This document shows positions 1 through 43,028 of a DNA stretch of 43,028 nucleotides, piece after piece. Each line of letters begins with the position of its first letter. Position 1 is the first letter of the stretch. A program made the translations under genes and the position numbers. This DNA is from Mycolicibacterium canariasense (lineage in GTDB: Bacteria > Actinomycetota > Actinomycetes > Mycobacteriales > Mycobacteriaceae): contig NZ_LQOL01000009.1 of NCBI RefSeq assembly GCF_002101555.1, positions 1-43,028 on the forward strand, in the 5' to 3' direction. A model generated the notes under the pieces. That model was not told the origin of the DNA and did not search any database. It saw only the letters and a list, made by a program, of their open reading frames with translations.

Positions 1-37
1 GTTGTTGATTCTTCCTTGCCCGCAGACCGGGCAACAG

Positions 38-59
38 AGTCGCACAACGACTGGACCAC
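38..59 (+). repeat. left copy of end-associated inverted repeat
   Basis: This 22-nt segment matches the reverse complement of 42969-42990 at 20 of 22 positions. It contains AGTCG-CACAA-CGACT, a 5-bp-arm palindrome with a 5-nt spacer, the general shape of a tyrosine recombinase core site. It lies just outside the point where the third recombinase gene is cut off, which makes it a candidate element end or recombination scar. The surrounding plus frame reads SHNDWTT, similar to SHSDWTT in the partial gene at the right edge, so common descent of a coding fragment is an alternative explanation. Confidence 0.5.
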
Positions 60-69
60 TACGAAGGGC

Positions 70-1566
70 TCACCTCAGCAGGCCCAGCCTGGCGCCGGCT
101 GGCCCGTTGACCCAGGAGCAGAGTCGTCTAACGAGGTCCTGGTAACTGAACCGGCCGAACAGGTGATCGAGGTCGCTGCGAACCCCGTGCACGTCGAAAC
201 CGATGAGCTTCTCGGCGACCGCCGCTGCGCGGTGCGCCTCGGGGATGACCACCCACTCTTCGGGTTCGCCGCCCAGAGCACGCCCCTTGATCACTTTCCC
301 CTTTAGTCGATAACGCTTGAGCCCCGGCGCGATTTCCTCTTCGGTCAGGCAGCCCCGCTGTAGTTCCATCAGCTCACCACTCCGCATGCCGGTCAGGATT
401 GCCACCACCAATAGGCACGCGGTGCGCAGCAGGCTGGGCAGGTCATCGGCGACCGCGTAGTGCAGGGGTTCTGTCCAGGGCACTTCGGTGTCGTCATCAG
501 CTCGGAGAACTAGAGCAGCGTTGCGGCACAGCGGTTTTTCGGTCCCCACGACAGCGAGCACGTTCTCGATCGTGTTACGCAGCGCTGGCTGTTCGTCAAG
601 CCAACGACCGTAGAACTGGCGAGAGCCGACCGCATGAGCCAGTGGCGTGAAGTTGATGGCATCGAGAGGTCCGCCATAGGCGCTGCTCTTGACGGCGCTG
701 AACGAGCCGAGCCGCTCGTAGAAGGGATCGCCCTCGCGCAACTGCCGGTCGAGCACCGCAAGCAGCTTGTCAGTCGGGCACGCGCGCATCCCGCGCAGGT
801 TTGCCTTCCGTTCAGTTCGCTCCACTAGCTCGTCACGAAGCGCCAGGATGTGCGGGCCGAGGGTGTCCACGATGTATAAGGCCGCCGAGAGCAGCGGCCG
901 CAGCGTCTCCATCGGCAGCGGAGGCGTCTTGTTCTCCCCGGTGTTGGTCTTCACCCCGGCAGCCTCGGCGGCGGACTTGCCTGGCCACGGTCGAAATCCA
1001 GTACGGCATCGATCGGCGGTGAATAATTCGCTGTACTCGGCGATGTCGATCATGACCATCGCAGCCTGATAGTGAACGATTAGCGCTTGACGAATCGGCT
1101 CGTCCTTCTCGCTCCGTATCTCGCGGCGCCAATTCAAGTACCCGTCGCAAAGGCCCTGATCGAGCTGGGTCAGTTCGTCGACTCCTTGCTCGGTCAGCCA
1201 GCGGAAGAATCGTGCCAGCTCCGCCAGCCGCATAGCGCAGGTTTGCAGACCGAATGCAACGCGGTAGGCGTGCGGCAGTACGCGTACGTGCTCATGATGG
1301 GGGACCAGCAGGGCGAACACGTACTCCTTCGCGACCTGGCGCCAGCGCGGATTGGTTAGCGGCCGAAAGTCCAACTGCTGCTGACATTTAGCGAGTGCGA
1401 CGGCTGTGCCGACCACCTCGTCCAAATTCCACACGTCGTCATCAAACAGCGGCCGTCGGGCCCCCTCGGTCAGTGGAAGCGAGGCGGCTCTGCAGACATC
1501 GATTCCTGCGAAGGCCGATCGCGGCAACGCGGTGCTGTCGGCGGCGGTCGAGCTTTGTCGGTTCAC
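70..1566 (-). pseudogene. third tyrosine recombinase of a trio, C-terminally truncated
   Basis: 498 aa from a GTG start that overlaps the stop of the upstream recombinase by 4 nt (GTGA), so the two genes are translationally coupled. The N-terminal part is an alpha-helical core-binding region. The conserved catalytic box I is visible as TGMRSGEL near residue 391. The frame stops right after NGPAGARLGLLR. Relatives of this large integrase family go on for another 100 or more residues carrying HxxR and the nucleophilic Tyr, which are absent here. Loss of these residues should abolish catalysis. The end coincides with the 38-59 repeat, suggesting truncation by recombination. An alternative is that the protein works as a non-catalytic partner. 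Confidence 0.75.
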
Positions 1567-3302
1567 TGAGTGCCTTCCTCTGGCCGCAGCGGGATGTCTT
1601 GGTCGGTTTCGCTGACGTGGGTGGCGGACCGAGTGAGCACGTCAGGGGGAAACAGTGCCAACACTTCGTCGAGGCGAGCTGAATATGGACCGAAAACGGC
1701 CATGTACTGCGGTGCAGCCATGAGCAGCCATTGCCGGGCGAAGTACGCCTTGAGTCGCAGGAGGTTCGTCGCATGGCGAGGGGTGAATAATGCCAGCGGG
1801 CACAACAGACATACCCATGGCCGCGCCGGGCACGGTTTGCCCACGGGGCCGTGGACGCCGGCTAATTGGTCAGCGCAACTGGCGACGAACACGTCGCGTT
1901 CGCCGCCGACCAGCTCGGCCAACGCGGGCCCGTCCAGGTTCAGCGTGTCCACCAGCTGCGGGAAGCGTTCGGCGATCTCAGCGGCATCTGCCTCGCCAAG
2001 CAGCACTTGCGGAACGCAGGCCTGACGCACCAGGTCGCCCTGAGCCTCCTCGATCACACCCTCGATGGCGCGTTGCTGGCCGGGCGTGGTGACACTGAGG
2101 TAGTGATCACCCTCAACCGCCGGTGTGTGGTTGGGGTCGATGGTGGCCCTCGCGCTGCCGAACCAGGTGCGGCGGTCCCGCGTGGACTCGAACGTGGTGC
2201 GGATACGGTGGCGATGCACCTTTAACGGGCTGCCGTTGTCGTCGACCAGGCCACGGTTCTTCACCCACTTGCGCAGGGATGCGTAATCAGTTGCACCGGT
2301 GAGGAACTGGTGACCGAATTGTCCTTGCTGGTACCGAATCCAAAGGGCCCCGCGCTTGTCGGCGGGTGCGAACTGCCGCAGCGACGCCGAGTGGCGCAAC
2401 CACTGCTCGAGCAGTTTCACCGCGTCCTTGTTCAATACCAGACTTTCGGCGGCGGTCCGACCCTTGAAGTACGACAGCAGGACCTCGCTGTCCCCGGTCC
2501 AGTCCAAGTCCTTTACGCCCAGGTTAGCGATGCCATCTGGCACGATTCCGGTGTAGCTGCCGAACAGCAGCATGTAAGCGATGACTGTCGAAGTCTGAGG
2601 AAAGAGAGCTCTGCGAGCGGGTACCACTCCGCCGCTTCGGCTCGCGATCGTGGCCGCGCACACACCATAGAGACGGCTCACCGATGCGTTGGTGATGGTC
2701 GGCCCCAGGTCGGCGAGTAACCAGCAGACGTCTTGATAGGTCCAGTTATCAAGCGAGGGCCGCTGGCCCCGTTGCGCTGCGGTCGCAGCGCGGCGATTCT
2801 CGGCGTAGGAGTCGTTGATGACCTCCAGGCATGCATGCTGTAGACGGCCCCACTCTGCCTCGGAGTAGGGGGCGAGTGGCTTTTCGTTGCGGCGGCGTTT
2901 CGGGTGAAAGGTTTTGCCGGTCACGAACTCCATGACACCGGGCGATAGGGGCTCGATCTCGTTGCCGAATGCGGTCAACAGCTGCCGGCAATTGCGTTCG
3001 ACGGCAGTCTTGCGGCTCATCAGGAACTCGGCCACTTGGCTTCGGGTCAGGTCTTTCACCCCACCGGTGAATCCCCGATCATCGAACCACGACACCATGC
3101 CGGCAATGGAGCGCATGTGATGCCGGACAGTGCCAGCCGCATCAACCCCGCCCCGTGGGTGAATCAGTTCGATCAGCGCTGTCACCAGGTTCGTCGCCAA
3201 GGTCTCGTTGCGGAAGCCGGCTGGCACCGCGATCCGGGAACGCTGGCCATTGGTGAACAGGCAGTCCAGTCCCAACGGGTCCGTCGTCATCTCAGCTGGC
3301 AT
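1563..3302 (-). CDS. second tyrosine recombinase-like protein of the trio
   Basis: 579 aa. The ATG overlaps the stop of the upstream recombinase by one base (TAATG), and the 3' end overlaps the next gene by 4 nt, so the three genes form one coupled unit. The N-terminal 120 residues look like a SAM-like core-binding domain. A central region is followed by a cysteine-bearing C-terminal segment (PCPARPWVCLLCPLALF, near residue 490) of the kind seen in middle members of actinobacterial integrase trios. The classical HxxR...Y set is hard to see: HRHRIRTTF near residue 365 is the best HxxR candidate. In recombinase-in-trio and Tn554-like systems the three proteins are thought to act together. This is the only intact member here, so independent activity is doubtful. 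Confidence 0.75.
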   Translation of the reverse strand: MPAEMTTDPLGLDCLFTNGQRSRIAVPAGFRNETLATNLVTALIELIHPRGGVDAAGTVRHHMRSIAGMVSWFDDRGFTGGVKDLTRSQVAEFLMSRKTAVERNCRQLLTAFGNEIEPLSPGVMEFVTGKTFHPKRRRNEKPLAPYSEAEWGRLQHACLEVINDSYAENRRAATAAQRGQRPSLDNWTYQDVCWLLADLGPTITNASVSRLYGVCAATIASRSGGVVPARRALFPQTSTVIAYMLLFGSYTGIVPDGIANLGVKDLDWTGDSEVLLSYFKGRTAAESLVLNKDAVKLLEQWLRHSASLRQFAPADKRGALWIRYQQGQFGHQFLTGATDYASLRKWVKNRGLVDDNGSPLKVHRHRIRTTFESTRDRRTWFGSARATIDPNHTPAVEGDHYLSVTTPGQQRAIEGVIEEAQGDLVRQACVPQVLLGEADAAEIAERFPQLVDTLNLDGPALAELVGGERDVFVASCADQLAGVHGPVGKPCPARPWVCLLCPLALFTPRHATNLLRLKAYFARQWLLMAAPQYMAVFGPYSARLDEVLALFPPDVLTRSATHVSETDQDIPLRPEEGTQ

Positions 3303-4708
3303 TAGTCGGCCTCTTCGGCGAACTCGGAGGCGGCCTCGTCGGCAGCCGAATCGGCTATCAGTCCGTGATGGGATCCCGCCGCGGCGTAGGACTCTCGGAA
3401 GATTCGAGTGGTGTCCAGACGCCGCAAGTATTTCTCCGTGGTCAGTACCGACGAGTGGCCCAATAGGTCACGCAGCACCATCATCGGGTCTGCTTTCGAC
3501 AGGTAGAACGCCAGCGCGTTGTCGGCGTTGGTGTCCTTCACCGCCTGGGCAAGCTGGGCGTAGTAGCCGCCTACCAAACGCTCCATCGTTTTCATGGCGA
3601 AGGTGTGGCGCAGCCGGTGTGGAGACACATGCGGGAATCGCGGCTCCCACTGTTGTCGGATGCGATCCGCAGTGCGGGCGAACACTGTCGACCACGCTGT
3701 GAACGGTCGTCCGTCACTACACACCGACAACAGACACGAACCACCGCCCGGCGCGACCAGCCGGCGCCGCTCAACGGGACGAAGCGAAGCCCACGCGACC
3801 CTGGTGCCGTTAACGCGGCCGCCCCGGTGATCCGGCTCGGTCACCATCAACGGCTCGCTTATGCACCGGTTTCCACAACGAGCCCTCCACGTTGACCGCC
3901 CGGTCCAGCTCGATGTAGCGATGCACTTCCACCAACGCGTCATACTCGATCCAGGTCGTGCGGAACTTGGTGCCCTTGGTCACCCCCGCGGGAACAGGGA
4001 ACGGAATCGGAAACCGTTGTGGCCGTTGCGGTAGAGCGGGAATTTCCCACACCAGCAATGATGAGAACTCGGCGGCCCGCAACCCCGTCGACAACGCAAG
4101 TCGGCCAACAGCACCATTGCGGGCCAAATGGTGGCCACGAAATTTTGACGGACCGCCGTCACGGTCAAGTCCTGCCAATCCGCGGATGAGCAAGTCAGCG
4201 AAATCCACAGCCAAGTACTTGATCGACACGTGCGGTTTGGGGACGCGCCGAGTGGCAGAATTTTTCTGGCGCAACAACAATTTGTCCGCATACGAATTGA
4301 GTGCCACGCCGTAGGAGAACGGTTCGCTAGCCGCGTAGCCCTCCGCCGTCGCCCACCGATAGAACGACGCCAACACGCTCACGTGCTGATTCCACGTCGT
4401 CGCCTCGAAGCGGGCTTTAACAGGACCCACCGCTCGATACGCAGCGTAGCCACTCAGCCCAGTGCGCAACCGCTCCCGGTTATCGAAGACACCGATTCCG
4501 TGCTCGGTCAAGAAGCGCGCCCAGTCTCGCAGAATCCGTCCGTACCGAAGCCACGTGGCCGGTGAGGTCGCCCCGCTCGAAGGTAGCTCTCTCAACCACC
4601 TGTTCATCGCAACAGACGCACGGGGACGGCCCGGCGCATCCCCGTCGGCGCCACCGGGCGCCGTTCGACATCCCATGTTTCCCAGCCGTCCCCGGTGAAC
4701 GCCACCAT
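3302..4708 (-). pseudogene. first tyrosine recombinase of the trio, two frameshifts
   Basis: The coding signal starts at the ATG at 4708 (WETWDVERRPVAPTG in that frame). It breaks near 4605 and continues in a second frame with the core-binding region WLRELPSSGATSP. It breaks again near 3858, where a +1 shift joins LWKPVHK to EPLMVTEPD. The last frame carries HRLRHTFA, LGHSSVLTTEKYLRR and the C-terminus. Joined, it is a complete integrase of the common actinobacterial family with box I Arg in TGLRAAEF and the HxxR motif. Two independent shifts make real decay likelier than sequencing error. A programmed +1 shift at the second site is possible in principle, but it would not rescue the first. 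Confidence 0.8.
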
Positions 4709-4798
4709 CTCCACACCGACACCTAAGTCCTATTAATCCGACAACGAGTCCCGACACGCGCAAGGCGTAAAGGAGACCGTCAAAACAAGACACGGAAC

Positions 4799-5053
4799 TT
4801 ATGCGGAGAGAACCCAATACAGTCCGGCACGGTCCAGTGCCGCCACCTCGGTGCGCATCTCGTCCAGCGACGCGCCCAGATCGCGAGCACGATTGTTGCG
4901 GCGCCGCAACTCGGCTGGGTCGCGCACACTTCTCAGGTCGGGATCATCGGTCAAAGCAACGGAGAAGCGCTCGATCAGCTCGACAAACCCGCGGCGCAAC
5001 CCGGCACGAATATCGGGCACCGCGGGCGCTGCCCATGGCGATCCGCGTTTCAT
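4799..5053 (-). CDS. small hypothetical protein next to integrases
   Basis: 84 aa. The start at 5053 was chosen because a strong AGGAGG lies 7 nt upstream; a longer frame to 5101 lacks such a site. The protein is charged and helical, with an Arg/Asp-rich middle (DPAELRRRNNRARDLG) and a C-terminal segment reading AALDRAGLYWVLSA. It may be a small DNA-binding or accessory protein, but I do not recognise a family. It is transcribed in the same direction as the recombinase trio and ends about 90 nt upstream of the trio's first start. Confidence 0.55.
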   Translation of the reverse strand: MKRGSPWAAPAVPDIRAGLRRGFVELIERFSVALTDDPDLRSVRDPAELRRRNNRARDLGASLDEMRTEVAALDRAGLYWVLSA

Positions 5054-5150
5054 CGAGTGACCTCCTGGTAGGACCGGTACCGAATCGGGGTGAGCCATCA
5101 CCTGAGCCCCGCTCCGGCGGCCACTGTATGGATCCTGTCGCCTCTCGTTT

Positions 5151-5554
5151 CTACTCGATCTGAGCGCAGAACACGTCGTAGGCCTCCTGAATGACCGGGG
5201 CCACCGCGTCGTAGGTCGCCCACGTGTCCGGCGCGGCGTAGGTCACCGGGTGGCGGGCAATCTCCGGGATGTACTCGTACATGCCAAGGTATGCGCGGTA
5301 GGCGGCCTTGCTGAATGCCCAGCCCCGCGGGGTGAGCATGAACCGTGGATCTCGCCGCAACAGTGCTGGAATACAAACGCACCCGGGTTGGCCGAACGAT
5401 CCCGAAGCGATGCGACGTCGACCCGGTCTTCGTTGACCAGATCGTGGTGGGACAACCAGGCGAAGAACATCCCGATGTGGGTCGCTGCGCACGTTTCGTC
5501 CAGGTCGTGTTCGCGGCAGGTGTCGAAATGCCATCCGGCATCATCTATCGGCAT
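5151..5554 (-). pseudogene. DUF7832-like hypothetical protein, frameshifted
   Basis: The frame starting with ATG at 5554 reads THIGMFFAWLSHHDLV and FVFQHCCGEI. It then loses phase near 5350, and an adjacent frame continues with DPRFMLTPRGWAFS, YLGMYEYIPEI and WATYDAVAPVIQEAYD to the stop at 5151. Joined, this makes one protein of about 130 aa with the THIGMFFAW...AF..AY..Y...Y arrangement I associate with DUF7832-type proteins, whose function is unknown. One indel separates the halves. The neighbouring integrases are also frameshifted, so this stretch appears to be decaying. Confidence 0.65.
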
Positions 5555-5656
5555 GGTGTGACTCCCTTTCTTGTCCGAATCCGTTGTTGTGGCGGGTTTC
5601 CGTGGGTGCGCGCCTCCCCGGAGGTCCGTCTTCGGCGAACCGCGCAGCCGGCGCGC

Positions 5657-6607
5657 CTACTTCACGCAGGGTCCGTACTCGTCGCGGATCCGCTGCTGGA
5701 ATTGGCGGGCGGCGGGCACCAGGTCGGGATCGGAGCCGGTGTTCGCGTCGGGGTCAGCGCAGTTGCCGATGTCGACGCCGCCCGACCAGCGCAGATCGCC
5801 GTGGCGGGCCGGATCATCTGCCCAGGACCAGCCCAGCTCCAGCGGGTGCTGCGAGCCGGCGCCGAGCGCGGCGATGACCCGCACAATGTCGGCGTGTGCG
5901 GTCTCGGGGCTGGGGATGGCGACGTTGAGGCGTTCGACCTCGCCATCACGGATGATCAGCAGCCGCGGGGTCGCGGGTGCGGCGGCCGCCAGCTGCATGT
6001 CGATGTGGTGTTTCTGCTCCGGGCCCAGCTGTGTGCGGATCCACCAAGAGGCCTGGGTGCCGGGCCCTGCCGGGGGATTGACCTCGACCTGGTCGAACGG
6101 GCGGTTGGCGAACACCTGCAGGACGGTGTCAACCACAGTTGCCGTTTCCTCGGCGCCGTTGATCGTGATCCTGGTGGCGCCGGCGGAGGTGCGGAGCATA
6201 TCGATCGTCTGCGCGGCGACACGCCCATCCAAGTCCCGCAGCCGGGTCGCCACGTCTGCGGAATCGTCGGGTAGCGATGCGCTGGCGCCCAGAGTGACGA
6301 AATCGGCGATATCGATCTCGATGCGCTGATCGAACTCCTCGAACCTGTCGCCACGTGCGGTGTTGATCTCGGCTGCGACGGCGCCGATCTGCTCATCGGT
6401 GGCCTGCGCCATGTCGATGCGCAGCTCAAAGCGTGTGCCCTCCAGAATCCCGTTGTCATAGACGAGATCGACATCGCTGACCCCCGGCATCGCCGAGATC
6501 CGTTGCTCGATGTCGAGGGCTTCACTCCCGCGGTCCGGTACACCGGTGCAACCCGCCACCGCAGCGGCGGCAACGAGCAGGATGCCGGCTTTCACGCGCA
6601 ATCGCAT
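5657..6607 (-). CDS. putative lipoprotein
   Basis: 316 aa from the ATG at 6607. The frame extends further upstream, but this start puts a signal peptide first: MRLRVKAG, a hydrophobic run, then lipobox AVAGC with the lipidated Cys near residue 19. The mature protein is a soluble alpha/beta domain with many Asp/Glu, no further membrane segment, and C-terminal Cys residues (GNCADPD, EYGPCVK) that could form a disulfide. It would be anchored on the outer face of the cytoplasmic membrane. It is divergently transcribed from the lipoprotein gene at 6719. I do not recognise the fold or ligand. Confidence 0.75.
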   Translation of the reverse strand: MRLRVKAGILLVAAAAVAGCTGVPDRGSEALDIEQRISAMPGVSDVDLVYDNGILEGTRFELRIDMAQATDEQIGAVAAEINTARGDRFEEFDQRIEIDIADFVTLGASASLPDDSADVATRLRDLDGRVAAQTIDMLRTSAGATRITINGAEETATVVDTVLQVFANRPFDQVEVNPPAGPGTQASWWIRTQLGPEQKHHIDMQLAAAAPATPRLLIIRDGEVERLNVAIPSPETAHADIVRVIAALGAGSQHPLELGWSWADDPARHGDLRWSGGVDIGNCADPDANTGSDPDLVPAARQFQQRIRDEYGPCVK

Positions 6608-6718
6608 ATCCCCGAGCCTAAGTGGGGCCAGCACCCCCACCGCACACCAGAATCCCGCTTCCGGGTCGCCCAGAAACTGGTGCGCGGTACTGCATGGACA
6701 GCGGCGAGAATAGAGGAC

Positions 6719-7294
6719 ATGACACCCGAGCCCCGGCGGCTGGCGACGCTGCGACGTCAACGCAGCCGCGCGACCGCCGCAGCCATCATGGCCTCCGCGG
6801 TGATCGCCGGGTGCACGACGGCGGATCCGGCCGCGCAGCACGACACCGGGCCCGCCACGGTCAGCACACCAGTGCCGGTGGGCGAGTGCGCCGCGTTGCA
6901 CGGCGACGGTCACGACGACGCGTTGAGTGCCGCTGTGGCGCGCTGCGGCGACGGCATGACCTACACTGTGGCCGCGCACACCGACGTAGCAGGTAACTGC
7001 CCGTCACCCGCCGACGCGACCGTGTTCGTCGAACCGTTCGCCGACCGACTCACCGCGCGGCTGTGCATGGTCCCCAACTTGATGACAGGCCAGTGCTATG
7101 CGTTCGGAATCCCCACCGGCATATACGCACAGACGCCCTGCGCGAGCGCAGGTGCCGCGACCATCCGCATCGAGGAACGGTTCGAAGTCAGCGACGCGCA
7201 CGCTTGCACAGACGCGCCCCCTTCACGCACGATGGTCTACCGGTCGGTGCCGCGCACCTACTGCCTGTCCTACCCGGGAATCGGAGAAAGATGA
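6719..7294 (+). CDS. putative lipoprotein
   Basis: 191 aa. The ATG at 6719 is preceded by GAGGAC. A basic N-terminus (RRLATLRRQRSR) is followed by a hydrophobic run ending in lipobox SAVIAGC, so export and lipidation are predicted. The mature part has about ten Cys residues, more than usual for an exported mycobacterial protein, and likely forms several disulfides. Its stop overlaps the next start (ATGA), so it is co-translated with the sensor-domain lipoprotein downstream. No family is recognised. Confidence 0.75.
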   Translation: MTPEPRRLATLRRQRSRATAAAIMASAVIAGCTTADPAAQHDTGPATVSTPVPVGECAALHGDGHDDALSAAVARCGDGMTYTVAAHTDVAGNCPSPADATVFVEPFADRLTARLCMVPNLMTGQCYAFGIPTGIYAQTPCASAGAATIRIEERFEVSDAHACTDAPPSRTMVYRSVPRTYCLSYPGIGER

Positions 7295-8025
7295 GCCGGG
7301 AAACACGCTGCGCTGCAGCAGCATTCGCGCTGGCCGCTGGGATCCTCAGCGGATGCACCGTAGCGGTGAGCGGATCGGCGGCGATCGAGGGCACACCGGA
7401 TGTGCGGATCGGACGCAACGTCGCCGACGTGCTGCCCACCCACCACGAACTGTCCGCCGCACTCGATATCGCTTTCGAGGCCGAGGACTTTCCTCCGAGA
7501 GTCGGCGGTGCACGAGTGCTGGGCGTCGGGGCCGACTACAGCGGCGACATTGCCTGTGCCGGGGTAGCCGAAGAGGCCACATTCAGTGTCTACAAGGCGC
7601 TGCCGATCTGGGCGGCGGCGGAGGACAGCTGGGACAGCGAAGGTTTCATGCCGCCCCACGTTTTCGTCGATGTCGCGGCGATCGCGCTGCGCTCGGAGGC
7701 CGCAGCACGTGATGCGGTGACCGCGTTCGGCGACCAATGGCGGCAGTGCCAGGATGCGGACGTGCGTGTCGCCGACGCCGCGGGATCCGGTCACGATCTG
7801 GCCTACCGGGTGAGCGCCGTGCACACCGAACCGGCACAGCTGAGCGCCGAGGTGGTGTTCAGTACGTTCGCCGGTGAGGCCACCATCAAGCGCGCAGTAG
7901 TGGTGGCCGCCAACTGCATCGTCGATATCAGCGTGACCTACTACCGCGATGACGGGCCCGCCGTGCCAGACGATCTTGCCGAGAAGGTCGCCCAGGTGTC
8001 GCTGGAGCGCATCGACGCGGCCTAG
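7291..8025 (+). CDS. sensor-domain lipoprotein (PknH C-terminal-like)
   Basis: 244 aa, coupled to the upstream lipoprotein by an ATGA overlap. The signal peptide ends in lipobox ILSGC. The body, with VFVDVAAIALRS, AFGDQWRQCQD and a C-terminal NCIVDISVTYY, resembles the mycobacterial extracytoplasmic sensor-domain family related to the PknH C-terminus (LppH-type). Two Cys near QCQD and NCIVD match the disulfide pattern of that family. The role would be ligand sensing at the cell envelope; the ligand is unknown. The TetR regulator follows 70-80 nt downstream. Confidence 0.7.
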   Translation: MSRETRCAAAAFALAAGILSGCTVAVSGSAAIEGTPDVRIGRNVADVLPTHHELSAALDIAFEAEDFPPRVGGARVLGVGADYSGDIACAGVAEEATFSVYKALPIWAAAEDSWDSEGFMPPHVFVDVAAIALRSEAAARDAVTAFGDQWRQCQDADVRVADAAGSGHDLAYRVSAVHTEPAQLSAEVVFSTFAGEATIKRAVVVAANCIVDISVTYYRDDGPAVPDDLAEKVAQVSLERIDAA

Positions 8026-8098
8026 ATCGGCGGCGCGGGATCTGCTTCAATCCGTGACGGGGACGGGTCAGAACGGGGATGAAGTGCGCGGCGTCGCA

Positions 8099-8710
8099 AT
8101 GGTCGAACCGGATAAGCGGGATCTGATCGTCAGATCCGCGCTGACACTGGCCGCTGCCGGGGGCGCCTCGCGCATGACACTGAGAGCAGTTGCTGCCGGG
8201 TGCGGCGTCAGTCTGGGCTTGGTGCAGCATTACTTCGGCACCAAGGCGGCGCTGATCGCTGCGGTCGACGAGCACGTTCTCGGTATCGTCTCCCACACCC
8301 TCACCGCGCGCCCCGCCCACGGGGGTTCACAACCCACGCCGGCAGAGCTGCACCGCCGGTTCGCGCAACTGTTGGTCGGCAACCCCGAGGCCACGGCCTA
8401 CATGGCGCGCGCCTTGTGCGACGGCGACCCGATCGGGGCGGCCCTCTTCGACCGGATCCTGCAGGTCAGCGCCGCCCAGGCGCCGGCGGCCAGCGCATCA
8501 GCTACGGGCCCGGACCCGCTGTGGGCGGCGCTCAACCCGTTGATCCTGGGCCTGGGGACGATCATGTTCCGCCACCACATCGAGCGTCATCTGCCACAAC
8601 CGCTGGACGCCCCGGCGCAGCTGGCGCGCTGGCACGCCGCGGCCACGTCACTGATCCGCGAGGGCTATTTCCGCCACGCCGACGACCGGCAGCCGCCGCA
8701 AAATAGGTGA
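8099..8710 (+). CDS. TetR-family transcriptional regulator
   Basis: 203 aa. The N-terminal 50 residues form a TetR helix-turn-helix: a first helix from DLIVRSALTLAAAGG, then MTLRAVAAGCGVSLGLVQHYFGTKAALI, with the typical HYF-K recognition-helix ending. The rest is a helical ligand-binding and dimerisation domain without recognisable specificity. The ATG at 8099 fits the usual spacing from start to HTH; GTG at 8084 is an alternative. It could regulate the lipoprotein pair upstream or the 612-aa gene downstream. No clear operator palindrome was seen. Confidence 0.8.
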   Translation: MVEPDKRDLIVRSALTLAAAGGASRMTLRAVAAGCGVSLGLVQHYFGTKAALIAAVDEHVLGIVSHTLTARPAHGGSQPTPAELHRRFAQLLVGNPEATAYMARALCDGDPIGAALFDRILQVSAAQAPAASASATGPDPLWAALNPLILGLGTIMFRHHIERHLPQPLDAPAQLARWHAAATSLIREGYFRHADDRQPPQNR

Positions 8711-8737
8711 TCGCACCCGGGCCGATAGCCTAGAGAA

Positions 8738-10576
8738 ATGCGTGGCGTCGATACAGATACGGCGACCGGTGACGTGCGCACCGCGCCGCGGCCGAAGCGT
8801 CGGACGGCCTCCACCGCAGGGGCCGACGGGGGCGGGCAGTGGTGGGCCGCGACGAAAGACCAGACCGAAACACCGATCGACGAGCTGGTCGACGGGTTCG
8901 CCGAGATCAGCAACCAACGCATTCCCTACGGCTGGCTCCCCGTGCGTGCCCACAGCGCCTACGCCGCTGAGTTCACGGTCTGGTCGGATCTGGGCGCCGA
9001 AACGATCGCCACTCTGCTGGGACGCCCCTATGCGGGCGAGGCCACCGTGCGCGCGGTTCTGCTCACCGCGTGCGATGCCGTCGCGCGCCACCTATCCGCG
9101 CCGAAGACGACCAAGGCGCAGATGAGCACGTCGTCACTGGCCGCGGTGCTTCGCCGGTTCATCGGGCGCTTCGACGACTATGACCGCACGGTGCTCTCCG
9201 CGCGCGGATGGGCGCTGCGCCCGCGGTCGATCGATGAGATCGCGACCCATCTGGGAGTCGCCAATGTCAACGTGCATCGCAACGAACCGCGTAGCCGCCT
9301 GCGCTTCCAGGATCTGCTCACCGAGCCGTGGCACAGCCCCATCGCACACGCAGCAGAGCAGCTGCGCACATGTCTGGGTGCGCTCACCCGAGAGGCCACC
9401 GCCGCGGCTGCGCTGCAGGAGTTCGGACTGGATCTGGGCTCCGACGCCGGGCAGATCGTGTTGTATCTGGCCGGCCCCTACCAGTGCACCGGGCCGTGGC
9501 TGGAGGTCGCCGGCGCACTGACCGCAGCCGATGCCGCGCTGGATCGTGCCCTCGTATTGCGCCGTGCCCCGACCCGATCCCAGCTGACGAACTACTTCGC
9601 GAGCGTGGGCATCACTGCGTCGGCGGCGATGGCGTTCATCGAGCAGCAGCCGGACCTGCGCCGGGTCGGCGACCGGTGGGTGCGGTGGGGCGCGGGTGTG
9701 GGAGACCGTGCCGAGGCGGCGTTGCACCTTGCCGGTAGTCCCTGCGACCTGGAGCAGATCGCCGCGACGGCCGGATTGCCTGTTGCCGGCCAGCGGCGCG
9801 TGTACCTGCGCGCAGTTCTCAACGGCGACGCGCGCTTCATCCGGACCACGCGAACAACCTGGGGGCTGGCTCGGTGGGGTCTTCGCGAATACGCCGGCAT
9901 CTATGGCGAGATCGGCGCGCGCATCGACGCCGCCGGCGGAGCAGTCAGCACCGCACAGGTGGTGGCCGAGGTGACCGCAGCTGCACCCGATATCACCGAA
10001 AGTTCGGTGCGCAAGTTCATGGGCACACCGGGCTACATCATCGAAAAGGGGATCATCCGGCGGCGCACCGGCGACGATCCCTGGCCCAAACCCGAATCTG
10101 CGGCAACCGCCCGTGGCGTGTACCGCAACGGCCGCCAGATCCGTGTCGCCATCTCCGTCGACGCGAACCTGCTACGCGGTTCCGAGATGCCGTTGCCGGC
10201 GCAGGCAGCAGCGGCGCTCGACATAACACCAGGGATCACCAGACTGTTCACGTCCACCGTCGGGCAGGTGCCCATCCGGTGGCGGCTGTCCTCGAACCGC
10301 GGACCCACCATCGGATTCCTGCGCGCGGTCGCGGCCGCCGTCGGCGGCGCCGACGGCGACACCCTCGTATTGGCTTTCGACAAGACGGACTCGACTGTGC
10401 AGTCGACGTGCATCCCCGCCGATGCGCCACCAGCACGACGGCTCGCGGGCCTGCTGGGCCGCCGCGTTCGGGACCCGCTCGCCGGCATGGCCCGCGCGCT
10501 GCGCTGCCCACCCGAGGAGGTGATGGAGCGGCTGCACGCCCGCAGGGATGCAGAAGTGGCCGCACTGCTGGAGTAG
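8738..10576 (+). CDS. large multi-helix DNA-binding protein with sigma-region-4-like HTH
   Basis: 612 aa. TAGCCT at 8726-8731 followed by exactly 6 nt before the ATG indicates a leaderless transcript. Around residues 155-190 the sequence RPRSIDEIATHLGVANVNVHR resembles a sigma-70 region 4 type helix-turn-helix. Further winged-helix-like repeats appear to follow (DLEQIAATAGL near residue 345, TAQVVAEVTAAAPDITESSVRKFM near 410-435, with the last split over several helices). The C-terminal third is a separate alpha/beta region with an Asp/Thr-rich core. Such proteins are annotated in actinobacteria only as sigma-factor-like HTH proteins. A regulatory or DNA-recognition role on the element is inferred, not shown. 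Confidence 0.65.
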   Translation: MRGVDTDTATGDVRTAPRPKRRTASTAGADGGGQWWAATKDQTETPIDELVDGFAEISNQRIPYGWLPVRAHSAYAAEFTVWSDLGAETIATLLGRPYAGEATVRAVLLTACDAVARHLSAPKTTKAQMSTSSLAAVLRRFIGRFDDYDRTVLSARGWALRPRSIDEIATHLGVANVNVHRNEPRSRLRFQDLLTEPWHSPIAHAAEQLRTCLGALTREATAAAALQEFGLDLGSDAGQIVLYLAGPYQCTGPWLEVAGALTAADAALDRALVLRRAPTRSQLTNYFASVGITASAAMAFIEQQPDLRRVGDRWVRWGAGVGDRAEAALHLAGSPCDLEQIAATAGLPVAGQRRVYLRAVLNGDARFIRTTRTTWGLARWGLREYAGIYGEIGARIDAAGGAVSTAQVVAEVTAAAPDITESSVRKFMGTPGYIIEKGIIRRRTGDDPWPKPESAATARGVYRNGRQIRVAISVDANLLRGSEMPLPAQAAAALDITPGITRLFTSTVGQVPIRWRLSSNRGPTIGFLRAVAAAVGGADGDTLVLAFDKTDSTVQSTCIPADAPPARRLAGLLGRRVRDPLAGMARALRCPPEEVMERLHARRDAEVAALLE

Positions 10577-10824
10577 ATCCGGCGGCCGGTGAGGATGGTC
10601 ACCGATCTGATTGCCGCGGTACCACGTGAGGGGCCGAGGGCTTCAAGAACTCCGAGGACGTTGCGGTGGCCGGCATGCCTGTGTCGCGCGTCCTTGATCG
10701 ACGCGAATGTCGTTTATTCGCGGACGCTGCTCGACTGGGTCAGCATGCTGAGCCTCCGCAGCAACATGTTCGAGGTCTTCTGGACCGAGTGAGTTACCCC
10801 GGTTGGCGCGATCGTGTCACGTAG

Positions 10825-11016
10825 CGACGCGAGCAGTCGGCGAACTACCGCACCGGGGCTCTGGACCTACCTGGCCAGACCTGGCGAGATCGGCCCGCGA
10901 TCACCCGAGGCGACGACCGCTACCTCGTCGGTGACATGGTCGCCGCACCGGGCCTACTCGCCGAGGTATCCATTAGCAGCGCCCTTACCGCAAGCCGCCT
11001 CGCGACCGCGAGGTGA
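10825..11016 (+). pseudogene. C-terminal relic of an FAD-dependent oxidoreductase
   Basis: The frame from 10825 to the TGA at 11016 encodes GALDLPGQTWRDRPA, then YLVGDMVAAPGLLAEVS and a short tail SALTASRLATAR. The GDMVAAPGLL(S/A)EVS block is the C-terminal FAD-binding signature of phytoene-desaturase-like oxidoreductases. An in-frame TAG at 10822 and the absence of any N-terminal dinucleotide-binding motif upstream show that only the tail remains. It has no promoter of its own and is presumably not expressed. Confidence 0.65.
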
Positions 11017-11059
11017 GTCCGGCAAGGTGCATGGGCATCTTTACAGGCGTTGTGGCTGA

Positions 11060-11191
11060 TTAGGTAGCGGCCCGTGCAGCGCGGGCGTGGGCCAGGCGGT
11101 AAGAATCGGTCCCGGTCTCAATGATGTTGCCGCCGAATGTGAGTCGATCAACGATCGCCGCGCACAGTCTGGGGTCGGTGAAGGCGGTCGC
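11060..11191 (-). pseudogene. istB: istB C-terminal relic (IS21 family ATPase)
   Basis: The minus-strand frame ending at 11060 reads TAFTDPRLCAAIVDRLTFGG then NIIETGTDSYRLAHARA, the conserved C-terminus of IstB-like ATPases that help IS21-family transposases. The Walker A and B regions are missing, and no istA lies beside it. It marks an old IS21 insertion that has been cut down to its last 40 or so residues, next to another truncated gene. Confidence 0.75.
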
Positions 11192-11380
11192 AGCAGCGGC
11201 GCGGCGCGGGGACATCGACATCAGGGCTGTCGGTGAGGCGATTCGCGGGGAGCGTTCGCCGGCGGCCAGGGACAGCTACGCCCGGCTGGTGTCAGAGGTC
11301 TCGGTGTCAGGCGCACCGTCAATGACGTGACAGGCTCGCTGATCTGCGGCGCGACTCGATCTGCCTCGATGCCAGTCCCG

Positions 11381-12439
11381 TCATCCAGCCGGATTCGCCA
11401 TCCGTGTGAGGAAGGCGTACACACCGGCGGGGTCGTCAGCGGCGCGAATCCTTCGGTGATCAGCGCCGACGCGACGCAGTGCGACCCGCATGGCGCGGCT
11501 GTCGTCGGGCCGAAGCTGGCTCAGCACAGCGCGTGGGTCACCTAGCGCCAGGCCGGCCAGCGAGATGAGGTCTTGCAGATGGCGCTCCGGATCGCGGCTA
11601 TCCACGGTCCATGCGTGGGCCTTGGCGACCAGGCCACCCAGCAGCGTGGGTCGCCGAACGTATCCTCGCCGACCGTCGGACTCAATCGGCACGCGCTGCG
11701 CACGCGTCAGCGCCTGGTTTCCACCTTCAGCGCCGAGTCCGGGCCTACCCGACCCGGTCCTGGCGGGTCGCCTCTGGCGTTCCATCCCCTCGGGGACCAT
11801 CACGTCGATGACCGTCTTCCCGCGAGCGAAGCGATACCCCAACCCGTCACTGGTTTTCACCTCGGTGAATCCGTTGCCGGTCAGGTAGAGCGTCGTGTCG
11901 CGCAGCGCGTCGCGGCGGGTCCACACACCCACGACCATGTCGCCGTCGTCGGTGGGCCGGTGAATGGTGACTCCATGCTCAAGCAGGTGCAGCATGGTCA
12001 TCTGCCCGCCGACCAGAACCCACGGCGGCGGATCAGTCTCTTCGAAGTCCAGCAGTGTGTGCCACATGCGCATCTGATGCTCGGGCATGTCGGGCAGAAC
12101 GACGGCATCCTGTTCCAAGGTCCGGACGAAATCCGGTGTGGTGCGCAGAATCTGATTCCACCGATCCAGGTCGGCGCGCGAGACCTGCTGCGCCGTCTGT
12201 CCCAGTGCGCGCAGATCGGTGTTCAGCCGCTCGCGTTCGTTCTGCGTCAGTGCCGGTGCCAGCCCGACCCGGGTGCAGAGACGGTCCACGGCCGCAGCGA
12301 GGTCCGCGGTGTCGGCAATCGCCGAGGCACCAGGCTGCCGTCCTGCCAGAAACATTTCGGTGGCGCTGTCGATGGTCTGGCCCGTGATCGCCGCGATCGC
12401 TTCCAGCGCCACCGAATGGGGACATTCAAGAGCGCCCAC
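11381..12439 (-). CDS. AbiEii-like nucleotidyltransferase (toxin component)
   Basis: 352 aa from GTG at 12439, only 3 nt after the stop of the HTH gene. The central part shows a nucleotidyltransferase fold: WVLVGGQMTMLHLL, then TDDGDMVVGV supplying the metal-binding acidic pair, then GYRFARGKTVIDVMVPEG with a third acidic residue. This matches the AbiEii/MNT type of enzyme used as a toxin in type IV-like systems, where it transfers nucleotides to tRNA or other targets. The N-terminal 120 residues are helical and specific to this subgroup. Paired with an HTH antitoxin-like protein and sited on an element full of tRNAs, a tRNA-directed activity is an attractive inference. Confidence 0.7.
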   Translation of the reverse strand: MGALECPHSVALEAIAAITGQTIDSATEMFLAGRQPGASAIADTADLAAAVDRLCTRVGLAPALTQNERERLNTDLRALGQTAQQVSRADLDRWNQILRTTPDFVRTLEQDAVVLPDMPEHQMRMWHTLLDFEETDPPPWVLVGGQMTMLHLLEHGVTIHRPTDDGDMVVGVWTRRDALRDTTLYLTGNGFTEVKTSDGLGYRFARGKTVIDVMVPEGMERQRRPARTGSGRPGLGAEGGNQALTRAQRVPIESDGRRGYVRRPTLLGGLVAKAHAWTVDSRDPERHLQDLISLAGLALGDPRAVLSQLRPDDSRAMRVALRRVGADHRRIRAADDPAGVYAFLTRMANPAG

Positions 12440-12442
12440 CGT

Positions 12443-13189
12443 TCAGGTCCGCCTGGTCGCGCGCAGCGCGTCGTTGATCAATGTGCAGCCCGCGGAACGC
12501 GTCCGTGCGTCGGTGTCGTCGGCCAGGTCGGCACCGACAATCAACCGCGGCGATGCGCGCACTGCGAAGGTGTCACCGTGTGCGCCGCTGTCGACGATCT
12601 CGGTCGCCGCCACCATGTCGAGGTCGAGCACCCGCAGTGTGAGGTTCCCCTGTGGGCTGTCGATCAGAAAGAAATCCGCGACTAGTCGGCGCGCGGTCCC
12701 GGCGCTGACGTACGCGTCGGCCGCGCCGCCGGATGCCAGCCCGAGACCGTAGACGTCAGCCGCGCTGATCCCGGTGGGGAGAACGTCGCCGGTGCCCAGG
12801 AGGTCTTGTACGTCGCGCGCGCCGATCCGGTAGCGGCGCACCGTCTGCATGCGCAGGGACAGCCAGCGTTGCACCGTCTCACAGGGCGCGGAGGCCTCCC
12901 GGGCATGGGCGAGTCGGTTGCGCAGGCGATAGCGCTCGGTGGCGTTGAGTCCGCTGGCAAGCCCGTCGCACATCGCAGCTGCGGCCCAGGCGGTGCGGGC
13001 CGCGAACGGCCGCCCTGTGGCCCCCGCGGTCATCAGGTCGGCGTGCCGGTCGACGCTGTCGGCGTCGATGAGCCACTGGTCGCCTGCGCGTGTGGCGGTC
13101 AGACGCCCTGCGGCGATCAGCGCGCGCACCCGGGAGGTGTGCACACCGAGGCGGTGCGCAACCTGCGCGGTGGTAAGGACGCCGGACAT
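12443..13189 (-). CDS. HTH regulator/antitoxin partner of the nucleotidyltransferase
   Basis: 248 aa. The N-terminal domain LTTAQVAHRLGVHTSRVRAL plus AGDQWLIDADSV is a MerR/excisionase-like helix-turn-helix with a wing. The rest is an alpha/beta domain without a recognised name. The ATG at 13189 lies 7 nt after a TATAGT -10 box, so the mRNA is probably leaderless, and the start codon overlaps the left arm of a perfect palindrome, pointing to autorepression. The gene is immediately upstream of and nearly touching the nucleotidyltransferase gene, as antitoxin/regulator genes of AbiE-type loci are. Confidence 0.7.
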   Translation of the reverse strand: MSGVLTTAQVAHRLGVHTSRVRALIAAGRLTATRAGDQWLIDADSVDRHADLMTAGATGRPFAARTAWAAAAMCDGLASGLNATERYRLRNRLAHAREASAPCETVQRWLSLRMQTVRRYRIGARDVQDLLGTGDVLPTGISAADVYGLGLASGGAADAYVSAGTARRLVADFFLIDSPQGNLTLRVLDLDMVAATEIVDSGAHGDTFAVRASPRLIVGADLADDTDARTRSAGCTLINDALRATRRT

Positions 13190-13227
13190 ATACACAACTA
13201 TAGCGGGATCGCGATAGTTGTGTATAT
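13188..13227. promoter_or_regulatory. perfect 14-bp-arm palindromic operator
   Basis: ATATACACAACTAT at 13188-13201 and its exact reverse complement at 13214-13227 are separated by 12 nt. The site spans the -10 region and start codon of the HTH gene on the minus strand, and sits just upstream of a plus-strand TAGAAT box. The A/T-rich arms stand out from the GC-rich surroundings. It is best explained as the autoregulatory operator of the HTH protein. Confidence 0.8.
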
Positions 13228-13257
13228 CGTTGCTGTTGGACCGCCTAGAATGGGGAC

Positions 13258-13542
13258 GTGACAGGCCGCCGTTCAGTCCCGGTAGCTGTCTTTCTCGGCC
13301 CCGATTCTGGCCATCCTCCCGCGCAGTGCACGGTCACCCTCGATTTATCGGCGCTAACCCCTGAGAATTCTCATTCCCGCAGCAGGTCCAGTGAAGTGCC
13401 TGGTGAGCGCGTTTTCTCAGTGCGGATGTGTATCCCTGACGAAGTAACTCGGGGTGACACCGAAGATGTCGGCCACTGCACACACTTCGTTGAGGCGCGG
13501 CGACGCGACCCCGTTGCAGTATCGGTACCACTGCGTCTGTGA
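13258..13542 (+). CDS. possible small leaderless gene, unknown function
   Basis: 94 aa from a GTG placed exactly 6 nt after TAGAAT (13246-13251), the typical mycobacterial leaderless arrangement, and divergent from the HTH gene across the palindrome. The product has no recognised motif. Its last 126 nt run antisense to the XRE gene, so the true product may be shorter or the frame may be chance. It is listed because the promoter/start geometry is good. Confidence 0.3.
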   Translation: MTGRRSVPVAVFLGPDSGHPPAQCTVTLDLSALTPENSHSRSRSSEVPGERVFSVRMCIPDEVTRGDTEDVGHCTHFVEARRRDPVAVSVPLRL

Positions 13543-13707
13543 AAGCTTGAGGTCAGGGTGCTCGACTTGCAGCATCCTGTGGACGCTCAGCGGCGTCACA
13601 CGCCGCTGCCGGCCGGTACGGGGCTGCACCGCGAGGTGGCCGCCCATCAGTGTCCGTAGGCGGTCTGCGAAATAGGCCGCGGCTTCATCGACTCTCGTGT
13701 TCTCCAT
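13417..13707 (-). CDS. EspR-like XRE-family regulator
   Basis: 96 aa. ATG at 13707 follows TAATGT by 6 nt, indicating leaderless expression. The layout is that of small mycobacterial XRE proteins of the EspR/Lsr2-independent type: an N-terminal helix AAAYFADRLRTLMG, then LSVHRMLQ, a turn, LSQTQWYRYCNGVASPRLNEV and VADIFGVTPSYFV, the last being the typical end of the XRE domain. It probably regulates neighbouring accessory genes such as the recombinase at 14039 or the locus at 13189. Confidence 0.75.
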   Translation of the reverse strand: MENTRVDEAAAYFADRLRTLMGGHLAVQPRTGRQRRVTPLSVHRMLQVEHPDLKLSQTQWYRYCNGVASPRLNEVCAVADIFGVTPSYFVRDTHPH

Positions 13708-14038
13708 GTGCCGACATTAAGGCTGCAAACGGGCCATTCAGGCTGCCGCGCACTAGGAATTTTCATCGCCCTGTCACCGGTCGGAACTAGTCGAGCCCAC
13801 CAGGCAAAACACCTGTAGCCGACACCCGAATCGTTGACCGGAACCGCATTGAAAAGCCACCGGACGGATCGCTGAACTGGGCAGATGGCATAGCCCCCGC
13901 AAGGCACATGACACCAGTGAGCACGCACGGCTCCGGCAGCCAAAAGACGTGACAGTCCCAGCTCAGCCGATGCACGCATTTATGCACGTGCAAACATCAG
14001 CGGCATCGAAAGTACCTGGACGGCGATAGGCTGCCACC
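13708..14038. other. intergenic region with divergent leaderless promoters
   Basis: I see no convincing gene here. The two ends hold -10 boxes: TAATGT for the minus-strand XRE gene and TAGGCT (14027-14032), 6 nt before the recombinase ATG. Short frames in the middle lack ribosome-binding sites and recognisable motifs. Confidence 0.5.
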
Positions 14039-15175
14039 ATGCCGTCACTCGCCGTACCAGCGGACGGTCCGGACACCGCCTTGGACCGGCGCACACAGGA
14101 GGCGATCCTGCGTGCTGCCGCGGCTGCCCAATCGCCGGGCACCCGGCGCGCTTACGACAGCGCCTGGGCCCGATTCGAACGCTGGTGTGCCACCCACCAG
14201 CACCGTCCGCTACCGGCACGTCCAGATGTCGTCGCGGCCTACCTCGTCGAAGCCGCCGAGACCGTCGACAGCGACGGCCGCCGTTCCTATGCCGCCGCGA
14301 CGCTGGCCAAGTGGGTCGCGGCGATCAGCGACCGACATCGCCGCGCGAGCTGCGACAGCGACCCCACGCAGCATGCACTGGTGCGCGCAACCGCCGCTGG
14401 TCTGCGCCGCGAATACGCGATCGCCGGTGACCGTCCCCGAACGCCGCGCGACCCGCTGCTGACCGAGGACATCATGGCTCTGGTCGAGACGGCCCGCGCC
14501 CAGGTGACCGGGTGGGCCAGTGGGGTCCGTGAAAGGCGTGACACGGCGCTGTTGCTGATGGGATTCGCCGGAGCGTTCCGCCGCAGCGAGCTGGTCGCAC
14601 TCACCGGTGCTGATCTGGCACTGCACCCGCTCGACGGGATGCATATTCACGTGCGCCGATCCAAGACAGACCAGGGTGGCGAGGGCCGCGTACATGCACT
14701 TCCGCGCACTGAGGACCCCCGCCGTTGCCCGCCGTGCGCCTACACCCGCTGGGCCCTCGCAGTCTCCGCGTTCGACCGCGGCGGTCGCGCCGCACTCATC
14801 GCTGCGGTTTGCGGTGTCGACGATGACTTCGAGGATCACCTGTGCCGGCGGATGCGCCCAGCGATCACTGGGGGACGGGCGGTGTTTCGCTCCATCGCAC
14901 AGAACGGCAATCTCTCGACTGATGCACTGTCCGGGGCCGCAGTGCACTCCGCGGTGCGCCGGCGTGCCGAGCGAGCCGGGTTCTCCGAGGACGAGGTCGC
15001 CAGACTCGGCGCGCACAGCCTGAGAGCCGGATTCGTCACCCAGGCCATACGCAACGGCGCCGACACCGTGGCGATCATGCGCCAGACAGCCCACCAGACC
15101 CCGGCGATGGTGGCGCGCTACGCCCGAGAGAAAGCACCCCTGGTCGGCAACGCGGTCACCCAACTCGGGCTCTGA
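14039..15175 (+). CDS. tyrosine recombinase (site-specific integrase), intact
   Basis: 378 aa, leaderless start 6 nt after TAGGCT. A SAM-like core-binding domain (RAYDSAWARFERWCATHQ) is followed by a catalytic domain with box I Arg in GAFRRSELVAL, the beta-hairpin Lys in RRSKTDQGGEG, HSLRAGF supplying HxxR, a His in TAHQTPAMV and the nucleophile Tyr in ARYAREKAP. All catalytic residues are present, so this is the best candidate for an active integrase of the element. It is coupled to a degenerate partner 2 nt downstream and lies immediately beside the tRNA array, a pairing that could mobilise the array. Confidence 0.85.
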   Translation: MPSLAVPADGPDTALDRRTQEAILRAAAAAQSPGTRRAYDSAWARFERWCATHQHRPLPARPDVVAAYLVEAAETVDSDGRRSYAAATLAKWVAAISDRHRRASCDSDPTQHALVRATAAGLRREYAIAGDRPRTPRDPLLTEDIMALVETARAQVTGWASGVRERRDTALLLMGFAGAFRRSELVALTGADLALHPLDGMHIHVRRSKTDQGGEGRVHALPRTEDPRRCPPCAYTRWALAVSAFDRGGRAALIAAVCGVDDDFEDHLCRRMRPAITGGRAVFRSIAQNGNLSTDALSGAAVHSAVRRRAERAGFSEDEVARLGAHSLRAGFVTQAIRNGADTVAIMRQTAHQTPAMVARYAREKAPLVGNAVTQLGL

Positions 15176-15177
15176 CC

Positions 15178-16170
15178 GTGGCTGTCAACCGTCGGGAGCA
15201 GGCGGTGTGGGGCTTGTTCGCCGACTGGTGCGCGGCGCATGAGCAGCCGCCGTTGCCGGCCGCGCCGCTGACGCTGGCGCGGTTCCTGGCCGAGAATCCC
15301 GCCACGGTGGCCAGCCAGCGCCGCCGTGTAGGTGTCGTCAACGCGGTGCACCGGCGTCGCGGACACCGACCGCCCGGGCACGTCGAGACGGTGCGCGAAC
15401 TCATCGACAGTCGCCGGCGCGGCACCGTCGCTGCCCGGGCTGATGCCGCAGCAGCTGCGCTGGCCAGGCTCCCCAGACGCGGCTGGCCAACAGCGCTGTT
15501 CGCCCGCCGAGACGCAATGCTGCTGACGCTGGCCGCAGCCGCGGTGCCCTACACCCGGATCGCGTCGCTGCGCCTGGGCGACATCGACAGCGACCAGCGC
15601 GGTGACACCGTGTCGGTGACCTGCCCCGACGGGACGGCGTACACCGCCACAACGCCCGCAATCGACGCGTCCCCGGTCAGTGTGTGGGAGGAATGGCGGG
15701 AGATCCGCGGTCTCCAGCACCAGTTCCCGAGCCCACGCATTGTCGCGGCTCATCTTCGGGGGCAGCAGGTGCGCAACGCCGCTGCGGCGCCTGTGCATCT
15801 ACCGCTGTTCACGCCGATCGACCGCTGGGGCGACTGCGGCCTAGCGCCGACCGCGCTCACACCCGCCGCGGTCTCGGCAATCCTCGCCCCGCACCTGGAA
15901 GGCACGGCTCTTCCACATGCGCCGCTTCCGGCACCCGAAGCGCACCGCGCGAGACGTCCCGCGCCCCGAGCAGAGCCTGCGCCGGTACCGGAGACCGTCA
16001 TGACACTGGACCCGGAAACCTTCGGCCGCGGCCTGGCCGCACGTCGCCGCGCGGCCACGGATCTGGCCGGAGTCACCGATGTGCTCGACGATGTTGAGGA
16101 CCGCGCCAGCCGCCTACTCGATGACCTGCTGCGGCTGCTCGACGACCCAGACCCGGGCGCACAGCGGTGA
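15178..16170 (+). CDS. recombinase-like accessory protein (degenerate tyrosine recombinase)
   Basis: 330 aa from GTG at 15178, 2 nt after the recombinase stop. The N-terminus (VWGLFADWCAAHEQ, LTLARFLAENPATVASQ) resembles an integrase core-binding domain. The middle has an Arg in YTRIASLRLGDID at the box I position. HxxR and a catalytic Tyr are not found, and the C-terminal 90 residues are Pro/Ala/Arg-rich then helical (VLDDVEDRASRLLDDLL). It probably forms a complex with the intact recombinase or directs its specificity. The pair may be typical of this element class; I cannot check that here. Confidence 0.65.
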   Translation: MAVNRREQAVWGLFADWCAAHEQPPLPAAPLTLARFLAENPATVASQRRRVGVVNAVHRRRGHRPPGHVETVRELIDSRRRGTVAARADAAAAALARLPRRGWPTALFARRDAMLLTLAAAAVPYTRIASLRLGDIDSDQRGDTVSVTCPDGTAYTATTPAIDASPVSVWEEWREIRGLQHQFPSPRIVAAHLRGQQVRNAAAAPVHLPLFTPIDRWGDCGLAPTALTPAAVSAILAPHLEGTALPHAPLPAPEAHRARRPAPRAEPAPVPETVMTLDPETFGRGLAARRRAATDLAGVTDVLDDVEDRASRLLDDLLRLLDDPDPGAQR

Positions 16171-16260
16171 CGCGCCCGGTGGCAGTTCGGCCACGGCGCT
16201 GTGATCCCCTCCAGACAGCCGGGTGCACCGTGTTCCCAGCACACGCAGGAGGATTCGCCG

Positions 16261-16542
16261 ATGTCTGTCTTCTACGAGTTGCCGGCCACCGAACTAGTGG
16301 AGGGACTGTCCACTGACGATGCCCAGCGCATCCTCGACGTGATGCGCGTGGGGGACAAGATCCAGGTCACGGTCTACACACCACGCACTGACGATGACGC
16401 GCAGGATAGACAGAACCAGCACGAGTCTGAGACCCGCCTATACGGCGCCGGCAGCTACGTGTCACTCGGCGCGTTCCCCGGCACGCCGGTCGACCTGTCG
16501 CGGCACCCGCAGGCGCGGAACCGCCGCGAATCCTCCAGGTAG
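16261..16542 (+). CDS. small hypothetical protein following the recombinase pair
   Basis: 93 aa. ATG at 16261 is preceded by AGGAGG with good spacing; an upstream in-frame GTG at 16201 lacks one. The sequence ELPATELVEGLSTDDAQRIL then VMRVGDKIQVTVYT suggests a compact helix plus beta-barrel, like small SH3-type or KOW-like proteins, but I cannot name a family. It is the last plus-strand gene before the array, and may belong to the recombinase operon. Confidence 0.6.
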   Translation: MSVFYELPATELVEGLSTDDAQRILDVMRVGDKIQVTVYTPRTDDDAQDRQNQHESETRLYGAGSYVSLGAFPGTPVDLSRHPQARNRRESSR

Positions 16543-16567
16543 AGAACCCATCGTGTGTGATGCGCAG

Positions 16568-16652
16568 CGGAGACGGCGGGACTCGAACCCGCGGCCGGTT
16601 ACACCGACTACGCCTTAGCAAGGCGCTGCATTCGCCACTCTGCCACGTCTCC
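16568..16652 (-). tRNA. tRNA-Ser(GCT)
   Basis: Acceptor GGAGACG pairs with CGTCTCC, with discriminator G. The anticodon loop reads CTTGCTAAG around GCT, and a long variable arm typical of Ser is present. The T-arm is GCGGG/CCCGC around TTCGAGT. No CCA is encoded. It is the distal (last) tRNA of the array. Confidence 0.95.
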
Positions 16653-16678
16653 AATTTGGCTGCACCGCCGCCATTGCG

Positions 16679-16751
16679 AGCCCCCAGCCGGAATTGAACC
16701 GACGCCTGCGCATTACGAGTGCGCCGCTCTGGCCGACTGAGCTATGGGGGC
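16679..16751 (-). tRNA. tRNA-Thr(CGT)
   Basis: Acceptor GCCCCCA/TGGGGGC, D-arm TAGCTC..., anticodon arm GCGCA-CTCGTAA-TGCGC giving CGT, and T-loop TTCAATT. The discriminator is U, shared with the other two Thr tRNAs of the array. It reads ACG, a codon already readable by the wobbling Thr-TGT species. Confidence 0.93.
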
Positions 16752-16800
16752 ATGCGCGCCTTGCACGCAGCAGCCGACGATCCGGTGCTTGTCTACGTGC

Positions 16801-16992
16801 ATGGCACAAAACAGGTTGTACTCCGTGGTCCAGTCACACGCTCCGTACGACACCCACGTGCTGGTCGGTCACCATCTCGAATACACAGCGGCTAAAGCGC
16901 TGTCGGACCAGCTTAGTGCCGGGACCGTGAGCGTGGTGCCATCGAGCGATTTTCCGGACGACGCGAAAGTCGGTGACACCGTCGAGGTTTGA
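16801..16992 (+). CDS. small hypothetical protein, antisense-oriented to the array
   Basis: 63 aa from ATG at 16801. It reads YDTHVLVGHHLEYTAAKALS then TVSVVPSSDFPDDAKVGDTV, a plausible compact alpha/beta protein. It runs against the tRNAs between Thr(CGT) and Cys. No ribosome-binding site is obvious. The family is unknown. Confidence 0.5.
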   Translation: MAQNRLYSVVQSHAPYDTHVLVGHHLEYTAAKALSDQLSAGTVSVVPSSDFPDDAKVGDTVEV

Positions 16993-17037
16993 ACGCACGT
17001 CCCGCGGAGTCACCGCGGTACCGATACGCGTTGTTGG

Positions 17038-17108
17038 AGTCTCCGACCGGAATCGAACCGGTGTGCGCGGCTTTGCAGACCGCTGCCTCGCCATTCGGCC
17101 ACGGAGAC
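17038..17108 (-). tRNA. tRNA-Cys(GCA)
   Basis: Acceptor GTCTCCG/CGGAGAC with discriminator U, the Cys identity base. The anticodon arm GCGGT-CTGCAAA-GCCGC gives GCA. CCA is encoded at 17035-17037. Confidence 0.95.
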
Positions 17109-17189
17109 ACGTTCGCCGTACCGCTCACGATCGCTGGGCTACTGTCGACGCCTAGCGGCAGACGTCGCCGAGCCGGCGCGGCTGAGCGA

Positions 17190-17393
17190 TCAGTTCGCGC
17201 GCCGGGCCACGTCTTCGAGAATGCGCCAGTCCTGCCCATCAATCGCCCAGCGATCGTGGGCGGTGCGGAACTTGTTCTTGCTCGCATGTTGTGCGGTGCA
17301 ATCCGGACACAGACACCACGCCTGCAACCCATTGCTCGAGCGGTACACGATCTCGCTCGCAGCGCGGGCCTGCGCTTCCGTCACGTGAGACAT
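17190..17393 (-). CDS. small zinc-binding-like hypothetical protein
   Basis: 67 aa, ATG at 17393. A single CxCPDC cluster (AWCLCPDCTAQHASKNKF) with a nearby His suggests a metal knuckle, followed by a charged helix ending ILEDVARRAN. It is the last gene of a minus-strand run (18789 to 17190) of short genes with tiny gaps. The function is unknown; HNH-like or RNA-binding roles are possible but unsupported. Confidence 0.55.
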   Translation of the reverse strand: MSHVTEAQARAASEIVYRSSNGLQAWCLCPDCTAQHASKNKFRTAHDRWAIDGQDWRILEDVARRAN

Positions 17394-17457
17394 CAACTCA
17401 CGGCGTTTCGCTCATCGCAATCATCGCCCGTCGTCTTGGCTGACCATGTGCACATCC

Positions 17458-17745
17458 CTAGCGGGTTCCCAGTGCCGTGCGGCGGCGTCGAATCAGATCC
17501 ATCGACTCGCGGCTCAGGTACCCGATCGGTATCGCTCCCAGCCGAAGCGCGAGTTGCCGTTTCGACTCTGTCACGTCGTAGTGCGCGATCGGTGTGCCGG
17601 GCTTTTGGAACCAGGCGCGTCGGAGACCCAGCTGCGCAGCGAAGGCGTGCAGCTCCTCATCGGTGTCGGCAAGCAGGTGCGACCACACCGCGTTGAGCCG
17701 CCCCACCTGAGCAGGACGTTGCATGTCGTCGACGTAGACCGGCAT
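17458..17745 (-). CDS. DUF4031 domain protein
   Basis: 95 aa. The start VYVDDMQRPAQVGRLNAVWS followed by HAFAAQLGLRRAWFQ and HYDVTESKRQLALRLGA matches DUF4031, a small actinobacterial and phage family. The N-terminal VYVDD and the HYD motif are its hallmarks and may form an active site, but its biochemistry is not established. It sits 4 nt after the 66-aa gene upstream, so it belongs to an operon of short array genes. Confidence 0.8.
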   Translation of the reverse strand: MPVYVDDMQRPAQVGRLNAVWSHLLADTDEELHAFAAQLGLRRAWFQKPGTPIAHYDVTESKRQLALRLGAIPIGYLSRESMDLIRRRRTALGTR

Positions 17746-17749
17746 CGCC

Positions 17750-17950
17750 CTATCTCTCCACCGGTGTCAGTTCATCTGCGCGGTACCAGCGGAACGCATC
17801 GGGCTGGCGCTTGGCCGCGTCAGGGTGATCGGCGTCAGCTTCCAGGTAATGCATGCCGTCGCCGCCGGGACGCGGAGCCACTTGCACGCGATACACCTTG
17901 CGGTTCTTGCCGATTCGCACCAGGTCGTTCTTCTTGAACACAGCGTCCAC
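17750..17950 (-). CDS. small beta-rich hypothetical protein
   Basis: 66 aa from GTG at 17950, 3 nt after the stop of the upstream zinc microprotein. The pattern KKNDLVRIGKNRKVYRVQV, HYLEADA and FRWYRADELTPV suggests an SH3-like small barrel. It lies in the operon with DUF4031. No known family is recognised. Confidence 0.6.
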   Translation of the reverse strand: MDAVFKKNDLVRIGKNRKVYRVQVAPRPGGDGMHYLEADADHPDAAKRQPDAFRWYRADELTPVER

Positions 17951-17953
17951 CTG

Positions 17954-18073
17954 TCAACCTCCCCGGTTCATCGCGGCTGCATTGGCAATGCGGTCGCGGC
18001 AGTTTTCGTCTTTCGGGTTGCCGTTACAGAAGTAGAAGCACCCGCATAGTGGGCACTGCGATTCACCGGCCAC
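17954..18073 (-). CDS. 39-aa zinc-finger-like microprotein
   Basis: GTG at 18073 follows GAGAGGACC, an acceptable ribosome-binding site. The product starts AGESQCPLCGCFYFCNGNP and has five Cys (CPLC...C...C...C), enough for a zinc knuckle, then a short helix DRIANAAAMNRGG. It is tightly linked to the genes on both sides. It was found by reading the intergenic region by eye, and its size makes it easy to miss. Confidence 0.55.
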   Translation of the reverse strand: MAGESQCPLCGCFYFCNGNPKDENCRDRIANAAAMNRGG

Positions 18074-18093
18074 GGGCTGTGGTCCTCTCGGTC

Positions 18094-18444
18094 TCAAGGT
18101 GCCGACGCGGGGAAGGCCGCACCGGTGTCGATGTCGTAGGCCCGCAGGACAGCAGCGGCCGCCACTGGCACCGTGACCACAGCTTCGAACGCGGCGGTGG
18201 GGTCGATGCGTACCACCTGCGCGGACACATCGACGACGAGCACCACCAGGGACTCCTCGACGTCTTCGAACGCTTCGGACAGCCAGTTGTCACTGGCCGC
18301 TTTGAGCGCGGATTCGCTGGTGAAGAAGTAGATCGCGGGAACTGTTTCACCCAGTTGCGCGGAACGGGGCCCGATCGAGGGGCGCAGACCATGGCTCCGG
18401 ATCGACGCAGCTGCCGATGCGGTGGTGACGTGGAGGAGCTGCAT
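18094..18444 (-). CDS. ART-like hypothetical protein
   Basis: 116 aa. MQLLHVTTASAAASIRSHGL, then IGPRSAQLG and AIYFFTSESALKAASDNWL, follows the order H-(V/T)...G-L...R...IYFF-S seen at the start of small ADP-ribosyltransferase-like and RNA 2'-phosphotransferase-like folds. The catalytic Glu is not clear. Its start is 3 nt after the upstream stop. If it is truly an ART, NAD-dependent modification of RNA or protein would fit the RNA-centred cargo. This is inference from pattern only. Confidence 0.45.
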   Translation of the reverse strand: MQLLHVTTASAAASIRSHGLRPSIGPRSAQLGETVPAIYFFTSESALKAASDNWLSEAFEDVEESLVVLVVDVSAQVVRIDPTAAFEAVVTVPVAAAAVLRAYDIDTGAAFPASAP

Positions 18445-18447
18445 TGG

Positions 18448-18789
18448 CTAGCTCCAGAGTGCGCGGATGCTGGGGGCGTCGCGCAGGGAGATGGATGGGC
18501 CGCTGGCCGGCGCGCGGTCCGCGGAGCTGGAGCAGTCGCAAGACAGCCCGTGATGCAGGAATTCACCGCAGGCGGCACACCACACGTCGTAGTCGGTCTC
18601 ACCGGCCGGCAGTACCGAGATCCGCGTAGCGCCACCGACATCCTCACTGTCAATGTCAGCCGGACGCCGGCCAGAGACATTGACGCCGAGGGCTTCCAGA
18701 ATGGCTACGCTGCACCGCGGCGATCCACACGACTCGTGCAGATCTTCGGTTTGGCCGCCGCGGCTGATGGTGATGCTCTCTGCTGACAC
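18448..18789 (-). CDS. hypothetical protein with C-terminal zinc ribbon
   Basis: 113 aa. GTG at 18789 follows GCGGAG; a longer TTG-started frame to 18819 is possible. An N-terminal alpha/beta part with ESCGSPRCSVAILEALGV is followed by VWCAACGEFLHHGLSCDC, a four-Cys cluster that looks like a zinc ribbon, then a Ser/Ala tail. It heads a compact minus-strand operon that runs to 17190. The function is unknown. Confidence 0.55.
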   Translation of the reverse strand: MSAESITISRGGQTEDLHESCGSPRCSVAILEALGVNVSGRRPADIDSEDVGGATRISVLPAGETDYDVWCAACGEFLHHGLSCDCSSSADRAPASGPSISLRDAPSIRALWS

Positions 18790-19012
18790 TGGGGAAAGCT
18801 CCGCTCTGGCCGGGGACAACCGCGCTCAGTCGTCCATGCATCGGTGAGCATGCGTCCCATGACCTGAATTCACCGTGCCGGACACGCAACACGCGGAAGG
18901 GCCGGATTCGGGTTCCCGTGTCGTAGGGCTGGTGACGCGCCGGAAACTTGCACACTGCGCGTAACCAGCGGTCGAACAGGTGGCCGGTCCCAGCGCAGGA
19001 GTCACACCGAAG

Positions 19013-19243
19013 ATGCAGAGCACCACCGAGAAACTGGCCGAGGCACGGTCTTCGCTACACACCGCAGTAGCCGCCGCCGATGATCGCCACTACCGCCGCC
19101 AGCACGCACACCATGCCGCAACTCTCGCTGCGGACGTGACACTGTCGGCGGACGCTGATGTTGACCAGAGGCGCACAGCGAGTGTGTATCTGGATCAGGC
19201 GGTCGGAATGTGCCGCCAGGCCGGACAGTGCGCTGACCAGTGA
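19013..19243 (+). CDS. small helical hypothetical protein
   Basis: 76 aa. ATG at 19013 is preceded by GCAGGAG 11 nt upstream. The sequence is two or three amphipathic helices rich in Ala, His and Arg (TEKLAEARSSLHTAVAAADD, HHAATLAADV, YLDQAVGMCRQ). It lies 250 nt upstream of the ATPase fusion gene, is in the same direction, and could be its partner, reminiscent of the small helical proteins that accompany ESX ATPases. No WxG motif is present. Confidence 0.45.
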   Translation: MQSTTEKLAEARSSLHTAVAAADDRHYRRQHAHHAATLAADVTLSADADVDQRRTASVYLDQAVGMCRQAGQCADQ

Positions 19244-19490
19244 TGCACACCCCGATGCCGTGCGTTCGTGTCGCGCATTGCACGGTGCCGAGTTCCGTGT
19301 AGCTTTCCCGGCAATCGCCCCGGCCGTGGGGCGGGATCCTCGAAGCGAGACGGGCCGCGACCCCGCACCGCAACGTGGAGGTCAGCCCCCGCAGGGGCAC
19401 ATGGCGAACCCGCCCTGTTCACCGCGGTGTGGCTGGTGGTCGCGGCGCCGGATCCACTCCGCGGACTGCACAGGAGAGGTTTCTTCAACC

Positions 19491-21500
19491 ATGGTTTCTC
19501 ACCGACTCAAGGCCGACGCTCGCGCGTACATGGAACAGCACCCCGGGGTCAGCTACCAGGCAGCGTTGCGTGCTGTCACTGCACACACGCCGACGGGGGA
19601 CGGTTCCGGCGGCAGGCCAGCACAGGAACCGTCCCTCGTCGGCGTGTGCGCAGTAGACCTCTTCGAAGCTCTGGGCATCGAAGACATCGCCACCCACGAT
19701 TTCACCGAGGTGTGGGCACGCAACACGGCAACCGCTTCGCTGCGGGTGCCCTACTGCTATCGGCTCGAAAGCGGCGCAATGAACGCCGCGCTGGAACACC
19801 TCGATCTCACCGACGAGAGTCTGGGCGGAAGTGGTCCGCACCCCGTGCTCCAAGGACGCATCGAGAGTGGCGCAACGCACGCCGAGCTGGAATACCTCGA
19901 TCTCACCGACGAGAGTCTGGGCGGAAACGGTCCGCACGTCGCGATTGAGGGGCGCACCGGAAGCGGGAAGTCACATTTTCTGAGCTCTCTCGTTTTGGGC
20001 CTTGCCGCCACCTATGCGCCCGACACCGTGAGCTTCGTCCTGGCCGACGGTAAGGGCGGCAGCACATTCGAGGGGCTCGACAAGCTGCCACACGTGGTTG
20101 CGGCGGTTTCTCACCTGGAGCACTTCCCGCCGCGTGTCCAGCGCCTCATCGACTTTATCGCGAGCGAGATGGATCGGCGGGCGCAGCTGATCTACACGCA
20201 TTCAAAATGCGAGGACTTTGTCAGCTACACCGAACGGTCCATGCAGCGCGCGGGGTCGGAGTATCCGCGGTTGCCGCACTTGTTCATCGTGGTCGACGAG
20301 TTGCACGCAGCTGCGCGCAGCCACCCGCGCTTGGTGTCAGCACTTGGCCACCTGGCGCGCACCGGGCGGGCGTTGGGGATGCACCTGGTGGTCGGCGACC
20401 AGCCGTCTGACAGGAGGCTGGGCGATGAACTGTCCGAACAGCTGCGCACTCGGATCACGCTGCCGCTTGATGAACCACTACACCGCATACATGCAGAGAC
20501 CGGCGGGACCGGACAGCCGAACAGCATGCTCACGCAGATTTCCTCACGGCTGTCCGCGCTCAGTGACTTCCGCGCGATGGACCAGTACCCGTTGTCTGAC
20601 GAGGCCGCGCAACGCGGACGCATCGGTTTCGTCCGCGCCGAGATTGACTCCCTGATCGGCCAGGACGAGGTCAAAGAGCAGCTGCACGGCATCCTGACCG
20701 ATGCGTCGGCAACCGCGGAACGCGTCCGCCGCGGGTTGCGTGTCTCACCGGTGCGCCCCAACTTCGTCTTCACTGGCGCTCCCGGCACGGGGAAGACCCA
20801 TGCTGCCGAAATCCTGGCAGACACCTTGCACGCCGCCGGGGTCACAGAAACCTCGAAGGTGGTGTTCGCGTACCGCAACACGCTCGTTGGCAGATTCGAG
20901 GGTGAGACTTCGTCGAGAACATCCGCGGTGTTCGACAGTGCGCGCGGGGGTGTTCTCTTCGTCGACAGCGCTTACGAACTGGTCCAGGACCGCGGCGGCA
21001 GCGGCGACCCGTTCGGGCGCGAGGCGGTGGACACGCTCAGTCAGCGGATGCGAGACGGCGGGAACGACCCGGTGGTGGTCCTGTGCGGATACCCCGAGGA
21101 GATGCGGCGTTTCCTGGCACGCGAACAGAGCCTGGCCGGCCTGTTCAGCCGCCATGTCACGTTCACCTCGCCTTCGCCGGCTGAGCTGTGGAAGCACCTG
21201 GTGAAGTTCGCCGAGGATGGCGGCCACGTTCTCAGTAACTCCACCGAGGGTGCGTTCCAGCACATTGTCGAGGAGCTGGGCAAGGACAACGGTTACGGCG
21301 TGCGCCACATCGACCGGCTCGGCAATATCCGTTTCGCTCGCGGTGTGGTCGATGCGGCCGCCGGAATCGCGGCACAGCGGTTCGGACAAGTAGCGGATCT
21401 GTCTGAGCTGACCGACAGCGAACTGTTCACACTCACACGCGACGACATTGTGTGCGCGGCTGAACGCATCGTGGGATCGGCAGGAGTGGCCGTCGAGTGA
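19491..21500 (+). CDS. EccC/FtsK-like ATPase fused to EccA/CbxX-like AAA+ domain
   Basis: 669 aa, ATG at 19491 after AGGAGAGG. Residues about 95-360 form an EccC/FtsK-type P-loop domain: GRTGSGKS at 154-161, VLADGKGGSTFEGLDKLPHV, and Walker B LFIVVDE at 264-270. Residues about 395-650 form an AAA+ domain like EccA/CbxX: LIGQDEVKEQL, GAPGTGKT at 429-436, GGVLFVDSAYEL around 487-498, GYPEEMRRFLARE. In ESX type VII secretion these two ATPases are separate proteins. In this AAA+ Walker B the usual Glu is Ser (DSA instead of DEA), which should impair hydrolysis. An in-frame 96-bp duplication just before the FtsK P-loop leaves a dead copy (GRIESGAT, 122-129). No membrane segment or EsxA/B gene is seen nearby. 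Confidence 0.85.
   Translation: MVSHRLKADARAYMEQHPGVSYQAALRAVTAHTPTGDGSGGRPAQEPSLVGVCAVDLFEALGIEDIATHDFTEVWARNTATASLRVPYCYRLESGAMNAALEHLDLTDESLGGSGPHPVLQGRIESGATHAELEYLDLTDESLGGNGPHVAIEGRTGSGKSHFLSSLVLGLAATYAPDTVSFVLADGKGGSTFEGLDKLPHVVAAVSHLEHFPPRVQRLIDFIASEMDRRAQLIYTHSKCEDFVSYTERSMQRAGSEYPRLPHLFIVVDELHAAARSHPRLVSALGHLARTGRALGMHLVVGDQPSDRRLGDELSEQLRTRITLPLDEPLHRIHAETGGTGQPNSMLTQISSRLSALSDFRAMDQYPLSDEAAQRGRIGFVRAEIDSLIGQDEVKEQLHGILTDASATAERVRRGLRVSPVRPNFVFTGAPGTGKTHAAEILADTLHAAGVTETSKVVFAYRNTLVGRFEGETSSRTSAVFDSARGGVLFVDSAYELVQDRGGSGDPFGREAVDTLSQRMRDGGNDPVVVLCGYPEEMRRFLAREQSLAGLFSRHVTFTSPSPAELWKHLVKFAEDGGHVLSNSTEGAFQHIVEELGKDNGYGVRHIDRLGNIRFARGVVDAAAGIAAQRFGQVADLSELTDSELFTLTRDDIVCAAERIVGSAGVAVE
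19790..19936 (+). repeat. in-frame tandem duplication (96-bp period) inside the ATPase gene
   Basis: A 51-nt stretch at 19790-19840 recurs at 19886-19936 with very few differences, an offset of 96 nt or 32 codons. Both copies encode LDLTDESLGG. After the second copy the live Walker A follows; after the first copy the equivalent codons read GRIESGAT, lacking the Lys. The duplication looks fairly recent at the 5' end of each unit and diverged at the P-loop end. Confidence 0.85.
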
Positions 21501-21557
21501 CACCGCCCGCGGTGGGTCGGTGCCCGGAACGAAAGCCGGCGCCGACCCGCAGCGGCC

Positions 21558-21702
21558 TCACGTCCACCACCAGTCGACATCGCGTCGAGCACGCAGGTCG
21601 GGGGTTCCCCGGGGTCGCCGACGGTCCGCCAGCGGGCCCTGCACGGTGCTCGGGAGCGACCGTTTTGAGGCCCCCGCTGGGCGTCTTGTCGGTGCGCGCC
21701 AT
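21558..21702 (-). pseudogene. degenerate paralogue of the 22085 gene
   Basis: ATG at 21702 overlaps the stop of the upstream gene (TGATG) and begins MARTDKT, parallel to MSKTDKT of that gene. In frame, the rest is Pro/Arg-rich and uninformative. A neighbouring frame ends in LRARRDVDWWWT at 21558, which resembles the aromatic C-terminus expected for this family. A frameshift just after the conserved N-terminus would explain both. It could also be intact in the first frame, running to 21433 over the ATPase 3' end. Confidence 0.4.
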
Positions 21703-22085
21703 CAGTCCCACCACCCGCCGGTGTACTCGCAGTAGCGGTGGGTCTGGCGGTTGTCGACGCGGTCCTCGTTGATCTCGCCGCGGCTGTTGGCCTGGCGCGT
21801 GAGGTCGCGCAGGATGGTCCGCTGCGCCGCCCGCTCGGCAGAGAACCAGGCGCGGCGAGCAGTCTGCCGATAGCCGGTGTCAGAGAACATTTTCCAGTGC
21901 GGAACAGGCTCACGCGCAGGTTCCCAGCGGCACACGGTGTCCGCGTATGTCCACGGGTCAGTAGGAAGGTCACACGCAGCGGTGACGTGCAGCCGCCGGA
22001 TGCCGGTACACATGTGCGCCGCTCGCATGCCCGGGGCATCGTTGATCTGGACCCGCCAGGGACGGGTCTTGTCGGTCTTGGACAA
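21702..22085 (-). CDS. hypothetical protein of the M(S/A)-(K/R)-TDKT type
   Basis: 127 aa, ATG at 22085. It begins MSKTDKTRPWRVQI, followed by a Cys/Trp-bearing middle (CDLPTDPWTYADTVCRWE), a basic helix rich in Arg (ARRAWFSAERAAQRTILR) and an aromatic tail CEYTGGWWD. I recall the TDKTRP start from small actinobacterial and phage proteins linked to tRNA arrays, but no function is known to me. The basic middle suggests nucleic-acid binding. Confidence 0.6.
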   Translation of the reverse strand: MSKTDKTRPWRVQINDAPGMRAAHMCTGIRRLHVTAACDLPTDPWTYADTVCRWEPAREPVPHWKMFSDTGYRQTARRAWFSAERAAQRTILRDLTRQANSRGEINEDRVDNRQTHRYCEYTGGWWD

Positions 22086-22242
22086 CGGATCTGTCCGCCT
22101 TTCGGCGGGCTACCGGCGACCTCCGTCCGGCCGCAGGGGAGGCAGCCGCACCTACAACGGGAGACCCATGACCGTGTCCTTCCATGCGTGTGCGCGAAGC
22201 CGCGCGGCGGCGGTGGCGAGCCGGACAGCGTAACCCGCGGTG

Positions 22243-22542
22243 CTAGAGATCCGGAAGGGGGTCCTCGCGAACTCCCGCGCCGAATTCGTAGGCGTGGGCG
22301 AGCAACAGGATGTACAGCTCATCGAGATGCCTGGCGCGGTCGTATGCCCGGTTGGTTACCTGCACGTACAGGGTGTAGATGTCGAACGGTTGGCCCTCGT
22401 CGAGATCGACTTTGGCCCCGCGAGCCCGGGCTTCTCCGCCGAGACGAGAGGCGGTCGCAAGCTCGGACCGCAGCCCGTCGACCCCACCGAGCAATACCTC
22501 GGCTCCCGCCTCCGCGAATAGGGCTTGGTAGTTCTGGTGCAT
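22243..22542 (-). CDS. hypothetical protein
   Basis: 99 aa, ATG at 22542 with GAGG upstream, 6 nt after the preceding stop. It is acidic and mostly helical (YQALFAEAGAEVLLGGVDGL; LATASRLGGEARARGAKVDL; RHLDELYILLLAHAYEFG). It is third in a coupled trio (23093, 22806, 22542). No family is recognised. Confidence 0.6.
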   Translation of the reverse strand: MHQNYQALFAEAGAEVLLGGVDGLRSELATASRLGGEARARGAKVDLDEGQPFDIYTLYVQVTNRAYDRARHLDELYILLLAHAYEFGAGVREDPLPDL

Positions 22543-22548
22543 CGTGCC

Positions 22549-22806
22549 TCAGCGTCCCGGGAACAGTTTCGCGGCGGCGGCATCGGCATCGGCCTGCGCA
22601 GCGGTCAATCCACCCTCATCGGTGAAACCGCTGTCGAGCACCTTGCCGCACGAGCCGTCCTGCACCGACCAGCGGTAGTGCGTCGGCTGCTCCTCGTCGT
22701 CCCACTGGTCGTAGTCGACGTAGGCGTAGATGCGGTCGAGACCGGACAACTCACGGGCATAGGTGGTCTGAGTGCCCGATGTGTGCTGCAGCTTCCACTC
22801 GTTCAC
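22549..22806 (-). CDS. hypothetical protein with beta-sheet pattern
   Basis: 85 aa. GTG at 22806 overlaps the stop of the upstream gene (GTGA), so it is coupled. The N-terminal half alternates strands (WKLQHTSGTQTTYARELS, RIYAYVDYDQW, HYRWSVQDGS). The C-terminal helix AAQADADAAAAKLF is typical of small phage proteins. It may be a structural or inhibitor-type microprotein; the function is unknown. Confidence 0.6.
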   Translation of the reverse strand: MNEWKLQHTSGTQTTYARELSGLDRIYAYVDYDQWDDEEQPTHYRWSVQDGSCGKVLDSGFTDEGGLTAAQADADAAAAKLFPGR

Positions 22807-23093
22807 AGGGCACCGCCGGCCAAAGTGGAAGCGGCATTCTCGGCGATGATCCGGTGCGCATTGCCGGTGGTGTCGAACCGGTGATACACCGGATGCCCGC
22901 CCACAGGCTGAACACGCAGCACCCAGGCTTCGGCGACGCCTACCAACTGTGCCTCCCGCAGGGGGTCACGTCCCCTAGACACCATCGTCTCGAGCTGCCC
23001 GCACAGCGGGGAACGCGGGTCCAGAGTCGTGATGATCTGCTCGATCGCTTGGTGGTCGCGCAGCGCGTTGAGCGAAATGACGGTTGTCGGCAT
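22803..23093 (-). CDS. hypothetical protein
   Basis: 96 aa, ATG at 23093. It begins MPTTVISLNALRDHQAIEQI, then has GQLETMVSRGRDPL and VYHRFDTTGNAHRIIAENAA. Compact alpha/beta, first gene of a coupled set of three directly downstream of tRNA-His, and possibly transcribed with the array. No family is recognised. Confidence 0.6.
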   Translation of the reverse strand: MPTTVISLNALRDHQAIEQIITTLDPRSPLCGQLETMVSRGRDPLREAQLVGVAEAWVLRVQPVGGHPVYHRFDTTGNAHRIIAENAASTLAGGAL

Positions 23094-23153
23094 GGCACCG
23101 ATAGTGGCCACGACCGGTCCGATTTCCGTTGCGCGGCGCGGCAGCTGGGTTGG

Positions 23154-23228
23154 GGCGACGAGGGGGAATCGAACCCACCGACCTCCCGGACCACAACCGG
23201 GTGCTCTGCCGTCTGAGCTATCGCCGCC
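23154..23228 (-). tRNA. tRNA-His(GTG)
   Basis: Acceptor GCGGCGA/TCGTCGC, with an extra G at -1 facing C73, the His identity pair. The anticodon arm CCCGG-TTGTGGT-CCGGG gives GTG. CCA is encoded at 23151-23153. Confidence 0.95.
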
Positions 23229-23361
23229 ATGACGGTCCCCGAACAGGGGGACCGTCCGCTGAACGCGCGCCGCCTGTCCGCGACTGCGCGAGCGGAGCCA
23301 CCCGCACCCAGCATCTCAGCTGAGCAGTTCCGCCAGCGGCCGTGAGCCGTGGCGATATGCG

Positions 23362-23449
23362 CGGAGGGCAGGGGGATCGAACCCCTACATGTCTATGCAC
23401 CAACTGTTTTCAAGACAGCGCCCGTCGCCAGCCGTCGGGTGGGCCCTCC
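23362..23449 (-). tRNA. tRNA-Ser(TGA)
   Basis: Acceptor GGAGGGC/GCCCTCC with discriminator G, long variable arm, and anticodon arm CTGT-CTTGAAA-ACAG giving TGA. The D-arm is unusually G/C-rich. Confidence 0.93.
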
Positions 23450-23480
23450 AATGTGACCGGCCCCCGCGGACCGATCCTCG

Positions 23481-23553
23481 TTGCTCCGGCGGGACTCGAA
23501 CCCGCGACTTCCGCGTTATGAGCGCGGGGCTCTGCCAACTGAGCTACGGAGCG
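23481..23553 (-). tRNA. tRNA with CAT anticodon, elongator-like body but C1-A72 mismatch
   Basis: Acceptor CGCTCCG against CGGAGCA: the first pair is C-A, the initiator hallmark. The anticodon stem CCGCG/CGCGG lacks the three consecutive G-C pairs of initiators, and the D-arm is elongator-like (TAGCTCAGTTGGCA). The anticodon loop CTCATAA gives CAT. It could be elongator Met, or Ile2 after lysidine modification. No CCA. Confidence 0.9.
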
Positions 23554-23587
23554 TTGCGGACACCCTCTGCAGAGTGGCCGAAAGTGG

Positions 23588-23661
23588 TTGCGGAGACAGG
23601 ATTCGAACCTGCGACCTCTGGGTTATGGGCCCAGCGAGCTACCAAACTGCTCTACTCCGCG
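23588..23661 (-). tRNA. initiator tRNA-fMet(CAT)
   Basis: C1-A72 mismatch (CGCGGAG/CTCCGCA), anticodon stem CTGGG/CCCAG with the three G-C pairs of initiators, loop CCCATAA, D-arm AGAGCAGTTTGGTAGCTC. CCA is encoded at 23585-23587. Presence of an initiator tRNA in an array is notable. Confidence 0.95.
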
Positions 23662-23697
23662 AAGCTGTTGCTTGCGCGCGTTGTACGCGCTCGGTGG

Positions 23698-25710
23698 CTA
23701 CTCCGATCCAGTTGATCCACCGGCACGCGGTGATTCGCTTCCGCCACCTCCGGCCGGCGACCCGGCGGTGCCTTTCGCACCAGCAGAGTCACCGCGATGG
23801 CGCCCACCCGCAACTGCCGGTGAATCCGCAGCGGTCTTTCCGGACGCGTGCCGGCCCTGCGGTTTCGGCCGAGATTCGTCCTCGCCGGTATCGGTCGAGG
23901 ACGAGGTGGAATCAGTGACGTCGAGCCTCGTCCGGGTGTCGTTGCTGCGCGAAGATTCAGTGGCCGAGCGTTTGCGTCCGGGGACGGCGACGGTGGATTC
24001 GTCACCGGGATCGGCGGCTTCGTCGGTTGACTCAAGGCCGCCGGTCGAAGTCTCGGGATCTGCTGCGGTGCTGTTCGCGGATTCGGGCTCAGCTTTGGTC
24101 ACGTCGTCGCCGGTTTCATCATCTGTGACTGGCACGTCGTCTTCGTGGGGTTCCGCGACAACCGCGGTGTCCTCGACCGGATCGGCTTCGGTTACGTCGC
24201 CCGCGGATCCGACCACCGCCGGTGCGGAGACAGCGGACGCGGCTGAATTGCTGGCAGTGAGCGGTCCCGCATCGGCCACATCGACACCGTCCCGTGCCTG
24301 GTTAACAGACATGGGAGCTGACAGCTGAACGTCGGCGGTGACGAACGTGGACGCAGCTGCCTGGCGCAGCTGCGGTGCGGCAGCGGAGACGGCCGATCGG
24401 TGCGTCAACGAGCCCGGGTCCAGCACGGCGGCAACCGTATTGAAGCCGGCGGCAACGGCTGCGCCCACGGCGCGGACCGCCATATTGACTGCCCCGGCCA
24501 CCGTGTGCGGCAGGTTCGCCACCAGCGACGGCAACCCTGCGGCGCGCATCAGCCCAGAAGCCAACGTTGCCGCGCCACCGTTGAATTTCGCGACCATCTC
24601 CGCGGCGGTCACAGACAGGTCGGCACCAGCGGTGAACGGAACCGACAGGAGCCCGGTACCGATGTCGGTGATGGCCCCCACGGTGCGCACGCCGGCGGCC
24701 ACAACAGCTCCCAGTGCCTGGGTGTAGCTCGCAACGCTGAGCGGTTCGGAGCCGATGGCGCGAATGCTGCGCTGCAACGCGCCATCGCCGGTACCGTCTC
24801 CGAGCCACGCGTCTGCGATCTCACCCACACCATGGGTGATGTTGCCCAGCGTCCGCCCCGCGGCGTCGACCAGCGTTCCGGTCAACCCGTTGACGCCGGC
24901 GAGCGCAGCGCTGACCGGGGCCGTCACGATTCCCTGTATCGCTGTCAGGACACCATCAAGCAGCGCCACACCCGGCACGAGGCCCTTCGCGGCGCTGAGC
25001 GCCTCGTTGACGCCCCGCAGCAGGTTGTCGATCTGGGAGGTGACTCCCGTGGCGAGTGTCCCCACCGTGGAAAGTGCACCGCGGCCGACGCTGTTGACCA
25101 GACCCGCCCCATCGTGAAGGACCAGGCCGGCGACATCGAGCGGAACGTTGAGAAGACCTGTGTAGCTGGACAACGAGAGCGGGTTGTTGATGATGCTCGC
25201 GACGGCATGCAACGCCGTGCTCAAAGATCCTGTCAATGTCGATGCCAAGAGGGTGGTGACCTCACCGGTGGTGAGCACGATGGTGCCGCTGACATCAGCC
25301 ACCGTGTCCGATAGGCGCGTCAGGCCACCCGAGGAGGTCGCGCGCAGTGCGCGCAGAAGATCGACGAGCGCGCGGTTATCGGTGGACCTGATCATGTTGT
25401 TCCACAGGTCGTTGTTCACCGCCACGGCGGAGTCGAGCACGGAGCTGAGGCTGTTCCCCGGCATCGCGACAACGGAGGTGACCGTAGAGGACACGGACGC
25501 GAGTGCCGAATTCAACCGCTCGACAAGGTCATCAATGTCTCGGGGGCTGACCAGCGCCGCGAGCTGAATCCGTGGTGCCGACAACGACGGCAACGTCGGG
25601 GCGGCGGTCGAGTGCAGCACGGCTGGGCTGACCAACAGCGGAGCAGCGGTGATCGCGGCTGCCGTGAGTGCAGTCGCAGCGGGCAGGTACGAACCGATCG
25701 AACGTTGCAT
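23698..25710 (-). CDS. large exported surface-type protein with low-complexity C-terminus
   Basis: 670 aa; ATG at 25710 with AGGAAG upstream. The longer frame beyond it is not needed. The N-terminus has a signal-like run (SYLPAATALTAAAITAAPLL) followed by RIQLAALVSP, a start seen in mycobacterial PE/PPE-like surface proteins. Residues 60-450 are repetitive Leu/Val/Gly/Ala segments spaced like a helical or beta-helical secreted domain. The last 200 residues are Asp/Glu/Ser/Thr-rich and end in Gly/Pro/Ser. No enzyme motif. Likely cell-envelope or outer-membrane associated. It ends about 35 nt upstream of the initiator tRNA gene, oddly placed cargo for a tRNA array. Confidence 0.7.
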   Translation of the reverse strand: MQRSIGSYLPAATALTAAAITAAPLLVSPAVLHSTAAPTLPSLSAPRIQLAALVSPRDIDDLVERLNSALASVSSTVTSVVAMPGNSLSSVLDSAVAVNNDLWNNMIRSTDNRALVDLLRALRATSSGGLTRLSDTVADVSGTIVLTTGEVTTLLASTLTGSLSTALHAVASIINNPLSLSSYTGLLNVPLDVAGLVLHDGAGLVNSVGRGALSTVGTLATGVTSQIDNLLRGVNEALSAAKGLVPGVALLDGVLTAIQGIVTAPVSAALAGVNGLTGTLVDAAGRTLGNITHGVGEIADAWLGDGTGDGALQRSIRAIGSEPLSVASYTQALGAVVAAGVRTVGAITDIGTGLLSVPFTAGADLSVTAAEMVAKFNGGAATLASGLMRAAGLPSLVANLPHTVAGAVNMAVRAVGAAVAAGFNTVAAVLDPGSLTHRSAVSAAAPQLRQAAASTFVTADVQLSAPMSVNQARDGVDVADAGPLTASNSAASAVSAPAVVGSAGDVTEADPVEDTAVVAEPHEDDVPVTDDETGDDVTKAEPESANSTAADPETSTGGLESTDEAADPGDESTVAVPGRKRSATESSRSNDTRTRLDVTDSTSSSTDTGEDESRPKPQGRHASGKTAADSPAVAGGRHRGDSAGAKGTAGSPAGGGGSESPRAGGSTGSE

Positions 25711-26273
25711 GGGTGACTTCCTTGCCTGGGCGGGTGGGCAGTCTGTACCACGCAGTGAAAGAACATCGATGTGTGCGGCGCGACCTCCGTCACGCGCGGT
25801 CGCCAGTGCCAGTGGGCGATCTATTGAACGTGAGAACAGTTGTAGCGCTGCGAACGTCGCCGGTCGGGTGACGGGTGTGCACCGCATTTTCACGGCGGTT
25901 TGTCTACGCTTGCACGTCCCCCACCGGACGGTCGCTGCCCGCCATACCCGCACTTCGACAATCTGCGCGAGCAGAATATGGCGCTGCTGGAACCGCCGTA
26001 CATCGTGTGTGTCGGCACCGGCGGTGATCGGAGGAAGCGACGTACACGCGCCGGGGACCAGGCGCTCGACCTTATCCGCGGCTTTTCTACTCATCGATCC
26101 GCGTGGGGCAGTTACCGTCGCGATGCACGCATAGTTCGCCGAACACGTTGTGCAGGCGATTTGCTCATTCTGATCCCCGGCGGCTTACTGGCTCTTGACC
26201 GTGTCGGTGGCCCTGACGACTAGGGTGGTTTTCTTCTCCAAAACGCGACGCTGCGGGCGCCGAAGTGGGCGCG
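25711..26273. other. 563-nt intergenic region
   Basis: No gene with a ribosome-binding site or recognisable motif was found on either strand. It should contain the promoter of the surface protein gene, but I could not place -35/-10 boxes with confidence. Base composition stays GC-rich, and short frames here look like chance. Confidence 0.4.
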
Positions 26274-26774
26274 CTATGCCACCTTCATGTAGAACGGCAT
26301 CTCGATGACAGGCCACTGGTTGCGCCCGCAGGATCCGCTCGGTCCGATCGTCTTGTCGAACCCGGTGTACTCCCGGGCATCCGCGTCGTAGTGCCCGTTA
26401 GCGCCGACCGGGTAGATCATGTAGGTCTGCAGGCCCTCGACCGGGACGCCGTCGGCACAGTATCGCCAGTTGGGCACCTTGCGTTTGACGTACCAGAGAC
26501 CGTTGGTCGTGTAGATCGGCGCACTCCAGCCGGCGTCGCTGTTCACTGTGCCGGTGCAGTCTGACGGGGAGACGCATTGCGTTGAGATGGTCCAGGTGCT
26601 GCGGGTGGGTGGCTGATCCTCGTAGCGCTGGTTGATCTTGGCCCAGTCACCGTTTGACGATGTGAGGAACGTTCCGTTGATCCCCCACAGCTGTTCGGCG
26701 CGCGCGGGCGGGGCACCGCCGAGCACAACGAGCATCGCGGACGCGACCACCGCCAACACCCTACCGGATGACAT
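26274..26774 (-). CDS. exported hypothetical protein (signal peptide, two disulfides)
   Basis: 166 aa from ATG at 26774. The signal peptide MSSGRVLAVVASAMLVVLGG ends with PARA cleavage. The mature part starts EQLWGINGTFLTSSNGDWAK and contains WTISTQCVSPSDCTGTV, NWRYCADG and GSCGRNQWPVIEM, so four Cys for two disulfides. It belongs to a secreted mycobacterial type of unknown function with conserved Trp and Cys. The start is supported by the recurrent 18-bp promoter/operator motif 29 nt upstream (26804-26821). The remaining upstream frame is artefactual. Confidence 0.75.
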   Translation of the reverse strand: MSSGRVLAVVASAMLVVLGGAPPARAEQLWGINGTFLTSSNGDWAKINQRYEDQPPTRSTWTISTQCVSPSDCTGTVNSDAGWSAPIYTTNGLWYVKRKVPNWRYCADGVPVEGLQTYMIYPVGANGHYDADAREYTGFDKTIGPSGSCGRNQWPVIEMPFYMKVA

Positions 26775-26803
26775 TGCTCCGCTCCCATTACTGATAGTGG
26801 CAT

Positions 26804-26821
26804 TCTCGCTTTCGGAGAATA
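26804..26821 (-). promoter_or_regulatory. recurrent TATTCTC promoter/operator motif, copy 1
   Basis: Minus strand TATTCTCCGAAAGCGAGA, 29 nt before the ATG at 26774. TATTCT can serve as -10. ATTCTC and GAGAAT form a hyphenated palindrome. Three relatives lie at 31518, 33657 and 37856 with nearly the same distance to a start codon. Confidence 0.6.
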
Positions 26822-27171
26822 TCACTGGCGGGCGATCCGGCTGGGCGTTTCGGCCGAGTACCCACCATGCATGGAGTAGCCACCTCGCGGCTGACGCGTT
26901 GCTCGACACGGTTGGTGCGGTTGCCACTCGTTTCAGTTGGGGCCACACCCGCTGGCCCCGAACGGATCGCCCGGTGCTCTGATCCGCTGAGCTGCAGGGG
27001 CAGTAGCGAAACCCCGTGCAGGTCGCCTCTCGTCTGGGGCCAGCGTCATGGAGACGCCTTCACCGGTGAAGGTCATCGAAGCCGGTGTTGACACGAGGTC
27101 TCGCTGCGCACAGCTTCACCGATGGAACCGAAGATCCCGCCGACGGCGCGCGACACGCGGAGGATGCGCCG
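26822..27171. other. 350-nt region without a recognised gene
   Basis: I see no tRNA cloverleaf and no frame with both a ribosome-binding site and a convincing product. It probably contains upstream promoter DNA for the exported protein and spacer sequence. Confidence 0.4.
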
Positions 27172-27369
27172 CTATGGGGTGGCTTTCACGGCCTCGATCG
27201 CGGCTGCAGCGACCGGGTTGCTGGTCAGCAGAGACTGGCCGTGGCTGTTGAAAACCAGCCAGTCGTAGGTCGATTCGATCTTGCGGACATCGCGCACCGT
27301 GACGGCCACACTGTGCGAGGTGACCTCCCAGTGCGTCGGGTGAGTGGCAGTGACGACGGCGCTGGACAT
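27172..27369 (-). CDS. small hypothetical protein
   Basis: 65 aa, ATG at 27369. The sequence alternates strand-forming residues (SSAVVTATHPTHWEVTSHSV; VRDVRKIESTYDWLVFNSHG) with a C-terminal Ala-rich helix. It lies just downstream of tRNA-Glu(TTC). The family is unknown. Confidence 0.5.
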   Translation of the reverse strand: MSSAVVTATHPTHWEVTSHSVAVTVRDVRKIESTYDWLVFNSHGQSLLTSNPVAAAAIEAVKATP

Positions 27370-27430
27370 GTCGGTGACCGTAGGCCGGTGGTCGGCACCT
27401 CAGCCGTGCGCGGCGCGGTATCGAAATTTG

Positions 27431-27503
27431 TAGCGCCGACGGGAATCGAACCCGCGCCTCCCGAGGTGAAAACTCGGGTGCCTAGCCATCACAGCACGGC
27501 GCC
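27431..27503 (-). tRNA. tRNA-Glu(TTC)
   Basis: Acceptor GGCGCCG/CGGCGCT (a G1-U72 wobble, shared with the second Glu tRNA), anticodon arm CCGAG-TTTTCAC-CTCGG giving TTC, T-loop TTCGATT. No CCA. Confidence 0.94.
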
Positions 27504-27564
27504 ATGGACGAGACCACGACCGTCGCCGCGACCTCTGGAACCCCGCCAACCCAGCGAGGTGTTG

Positions 27565-27636
27565 CGCGCCCGGCAGGACTCGAACCTGCGCGTAACCGCT
27601 TTGGAGACGGTTGCTCTGCCGCTGAGCTACGGACGC
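27565..27636 (-). tRNA. tRNA-Trp(CCA)
   Basis: Acceptor GCGTCCG/CGGGCGC with discriminator G as expected for Trp, anticodon arm ACCGT-CTCCAAA-GCGGT giving CCA anticodon. No 3' CCA encoded. Confidence 0.94.
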
Positions 27637-27721
27637 TTGCCCCGCGAGCGGGGTGGGTGTCGGAAAGGTGAGGGACGACTGTGCGCCGGGGACCGTCGGT
27701 AGCCCGCTAACGTGGGGCCGC

Positions 27722-28315
27722 ATGGTCACTGTCGACGAGCTGTCTTGTGCCGCCATGGCAGCGCTGTACGCCCCACCGGAGGCCATCACAGAGGCGTCGC
27801 TGCTTTCGTGGCCGGCAAGTCCCGGTCTGTATGCGGTGTTCGGTGCGGATACCGTCTGGCACACGCTGGGACTCGGCGAAGCTCCAGACGCGCGTCCGCT
27901 CTACGCCGGGAAAGCCGAGCGATCGTTGTCCAGCCGAGATGTCGGCACCCACTTCGGTTTCGCCGGCGGGTCAACCAGCATCACCGGCAGCTCGACACTG
28001 CGCCGATCTTTGGCGGCACAACTGCGGTCGACGCTGGGTTTGCGAGGCCGCTACCGTAATCCGTCGATTCCGAAATATGCGTCGAATTACGGGTTATCCG
28101 CCGAGCACGACGAACTTCTCAGCACGTGGATGCGCGCCAACCTGCGCGCAACGTATTGGGTCCACCCCGCAACTGAGGTGCCGCTCGACGCGGTCGAAAC
28201 CGCGGTACTCACAGTGCTGAAGCCACCGCTGAATCTCGACAAAGTCACCCACCGCTGGGGAAAATCGATCCGGGCTGCCAGGGCGGTGATGGCGGCCGAC
28301 TGCCGACAGACCTGA
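27722..28315 (+). CDS. GIY-YIG-like nuclease-fold protein
   Basis: 197 aa, ATG at 27722, 8 nt after TAACGT, so nearly leaderless. PGLYAVFGADTVWHTLG then RPLYAGKAERSLSSRDVGTH follows the GIY...YIG...K...R spacing of the GIY-YIG fold (GLY replacing GIY and YAG replacing YIG). Downstream LRRSLAAQLRSTLGL and ETAVLTVLKPPLNLD (Glu and a P-x-N-x segment) match the catalytic Glu and Asn positions. It runs against the array. It could be a homing-type endonuclease cutting DNA around the tRNAs, or a restriction/repair enzyme. Confidence 0.65.
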   Translation: MVTVDELSCAAMAALYAPPEAITEASLLSWPASPGLYAVFGADTVWHTLGLGEAPDARPLYAGKAERSLSSRDVGTHFGFAGGSTSITGSSTLRRSLAAQLRSTLGLRGRYRNPSIPKYASNYGLSAEHDELLSTWMRANLRATYWVHPATEVPLDAVETAVLTVLKPPLNLDKVTHRWGKSIRAARAVMAADCRQT

Positions 28316-28331
28316 CTTCCTCCGCTGTGCG

Positions 28332-28404
28332 TGCCCCCAGCAGGGATCGAACCTGCGACATTCCGATTAAAAGTCGGAAGCTCTGCCAACTGAGCTATGG
28401 AGGC
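28332..28404 (-). tRNA. tRNA-Lys(TTT)
   Basis: Acceptor GCCTCCA/TGGGGGC, discriminator A, anticodon arm TCCGA-CTTTTAA-TCGGA giving TTT. Starts the dense run of tRNAs at 28.3-29.2 kb. No CCA. Confidence 0.95.
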
Positions 28405-28408
28405 CAAG

Positions 28409-28481
28409 AGCCCACGCCGAGAATCGAACTCGGGACAACCTGCGCCGGAGGCAGGTGCTCTATCCGCTGAGCTACGCGGGC
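28409..28481 (-). tRNA. tRNA-Arg(CCG)
   Basis: Acceptor GCCCGCG/CGTGGGC, anticodon arm CCTGC-CTCCGGC-GCAGG giving CCG; T-loop TTCGATT. Only 4 nt separate it from tRNA-Lys. Discriminator U is unusual for Arg. Confidence 0.94.
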
Positions 28482-28491
28482 ATGCGATCGG

Positions 28492-28567
28492 TCGGGGTGA
28501 CACGATTCGAACGTGCGACTTCCCGCTCCCAAAGCGGGTGCTCTAAACCAAGCTGAGCTACACCCCG
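28492..28567 (-). tRNA. tRNA-Pro(TGG)
   Basis: C1-G72 acceptor (CGGGGTG/CACCCCG) and discriminator A, as for bacterial Pro. Anticodon arm CCCGC-TTTGGGA-GCGGG gives TGG, which with modification can read all four CCN codons. Confidence 0.95.
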
Positions 28568-28598
28568 GTGTGCGCCGTTGAGGCCGGCGCGGTCCTGG

Positions 28599-28679
28599 TC
28601 GCGGTGGCCGGAATTGAACCGACACGTCCGAAGAGACGGCTTTACAGGCCGCTGAGCCCACCACCTGCTCAACACCGCG
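28599..28679 (-). tRNA. tRNA-Tyr(GTA)
   Basis: Acceptor CGCGGTG/CACCGCG, anticodon loop CTGTAAA giving GTA, long variable arm (CTCTTCGGACGTG) typical of bacterial Tyr. CCA encoded at 28596-28598. Confidence 0.93.
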
Positions 28680-28683
28680 CTTG

Positions 28684-28755
28684 TAGTCCCCGAGGGATTC
28701 GAACCCCCGACATCCGCGTTGTAGGCGCGGCGCTCTCCCGCTGAGCTAGAGGACC
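28684..28755 (-). tRNA. tRNA-Val(TAC)
   Basis: Acceptor GGTCCTC/GGGGACT with G1-U72 and one more wobble, discriminator A, anticodon arm CCGCG-CCTACAA-CGCGG giving TAC. Confidence 0.94.
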
Positions 28756-28814
28756 GTTGCCGCCGGACACCGCCGGCCCCCGTGCACAGGGAAAGCGGCG
28801 ATGCCAGCGAGTTG

Positions 28815-28888
28815 CGACCGTGACGGGACTTGAACCCGCGATCTCCGCCGTGACAGGGCGGCGAGGACTCCAGCTCCTCCACACAGCC
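28815..28888 (-). tRNA. tRNA-Asp(GTC)
   Basis: Acceptor GGCTGTG/CACGGTC, discriminator G as for Asp, anticodon arm CCGCC-CTGTCAC-GGCGG giving GTC. The D-arm GAGG-AGCTGGAGT-CCTC and several wobble pairs are unusual, but the fold is complete. Confidence 0.9.
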
Positions 28889-28892
28889 ATGA

Positions 28893-28990
28893 GGTGGTGT
28901 GCGCGGGACTCGAAACCCACACACGGCCCATGACGCGCCCGATTCGACACGCTGCGGACTCGAACCGCGTGCCCGCCTGGACACACCACC
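28893..28990 (-). ncRNA. tRNA-like element with two T-arm-like hairpins
   Basis: A 98-nt segment is closed by GGTGGTGTG pairing with CACACCACC (9 bp). Inside are two motifs resembling T-arms: GCGG-TTCGAGT-CCGC and GGG-TTTCGAGT-CCC (8-nt loop). If the first is an anticodon arm, it gives CGA (Ser) with a very long variable region, but no D-arm can be drawn. It lies 4 nt from tRNA-Ile. It is either a decayed tRNA-Ser, a fusion of two tRNA pieces, or a non-translational tRNA-like RNA. Base pairing was judged by eye. Confidence 0.4.
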
Positions 28991-28994
28991 GTTG

Positions 28995-29068
28995 TGGATC
29001 CCCCGGGAATCGAACCCGGCACCTCCGTCTTATCAGGACGGTGCTCTAACCAACTGAGCTAGGAATCC
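28995..29068 (-). tRNA. tRNA-Ile(GAT)
   Basis: Acceptor GGATTCC/GGGATCC, discriminator A, anticodon arm CCGTC-CTGATAA-GACGG giving GAT, standard D-arm TAGCTCAGTTGGTTAGAGC. Confidence 0.95.
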
Positions 29069-29100
29069 GCGCGCACCGCTGAGCGATTCGCGTGATGACG

Positions 29101-29173
29101 TACCGCGAGAGGGATTCGAACCCCCGACCCCCTGATCCGTAATCAGGCGCTCTCTCCACTGAGCTACCGCGGC
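29101..29173 (-). tRNA. tRNA-Arg(ACG)
   Basis: Acceptor GCCGCGG/TCGCGGT with two wobble ends, discriminator A, anticodon arm CCTGA-TTACGGA-TCAGG giving ACG, which after A34 deamination to inosine reads CGU/CGC/CGA. Confidence 0.95.
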
Positions 29174-29204
29174 GTGACGATCCCCGCAACGGGACCGACG
29201 CACT

Positions 29205-29417
29205 TCACGCAGACAACCCGGAACGGCGCAGGTCGGCTTCCAAGTTGGCCACGGCACGGTGATCGCGAGTAGTGGCCGGCGCGATCACGATGTTCTGCTG
29301 TTTGTCCGGCGGAACGAACCGCCAATGCCCGCCGCTGGTCTTACAGACGTCCCATTGTTGCTCCTCGGCTGTCGAGATCAGCGCCTTGAGCCGTTTCTTG
29401 TAGTCGGATCCGCTCAT
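29205..29417 (-). CDS. HicA-like mRNA interferase-type protein
   Basis: 70 aa, ATG at 29417. YKKRLKALISTAEEQQWDV then KTSGGHWRFVPPDKQQNIVI and a final ANLEADLRRSGL follow the dsRBD-like HicA layout with the catalytic-type His in GGHW(R). HicA toxins cleave mRNA and are normally followed by hicB. No HicB-like antitoxin is present; the downstream neighbour is a tRNA. It may be an orphan toxin, a toxin fold reused for RNA binding, or counteracted by an unrelated protein. Confidence 0.65.
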   Translation of the reverse strand: MSGSDYKKRLKALISTAEEQQWDVCKTSGGHWRFVPPDKQQNIVIAPATTRDHRAVANLEADLRRSGLSA

Positions 29418-29474
29418 AGCCGGCCACCCTGCGCGGGCAACGGTCCCCGGTCGGCACGCGGCGCGTACGGATAC

Positions 29475-30044
29475 TCAGTCCTCGGCGGGGCCGATGAACT
29501 TCACCTGCGCCCACCATCCGGACTCGCGCAGCCGCTCCTGCAGCTCCGCGGAGATCAGCTCCTGCAGGTCGTCGTGGCGTGACAGATGCAGCCGCACAAC
29601 ACCGTCCGGAGCACCGGATGCGACATCACACTGCACCCATGGCCCAGCTGAGCACCGGAACGACGACAGACTCAGCGCTGCATCAAGGAATTCCGCAGGA
29701 TCAGACCCACTGACAGTCGCGGTGTAGATGTCGCCGCCGCTGTCATCGCTCTCGGGCGGGTACCCGTTGCGGATGAGCAGCGGAATCCCGTGACGCATCG
29801 CGGCAATCGAGCGGTGCACTCCGTCTGCGACTCGCAGCCGTCGGCTCCACCAGCGATCGCGGCGGACGATGATCGGGCGCTCGAAGCCATCAACCAGCTC
29901 GGATGCCAGCTCGGCGATGCGGCGACGCTCATGCGGGTCCGCCAGCAGAATCGCCTCGGTGTCAGACCACCGTTCCTCGTGAGCAGGACGGACGTGGGCG
30001 CGGAACCACTCCGCATCAACCGCGCGGGTGCTGTGGCGCCGCAT
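29475..30044 (-). CDS. ParB-like domain protein
   Basis: 189 aa; ATG at 30044 directly after GGAGGTGAGGAGGTG, with GTG at 30047 as alternative. ELVDGFERPIIVRRDRWW and VADGVHRSIAAMRHGIPLL match the ParB/Srx fold core, where (V)ADGVHR corresponds to the (D)G-x-HR nucleotide-binding motif. The C-terminal half is an alpha/beta domain, VVRLHLSRHDDLQELISAEL, of unknown role. Stand-alone ParB-like proteins act as nucleases, CTPases or ATPases. It may be linked to the RNA-repair-like HAD genes upstream. Confidence 0.65.
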   Translation of the reverse strand: MRRHSTRAVDAEWFRAHVRPAHEERWSDTEAILLADPHERRRIAELASELVDGFERPIIVRRDRWWSRRLRVADGVHRSIAAMRHGIPLLIRNGYPPESDDSGGDIYTATVSGSDPAEFLDAALSLSSFRCSAGPWVQCDVASGAPDGVVRLHLSRHDDLQELISAELQERLRESGWWAQVKFIGPAED

Positions 30045-30067
30045 CACCTCCTCACCTCCCTGTTGTG

Positions 30068-30140
30068 TGGTCCCGGCCGGAATCGAACCGACTTCTCCTG
30101 GGCTTCAACCGGGCGCTTGAACCATGTCAGCTTCGGGACC
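30068..30140 (-). tRNA. tRNA-Phe(GAA)
   Basis: Acceptor GGTCCCG/CGGGACC, discriminator A, anticodon loop TTGAAGC giving GAA. The anticodon stem CCCGG/CCAGG has a C-A mismatch at the middle pair (29-41), and the D-arm AAGCTGACATGGTTCAAGC is irregular, hinting at relaxed selection. Confidence 0.9.
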
Positions 30141-30143
30141 ATC

Positions 30144-30632
30144 TCACACCCTTACACGCGGGTGCAGGCGCAGGTGAGCATCGACAGCGACCATCACCTC
30201 ACGGGTCACGCCGTGGCGCTCGTGCAGTTCCGGTACCAGTACCCGGCCGGACGTAACTGCTGGCAGGCACGCGTCATGCTCGCCGACCACATCGTCGAGT
30301 ACCACGGCACGTTTGATCCGAGGATGCGCCTGCAGGTAGCGCAGCGCGCCGCGCACTTTCAGGCTGTGCCCGAAGCTGACCCGGTTCTCGTCGTGGCGAA
30401 CCCATGGCAGCCCGTGCGGGAGGCCGAACCACTCGGCGTAGTCGTCGGCCTGGTCGTTCCAGGTGGTGTTCCACACCAGCGCGACGCCGCGATCATGCAG
30501 CGTGCACAGCCAGTCGACGACCTCGGTCACCGCGTGGATCGGATACCCGACTGTGCGGGTGCTCAGTGTCCAACCCGGTGCGGAGTCGGTGACATTCAGC
30601 GTGCCGTCGATGTCGAGAAACACGGCGTCCAT
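30144..30632 (-). CDS. HAD-superfamily phosphatase-like protein
   Basis: 162 aa. MDAVFLDIDGTLNVTDSAPG carries the HAD motif I DxDGT. Motif II is in ALVWNTTWND, and motif IV is RAVVLDDVVGEHDA with the acidic pair. Such small HAD domains without a cap occur in phage and bacterial RNA-repair proteins (polynucleotide 3'-phosphatase, 'Swiss Army Knife' HAD domains). It lies 4 nt upstream of tRNA-Phe and next to a second HAD gene. A tRNA end-repair function is an inference from context and fold. Confidence 0.65.
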   Translation of the reverse strand: MDAVFLDIDGTLNVTDSAPGWTLSTRTVGYPIHAVTEVVDWLCTLHDRGVALVWNTTWNDQADDYAEWFGLPHGLPWVRHDENRVSFGHSLKVRGALRYLQAHPRIKRAVVLDDVVGEHDACLPAVTSGRVLVPELHERHGVTREVMVAVDAHLRLHPRVRV

Positions 30633-30663
30633 GCCGTGGGACTGTAACTGGGTCGGATCGATG

Positions 30664-31239
30664 CTACGGATGTGGCGCGTACTGGGCGATCCATTCGCGG
30701 ATCACGCGCACATCGCGGGGAATCAGCCCCTGTGCCGGGTGCGGACGCACGAACGTAGTGGGCGCGGTACGCGACTTGCGCCAGCTCTCCGAGAGCATGT
30801 CGACTGACAGCGCGTCCTCGGTCCACAGAAGTGCTGCATCGCCGGGGACCGCCGCCTTGGCGACGGCAACCTTCCAGGGGCCCGATACCATCCGCTCACG
30901 CGCATCCAGCCCGTCTGCAGCATCGGCGGCGAGGACGTTCTCGTCGAACCACGGGATCTCCGGCAGCCCGTCCAGGATCGGCGGCAGCTGCCGGGTGTGT
31001 TCACGCCACGTCGATAACCACTGCACCGCCACACCGGCGTCGACAGCCGCGGCAACGGTCTCGACGACCGTCGCCGACCACAGCAGTGGGAGCTTCACCG
31101 GCTTGCCGTGACGGTCACGGTCCCCTTCGGGGTGGTCGATGGTCGCGGATCGCCAGTCCGGCCAGAAGCTTCGCCCGCCGCGCTTGGACAGCGCGTTGAT
31201 CACGCCGTCGAAGTCGAGCAACCACATCGGCGTTGTCAC
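30664..31239 (-). CDS. HAD-superfamily protein resembling RNA-repair HAD domains
   Basis: 191 aa. MTTPMWLLDFDGVINALSKR has motif I LDFDGVIN. VAVQWLSTWREHTRQL is motif II with the STW-x-x-x-A/T pattern common in HAD_SAK-type proteins. ALLWTEDALSVDM gives the motif IV acids. GLIPRDVRVIREWI closes the domain. This order and the W-rich motif II are typical of the HAD domain found in RNA-repair ('SAK') proteins. It forms a pair with the downstream HAD gene, although the two are diverged. Confidence 0.65.
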   Translation of the reverse strand: MTTPMWLLDFDGVINALSKRGGRSFWPDWRSATIDHPEGDRDRHGKPVKLPLLWSATVVETVAAAVDAGVAVQWLSTWREHTRQLPPILDGLPEIPWFDENVLAADAADGLDARERMVSGPWKVAVAKAAVPGDAALLWTEDALSVDMLSESWRKSRTAPTTFVRPHPAQGLIPRDVRVIREWIAQYAPHP

Positions 31240-31250
31240 GGTGTCAGCCC

Positions 31251-31487
31251 CTATTCCAGTGCGGTGAGTTCCGATTCAGCGTGCCGCTTCGAGATTGTGT
31301 CGCCCCACCGTCCTGCGATGTCCCAACGCACATCGCAGGAATATCCATAGCCGCTGATCCCGTTGTGGCGCACCTGATGCGACACCGTGCCGGCCGTCTC
31401 GCCGGGGACGAAGTACCGCCGCAGCGAGACAGGTACGTGGGCGGCGTCGGCGATCGTGACTCGCGCGCCTACTTTCCACCGTCCCAC
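31251..31487 (-). CDS. small beta-barrel-like hypothetical protein
   Basis: 78 aa. GTG at 31487 was chosen because GGGAGG lies just upstream and the recurrent promoter motif ends 30 nt before it; ATG at 31508 would give a very short leader. WKVGARVTIADAAHVP, GETAGTVSHQ, GYGYSCDVRWDIAG suggests an SH3/KOW-type small barrel. Downstream are the two HAD genes, so it may head that operon. Confidence 0.6.
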   Translation of the reverse strand: MGRWKVGARVTIADAAHVPVSLRRYFVPGETAGTVSHQVRHNGISGYGYSCDVRWDIAGRWGDTISKRHAESELTALE

Positions 31488-31517
31488 CGAACCTCCCTCA
31501 AGCAGCACATGTGCGAA

Positions 31518-31535
31518 TCTCTAAAGTAGAGAATA
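31518..31535 (-). promoter_or_regulatory. recurrent TATTCTC promoter/operator motif, copy 2
   Basis: Minus strand TATTCTCTACTTTAGAGA, 30 nt before GTG 31487. It contains the perfect palindrome TCTCTA-N3-TAGAGA overlapping a TATTCT -10 box. Confidence 0.65.
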
Positions 31536-31551
31536 GCAGGGCGGTGTCGAG

Positions 31552-31622
31552 TGAAAGGGGCGGGAGTTGAACCCGCGTGCAGCTGGCGTCCCAGCCGGCA
31601 GACCGTCTATGCCAACCCTCTC
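31552..31622 (-). ncRNA. tRNA-like element with a 4-nt anticodon loop
   Basis: Acceptor GAGAGGG/CCCTTTC with A73, D-arm GGCA-TAGACGGTC-TGCC and T-arm GCGGG-TTCAACT-CCCGC are all intact. The anticodon arm is GCTGG-GACG-CCAGC, a perfect 5-bp stem with only 4 loop nucleotides instead of 7, so no standard anticodon. An alternative pairing gives a 6-nt loop TGGGAC (Pro-like GGG) but breaks the D-stem. Total 71 nt. Only the anticodon arm is abnormal, so it could be charged or processed yet not decode: a decoy or sensor, or a simple 3-nt deletion mutant. Confidence 0.55.
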
Positions 31623-31650
31623 AGTGCTGTCGCCTCGGCGGGCTTCAACG

Positions 31651-31721
31651 TAGTCCGTGCGGGAATCGAACCCGCGCAACGGGTCTGAGAAACCCGCGGC
31701 CTGCCACTAACCGAACGGACC
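31651..31721 (-). tRNA. tRNA-Glu(CTC)
   Basis: Acceptor GGTCCGT/ACGGACT with G1-U72, anticodon arm CGGGT-TTCTCAG-ACCCG giving CTC, T-loop TTCGATT. Short D-arm, 71 nt. Confidence 0.93.
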
Positions 31722-31725
31722 AAGA

Positions 31726-31786
31726 TGGGGTTTGAGTGTGACCCGCAGCGGGCCAAGTCTCCACTGCGGGTAACACTCAAACCCCA
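31726..31786 (-). terminator. long hairpin between HNH gene and tRNA-Glu
   Basis: 31726-31748 pairs with 31764-31786: 23-bp arms with one mismatch and a 15-nt loop. There is no T-run, so it is not a classical Rho-independent terminator. It lies just downstream of the HNH stop and 5 nt upstream of the tRNA-Glu 5' end, so it could instead be an RNase III-type processing site, a transcription pause, or a recombination/replication structure. Confidence 0.6.
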
Positions 31787-31788
31787 GG

Positions 31789-32247
31789 TCACACACCCTT
31801 GGGTCGGTACGGCTGCCAAAGCAGCCGCATCCCCGCCTCCTCCGGCGTCCGGTCGGCCTTGCTCCAGTTGCATGGCCCGCAGGCGGCCACCAGGTTGAAC
31901 CAGGTGTCACCACCACCGCGGGAACGTGGCAGCACGTGATCGTAGGTGTCAGCCCGACTGCCGCAGTAGGCGCAGGTGTGCTTGTCGCGGGCCAGGATGT
32001 CAGCGCGAGCGGCGTGCTCGGTGTCGCGCCGGTACGGCACGTGCACGTATCGCGCCAGCATCAGCGACCGCGGAACCTCGATCGCGACCGAGGGGGACCG
32101 CACCAGCCGCGGCGGAACGTGGGTCTCCAGCACGAACGCCGCCTCACGCAGGATCATGCTCACGGCGTCCTGCCAGGAGATGGTGCCGTGATCGGAGTAG
32201 TCGGCGTTGAACACCTGCACGGCAGGTGCGGGCAGCAATGTGGTCAT
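31789..32247 (-). CDS. HNH endonuclease
   Basis: 152 aa; ATG at 32247 follows AGGAGGTG, so the longer upstream frame, which runs through a tRNA gene, is rejected. The C-terminal domain has HTCAYCGSRADTYDHVLPRS, then GGGDTWFNLVAACGPCNWSK: CxxC, DHxxP with the catalytic His, Asn in NLV, and the second CxxC, the standard HNH zinc-ribbon nuclease of mycobacteria (PF01844 type). The N-terminal 70 residues include an SMILREAAFVLET helix. It likely cleaves DNA, as a homing-type nuclease of the array or in defence. The long hairpin follows directly. Confidence 0.85.
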   Translation of the reverse strand: MTTLLPAPAVQVFNADYSDHGTISWQDAVSMILREAAFVLETHVPPRLVRSPSVAIEVPRSLMLARYVHVPYRRDTEHAARADILARDKHTCAYCGSRADTYDHVLPRSRGGGDTWFNLVAACGPCNWSKADRTPEEAGMRLLWQPYRPKGV

Positions 32248-32306
32248 GGCGCCGCACCTCCTTTCGGTGTCGTGGTCGGGCCAAGGTGGCGCGGGTGCGC
32301 CGGAAG

Positions 32307-32379
32307 TGGAGACTGGGAGATTCGAACTCCCGACATCCTGCTTGCAAAGCAGGCGCTCTACCGACTGAGCTAAGCCCCC
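32307..32379 (-). tRNA. tRNA-Ala(TGC)
   Basis: Acceptor GGGGGCT/AGTCTCC includes the G3-U70 wobble, the Ala identity element. Anticodon arm CCTGC-TTTGCAA-GCAGG gives TGC. Discriminator A. Confidence 0.96.
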
Positions 32380-32390
32380 GAGATGGTGCG

Positions 32391-32463
32391 CTGGCCCGGA
32401 AGGACTCGAACCTTCAACGGCGCGATTAACAGTCGCGTGCTCTGCCAATTAAGCTACGGGCCA
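32391..32463 (-). tRNA. tRNA-Asn(GTT)
   Basis: T1-A72 acceptor (TGGCCCG/CGGGCCA) with discriminator G as in bacterial Asn, anticodon arm CGCGA-CTGTTAA-TCGCG giving GTT. Confidence 0.95.
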
Positions 32464-32480
32464 ATGTGTTTTGATCTGCG

Positions 32481-32554
32481 TACCCCTCCCCGGATTCGAA
32501 CCGGGAACCTTCGGAACCTAAACCCGACGCCTCTACCAGTTGGGCCAGAGGGGC
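32481..32554 (-). tRNA. tRNA with TAG anticodon (Leu) on a short-variable-arm body
   Basis: Acceptor GCCCCTC/GAGGGGT, A73, anticodon arm TCGGG-TTTAGGT-TCCGA giving TAG (reads CUA/CUG, Leu), T-arm CCCGG-TTCGAAT-CCGGG. The variable region is only 5 nt (AGGTT), whereas bacterial Leu tRNAs are class II with a long arm. The charging identity is therefore uncertain. Confidence 0.85.
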
Positions 32555-32558
32555 ATGG

Positions 32559-32631
32559 TGCGGACGGCGGGGATCGAGCCCGCGGCCTTCGCGTTGGCAA
32601 CGAGACGCGCTACCGGCTGCGCCACATCCAC
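32559..32631 (-). tRNA. tRNA-Gly(GCC)
   Basis: Acceptor GTGGATG/CGTCCGC with two wobbles, anticodon loop TTGCCAA giving GCC, CCA encoded at 32556-32558, 1 nt from the next tRNA. Two oddities: a T-C mismatch in the anticodon stem (29-41), and T-loop CTCGATC with C instead of T at position 54. Confidence 0.88.
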
Positions 32632-32778
32632 GTAGACCCGCGACTTTCGGCCAGCTGCAGTCTGACTTGCCCGGCACAGATTCACTCATCCGCCAACGGT
32701 CCCCGCGCGGGCAGGGCGACGCCGGGTCTGACGGTTCCACGCCCCGCTCGCGCAGCGGATGGTCACCGACAACCGTGG

Positions 32779-32850
32779 AGCCACCGTCGGGGGTTGAACC
32801 CGAGGCCTCCGCCTTACCAAGGCGGCGCTCTGCCACTGAGCTACGGCGGC
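32779..32850 (-). tRNA. tRNA-Thr(GGT)
   Basis: Acceptor GCCGCCG/CGGTGGC, discriminator U, CCA encoded at 32776-32778, anticodon arm CCGCC-TTGGTAA-GGCGG giving GGT. Confidence 0.95.
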
Positions 32851-32872
32851 GACGCACCGATGGGTGCGGGGG

Positions 32873-32949
32873 AGCCCCGAGCCGGATTCGAACCGGCGGC
32901 GGACACCGCTTACAAGGCGGCCGCTCTGGCCGGGCTGAGCTACCGGGGC
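32873..32949 (-). tRNA. tRNA-Thr(TGT)
   Basis: Acceptor GCCCCGG/TCGGGGC, discriminator U, anticodon arm GCCGC-CTTGTAA-GCGGT giving TGT. Slightly enlarged D-loop, 77 nt. Confidence 0.92.
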
Positions 32950-32952
32950 GTG

Positions 32953-33129
32953 CTATCCCGCCTCGCGGCGGGTGCGGATACGTTCGACGCGCTGATCGTC
33001 GGTGGGCGCTACCCAGCCGTGGTACCCCGCTGAGTCGTCCCATTCGAGGGCATGGGTGCGCTGTTCGCGGCCGCACCAACGGCAGCCGTTCGGCGGCGGC
33101 GGTGCCGTCGTGGGTGCGGCATCAGGCAT
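32953..33129 (-). CDS. 58-aa CxxC microprotein
   Basis: ATG at 33129 overlaps the end of the upstream gene by 8 nt. The product reads GCRWCGREQRTHALEWDDSA then GYHGWVAPTDDQRVERIRTRR. A single CRWCG knuckle plus His and an Arg-rich tail suggest nucleic-acid binding, as in many small phage proteins. The frame was deduced by eye, since longer frames on the same strand are shadows. Confidence 0.6.
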   Translation of the reverse strand: MPDAAPTTAPPPPNGCRWCGREQRTHALEWDDSAGYHGWVAPTDDQRVERIRTRREAG

Positions 33130-33298
33130 GTGCGACCCGCTGGCCGGCCGGCCAGAACTTGTCGACGGGGATGATCAACGTCGTGCCGCCGGCGCCGATG
33201 TCCTCGCGCCGGAACCAGTAACGGCGCTGGCCTTCCATCTGAGCCCCATACCCAAGGGCGATACGGGCTCCCTGGTAGACCCACTTTTCACGCGCCAT
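33122..33298 (-). CDS. small hypothetical protein
   Basis: 58 aa, ATG at 33298, 10 nt after the upstream stop. AREKWVYQGARIALGYGAQM then RRYWFRREDIGAGGTTLIIP is a strand-rich pattern of a compact barrel. It is coupled to the CxxC microprotein downstream. No family is recognised. Confidence 0.6.
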   Translation of the reverse strand: MAREKWVYQGARIALGYGAQMEGQRRYWFRREDIGAGGTTLIIPVDKFWPAGQRVAHA

Positions 33299-33308
33299 CG
33301 CCAGCAGC

Positions 33309-33623
33309 TTAATCGGTACTGGCGCTGACGTGGACGGTGCAGTCATAGGCCGTCTCCAGCTTGGACTTCCACACCTGAGCCAGTGAACTGAGCGCCGCTG
33401 ATTCAGGGTGGAACAGCGAGTACGACAGGACCAGCGTCTTCGACGGCCAGGACACCGTCTCGGTGGGCTCGGTGCGCGCGAACAGCACGTCATCACCCAT
33501 ATCGGCGGCCACCTCGCGGCACAGGGACTCGAGGTGGGAGCGATCTTCGGCTGTCGGGCGGCTGTCTGCGCCGCGGTAGGTGCCGTAGCGCAACGTGACG
33601 CACAGCTTCAAGTTCATCGACAT
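33309..33623 (-). CDS. hypothetical protein heading a damage-type promoter operon
   Basis: 104 aa, ATG at 33623 with AAGGA upstream. LKLCVTLRYGTYRGADSRPT, HLESLCREVAADMGDDVLFA and LVLSYSLFHPESAALSSLAQ give an alpha/beta fold I do not recognise. Its promoter (33669-33691) closely fits the mycobacterial RecA-NDp/PafBC consensus. Two small genes follow on the same strand. Confidence 0.6.
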   Translation of the reverse strand: MSMNLKLCVTLRYGTYRGADSRPTAEDRSHLESLCREVAADMGDDVLFARTEPTETVSWPSKTLVLSYSLFHPESAALSSLAQVWKSKLETAYDCTVHVSASTD

Positions 33624-33656
33624 GGTGAGTGTCCTTACTCCCTGGAGGCGATCAAT

Positions 33657-33674
33657 TCCCTAAAACAGAGAATA
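33657..33674 (-). promoter_or_regulatory. recurrent TATTCTC promoter/operator motif, copy 3
   Basis: Minus strand TATTCTCTGTTTTAGGGA, 33 nt before the ATG at 33623; its TATTCT is the -10 box of the RecA-NDp-like promoter. Confidence 0.65.
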
Positions 33675-33691
33675 GACGCCGTTGCCGACAA
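33669..33691 (-). promoter_or_regulatory. RecA-NDp (PafBC-type) DNA-damage promoter candidate
   Basis: Minus strand TTGTCGGCA, 8 nt, TATTCT. The known consensus is TTGTCRGTG-N8-TANNNT: seven of nine upstream positions and the spacing match exactly. Confidence 0.6.
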
Positions 33692-33737
33692 GTAGTCCGA
33701 GCAGGTTCGACACGCCGGACGGGGTCCGGTGAACGGG

Positions 33738-33810
33738 CTGCCCAGAGAGGATTCGAACCTCTACCGGCCTGATCCAGAATCAGGTGTCCTGCCAGTTAGA
33801 CCACCGGGCA
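33738..33810 (-). tRNA. tRNA-Gln(CTG)
   Basis: T1-A72 acceptor (TGCCCGG/CTGGGCA), discriminator G as in Gln, anticodon arm CCTGA-TTCTGGA-TCAGG giving CTG. Confidence 0.95.
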
Positions 33811-33838
33811 ATGGGCGCGTGTACAGTCCGCGGACTTG

Positions 33839-33910
33839 CTGCCTCGCCAGGGTTCGAACCTGAACCGGGCGAACCAAAACCGCCGGTGCTGCCAGTTACA
33901 CCACGAGGCA
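33839..33910 (-). tRNA. tRNA-Gln(TTG)
   Basis: Acceptor TGCCTCG/CGAGGCA, discriminator G, anticodon arm GGCGG-TTTTGGT-TCGCC giving TTG. Together with Gln(CTG) it covers both Gln codons. Confidence 0.95.
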
Positions 33911-33915
33911 ATGCG

Positions 33916-34000
33916 TGGCCCCCGCGGGAATCGAACCCGCACTCTCGGTGTGAGAACCGCGGTTTGAGCGCGGCGCGGCTGCCAGTTACGCCAGAGGGCC
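33916..34000 (-). tRNA. tRNA-Leu(CAA)
   Basis: Acceptor GGCCCTC/GGGGGCC, A73, anticodon arm CCGCG-CTCAAAC-CGCGG giving CAA, long variable arm (TTCTCACACCGAGAGT) as normal for Leu, in contrast to the TAG tRNA at 32481. Confidence 0.94.
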
Positions 34001-34057
34001 GTTGTTCGTCGAGCGCGATCGACGGAAACGATCTGCAGTGCGCGCCGCGCGCAGTGG

Positions 34058-34130
34058 AGCGGATGACGGGCATCGAACCCGCGACATCGACCTTGGAAGG
34101 GTCGCGCTCTACCAGCTGAGCTACATCCGC
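34058..34130 (-). tRNA. tRNA-Gly(TCC)
   Basis: Acceptor GCGGATG/CATCCGC, discriminator U (Gly identity), CCA encoded at 34055-34057, anticodon arm CGACC-CTTCCAA-GGTCG giving TCC. Confidence 0.95.
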
Positions 34131-34238
34131 AAAGCCCCGGATCCGTGTCCGACGGGGCCACTCGGTGTGATGTGGCACGGCATTAGGGCGCTACCGCCGT
34201 GCGGGCGCCCCGCGATCGGCGTAGTCGAGAAAGCCGTG

Positions 34239-34664
34239 TCAGTGTGGCGACGCGTCCTGTATGCGCAGCGCATGCCGCCGCAGTTCATCGGCATTCTGAA
34301 ACCAGATCACGCCCGGCAGAGCAGATCCGATCTCACCAAGCTCGACGCGCACGGCGGTGTCATCGAGATGCCCGGTGAAGCCGACCAGCGGGCGATCCAC
34401 AGGCACTGATCCAACCGTGCCCACGCCCGCCGCGATGACCGGCAGGAACCGCTTGTGCTGGCCAAGTCTCGACGTTGCGGCCTGAAGGCAGTCGTCGCAG
34501 ATGTTGAGCACCAACTCCTCACCGTCGAAACTGTCCCAGAACGTCGACCCGTAGTGCCCGCTGGTGCGGAACTCGGTGCCGCCGTACGGCTGGTTGTCGA
34601 CATCGGCGAAGGCGTTGTGCAGAGATGTGGCGCAGACGAAGCAGGGCAGTGCATATTCGCTCAT
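34239..34664 (-). CDS. hypothetical protein with paired CxxC motifs
   Basis: 141 aa; ATG at 34664 (MSEYALPCFVCATSL) was preferred to the longer frame. CFVC near the N-terminus and CDDC in VLNICDDCLQAATSRL form a likely zinc site. Between them is YGGTEFRTSGHYGSTFWDSF. The C-terminal half is alpha/beta. This two-knuckle layout is common among small actinophage proteins of unknown role. It is the first protein gene downstream of the promoter-proximal tRNA. Confidence 0.6.
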   Translation of the reverse strand: MSEYALPCFVCATSLHNAFADVDNQPYGGTEFRTSGHYGSTFWDSFDGEELVLNICDDCLQAATSRLGQHKRFLPVIAAGVGTVGSVPVDRPLVGFTGHLDDTAVRVELGEIGSALPGVIWFQNADELRRHALRIQDASPH

Positions 34665-34707
34665 ACCCGGAACAAGCCGGCTTGGTCGGCTGGGTGTCAA
34701 AACGGGG

Positions 34708-34780
34708 TGCGCCGCGAGGGGATCGAACCCCCGGCCCGCTGATTAAGAGTCAGCTGCTCTACCGACTGAGCTAGCGGCGC
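34708..34780 (-). tRNA. tRNA-Lys(CTT)
   Basis: Acceptor GCGCCGC/GCGGCGC, A73, anticodon arm GCTGA-CTCTTAA-TCAGC giving CTT. It is the promoter-proximal tRNA of the array. Confidence 0.95.
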
Positions 34781-35010
34781 AAACGGCAGGACAGACCGGC
34801 ATGTTTGTGTCCGGCCTGCCCTGCTCGAACCCGCACAAGCGCACCAGCTGGCACGCCTGTGCGGGGTGCTGGGCGCATGGCGGCGCCCAGCCGCTGTCCC
34901 GATCACCGGTCCGGGGTGCACCCACACGTCTGGCTGACCGCGCAGTGGCTCCCGGGGGAGCGGCGGTCGCCGAGGCGGCGAATACACCTGTCCCGGTGAG
35001 GGACAGCGCA
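34781..35010. other. leader region between antitermination-like segment and first tRNA
   Basis: No convincing gene. Frames on both strands exist but show no motif or ribosome-binding site. The inverted pair GGCAGGACAGACCGGCAT and GTCCGGCCTGCC near 34785-34820 can form a stem upstream of tRNA-Lys, plausibly a processing hairpin. Confidence 0.4.
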
Positions 35011-35037
35011 TCACACACTATGGAGTTCTCAAGTTCC
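35011..35037 (-). promoter_or_regulatory. rRNA-leader-like antitermination segment (boxA region)
   Basis: The minus strand contains CTTGAGAACTCCATAGTGTG, differing only slightly from the TTTGAGAACTCAATAGTGTG segment conserved in mycobacterial rRNA operon leaders around boxA. It lies 230 nt upstream of the first tRNA, in the direction of the array. This points to Nus-dependent antitermination of the long, stem-rich, mostly untranslated transcript. Identification is from memory of the rrn leader sequence. Confidence 0.6.
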
Positions 35038-35196
35038 TGGGCGGGGGCCCGGTGTCACCGAGTCCGCGAGCCGGAGCCGTAACCGCTGAGCGGGTTCGTA
35101 TCCGACGAGGAGAATGGTGCACCGAAAGCGGCGCCGTGTCCAGCGTGTTTGTTCTCGAAAAGTGTTGCTGTGCAATCGTTTTAGATGCGGCAAAAC

Positions 35197-35222
35197 GCAG
35201 AAACGTCAGGCGACGTTTCTGC
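35197..35222 (-). terminator. terminator-like hairpin
   Basis: Perfect 11-bp arms (35197-35207 and 35212-35222) with a 4-nt loop. On the minus strand the stem is followed by GTTTT. It could end transcripts from the ORF at 35478, or be the structure that the antitermination segment downstream has to overcome. Confidence 0.55.
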
Positions 35223-35478
35223 CAGCGGCAACCGAAAAGGTGAGGGATTTATGAGATTTGTCTTCTGGCCCTTGCTTCCGGCTGGGGCACACACCCGCGA
35301 ACGGGGTGGAAGGGCTACGGAATAGCCGGAAGCAACTGGGCTGACCGAAGTCGCGCGACTCAGCGAGCGCCCAGGCTCCGATGACATTGGTCTCGACCGT
35401 TTCCACGCACGACAACGCAGCCGGGGACGCAGTGCGCATCCCGACTGTCATGCGATAGTCGCGAGCCAACGTGGACAT
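35206..35478 (-). CDS. possible leaderless gene under a damage-type promoter
   Basis: 90 aa from ATG at 35478, 6 nt after TAGCGT, so leaderless. The first half (TLARDYRMTVGMRTASPAAL, then CVETVETNVIGAWALAESRD) looks protein-like. The second half runs through a strongly folded segment (35272-35345) and ends inside the terminator-like hairpin, so it may be a frameshift remnant or a short leader peptide. The family is unknown. Its promoter is the closest upstream promoter I can find for the tRNA array. Confidence 0.4.
   Translation of the reverse strand: MSTLARDYRMTVGMRTASPAALSCVETVETNVIGAWALAESRDFGQPSCFRLFRSPSTPFAGVCPSRKQGPEDKSHKSLTFSVAAGRNVA
35272..35345. repeat. 12-bp-arm inverted repeat with inner hairpin (structured RNA candidate)
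   Basis: TTGCTTCCGGCT at 35272-35283 pairs perfectly with 35334-35345, and flanking GCCC/GGGC extends the helix past a 2-nt bulge. The 50-nt interior holds another stem (CCC-GCGAAC-GGG). It sits between the putative promoter and the array leader, inside the weak ORF. Confidence 0.6.
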
Positions 35479-35484
35479 CCCCGC

Positions 35485-35507
35485 ACGCTAACACCGGCGA
35501 CCGACAG
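35485..35507 (-). promoter_or_regulatory. RecA-NDp (PafBC-type) promoter candidate upstream of the array
   Basis: Minus strand CTGTCGGTC, 8 nt, TAGCGT, then 6 nt to the ATG at 35478. Seven of nine consensus positions (TTGTCRGTG) and the exact N8 spacing are present. It points toward the tRNA array. Confidence 0.6.
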
Positions 35508-35625
35508 TGCCTAGCGCTTTACTGCGACACACCGCGAGTGCGCGATATGTGAATCGTTTCGTGTGCGAGCGCAACGGTGCATCGGCATCGGGAACTGCAC
35601 CACATGCGGCGCGAGCAGCCTGAAT

Positions 35626-35648
35626 TCGTCGGACCTTCGCAATAAGGT
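35626..35648 (+). promoter_or_regulatory. RecA-NDp-like promoter of the HNH gene
   Basis: TCGTCGGAC, 8 nt, TAAGGT, with the ATG 7 nt after the T. The GTCGG core and spacing are kept; the flanks are weaker. It is divergent from the promoter at 35485-35507. Confidence 0.45.
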
Positions 35649-35654
35649 CGCGCC

Positions 35655-36143
35655 ATGAGGACCGCTGCTGGCCTGGTGGTCGACCCACGAGTACACGCCG
35701 AGGAGATCGCCCGGTTCACGGGCTACATCGTAGAAGGACCCGCGGACCACGACTGCGACATCTGGATCGGCGGCATCGGTGCGGACGGATACGGACGGTT
35801 CCACATCAACCGCGGTGGAGCCCGTTTCTGTGTGCGCCCCAATCGCTATGCCCTGGCACTGTTCGGCGGGGGAGCCGTGGCTCCCCGAATACTTGCACTG
35901 CATGAGTGCGACAACCCGATCTGCACCCGCGTCGGCCCGCATCACATCGTCGGCGGCGATCAACGCCACAACATGGCGCGCATGGTGGCGATGCGCCGAG
36001 GCGGCAGCGGTCGCGTCATCCGCGGCGCTCTTCGTGATCTGCGCCGGCAACGCTCGGTGGCGCTGCGTGAAGCGGTGCGCTGCGGGTGGGACGCCTGCGC
36101 GGTGGAAGCCGCGCTACTCGGAAACCAGCCGACACTGTGGTGA
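35655..36143 (+). CDS. HNH homing-type endonuclease
   Basis: 162 aa, leaderless ATG at 35655. CDIWIGGIGADGYGRFHINR, then RPNRYALALFGGG and LHECDNPICTRVGPHHIVGG, DQRHNMARM follow the phage HNH pattern: the W-x-G/Y-G-x-F strand, HxC...DNP.C, a His-rich active-site segment and a distal N-M-A-R(D). Such enzymes nick or cut DNA and often spread with phage and tRNA clusters. The C-terminal basic helices likely bind DNA. It is divergent from the array leader. Confidence 0.75.
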   Translation: MRTAAGLVVDPRVHAEEIARFTGYIVEGPADHDCDIWIGGIGADGYGRFHINRGGARFCVRPNRYALALFGGGAVAPRILALHECDNPICTRVGPHHIVGGDQRHNMARMVAMRRGGSGRVIRGALRDLRRQRSVALREAVRCGWDACAVEAALLGNQPTLW

Positions 36144-36227
36144 GTGGACGTGACACCGCCGCGCACCCGCTCACCACTGTGCGTCAGGACAACGCCCACG
36201 GCGCAATGGCCGTCGAGGTTCGCAGGC

Positions 36228-37826
36228 CTATGCCGCGGGTTTTGTCTGGCCGGCGTCCTCAGAAGACACGAAGCTGACCTCGCGCAGCACCAGCGTCCTT
36301 GCACGGGTCATCGCCACGTAGAGCATCCGCAACTTGGCGGTGTCCTCGATGTCGACCTCGCCCATCAGCACGTGCACGCGCTCCCACGTACCCCCTTTGG
36401 CCTTGTGGATCGTCGAGACGGTCACGTCGGCCATATCCCGAGACGCAACCACGGTGCGCGCCAACTGCTCCAGCGCCTCGGCGCCATGCGTGCGCACCAA
36501 CGTCACGGTGGCGTGCAGTGACTCCTCCTCGACGCCCGGAACCGAGCGCAGCCATTCACGCCAGCTCACCAGATCGGTGAACCGGCGCAGCACCGGCTCG
36601 GCACACTCGTCGGCCCTACCGCTTTCGACCAGCGCCACGTCACGTGCCAGCGAAACCAGGTCTTGCAGATCCAGCGTCGAGTAGACGCGGCGGCCGGCAC
36701 GGGTGTGGCTCACGATCGCATCGACCACCTGGCGGTTGGTGGCACACACCACCGCGTCGCAACCGAACGCTTCGTGCTCGTCGAACACGTCGCGCAGATG
36801 GCCGTCTGCCGGGCCGACCCCGAGCAGGCGCATCGGCACTTCGTGACCCGGGTCGAGCAGCTCGAGGATCCCGTTGGCGTGTGCGGCGATCTCGGGGCCG
36901 AACCGGCGCGACTCGCGCAGTGGAAGTGTGACCACACCCTGCTGTGCTGAGAAGCCCTGCATGGCATCGATGCTGCCGGTGAACGAGTACAGCTCCTGGA
37001 ACGGGTCGCCGCACAGGACCAGCTGCACACGACCGCGCTGGGCCAGCACCAGACCGGCCATGACCCCGTTTGCGTCCTGCGCCTCGTCGTAGAGAACTAC
37101 ATCGCCGTCGGAGCCAATCTGTGGCGACGTGAGTGCCCAAGCTTTGAGGTAGTGGTCGTGGCTCGTCTTCAACTGCCCGTGCGGACTGGTCAGCTCCGCC
37201 CACAACGCCTGCGCACTCTCCAGCAGGGCCGCGCGCACCAGTGGTCGTAGCGCCGGCTCCAGCTCACCCAGATAAGGCACATGATCCTCGGTCATAGTGG
37301 GGGAGGCGGACTGGCAGAACAGCTTTACCGTGTCGCGGGTAAGGGTCAGGAACCGTCGCTGGGCCCCGAACGGCAGGCTGTAGTTGGGGATCTCGATGCG
37401 GGTGTAGGCGTTGGTGTTCGGGTTGAACTCCACGGTCGCCCGCAGACATCGTGACGCTTTCGCGATACCGAGGTGCTTCATCTCGGCGCGGATCGGCATG
37501 CTGTCACGGTTGAGGTGATCGACCATGTGCGTCAGCGCCGGATTCGTCCGACATCCGCGATACGCCAGTGCATGTGCGGTTGAGGCTCGCGCGTTGGTCA
37601 AGCCGAAATCGGCGAAGGTGGCACCGACTTCTTCGGCGTTGCGCTTGTTGAACGTGATGTACCAGGCGGTGGTTGTGGGCCGGTACATCTGCGCAGCCGC
37701 GGCGATGAACGCCAGAGTCGTGCTCTTGCCGGTACCGGCGCCAGCCTGCACAGCCAGGTCGGCGCCGGCCAGGAACGCGGCGATGATCGCCTGCTGTTCG
37801 GTCGACGGCGACATGGTGACGCTCAC
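36228..37826 (-). CDS. UvrD/Rep-like superfamily 1 DNA helicase
   Basis: 532 aa from GTG at 37826, preceded by a purine-rich AGAAGAGAG; ATG at 37814 is an alternative. Motifs: Q-motif STEQQAIIAAFLAG, Walker A QAGAGTGKST, Ia ITFNKRNAEEV, II VVLYDEAQDANGV, III LVLCGDPFQELYSF, IV LRESRRFGPEI, V VTVSTIHKAKGGTWERV and VI RMLYVAMTRARTLV. All needed for 3'-5' helicase activity. It lacks the large 1B/2B insertions of full UvrD, being about 200 aa shorter. The promoter matches the damage-type consensus, fitting a role in DNA repair or element replication. Confidence 0.88.
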   Translation of the reverse strand: MSVTMSPSTEQQAIIAAFLAGADLAVQAGAGTGKSTTLAFIAAAAQMYRPTTTAWYITFNKRNAEEVGATFADFGLTNARASTAHALAYRGCRTNPALTHMVDHLNRDSMPIRAEMKHLGIAKASRCLRATVEFNPNTNAYTRIEIPNYSLPFGAQRRFLTLTRDTVKLFCQSASPTMTEDHVPYLGELEPALRPLVRAALLESAQALWAELTSPHGQLKTSHDHYLKAWALTSPQIGSDGDVVLYDEAQDANGVMAGLVLAQRGRVQLVLCGDPFQELYSFTGSIDAMQGFSAQQGVVTLPLRESRRFGPEIAAHANGILELLDPGHEVPMRLLGVGPADGHLRDVFDEHEAFGCDAVVCATNRQVVDAIVSHTRAGRRVYSTLDLQDLVSLARDVALVESGRADECAEPVLRRFTDLVSWREWLRSVPGVEEESLHATVTLVRTHGAEALEQLARTVVASRDMADVTVSTIHKAKGGTWERVHVLMGEVDIEDTAKLRMLYVAMTRARTLVLREVSFVSSEDAGQTKPAA

Positions 37827-37855
37827 GCGGGCTCTCTTCTCTTCGAGGCGACAGA

Positions 37856-37873
37856 TCTCTAAAACGGAGACTA
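37856..37873 (-). promoter_or_regulatory. recurrent TATTCTC promoter/operator motif, copy 4
   Basis: Minus strand TAGTCTCCGTTTTAGAGA, 29 nt before GTG 37826. It is also half of a perfect 8-bp-arm palindrome (CGGAGACT at 37865-37872, AGTCTCCG at 37879-37886). Confidence 0.65.
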
Positions 37874-37890
37874 GCGGCAGTCTCCGACGC
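37868..37890 (-). promoter_or_regulatory. RecA-NDp (PafBC-type) promoter candidate of the helicase
   Basis: Minus strand GCGTCGGAG, 8 nt, TAGTCT. The GTCGG core, final G and the N8 spacing agree with the damage-promoter consensus; the first two bases do not. Confidence 0.55.
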
Positions 37891-38199
37891 ATTCGAAGAT
37901 CACGCGGAGAGACCGCCTTCGGCGTGTGCGATGAGGAGACAACAGGCAGGCGCCCGACACGCGGGGCCTACCGCGGCACCCACATTCGCGATGCGCACCG
38001 TCTGTGGCGGGATTCGAGTGGTGCCACGGCGTGAGTTTGCTAGCCGCGGTGGCGGCGCGATCGGCGGCGAGTTCACCGTGAACTGCGGTTAGGGCGCCGG
38101 TGGTTCCTGTGAAAATAACGTCTGACCAGCCTCTTAGCGCCCAACGGTGCATACCCGAGTCCGTTCGCCGTCTCTGCGCTCCGCAGTCTCGTGCCCCTG
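37891..38199. other. region upstream of the helicase without a recognised gene
   Basis: No frame with a supporting start signal or motif on either strand. GC content is ordinary. It separates the helicase promoter from the inverted-repeat island. Confidence 0.4.
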
Positions 38200-38675
38200 C
38201 GCATTCCGCTGGTGTAGATCGCACTAACTTTTCCCGTTGGCGCACCGTTGACCTGCGGAAAGTGTCAGAGTTTTCGGTGATCTCGCCGTGAGCTGGACAG
38301 TTGCATTGATGTCGCCAGAGGGGGGAGGGGGTCTGACGGTAACCGTCTTTACACGGTCGCATGTGACGTGGCTCACAGCGGTTTATCGGGGCGATGAATG
38401 GTGACAGTTTCTTTTACTCGTTCATGTTTTTAGTTAGTGTATCTAGTTATATGTATCTATCAGGCAATTCTACTTTTACGCATCCGACAATAAGACCGTT
38501 TTTGTAGCGAAAAGTGTTTCAGTGAATTTCTTCATGATTGACGACCCCCTCCCCCTTCTGGCGACATGGATGCTGCACTGCAGGTAGCGCCGTGATTGCA
38601 CGCCGTGCTGACAGTTTCCGCTGGTCAAAAGTGCGTCAACCGAAAATATTCGTGCGTTCTGCGCCATCGGTTTGG
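38200..38675. repeat. imperfect inverted-repeat island with AT-rich core
   Basis: Blocks near 38236-38333 recur inverted at 38542-38640: a G/C-run block of 24 nt with one mismatch (38310-38333 and 38542-38565), then, 40-41 nt outward on both sides, a 21-nt block matching at 19 positions (38248-38268 and 38608-38628). Weaker similarity reaches about 38200 and 38675. The roughly 200-nt centre includes a markedly AT-rich stretch (38399-38540) and a GACGGT-A-ACCGTC palindrome. No gene is inside. Replication origin, partition site, MITE-like insertion or paired small-RNA/promoter units are all possible. Confidence 0.75.
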
Positions 38676-39340
38676 CGTCCGACAACTGTCTACGAAATCC
38701 TGTGAGCCGTGTCACGGCACGTGATGGCCGGGCAGCGCAGCGCAAACCGGGGAGCGTGTGCGGGTGGGGCCGAATCTGTTAACTGGTGCCCCGCGGTATG
38801 AGACGCGCTCCTGCGTTTTCCAGTGACCAGACCTGCCGCCGATGCCCACAAGGTCGCGGCTGGCCGGCACGCTCGCGATGATCGCAGCCGATGTCCCAGC
38901 TGCGTCCGCTCAGCCGCGCCCTGGACCGCAACCGTGCCGCTGGGTACCGAGTCAGGCGAGACGGAGTATCGCTTCGAGGTGCGTTGCCGGGCAGAGGCCG
39001 AAAGCGAGGTGCGCGCGTTGGTGATGGACGCTGTGCGGTCTCAGTCGAACTGACGGCGAATACCTGGCGTTCGCCAGTTCGACGGAGACGCTTCGCCTAT
39101 ACCGCCGTTCAGTAGATCTGGCGGTTCGGTGACGAGGGCGGCTTCACTCGACTGCGGTGGAAAGAGTAGTCCGACCCCAGAAGGGCCGGAATGCAATGCT
39201 GACTCATCCAGATCGTGGCAGCACACCGCCCGGGAATTCCGCATACCGATTCCGTGGTGGCTGGTCAGGGGAGCTGTCAGAGCATCGCCATGCCCAGCAC
39301 GCCGCGTCGCAGGAAGAGGTGCTGTTCTAGGGTTCACGGT
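38676..39340. other. gene-poor region, possible relics
   Basis: A plus frame ending at 39053 closes with YRFEVRCRAEAESEVRAL and may be the tail of a small gene, but its start is unclear. Another ends EHRHAQHAASQEEVLF just before 39330. Neither has a supporting start or motif. I read this as decayed coding sequence. Confidence 0.3.
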
Positions 39341-39727
39341 ATGAGAGGTGGCGGTGTCGGTATTGATTGGACTATGGCCCCACTGTGGGTGCGAACGGGG
39401 TATCGCTTCTTTCCGTTCGCCGCCGAGGTCGGTGATGTGTGGTGGGTGTTGAGGTTCAACGTCGGTTTCCCGGAGCACGATCTGTTCACGGTGTTCGTCG
39501 GCAATCGGGCCGCAGCTGATGTGACCGGTGATCCGAAATCTGTTGTGCCGCTTATTGCGAGTATCGGGTCGTTGAGTCCGGTGAGCTCGCAGGGAGCGGA
39601 ATTGGACACGGAGACGGCGCGTGCGCTCGTCGGTGAGGTGGCCAGGTTCGTCGAGTACGGCAGTGAAGACGGCCAGCCGTGTGTGTTCTGCTCGCATGAG
39701 CGTGATGGGCTGACCCGCAATAAGTAG
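39341..39727 (+). CDS. hypothetical protein
   Basis: 128 aa, ATG at 39341, 7 nt after TAGGGT, so leaderless. WVRTGYRFFPFAAEVGDVWW, LRFNVGFPEHDLFTVFVGNR and PCVFCSHERDGL suggest an alpha/beta protein with a C-terminal CxFCSH metal-like site. I recall similar sequences only as hypothetical mycobacterial proteins. It stands alone, followed by a gene relic. Confidence 0.6.
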   Translation: MRGGGVGIDWTMAPLWVRTGYRFFPFAAEVGDVWWVLRFNVGFPEHDLFTVFVGNRAAADVTGDPKSVVPLIASIGSLSPVSSQGAELDTETARALVGEVARFVEYGSEDGQPCVFCSHERDGLTRNK

Positions 39728-39739
39728 GCAGCGCCGCAG

Positions 39740-40022
39740 AGCTTAATCGGGACGCCGGCCGCAATTCGTCAACCGCCAACTCGATTGCGATAACCGCCAA
39801 GTTCAACGAGAACGGACAGACGCAATCGCCCGCCCCGACTTCACCATTCGTTCCGTAGCCGCCGAAGACCTGGTGGCCGACAACGAGGTGAGGATCGTGG
39901 CCATGGTCGTCGCAGCCGAGCGCAATGACCGCGCGGTGGAATCGGCACTGGCCGCCGTGATTACCGCCGCACCGGTGACCGCCGTGCGCTGGAGCGCCGA
40001 AGACCTCAGCGGGGTCGATTAG
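39740..40022 (+). pseudogene. C-terminal relic of an MgtC/SapB-family protein
   Basis: The frame ending in TAG at 40020-40022 reads NRQLDCDNRQVQRERTDA then PDFTIRSVAAEDL, DNEVRIVAMVVAAERNDRAV, ESALAAVITAAPVTAVRW. The NRQ...(cytosolic ACT-like)...VRW order is the C-terminal soluble domain of MgtC-family membrane proteins. The N-terminal membrane helices are absent, so only the tail remains. Confidence 0.55.
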
Positions 40023-40185
40023 CAGTTATCGAAAGCGCGGGTGCCGCGGTCCGCCCACGCGACCGTGGGTGCAGCCGGGACACATCGTGACCGGTAACTT
40101 CGGGTAAGAAGCGCCAGGTGCAGCCGGGGAGACCTTCTTCCGCAAGTTGCGGACGTTGTTGCACACGTCGCGCATCTTGCGTGGC

Positions 40186-40530
40186 CTACTTCGTCTCGTT
40201 CGGGTGACTGGTGTGCACCTGCTCCAAGTAGACCGTCCGCCCCTCAACGTAGAACCAGATGCGGGCGGTGCCTTTGAGCGTCGGCTTGTGCTGCCAGCGC
40301 GTGTGCGCCTTGCCGTCGCGGTCGATCGTCCCGTACTCGCCCTTCAGCGGGTAGTTCGTCGGCAGGTTCGCCAGCGGGGTCCGCGTCAGGAAGTCCCACG
40401 CGTCGGCGAGAGGGTTGCGGATCGTCGCGGCGAGATCCTGCCACCCCCTCTTGGCGTTGGTCGTGGCAAAGCGGATCTCGTACTCGATCTTCTTCGGCGG
40501 CCGCGGGACAAGCTCCCCCTTGCCTGCCAC
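40186..40530 (-). CDS. RelE-like toxin
   Basis: 114 aa, ATG at 40530, 2 nt after the antitoxin stop. RPPKKIEYEIRFATTNAKRG, WQDLAATIRNPLADAWDFL, GEYGTIDRDGKAHTRWQHKP and ARIWFYVEGRTVYLEQVHTS follow the RelE/ParE fold: helix hairpin, then four strands with the basic K-x-T-x-R-x-W and R-I-W-F-Y core and a terminal His. The ribosome-dependent RNase type has such residues. Pairing with an upstream Phd-like gene supports a type II toxin-antitoxin system. Confidence 0.75.
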   Translation of the reverse strand: MAGKGELVPRPPKKIEYEIRFATTNAKRGWQDLAATIRNPLADAWDFLTRTPLANLPTNYPLKGEYGTIDRDGKAHTRWQHKPTLKGTARIWFYVEGRTVYLEQVHTSHPNETK

Positions 40531-40532
40531 CG

Positions 40533-40997
40533 CTACGGACGCTCCACAACGGTGTCGTCATCGCCGTCGTCCAACCACTCGAGATCGGCCTGGCCGAGTC
40601 CGGCGGCGATCGCGGTCGCCGTCTCCCGCCACGAGGTCAGCTCCGAGAGCACCCGGTGCGGCTGGTCGGTGGAGAAAGAGGCCCGCGCGGCGTCGACGAG
40701 ATCCTGGGCGCAGGTAGCACGGTCCTGCGGCGACAAGGCGAGCATCCACGGGAAAGCCCGGGACATGCGGTCGGCGAGAGGGCCGTCGTCACTCACCGCG
40801 GCGCCGATGAGCTGCGCGGCGAACTGCAGCATACGGTTGCGGCTGTCGGCCTCACGCTGCGACATGAGCACAAGATCTTCGCCGTCACGGCGGGTCACCG
40901 TCACCGGGTGATCCTCAGCCTCGGCGAACACCTCGGCTGAGCGCTTGCTCAGGTCCGAGGAGCGGCGCGTGGTGGTGCGGAGCGCGGTTGTGGCCAT
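40533..40997 (-). CDS. Phd/prevent-host-death-like antitoxin
   Basis: 154 aa, ATG at 40997, 7 nt after TAGCAT on the minus strand, likely leaderless. The N-terminal 55 residues (TTTRRSSDLSKRSAEVFAEA, HPVTVTRRDGEDLVLMSQRE) are a Phd/YefM DNA-binding domain. The longer C-terminal part is helical and acidic (DLEWLDDGDDDTVVE) and should neutralise the toxin. TTCGGAA direct repeats at 41010-41016 and 41021-41027 overlap the promoter, a likely autoregulatory operator. Confidence 0.8.
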   Translation of the reverse strand: MATTALRTTTRRSSDLSKRSAEVFAEAEDHPVTVTRRDGEDLVLMSQREADSRNRMLQFAAQLIGAAVSDDGPLADRMSRAFPWMLALSPQDRATCAQDLVDAARASFSTDQPHRVLSELTSWRETATAIAAGLGQADLEWLDDGDDDTVVERP

Positions 40998-41009
40998 GCC
41001 GCCATGCTA

Positions 41010-41027
41010 TTCGGAACGTGTTCGGAA
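41010..41027. promoter_or_regulatory. direct-repeat operator of the toxin-antitoxin locus
   Basis: TTCGGAA repeated with an 11-bp period (one helical turn) adjacent to and overlapping the TAGCAT -10 box of the antitoxin gene. Cooperative binding of the Phd-like protein is the simplest reading. Confidence 0.55.
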
Positions 41028-41130
41028 GTCCAAGTGAGTTCCGTCGCTCAGCGGCGCGGAGGCTCGTCCCGTATCTGGTCGCGCAATTGTTAGTCGACAC
41101 CAGAAGCCGGAATGTGTGAAAATCGCGCAT

Positions 41131-42219
41131 ATGGACGGCAAGATCCTTGGTGAGCGGATTGTCGAGGCCAGAAAGGCCCGCGATCTGACGCAGGAACATC
41201 TTGCTGCCACCATTGGAATCGACCGCAGCGCGCTCGGCCTGATCGAGAAGGGTAAGCGCAAAGTGTCGGCCATCGAACTGGTCGACCTGGCAGCTGCCCT
41301 GTCGACCCCGCTGGCATGGTTCGTGCGCGACCCCCTGGCCGCGGTGATCAGTCGCCGCGCCGAGGCGGGTCCAAGTCACGAGGTGACCGCCAGGCTCGAT
41401 CAGGCGCTGGAACTGTTCGCCGGCGACGTGGCCGAATTGCTGGCCGACGGAGTGATCCGGCCCTTGCCCGACCGGCCGGCCTGGCGGACTCCTCAGTCAG
41501 TCGCGTCGGCAGAGATGGTTGCGCGCCAGGTGCGAGAACACCTCGGATTGGGCCATGAGCCGCTTGGCGATGTCGCGGCCGTCGCGGAACGGTTCGGCCT
41601 GTATTCCTGCGCGCTCAGGTTCGGCGAGCAGGGTGCCGACGGCGCGCTGGTCGCGGTGGCAGACGGTGCGGCAGTGGCGGTCATCGACGGGGATGCCCGG
41701 GTCGGCCGGAGACGCATGTCGTTGGCCCATGAACTCGGTCATTGGCTGTTCGGCGATGCTTTTGATTCCAATACCGGGACCGATACCGAGCAGCTGATCA
41801 CCTCGTTTGCCGCATTCTTCCTGGCGCCGCGCGCTGGCGTGACCGCGTTGTGGAACCAGTACCGCTCCGAGCGGCTGCGTGACACGGTGGTTCGCGTGGC
41901 GGGCATCTATCGTTTGTCGTGGTCGGCGGCGGTGCTGCACCTGCACACGCTCCATCTGATCACGGACGAGCAGCGGCGAGTGTTGGAGCCGACACGACCC
42001 GCGATCGGTGAGTTCACGAAGCTGCAGATCATTCTGGATACAGACGAGCTTCGACCGCCGTCGGTGTCTCCGGGGCTGGCCGCTGCCGTGCTCGACGCGT
42101 ACGTCGATCTGCGGATCTCGGCGCCACGGGCGGTGGAGTTGTTGCGCGGCCAGTTGGACATCGCTGATTTGCCGCAGCCTCGCGCTGAGATTGCCGCCGA
42201 CTACGCCCGAATGGGTTGA
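41131..42219 (+). CDS. XRE-HTH plus ImmA/IrrE metallopeptidase
   Basis: 362 aa from ATG at 41131; GTG at 41116 is an alternative. The N-terminal XRE domain (GERIVEARKARDLTQEHLAA, IGIDRSALGLIEKGKRKV) is followed by a linker and an ImmA/IrrE zinc-peptidase domain with MSLAHELGHWLFGD (HExxH) and a downstream Glu in DTEQLITSFAAFFLAP. COG2856-type proteins cleave or sense repressors and act as antitoxin-regulators with PIN or other toxins. Its stop overlaps the PIN gene start, so the two are coupled. Confidence 0.85.
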   Translation: MDGKILGERIVEARKARDLTQEHLAATIGIDRSALGLIEKGKRKVSAIELVDLAAALSTPLAWFVRDPLAAVISRRAEAGPSHEVTARLDQALELFAGDVAELLADGVIRPLPDRPAWRTPQSVASAEMVARQVREHLGLGHEPLGDVAAVAERFGLYSCALRFGEQGADGALVAVADGAAVAVIDGDARVGRRRMSLAHELGHWLFGDAFDSNTGTDTEQLITSFAAFFLAPRAGVTALWNQYRSERLRDTVVRVAGIYRLSWSAAVLHLHTLHLITDEQRRVLEPTRPAIGEFTKLQIILDTDELRPPSVSPGLAAAVLDAYVDLRISAPRAVELLRGQLDIADLPQPRAEIAADYARMG

Positions 42220-42767
42220 GCGCCCCGCCGCGGTGGGTGATGGACACGTCGACCTTCACTCACTTCTGTCGCGCCGGGCATCAGGACATCTTGCGCAGGC
42301 TCGCCCCGCAAGGACTGATCCTGATCCCGGACACGGTGTACTCGGAGGTCTTGGACGGTCGGGATCGCGATTACGACATCCCAGCTGTTGGTGACCTCGA
42401 ATGGGTAGAGGTCGGTGTGTTGACCGAGCAGGAGCAGGACACTCAGCTCGACATCAAGGTGTACATGCCGTCGCAGGTGGGCGAGTCTGCGCGCAAACAC
42501 CTTGGCGAGTGCGCTGTGCTGGCCTGCGCGATTCATCGACAGATGGTCGCGGTGATCGATGACGGTGGCGGCCGCGGCCAGGCTGTCAGTCGCGGTGTGC
42601 GGCACGTGAACTCGATGTGGATCATTGCGCAGGCGCGTAAGCGACTCGATGATGTCGACTCCGAGGCGGCGGAACAGATCTACGCTGACCTCGTTGCCAC
42701 CGGGATGCGGTTGCCGCAGGTTGATAGCTTTATCCGCTGGGCATATGGAGTTGGTCTGCTGCCGTAG
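42216..42767 (+). CDS. PIN-domain ribonuclease-like protein (toxin candidate)
   Basis: 183 aa from TTG at 42216 overlapping the upstream stop (TTGA); ATG at 42240 is possible. WVMDTSTFTHFCRAG gives the first PIN Asp, IPDTVYSEVLDG the conserved Glu, GECAVLACAIHRQMVAVIDD the Gly-Glu and the C-terminal acids. PIN toxins cleave tRNA, rRNA or mRNA. With the XRE-ImmA gene it makes a toxin-antitoxin type pair. A tRNA target would be especially relevant beside a tRNA array, but the target cannot be read from sequence. Confidence 0.75.
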   Translation: MSAPPRWVMDTSTFTHFCRAGHQDILRRLAPQGLILIPDTVYSEVLDGRDRDYDIPAVGDLEWVEVGVLTEQEQDTQLDIKVYMPSQVGESARKHLGECAVLACAIHRQMVAVIDDGGGRGQAVSRGVRHVNSMWIIAQARKRLDDVDSEAAEQIYADLVATGMRLPQVDSFIRWAYGVGLLP

Positions 42768-42838
42768 GTGATCGGCTACGTCGATGCGGGCGAATCGGTG
42801 GAACTGTCCGGTTATCGGCCTCATCGAGGGGCGTTGAG

Positions 42839-43027
42839 TCAACGACGGGCGAGCGTTGTGAATCCCGGGTCGATCAGGCCGAGCCACGCGTCCTGGTCAT
42901 CGGCCAGGGGCTGTTTCAGCGGCAGGGGAGTGAACCGGCAGTTGAAGACCATGAGGGGGACCCGTTTGGTGGTCCAGTCGCTATGCGACTTGGGGTTGGT
43001 GGGTCGTGGTCCACTGTAGAGCGAACT
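42839..43027 (-). CDS. partial gene entering from the right edge
   Basis: The last 62 codons of a minus-strand frame, ending at 42839: YSGPRPTNPKSHSDWTTKRV, LMVFNCRFTPLPLKQPLADD, AWLGLIDPGFTTLARR. It is GC-biased at third positions and looks genuine, but I do not recognise it. SHSDWTT is mirrored by SHNDWTT in the plus frame at the left edge, part of the end repeat. The start lies outside the window. Confidence 0.45.
   Translation of the reverse strand, partial: SSLYSGPRPTNPKSHSDWTTKRVPLMVFNCRFTPLPLKQPLADDQDAWLGLIDPGFTTLARR
42969..42990 (-). repeat. right copy of end-associated inverted repeat
   Basis: The reverse complement of this segment matches 38-59 at 20 of 22 positions, with AGTCG-CATAG-CGACT in the same place. 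It is inverted relative to the left copy, facing it across the whole window. Confidence 0.5.
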
Positions 43028-43028
43028 C

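Follow-up and report, generated by a model that had tools for sequence, protein, structure and literature searches.

tRNA array units have been known from mycobacteria since a 2018 description (PMC5966550), which has M. austroafricanum as one of the hosts and reports the 20 isotypes for mycobacterial array types. Arrays of the pS2b type are carried by giant linear plasmids of M. avium, and an antidefence role was suggested for these arrays (PMC12803027). Beyond mycobacteria, Iyer et al. 2021 (PMC7824862) unite the standalone Swiss-army-knife HADs, RNA ligases and tRNAs of jumbo phages in one RNA-repair, counter-defence theme. In Anabaena PCC 7120, a 26-tRNA trn operon on a megaplasmid is induced by translational stress and shares a repressor with the RNA ligase gene rtcB (PMC10272220), and Bifidobacterium breve pMP7017 has a tRNA array that is transcribed and comes with a tmRNA of its own (PMC10832533).

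The stretch analysed here (the window) is one entire 43-kb contig (43,028 nucleotides) of Mycolicibacterium canariasense. The original prediction counted thirty minus-strand tRNA genes; ARAGORN identified 31, all on the minus strand, between 16567 and 34781 (Table 1). Covariance scoring, on which most of them might have failed, placed 29 of the 31 above the Rfam RF00005 gathering score, and all 20 amino acids were covered, as predicted, even when the two failing genes were set aside. One of these, tRNA-Ser(UGA) at 23361-23449, scored only as tRNA-Sec-like (37.1 bits against a cut-off of 47), and the other, the "ggga" gene with an 8-base anticodon loop, reached at best 20.4 bits, with the tmRNA model. 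The second tRNA-Met (23585-23661), the predicted initiator of the array, shows two hallmarks of initiator tRNAs when read by eye, a C1-A72 mismatch and GGG/CCC pairs in the anticodon stem. With extended wobble, the array tRNAs were computed to be able to read 57 of the 61 sense codons.

Table 1 Features of the array and its immediate surroundings (window coordinates)
Feature	Position	Strand	Basis
Tyrosine recombinase adjoining the array	14039..15175	+	PF00589 E 9e-9
Outlying tRNA genes Ser(GCT), Thr(CGT), Cys(GCA)	16567..17108	-	ARAGORN, RF00005
FtsK/SpoIIIE and AAA ATPase between outlying tRNA genes	19158..21500	+	PF01580 E 8e-26, PF00004 E 3e-12
tRNA genes His(GTG), Ser(TGA), Met(CAT, elongator-type D stem), initiator Met(CAT)	23151..23661	-	ARAGORN, RF00005; Ser(TGA) below Rfam cut-off
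Core array, first block: Glu, Trp, Lys, Arg, Pro, Tyr, Val, Asp, Ile, Arg	27430..29173	-	ARAGORN, RF00005
GIY-YIG nuclease gene inside the array	27653..28315	+	PF20815 E 4e-13
tRNA-Phe(GAA)	30067..30140	-	ARAGORN
HAD_SAK_2 phosphatase-like gene P0001, 162 aa	30144..30632	-	PF18143 E 8e-9, 36.4 bits (cut-off 27.5)
Second HAD-fold gene P0002, 191 aa	30664..31239	-	PF18143 18.7 bits, below cut-off 27.5; model
Doubtful tRNA-like gene, 8-base anticodon loop (ggga)	31551..31622	-	ARAGORN; also in M. austroafricanum L092
tRNA-Glu(CTC)	31650..31721	-	ARAGORN, RF00005
HNH endonuclease	31789..32448	-	PF14279 E 8e-11
Core array, last block: Ala, Asn, Leu, Gly, Thr, Thr, Gln, Gln, Leu, Gly, Lys	32306..34781	-	ARAGORN, RF00005

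As an array, this tRNA set is of an already known kind. The units defined in PMC5966550 hold at least 20 genes per region at a density of at least 2 tRNA genes/kb; the core of the present array (27430-34781) holds 24 genes at 3.3/kb, against 1.7/kb over the whole span, and like the described units the array is redundant with the housekeeping set and diverged from it. A set both complete and equipped with an initiator had been called unusual, a view not supported in light of the 20 isotypes already reported for mycobacterial array types and the two CAT tRNAs of plasmid pCBMA213_1. An intact recombinase pair had also been proposed at the array border: the tyrosine recombinase was recovered, but its supposed partner (15178-16170) had no Pfam match. 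The toxin-antitoxin labels given to neighbouring genes were weak, with AbiEi and Phd/YefM matches below cut-off. The true start of the HNH gene probably lies further in than that of the listed ORF, because the 5' part of the latter overlaps tRNA genes.

The genome of the same strain (6.76 Mb, 113 contigs) contains 75 RF00005 matches, of which the window accounts for 29. ARAGORN found 46 tRNA genes, together serving all 20 amino acids, in 31 fetched stretches outside the window, and all 29 distinct three-base anticodons of the array recurred among them, so the array is not the sole copy of these tRNAs. Identity between array tRNAs and host genes with the same anticodon ranged from 0.56 to 0.91. 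The array is thus accessory and not housekeeping. Its redundancy with the host set, a near-identical copy with a different left flank and insertions in M. austroafricanum DSM 44191, and the gene order shared with pCBMA213_1 (both described below) support the predicted portable character, and from these sequence comparisons the array is likely to be mobile.

The DSM 44191 array (NZ_HG964460.1) is collinear with the window and 96-100% identical over 13296-42953, both HAD genes included. It differs by about 1.7 kb of extra DNA between the Ala and Asn tRNA genes, about 1.35 kb near window position 35705 and an 18-kb insertion near 38138, and no match was found left of 13296 in the parts fetched. 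In pCBMA213_1 of Mycolicibacterium sp. CBMA213 (PMC5966550), 28 of the 32 isoacceptors follow the same order as in the window, a number that did not exceed 12 in 1,000 shuffles. Both arrays have an HNH gene between Glu(CTC) and Ala(TGC) and HAD coding at the same place, although the window has two HAD genes to the one of pCBMA213_1, a GIY-YIG gene (none annotated in the plasmid) and longer insertions between tRNA genes. The outlying Ser and Thr genes also lie at the edge of the pCBMA213_1 array, and Ser, Thr and Cys are all found at that of a Tsukamurella array. The pS2b-type arrays resemble the window in their full, chromosome-redundant extra tRNA set and single HNH gene, but their order is no better than shuffled (7 of 27), and no HAD gene was found in the pS2b-type array.

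The two HAD-fold genes nested in the core differ in how firmly they can be assigned. P0001 is, by its sequence, a clear member of the "Swiss Army Knife RNA repair" family; its predicted model is a HAD fold (pLDDT 86.9), its acidic DxD and Lys/Asp positions were invariant in 12 sequences, and the gene ends three bases from the start of tRNA-Phe(GAA). P0002 is called HAD-fold only, from its predicted model (pLDDT 91.1), which VIA-align matched to HAD phosphatases, that of T4 Pnkp being one among many tied rows. Enzymes with HAD folds take many substrates, and the phosphatases tied with T4 Pnkp were unrelated. Between tRNA-Phe and tRNA-Glu, just as in the window, the Tsukamurella plasmid carries two HAD genes and pCBMA213_1 a single one. 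A tblastn search of 72,556 plasmid records with five HAD queries matched 12 plasmids, in 10 of which the HAD gene lies inside a tRNA array. HAD genes were missing from six of 19 array loci scanned, these loci having been found partly through the HAD itself. HAD relatives outside arrays are common: five of six P0002-type places in genome contigs were without arrays, and among the 30 best PF18143 places fetched for the order, 28 had no tRNA gene in their 3.4-kb loci. No relatives of P0001 were found in phage records, nor of P0001 or P0002 in viral contigs. HAD genes as cargo of tRNA arrays seem to have gone unreported so far.

Another contig of the same genome, C85, carries a second tmRNA as well as a gene for a WGR/ligase-domain protein that contains the motif KYDG, together with PPE, SLT and DUF3987 genes. 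The ligase candidate matched the DNA ligase domain PF01068 (E 1e-15) better than RNA_ligase, for which it scored 26.5 bits as an ORF (cut-off 27) and 28.9 bits in six frames; RtcB had no match in the genome. The first 15.6 kb of C85 align at 94-99% identity with C11, a contig of M. austroafricanum DSM 44191 on which the array also lies, and the rest (15.6-33.7 kb) gave only one 0.5-kb match in the fetched parts of C11. The array, the ligase-like gene and the tmRNA-bearing DNA thus share one contig in DSM 44191, where the ligase gene is interrupted. Three Curtobacterium plasmids have an RNA ligase gene within their arrays, and four array plasmids of Micrococcaceae have one outside the array.

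We give a probability of about 0.5 to the reading that the array and its two nested HAD-fold genes sustain translation for a mobile element when tRNA-cutting defences of the host, or toxins, deplete its tRNAs. The element would enter, or be induced in, a cell with an active anticodon nuclease, and the array would be transcribed as long minus-strand units including the HAD genes, one of which lies three bases from tRNA-Phe. Array tRNAs would then replace cut host tRNAs, while the HAD enzymes would strip terminal phosphates from cut tRNAs and so enable a ligase, for which the WGR-ligase gene on C85 is the predicted candidate, to reseal host and array tRNAs alike. The second tmRNA of C85 is predicted to free stalled ribosomes. 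More broadly, and tentatively, actinobacterial megaplasmids may carry on one replicon a portable kit of complete tRNA array, inner HAD end-healing phosphatases, ATP-dependent RNA ligase and second tmRNA, a plasmid counterpart of jumbo-phage RNA repair. The window differs from the jumbo-phage sets of PMC7824862 in that its genes belong to a tRNA array of a plasmid-like bacterial element. The Anabaena system is cyanobacterial and uses RtcB instead of HAD and WGR ligase, with rtcB separate under its own promoter. The array of pMP7017 has an RNA ligase gene about 1 kb away, the phrase "RNA ligase" is absent from the main text of PMC10832533, and no HAD gene was found near the array. Repair-type genes placed between tRNA genes turn a putative antidefence function into a testable pathway, with cut tRNA ends as substrate, two HADs and one ligase as enzymes and resealed tRNAs as readout. 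If true, it would also explain why whole sets are carried instead of a few chosen tRNAs, and replacement, repair and rescue would together form a mobile translation-insurance kit against tRNA cutting.

Replacement of cut host tRNAs was one of two purposes proposed originally and stays the best reading, strengthened by the nested RNA-repair-type genes, which the original prediction did not include. Codon supply, the other, is quite unlikely here. It is the published reading of pMP7017 (PMC10832533), where high transcription was reported for 17 of the 20 tRNA genes of the plasmid, these 17 serving 12 amino acids. In a small test on nine host ORFs from one 20-kb stretch and 12 hand-chosen element ORFs, however, codons matching the array were not enriched in the element relative to the host (their log2 ratio averaged 0.32, that of the remaining codons 0.69; Mann-Whitney p 0.19), and no array anticodon exactly matches the heavily used CTG, GCC, GCG, GTG and GTC. 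It is also unlikely, if less so, that the array tRNAs work by evading host anticodon nucleases through changed anticodon loops, the HAD genes being incidental. Nuclease-resistant loop changes were predicted for cluster C1 mycobacteriophages, and that report (PMC10264068) gives such changes for all 10 targeted phage tRNAs; 12 of 30 array tRNAs likewise differ outside the anticodon from the loop of every same-anticodon host tRNA, and C33 is found in the array initiator and Val(UAC). The loops of the other 18, Cys and Trp included, are unchanged from the host outside the anticodon, so many array tRNAs may be cut like those of the host.

Persistence of a tRNA patchwork through homing-type nucleases (HNH, GIY-YIG) and recombination, to the benefit of neither cell nor element, is in our view very doubtful. 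Both nuclease types are encoded inside the array, the gene found most widely in arrays is an endonuclease, often HNH (PMC5966550), and a study that PMC5966550 cites saw no apparent phenotype when a carrier had its array deleted. Against this, 29 of the 31 genes still score as tRNAs with every amino acid kept, and gene order is conserved with two plasmids although the parts that align (30-36% of the core) share only about 75% identity, a combination that argues for selection. Deletion of the Anabaena array was moreover reported to lower antibiotic resistance (PMC10272220).

ARAGORN detected 31 tRNA genes in the array, every one on the minus strand, and 29 of these pass the gathering score of the Rfam tRNA model and by themselves cover all 20 amino acids, confirming the original prediction of a minus-strand set for every amino acid. 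The two remaining genes, Ser(TGA) and 'ggga', match other tRNA-clan models, below the cut-offs of those models.

Coordinates of the array, of neighboring genes and of related loci in M. austroafricanum DSM 44191 (G718, contig C11) and on C85, another contig of the window's genome
Feature	Location	Strand	Observation
tRNA array	window 16567-34781	-	
Array core	window 27430-34781	-	24 genes in 7.35 kb (3.3/kb)
Ser(TGA)	window 23361	-	fails Rfam tRNA gathering score
'ggga' gene	window 31551	-	fails Rfam tRNA gathering score
Initiator Met	window 23585-23661	-	C33 instead of nearly universal U33
Val(UAC)	window 28683-28755	-	C33 instead of nearly universal U33
798-aa ORF	window 23698-26094	-	repetitive-looking, between tRNA genes; no Pfam or PHROG match
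P0001	window 30144-30632	-	predicted HAD fold, PF18143 member
P0002	window 30664-31239	-	predicted HAD fold, PF18143 match below cut-off
Integrase-domain frames	window 3302-4817	-	Integrase C-terminal (weak) and N-terminal SAM-like domains, overlapping frames
XRE/ImmA-type gene, then PDC-S70-like gene	window 41116-42767		RmrA-like, E 3e-27; E 5e-17
P0002 relative	C11:141138-141710		
18-kb insertion	G718:C11:151631-169874		near window 38138
Second tmRNA gene	L087:12142-12541 (C85)		long predicted tag; WGR-ligase gene about 3 kb away

The Rfam model matched 75 tRNAs in the genome, 29 of them inside the window, and ARAGORN found 46 tRNA genes with 43 different anticodons in fetched stretches outside it. 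All 29 three-base array anticodons recur among these outside genes, so that a housekeeping role is ruled out and the proposed accessory status holds. Global identity to the closest host tRNA with the same anticodon ranged from 0.56, for Leu(TAG), to 0.91, for Ala(TGC) and the initiator Met. Given this coverage and divergence, the array is a redundant and mostly diverged second tRNA set.

Such 'tRNA array units' were described in 2018, when 367 were counted across 7,670 genomes of mycobacteria and M. austroafricanum was named as one of the hosts (PMC5966550), and PMC12803027 places M. avium arrays on giant linear plasmids and labels them putative antidefence. Measured against 1,000 shuffles, the isoacceptor order of the window was shared by 28 of 28 genes in a fetched stretch of M. 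austroafricanum DSM 44191 (shuffle maximum 12), by 28 of 32 in pCBMA213_1 of Mycolicibacterium sp. CBMA213 (maximum 12) and by 18 of 26 in a Tsukamurella plasmid (maximum 10). Shared order did not exceed the shuffle range for the M. chimaera, M. avium pS2b and M. alvei arrays and was within reach of shuffles for three Micrococcales arrays. The DSM 44191 DNA is collinear with window positions 13296-42953 at 96-100% identity, except that it has additional DNA at three points: some 1.7 kb separating the Ala tRNA from the Asn tRNA, some 1.35 kb near 35705, and the 18-kb insertion; the fetched DNA representing mostly this insertion (L117) has 56.6% G+C. Left of 13296, no match of at least 200 bases was found in the fetched parts of C11 (1-40000 and 91139-181637).

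Five HAD queries (P0001, P0002 and the Pseudarthrobacter, Curtobacterium and Bifidobacterium HADs) searched by tblastn against 72,556 plasmid records matched 12 distinct plasmids, 10 of which have the HAD within an array of tRNA genes (26-40 per fetched stretch), a figure to which shared descent contributes, since four of the queries are themselves array HADs. Within 10 kb of the other two HADs no tRNA was found; on the Glaciihabitans plasmid the HAD and an RNA ligase gene are some 10 kb apart, and B. longum p1 carries such a ligase gene elsewhere. Profiles built from these HAD proteins detected a HAD in 13 of 19 array loci, which include two near-identical pairs and seven HAD-positive loci fetched through the HAD itself, and in one (Glaciihabitans) of 13 other loci, tRNA-scanned in part. 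The scan found none in the arrays of M. chimaera MC045 and AH16, TY66, M. avium pS2b, M. alvei and B. breve pMP7017. Among 11 array plasmids from the first 25 of 1,045 DNA-similarity records, six had a HAD and five had none, their choice being partly guided by 'HAD domain' in that list and leaving out actinobacterial rows H24, H26, H32 and H37. P0002 matched four of 401 Mycobacteriaceae genomes, within arrays in its own genome and G515 and outside arrays in G524 and G408; one of six P0002-type places in genome contigs was in an array. PF18143 matches occurred in 132 of 397 Mycobacteriales genomes, and because 28 of the 30 best fetched places had no tRNA gene within the 3.4-kb locus, the family is not array-specific, yet it is found in arrays repeatedly. 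Near the arrays of Micrococcaceae plasmids L035, L069, L070 and L071 we also observed secY (three plasmids, two also with secG and dut) and a Fic-family gene (two).

RNA ligase genes accompany several arrays. In Curtobacterium MCBD17_040 the gene (PF21189 and PF09414) lies within the array, close to the HAD, and two further Curtobacterium plasmids have 87-88% identical genes within theirs. A relative lies about 1 kb from the pMP7017 array, and others away from the array on plasmids of YJN-5, zg-Y1110, A. caoxuetaonis and P. chlorophenolicus A6 (79% of the query in the last); no other array plasmid appeared among the 30 of 38 matches listed. In G515 a PF09414 match lies about 172 kb from the array on a common 4.9-Mb contig. 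C85 (33.7 kb) encodes a 357-aa protein that combines a WGR domain with an ATP-dependent ligase domain and has a KYDG motif; its best matches among plasmids are on Tsukamurella plasmid 13, on M. alvei pJCM12272, where the relative and the array are about 1.6 kb apart, and on M. avium p1-JPH1. C85 further contains a second tmRNA gene (scoring 71 bits; the other, on C72, scores 137). Its first 15.6 kb, which include the tmRNA gene and the ligase gene's beginning, align at 94-99% with C11:75-25287, on the contig that also bears the DSM 44191 array; beyond, one 0.5-kb match was found in the fetched parts of C11. In DSM 44191 an interruption of about 9 kb splits the ligase gene, which is then cut short where the contig ends. 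We infer that C85 and C9, the contig that the window spans in full, form one replicon in the window's strain.

The array was computed to read 47 of 61 sense codons under strict wobble (81.8% of element-ORF codons) and 57 under four-box U34 wobble (99.1%). This near self-sufficiency, together with the repair-type genes, makes replacement plus repair the best-fitting reading. In jumbo phages, according to Iyer et al. (PMC7824862), tRNAs are joined by RNA ligases and by free-standing Swiss-army-knife HADs, which remove terminal phosphates, and the trn operon of an Anabaena megaplasmid is described as repressed by TrcR, as rtcB is, and as induced by translational stress (PMC10272220). That the array serves the codon needs of the element's genes, as proposed for phage-like genes, is favored for pMP7017 by its authors, whose plasmid transcribes its array and tmRNA (PMC10832533), but appears improbable here: array-matched codons were not enriched in 12 element versus 9 host ORFs (mean log2 ratio 0.32 versus 0.69 for other codons, p 0.19), and several top codons lack an exact array anticodon. 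Evasion of cutting through altered anticodon loops is doubtful, if slightly less so, with 12 of 30 array loops differing from every same-anticodon host tRNA but 18 not distinct.

'RNA ligase' and 'RNA repair' are absent from the main texts of PMC5966550 and PMC12803027, and 'tRNA array' from the matches listed for the RNA ligase and tRNA repair literature. Outside most subscription journals and bioRxiv, only the Anabaena case joined plasmid tRNA arrays to RNA repair, and no actinobacterial plasmid tRNA set with Swiss army knife and RNA ligase was found. The literature search having returned no such combination, we rate the array itself as known and the nesting of repair-type genes within it as apparently unreported.

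Elsewhere in the window, the integrase-domain frames look like a decayed tyrosine recombinase, and the XRE/ImmA-type and PDC-S70-like genes are a candidate defence or regulator pair.
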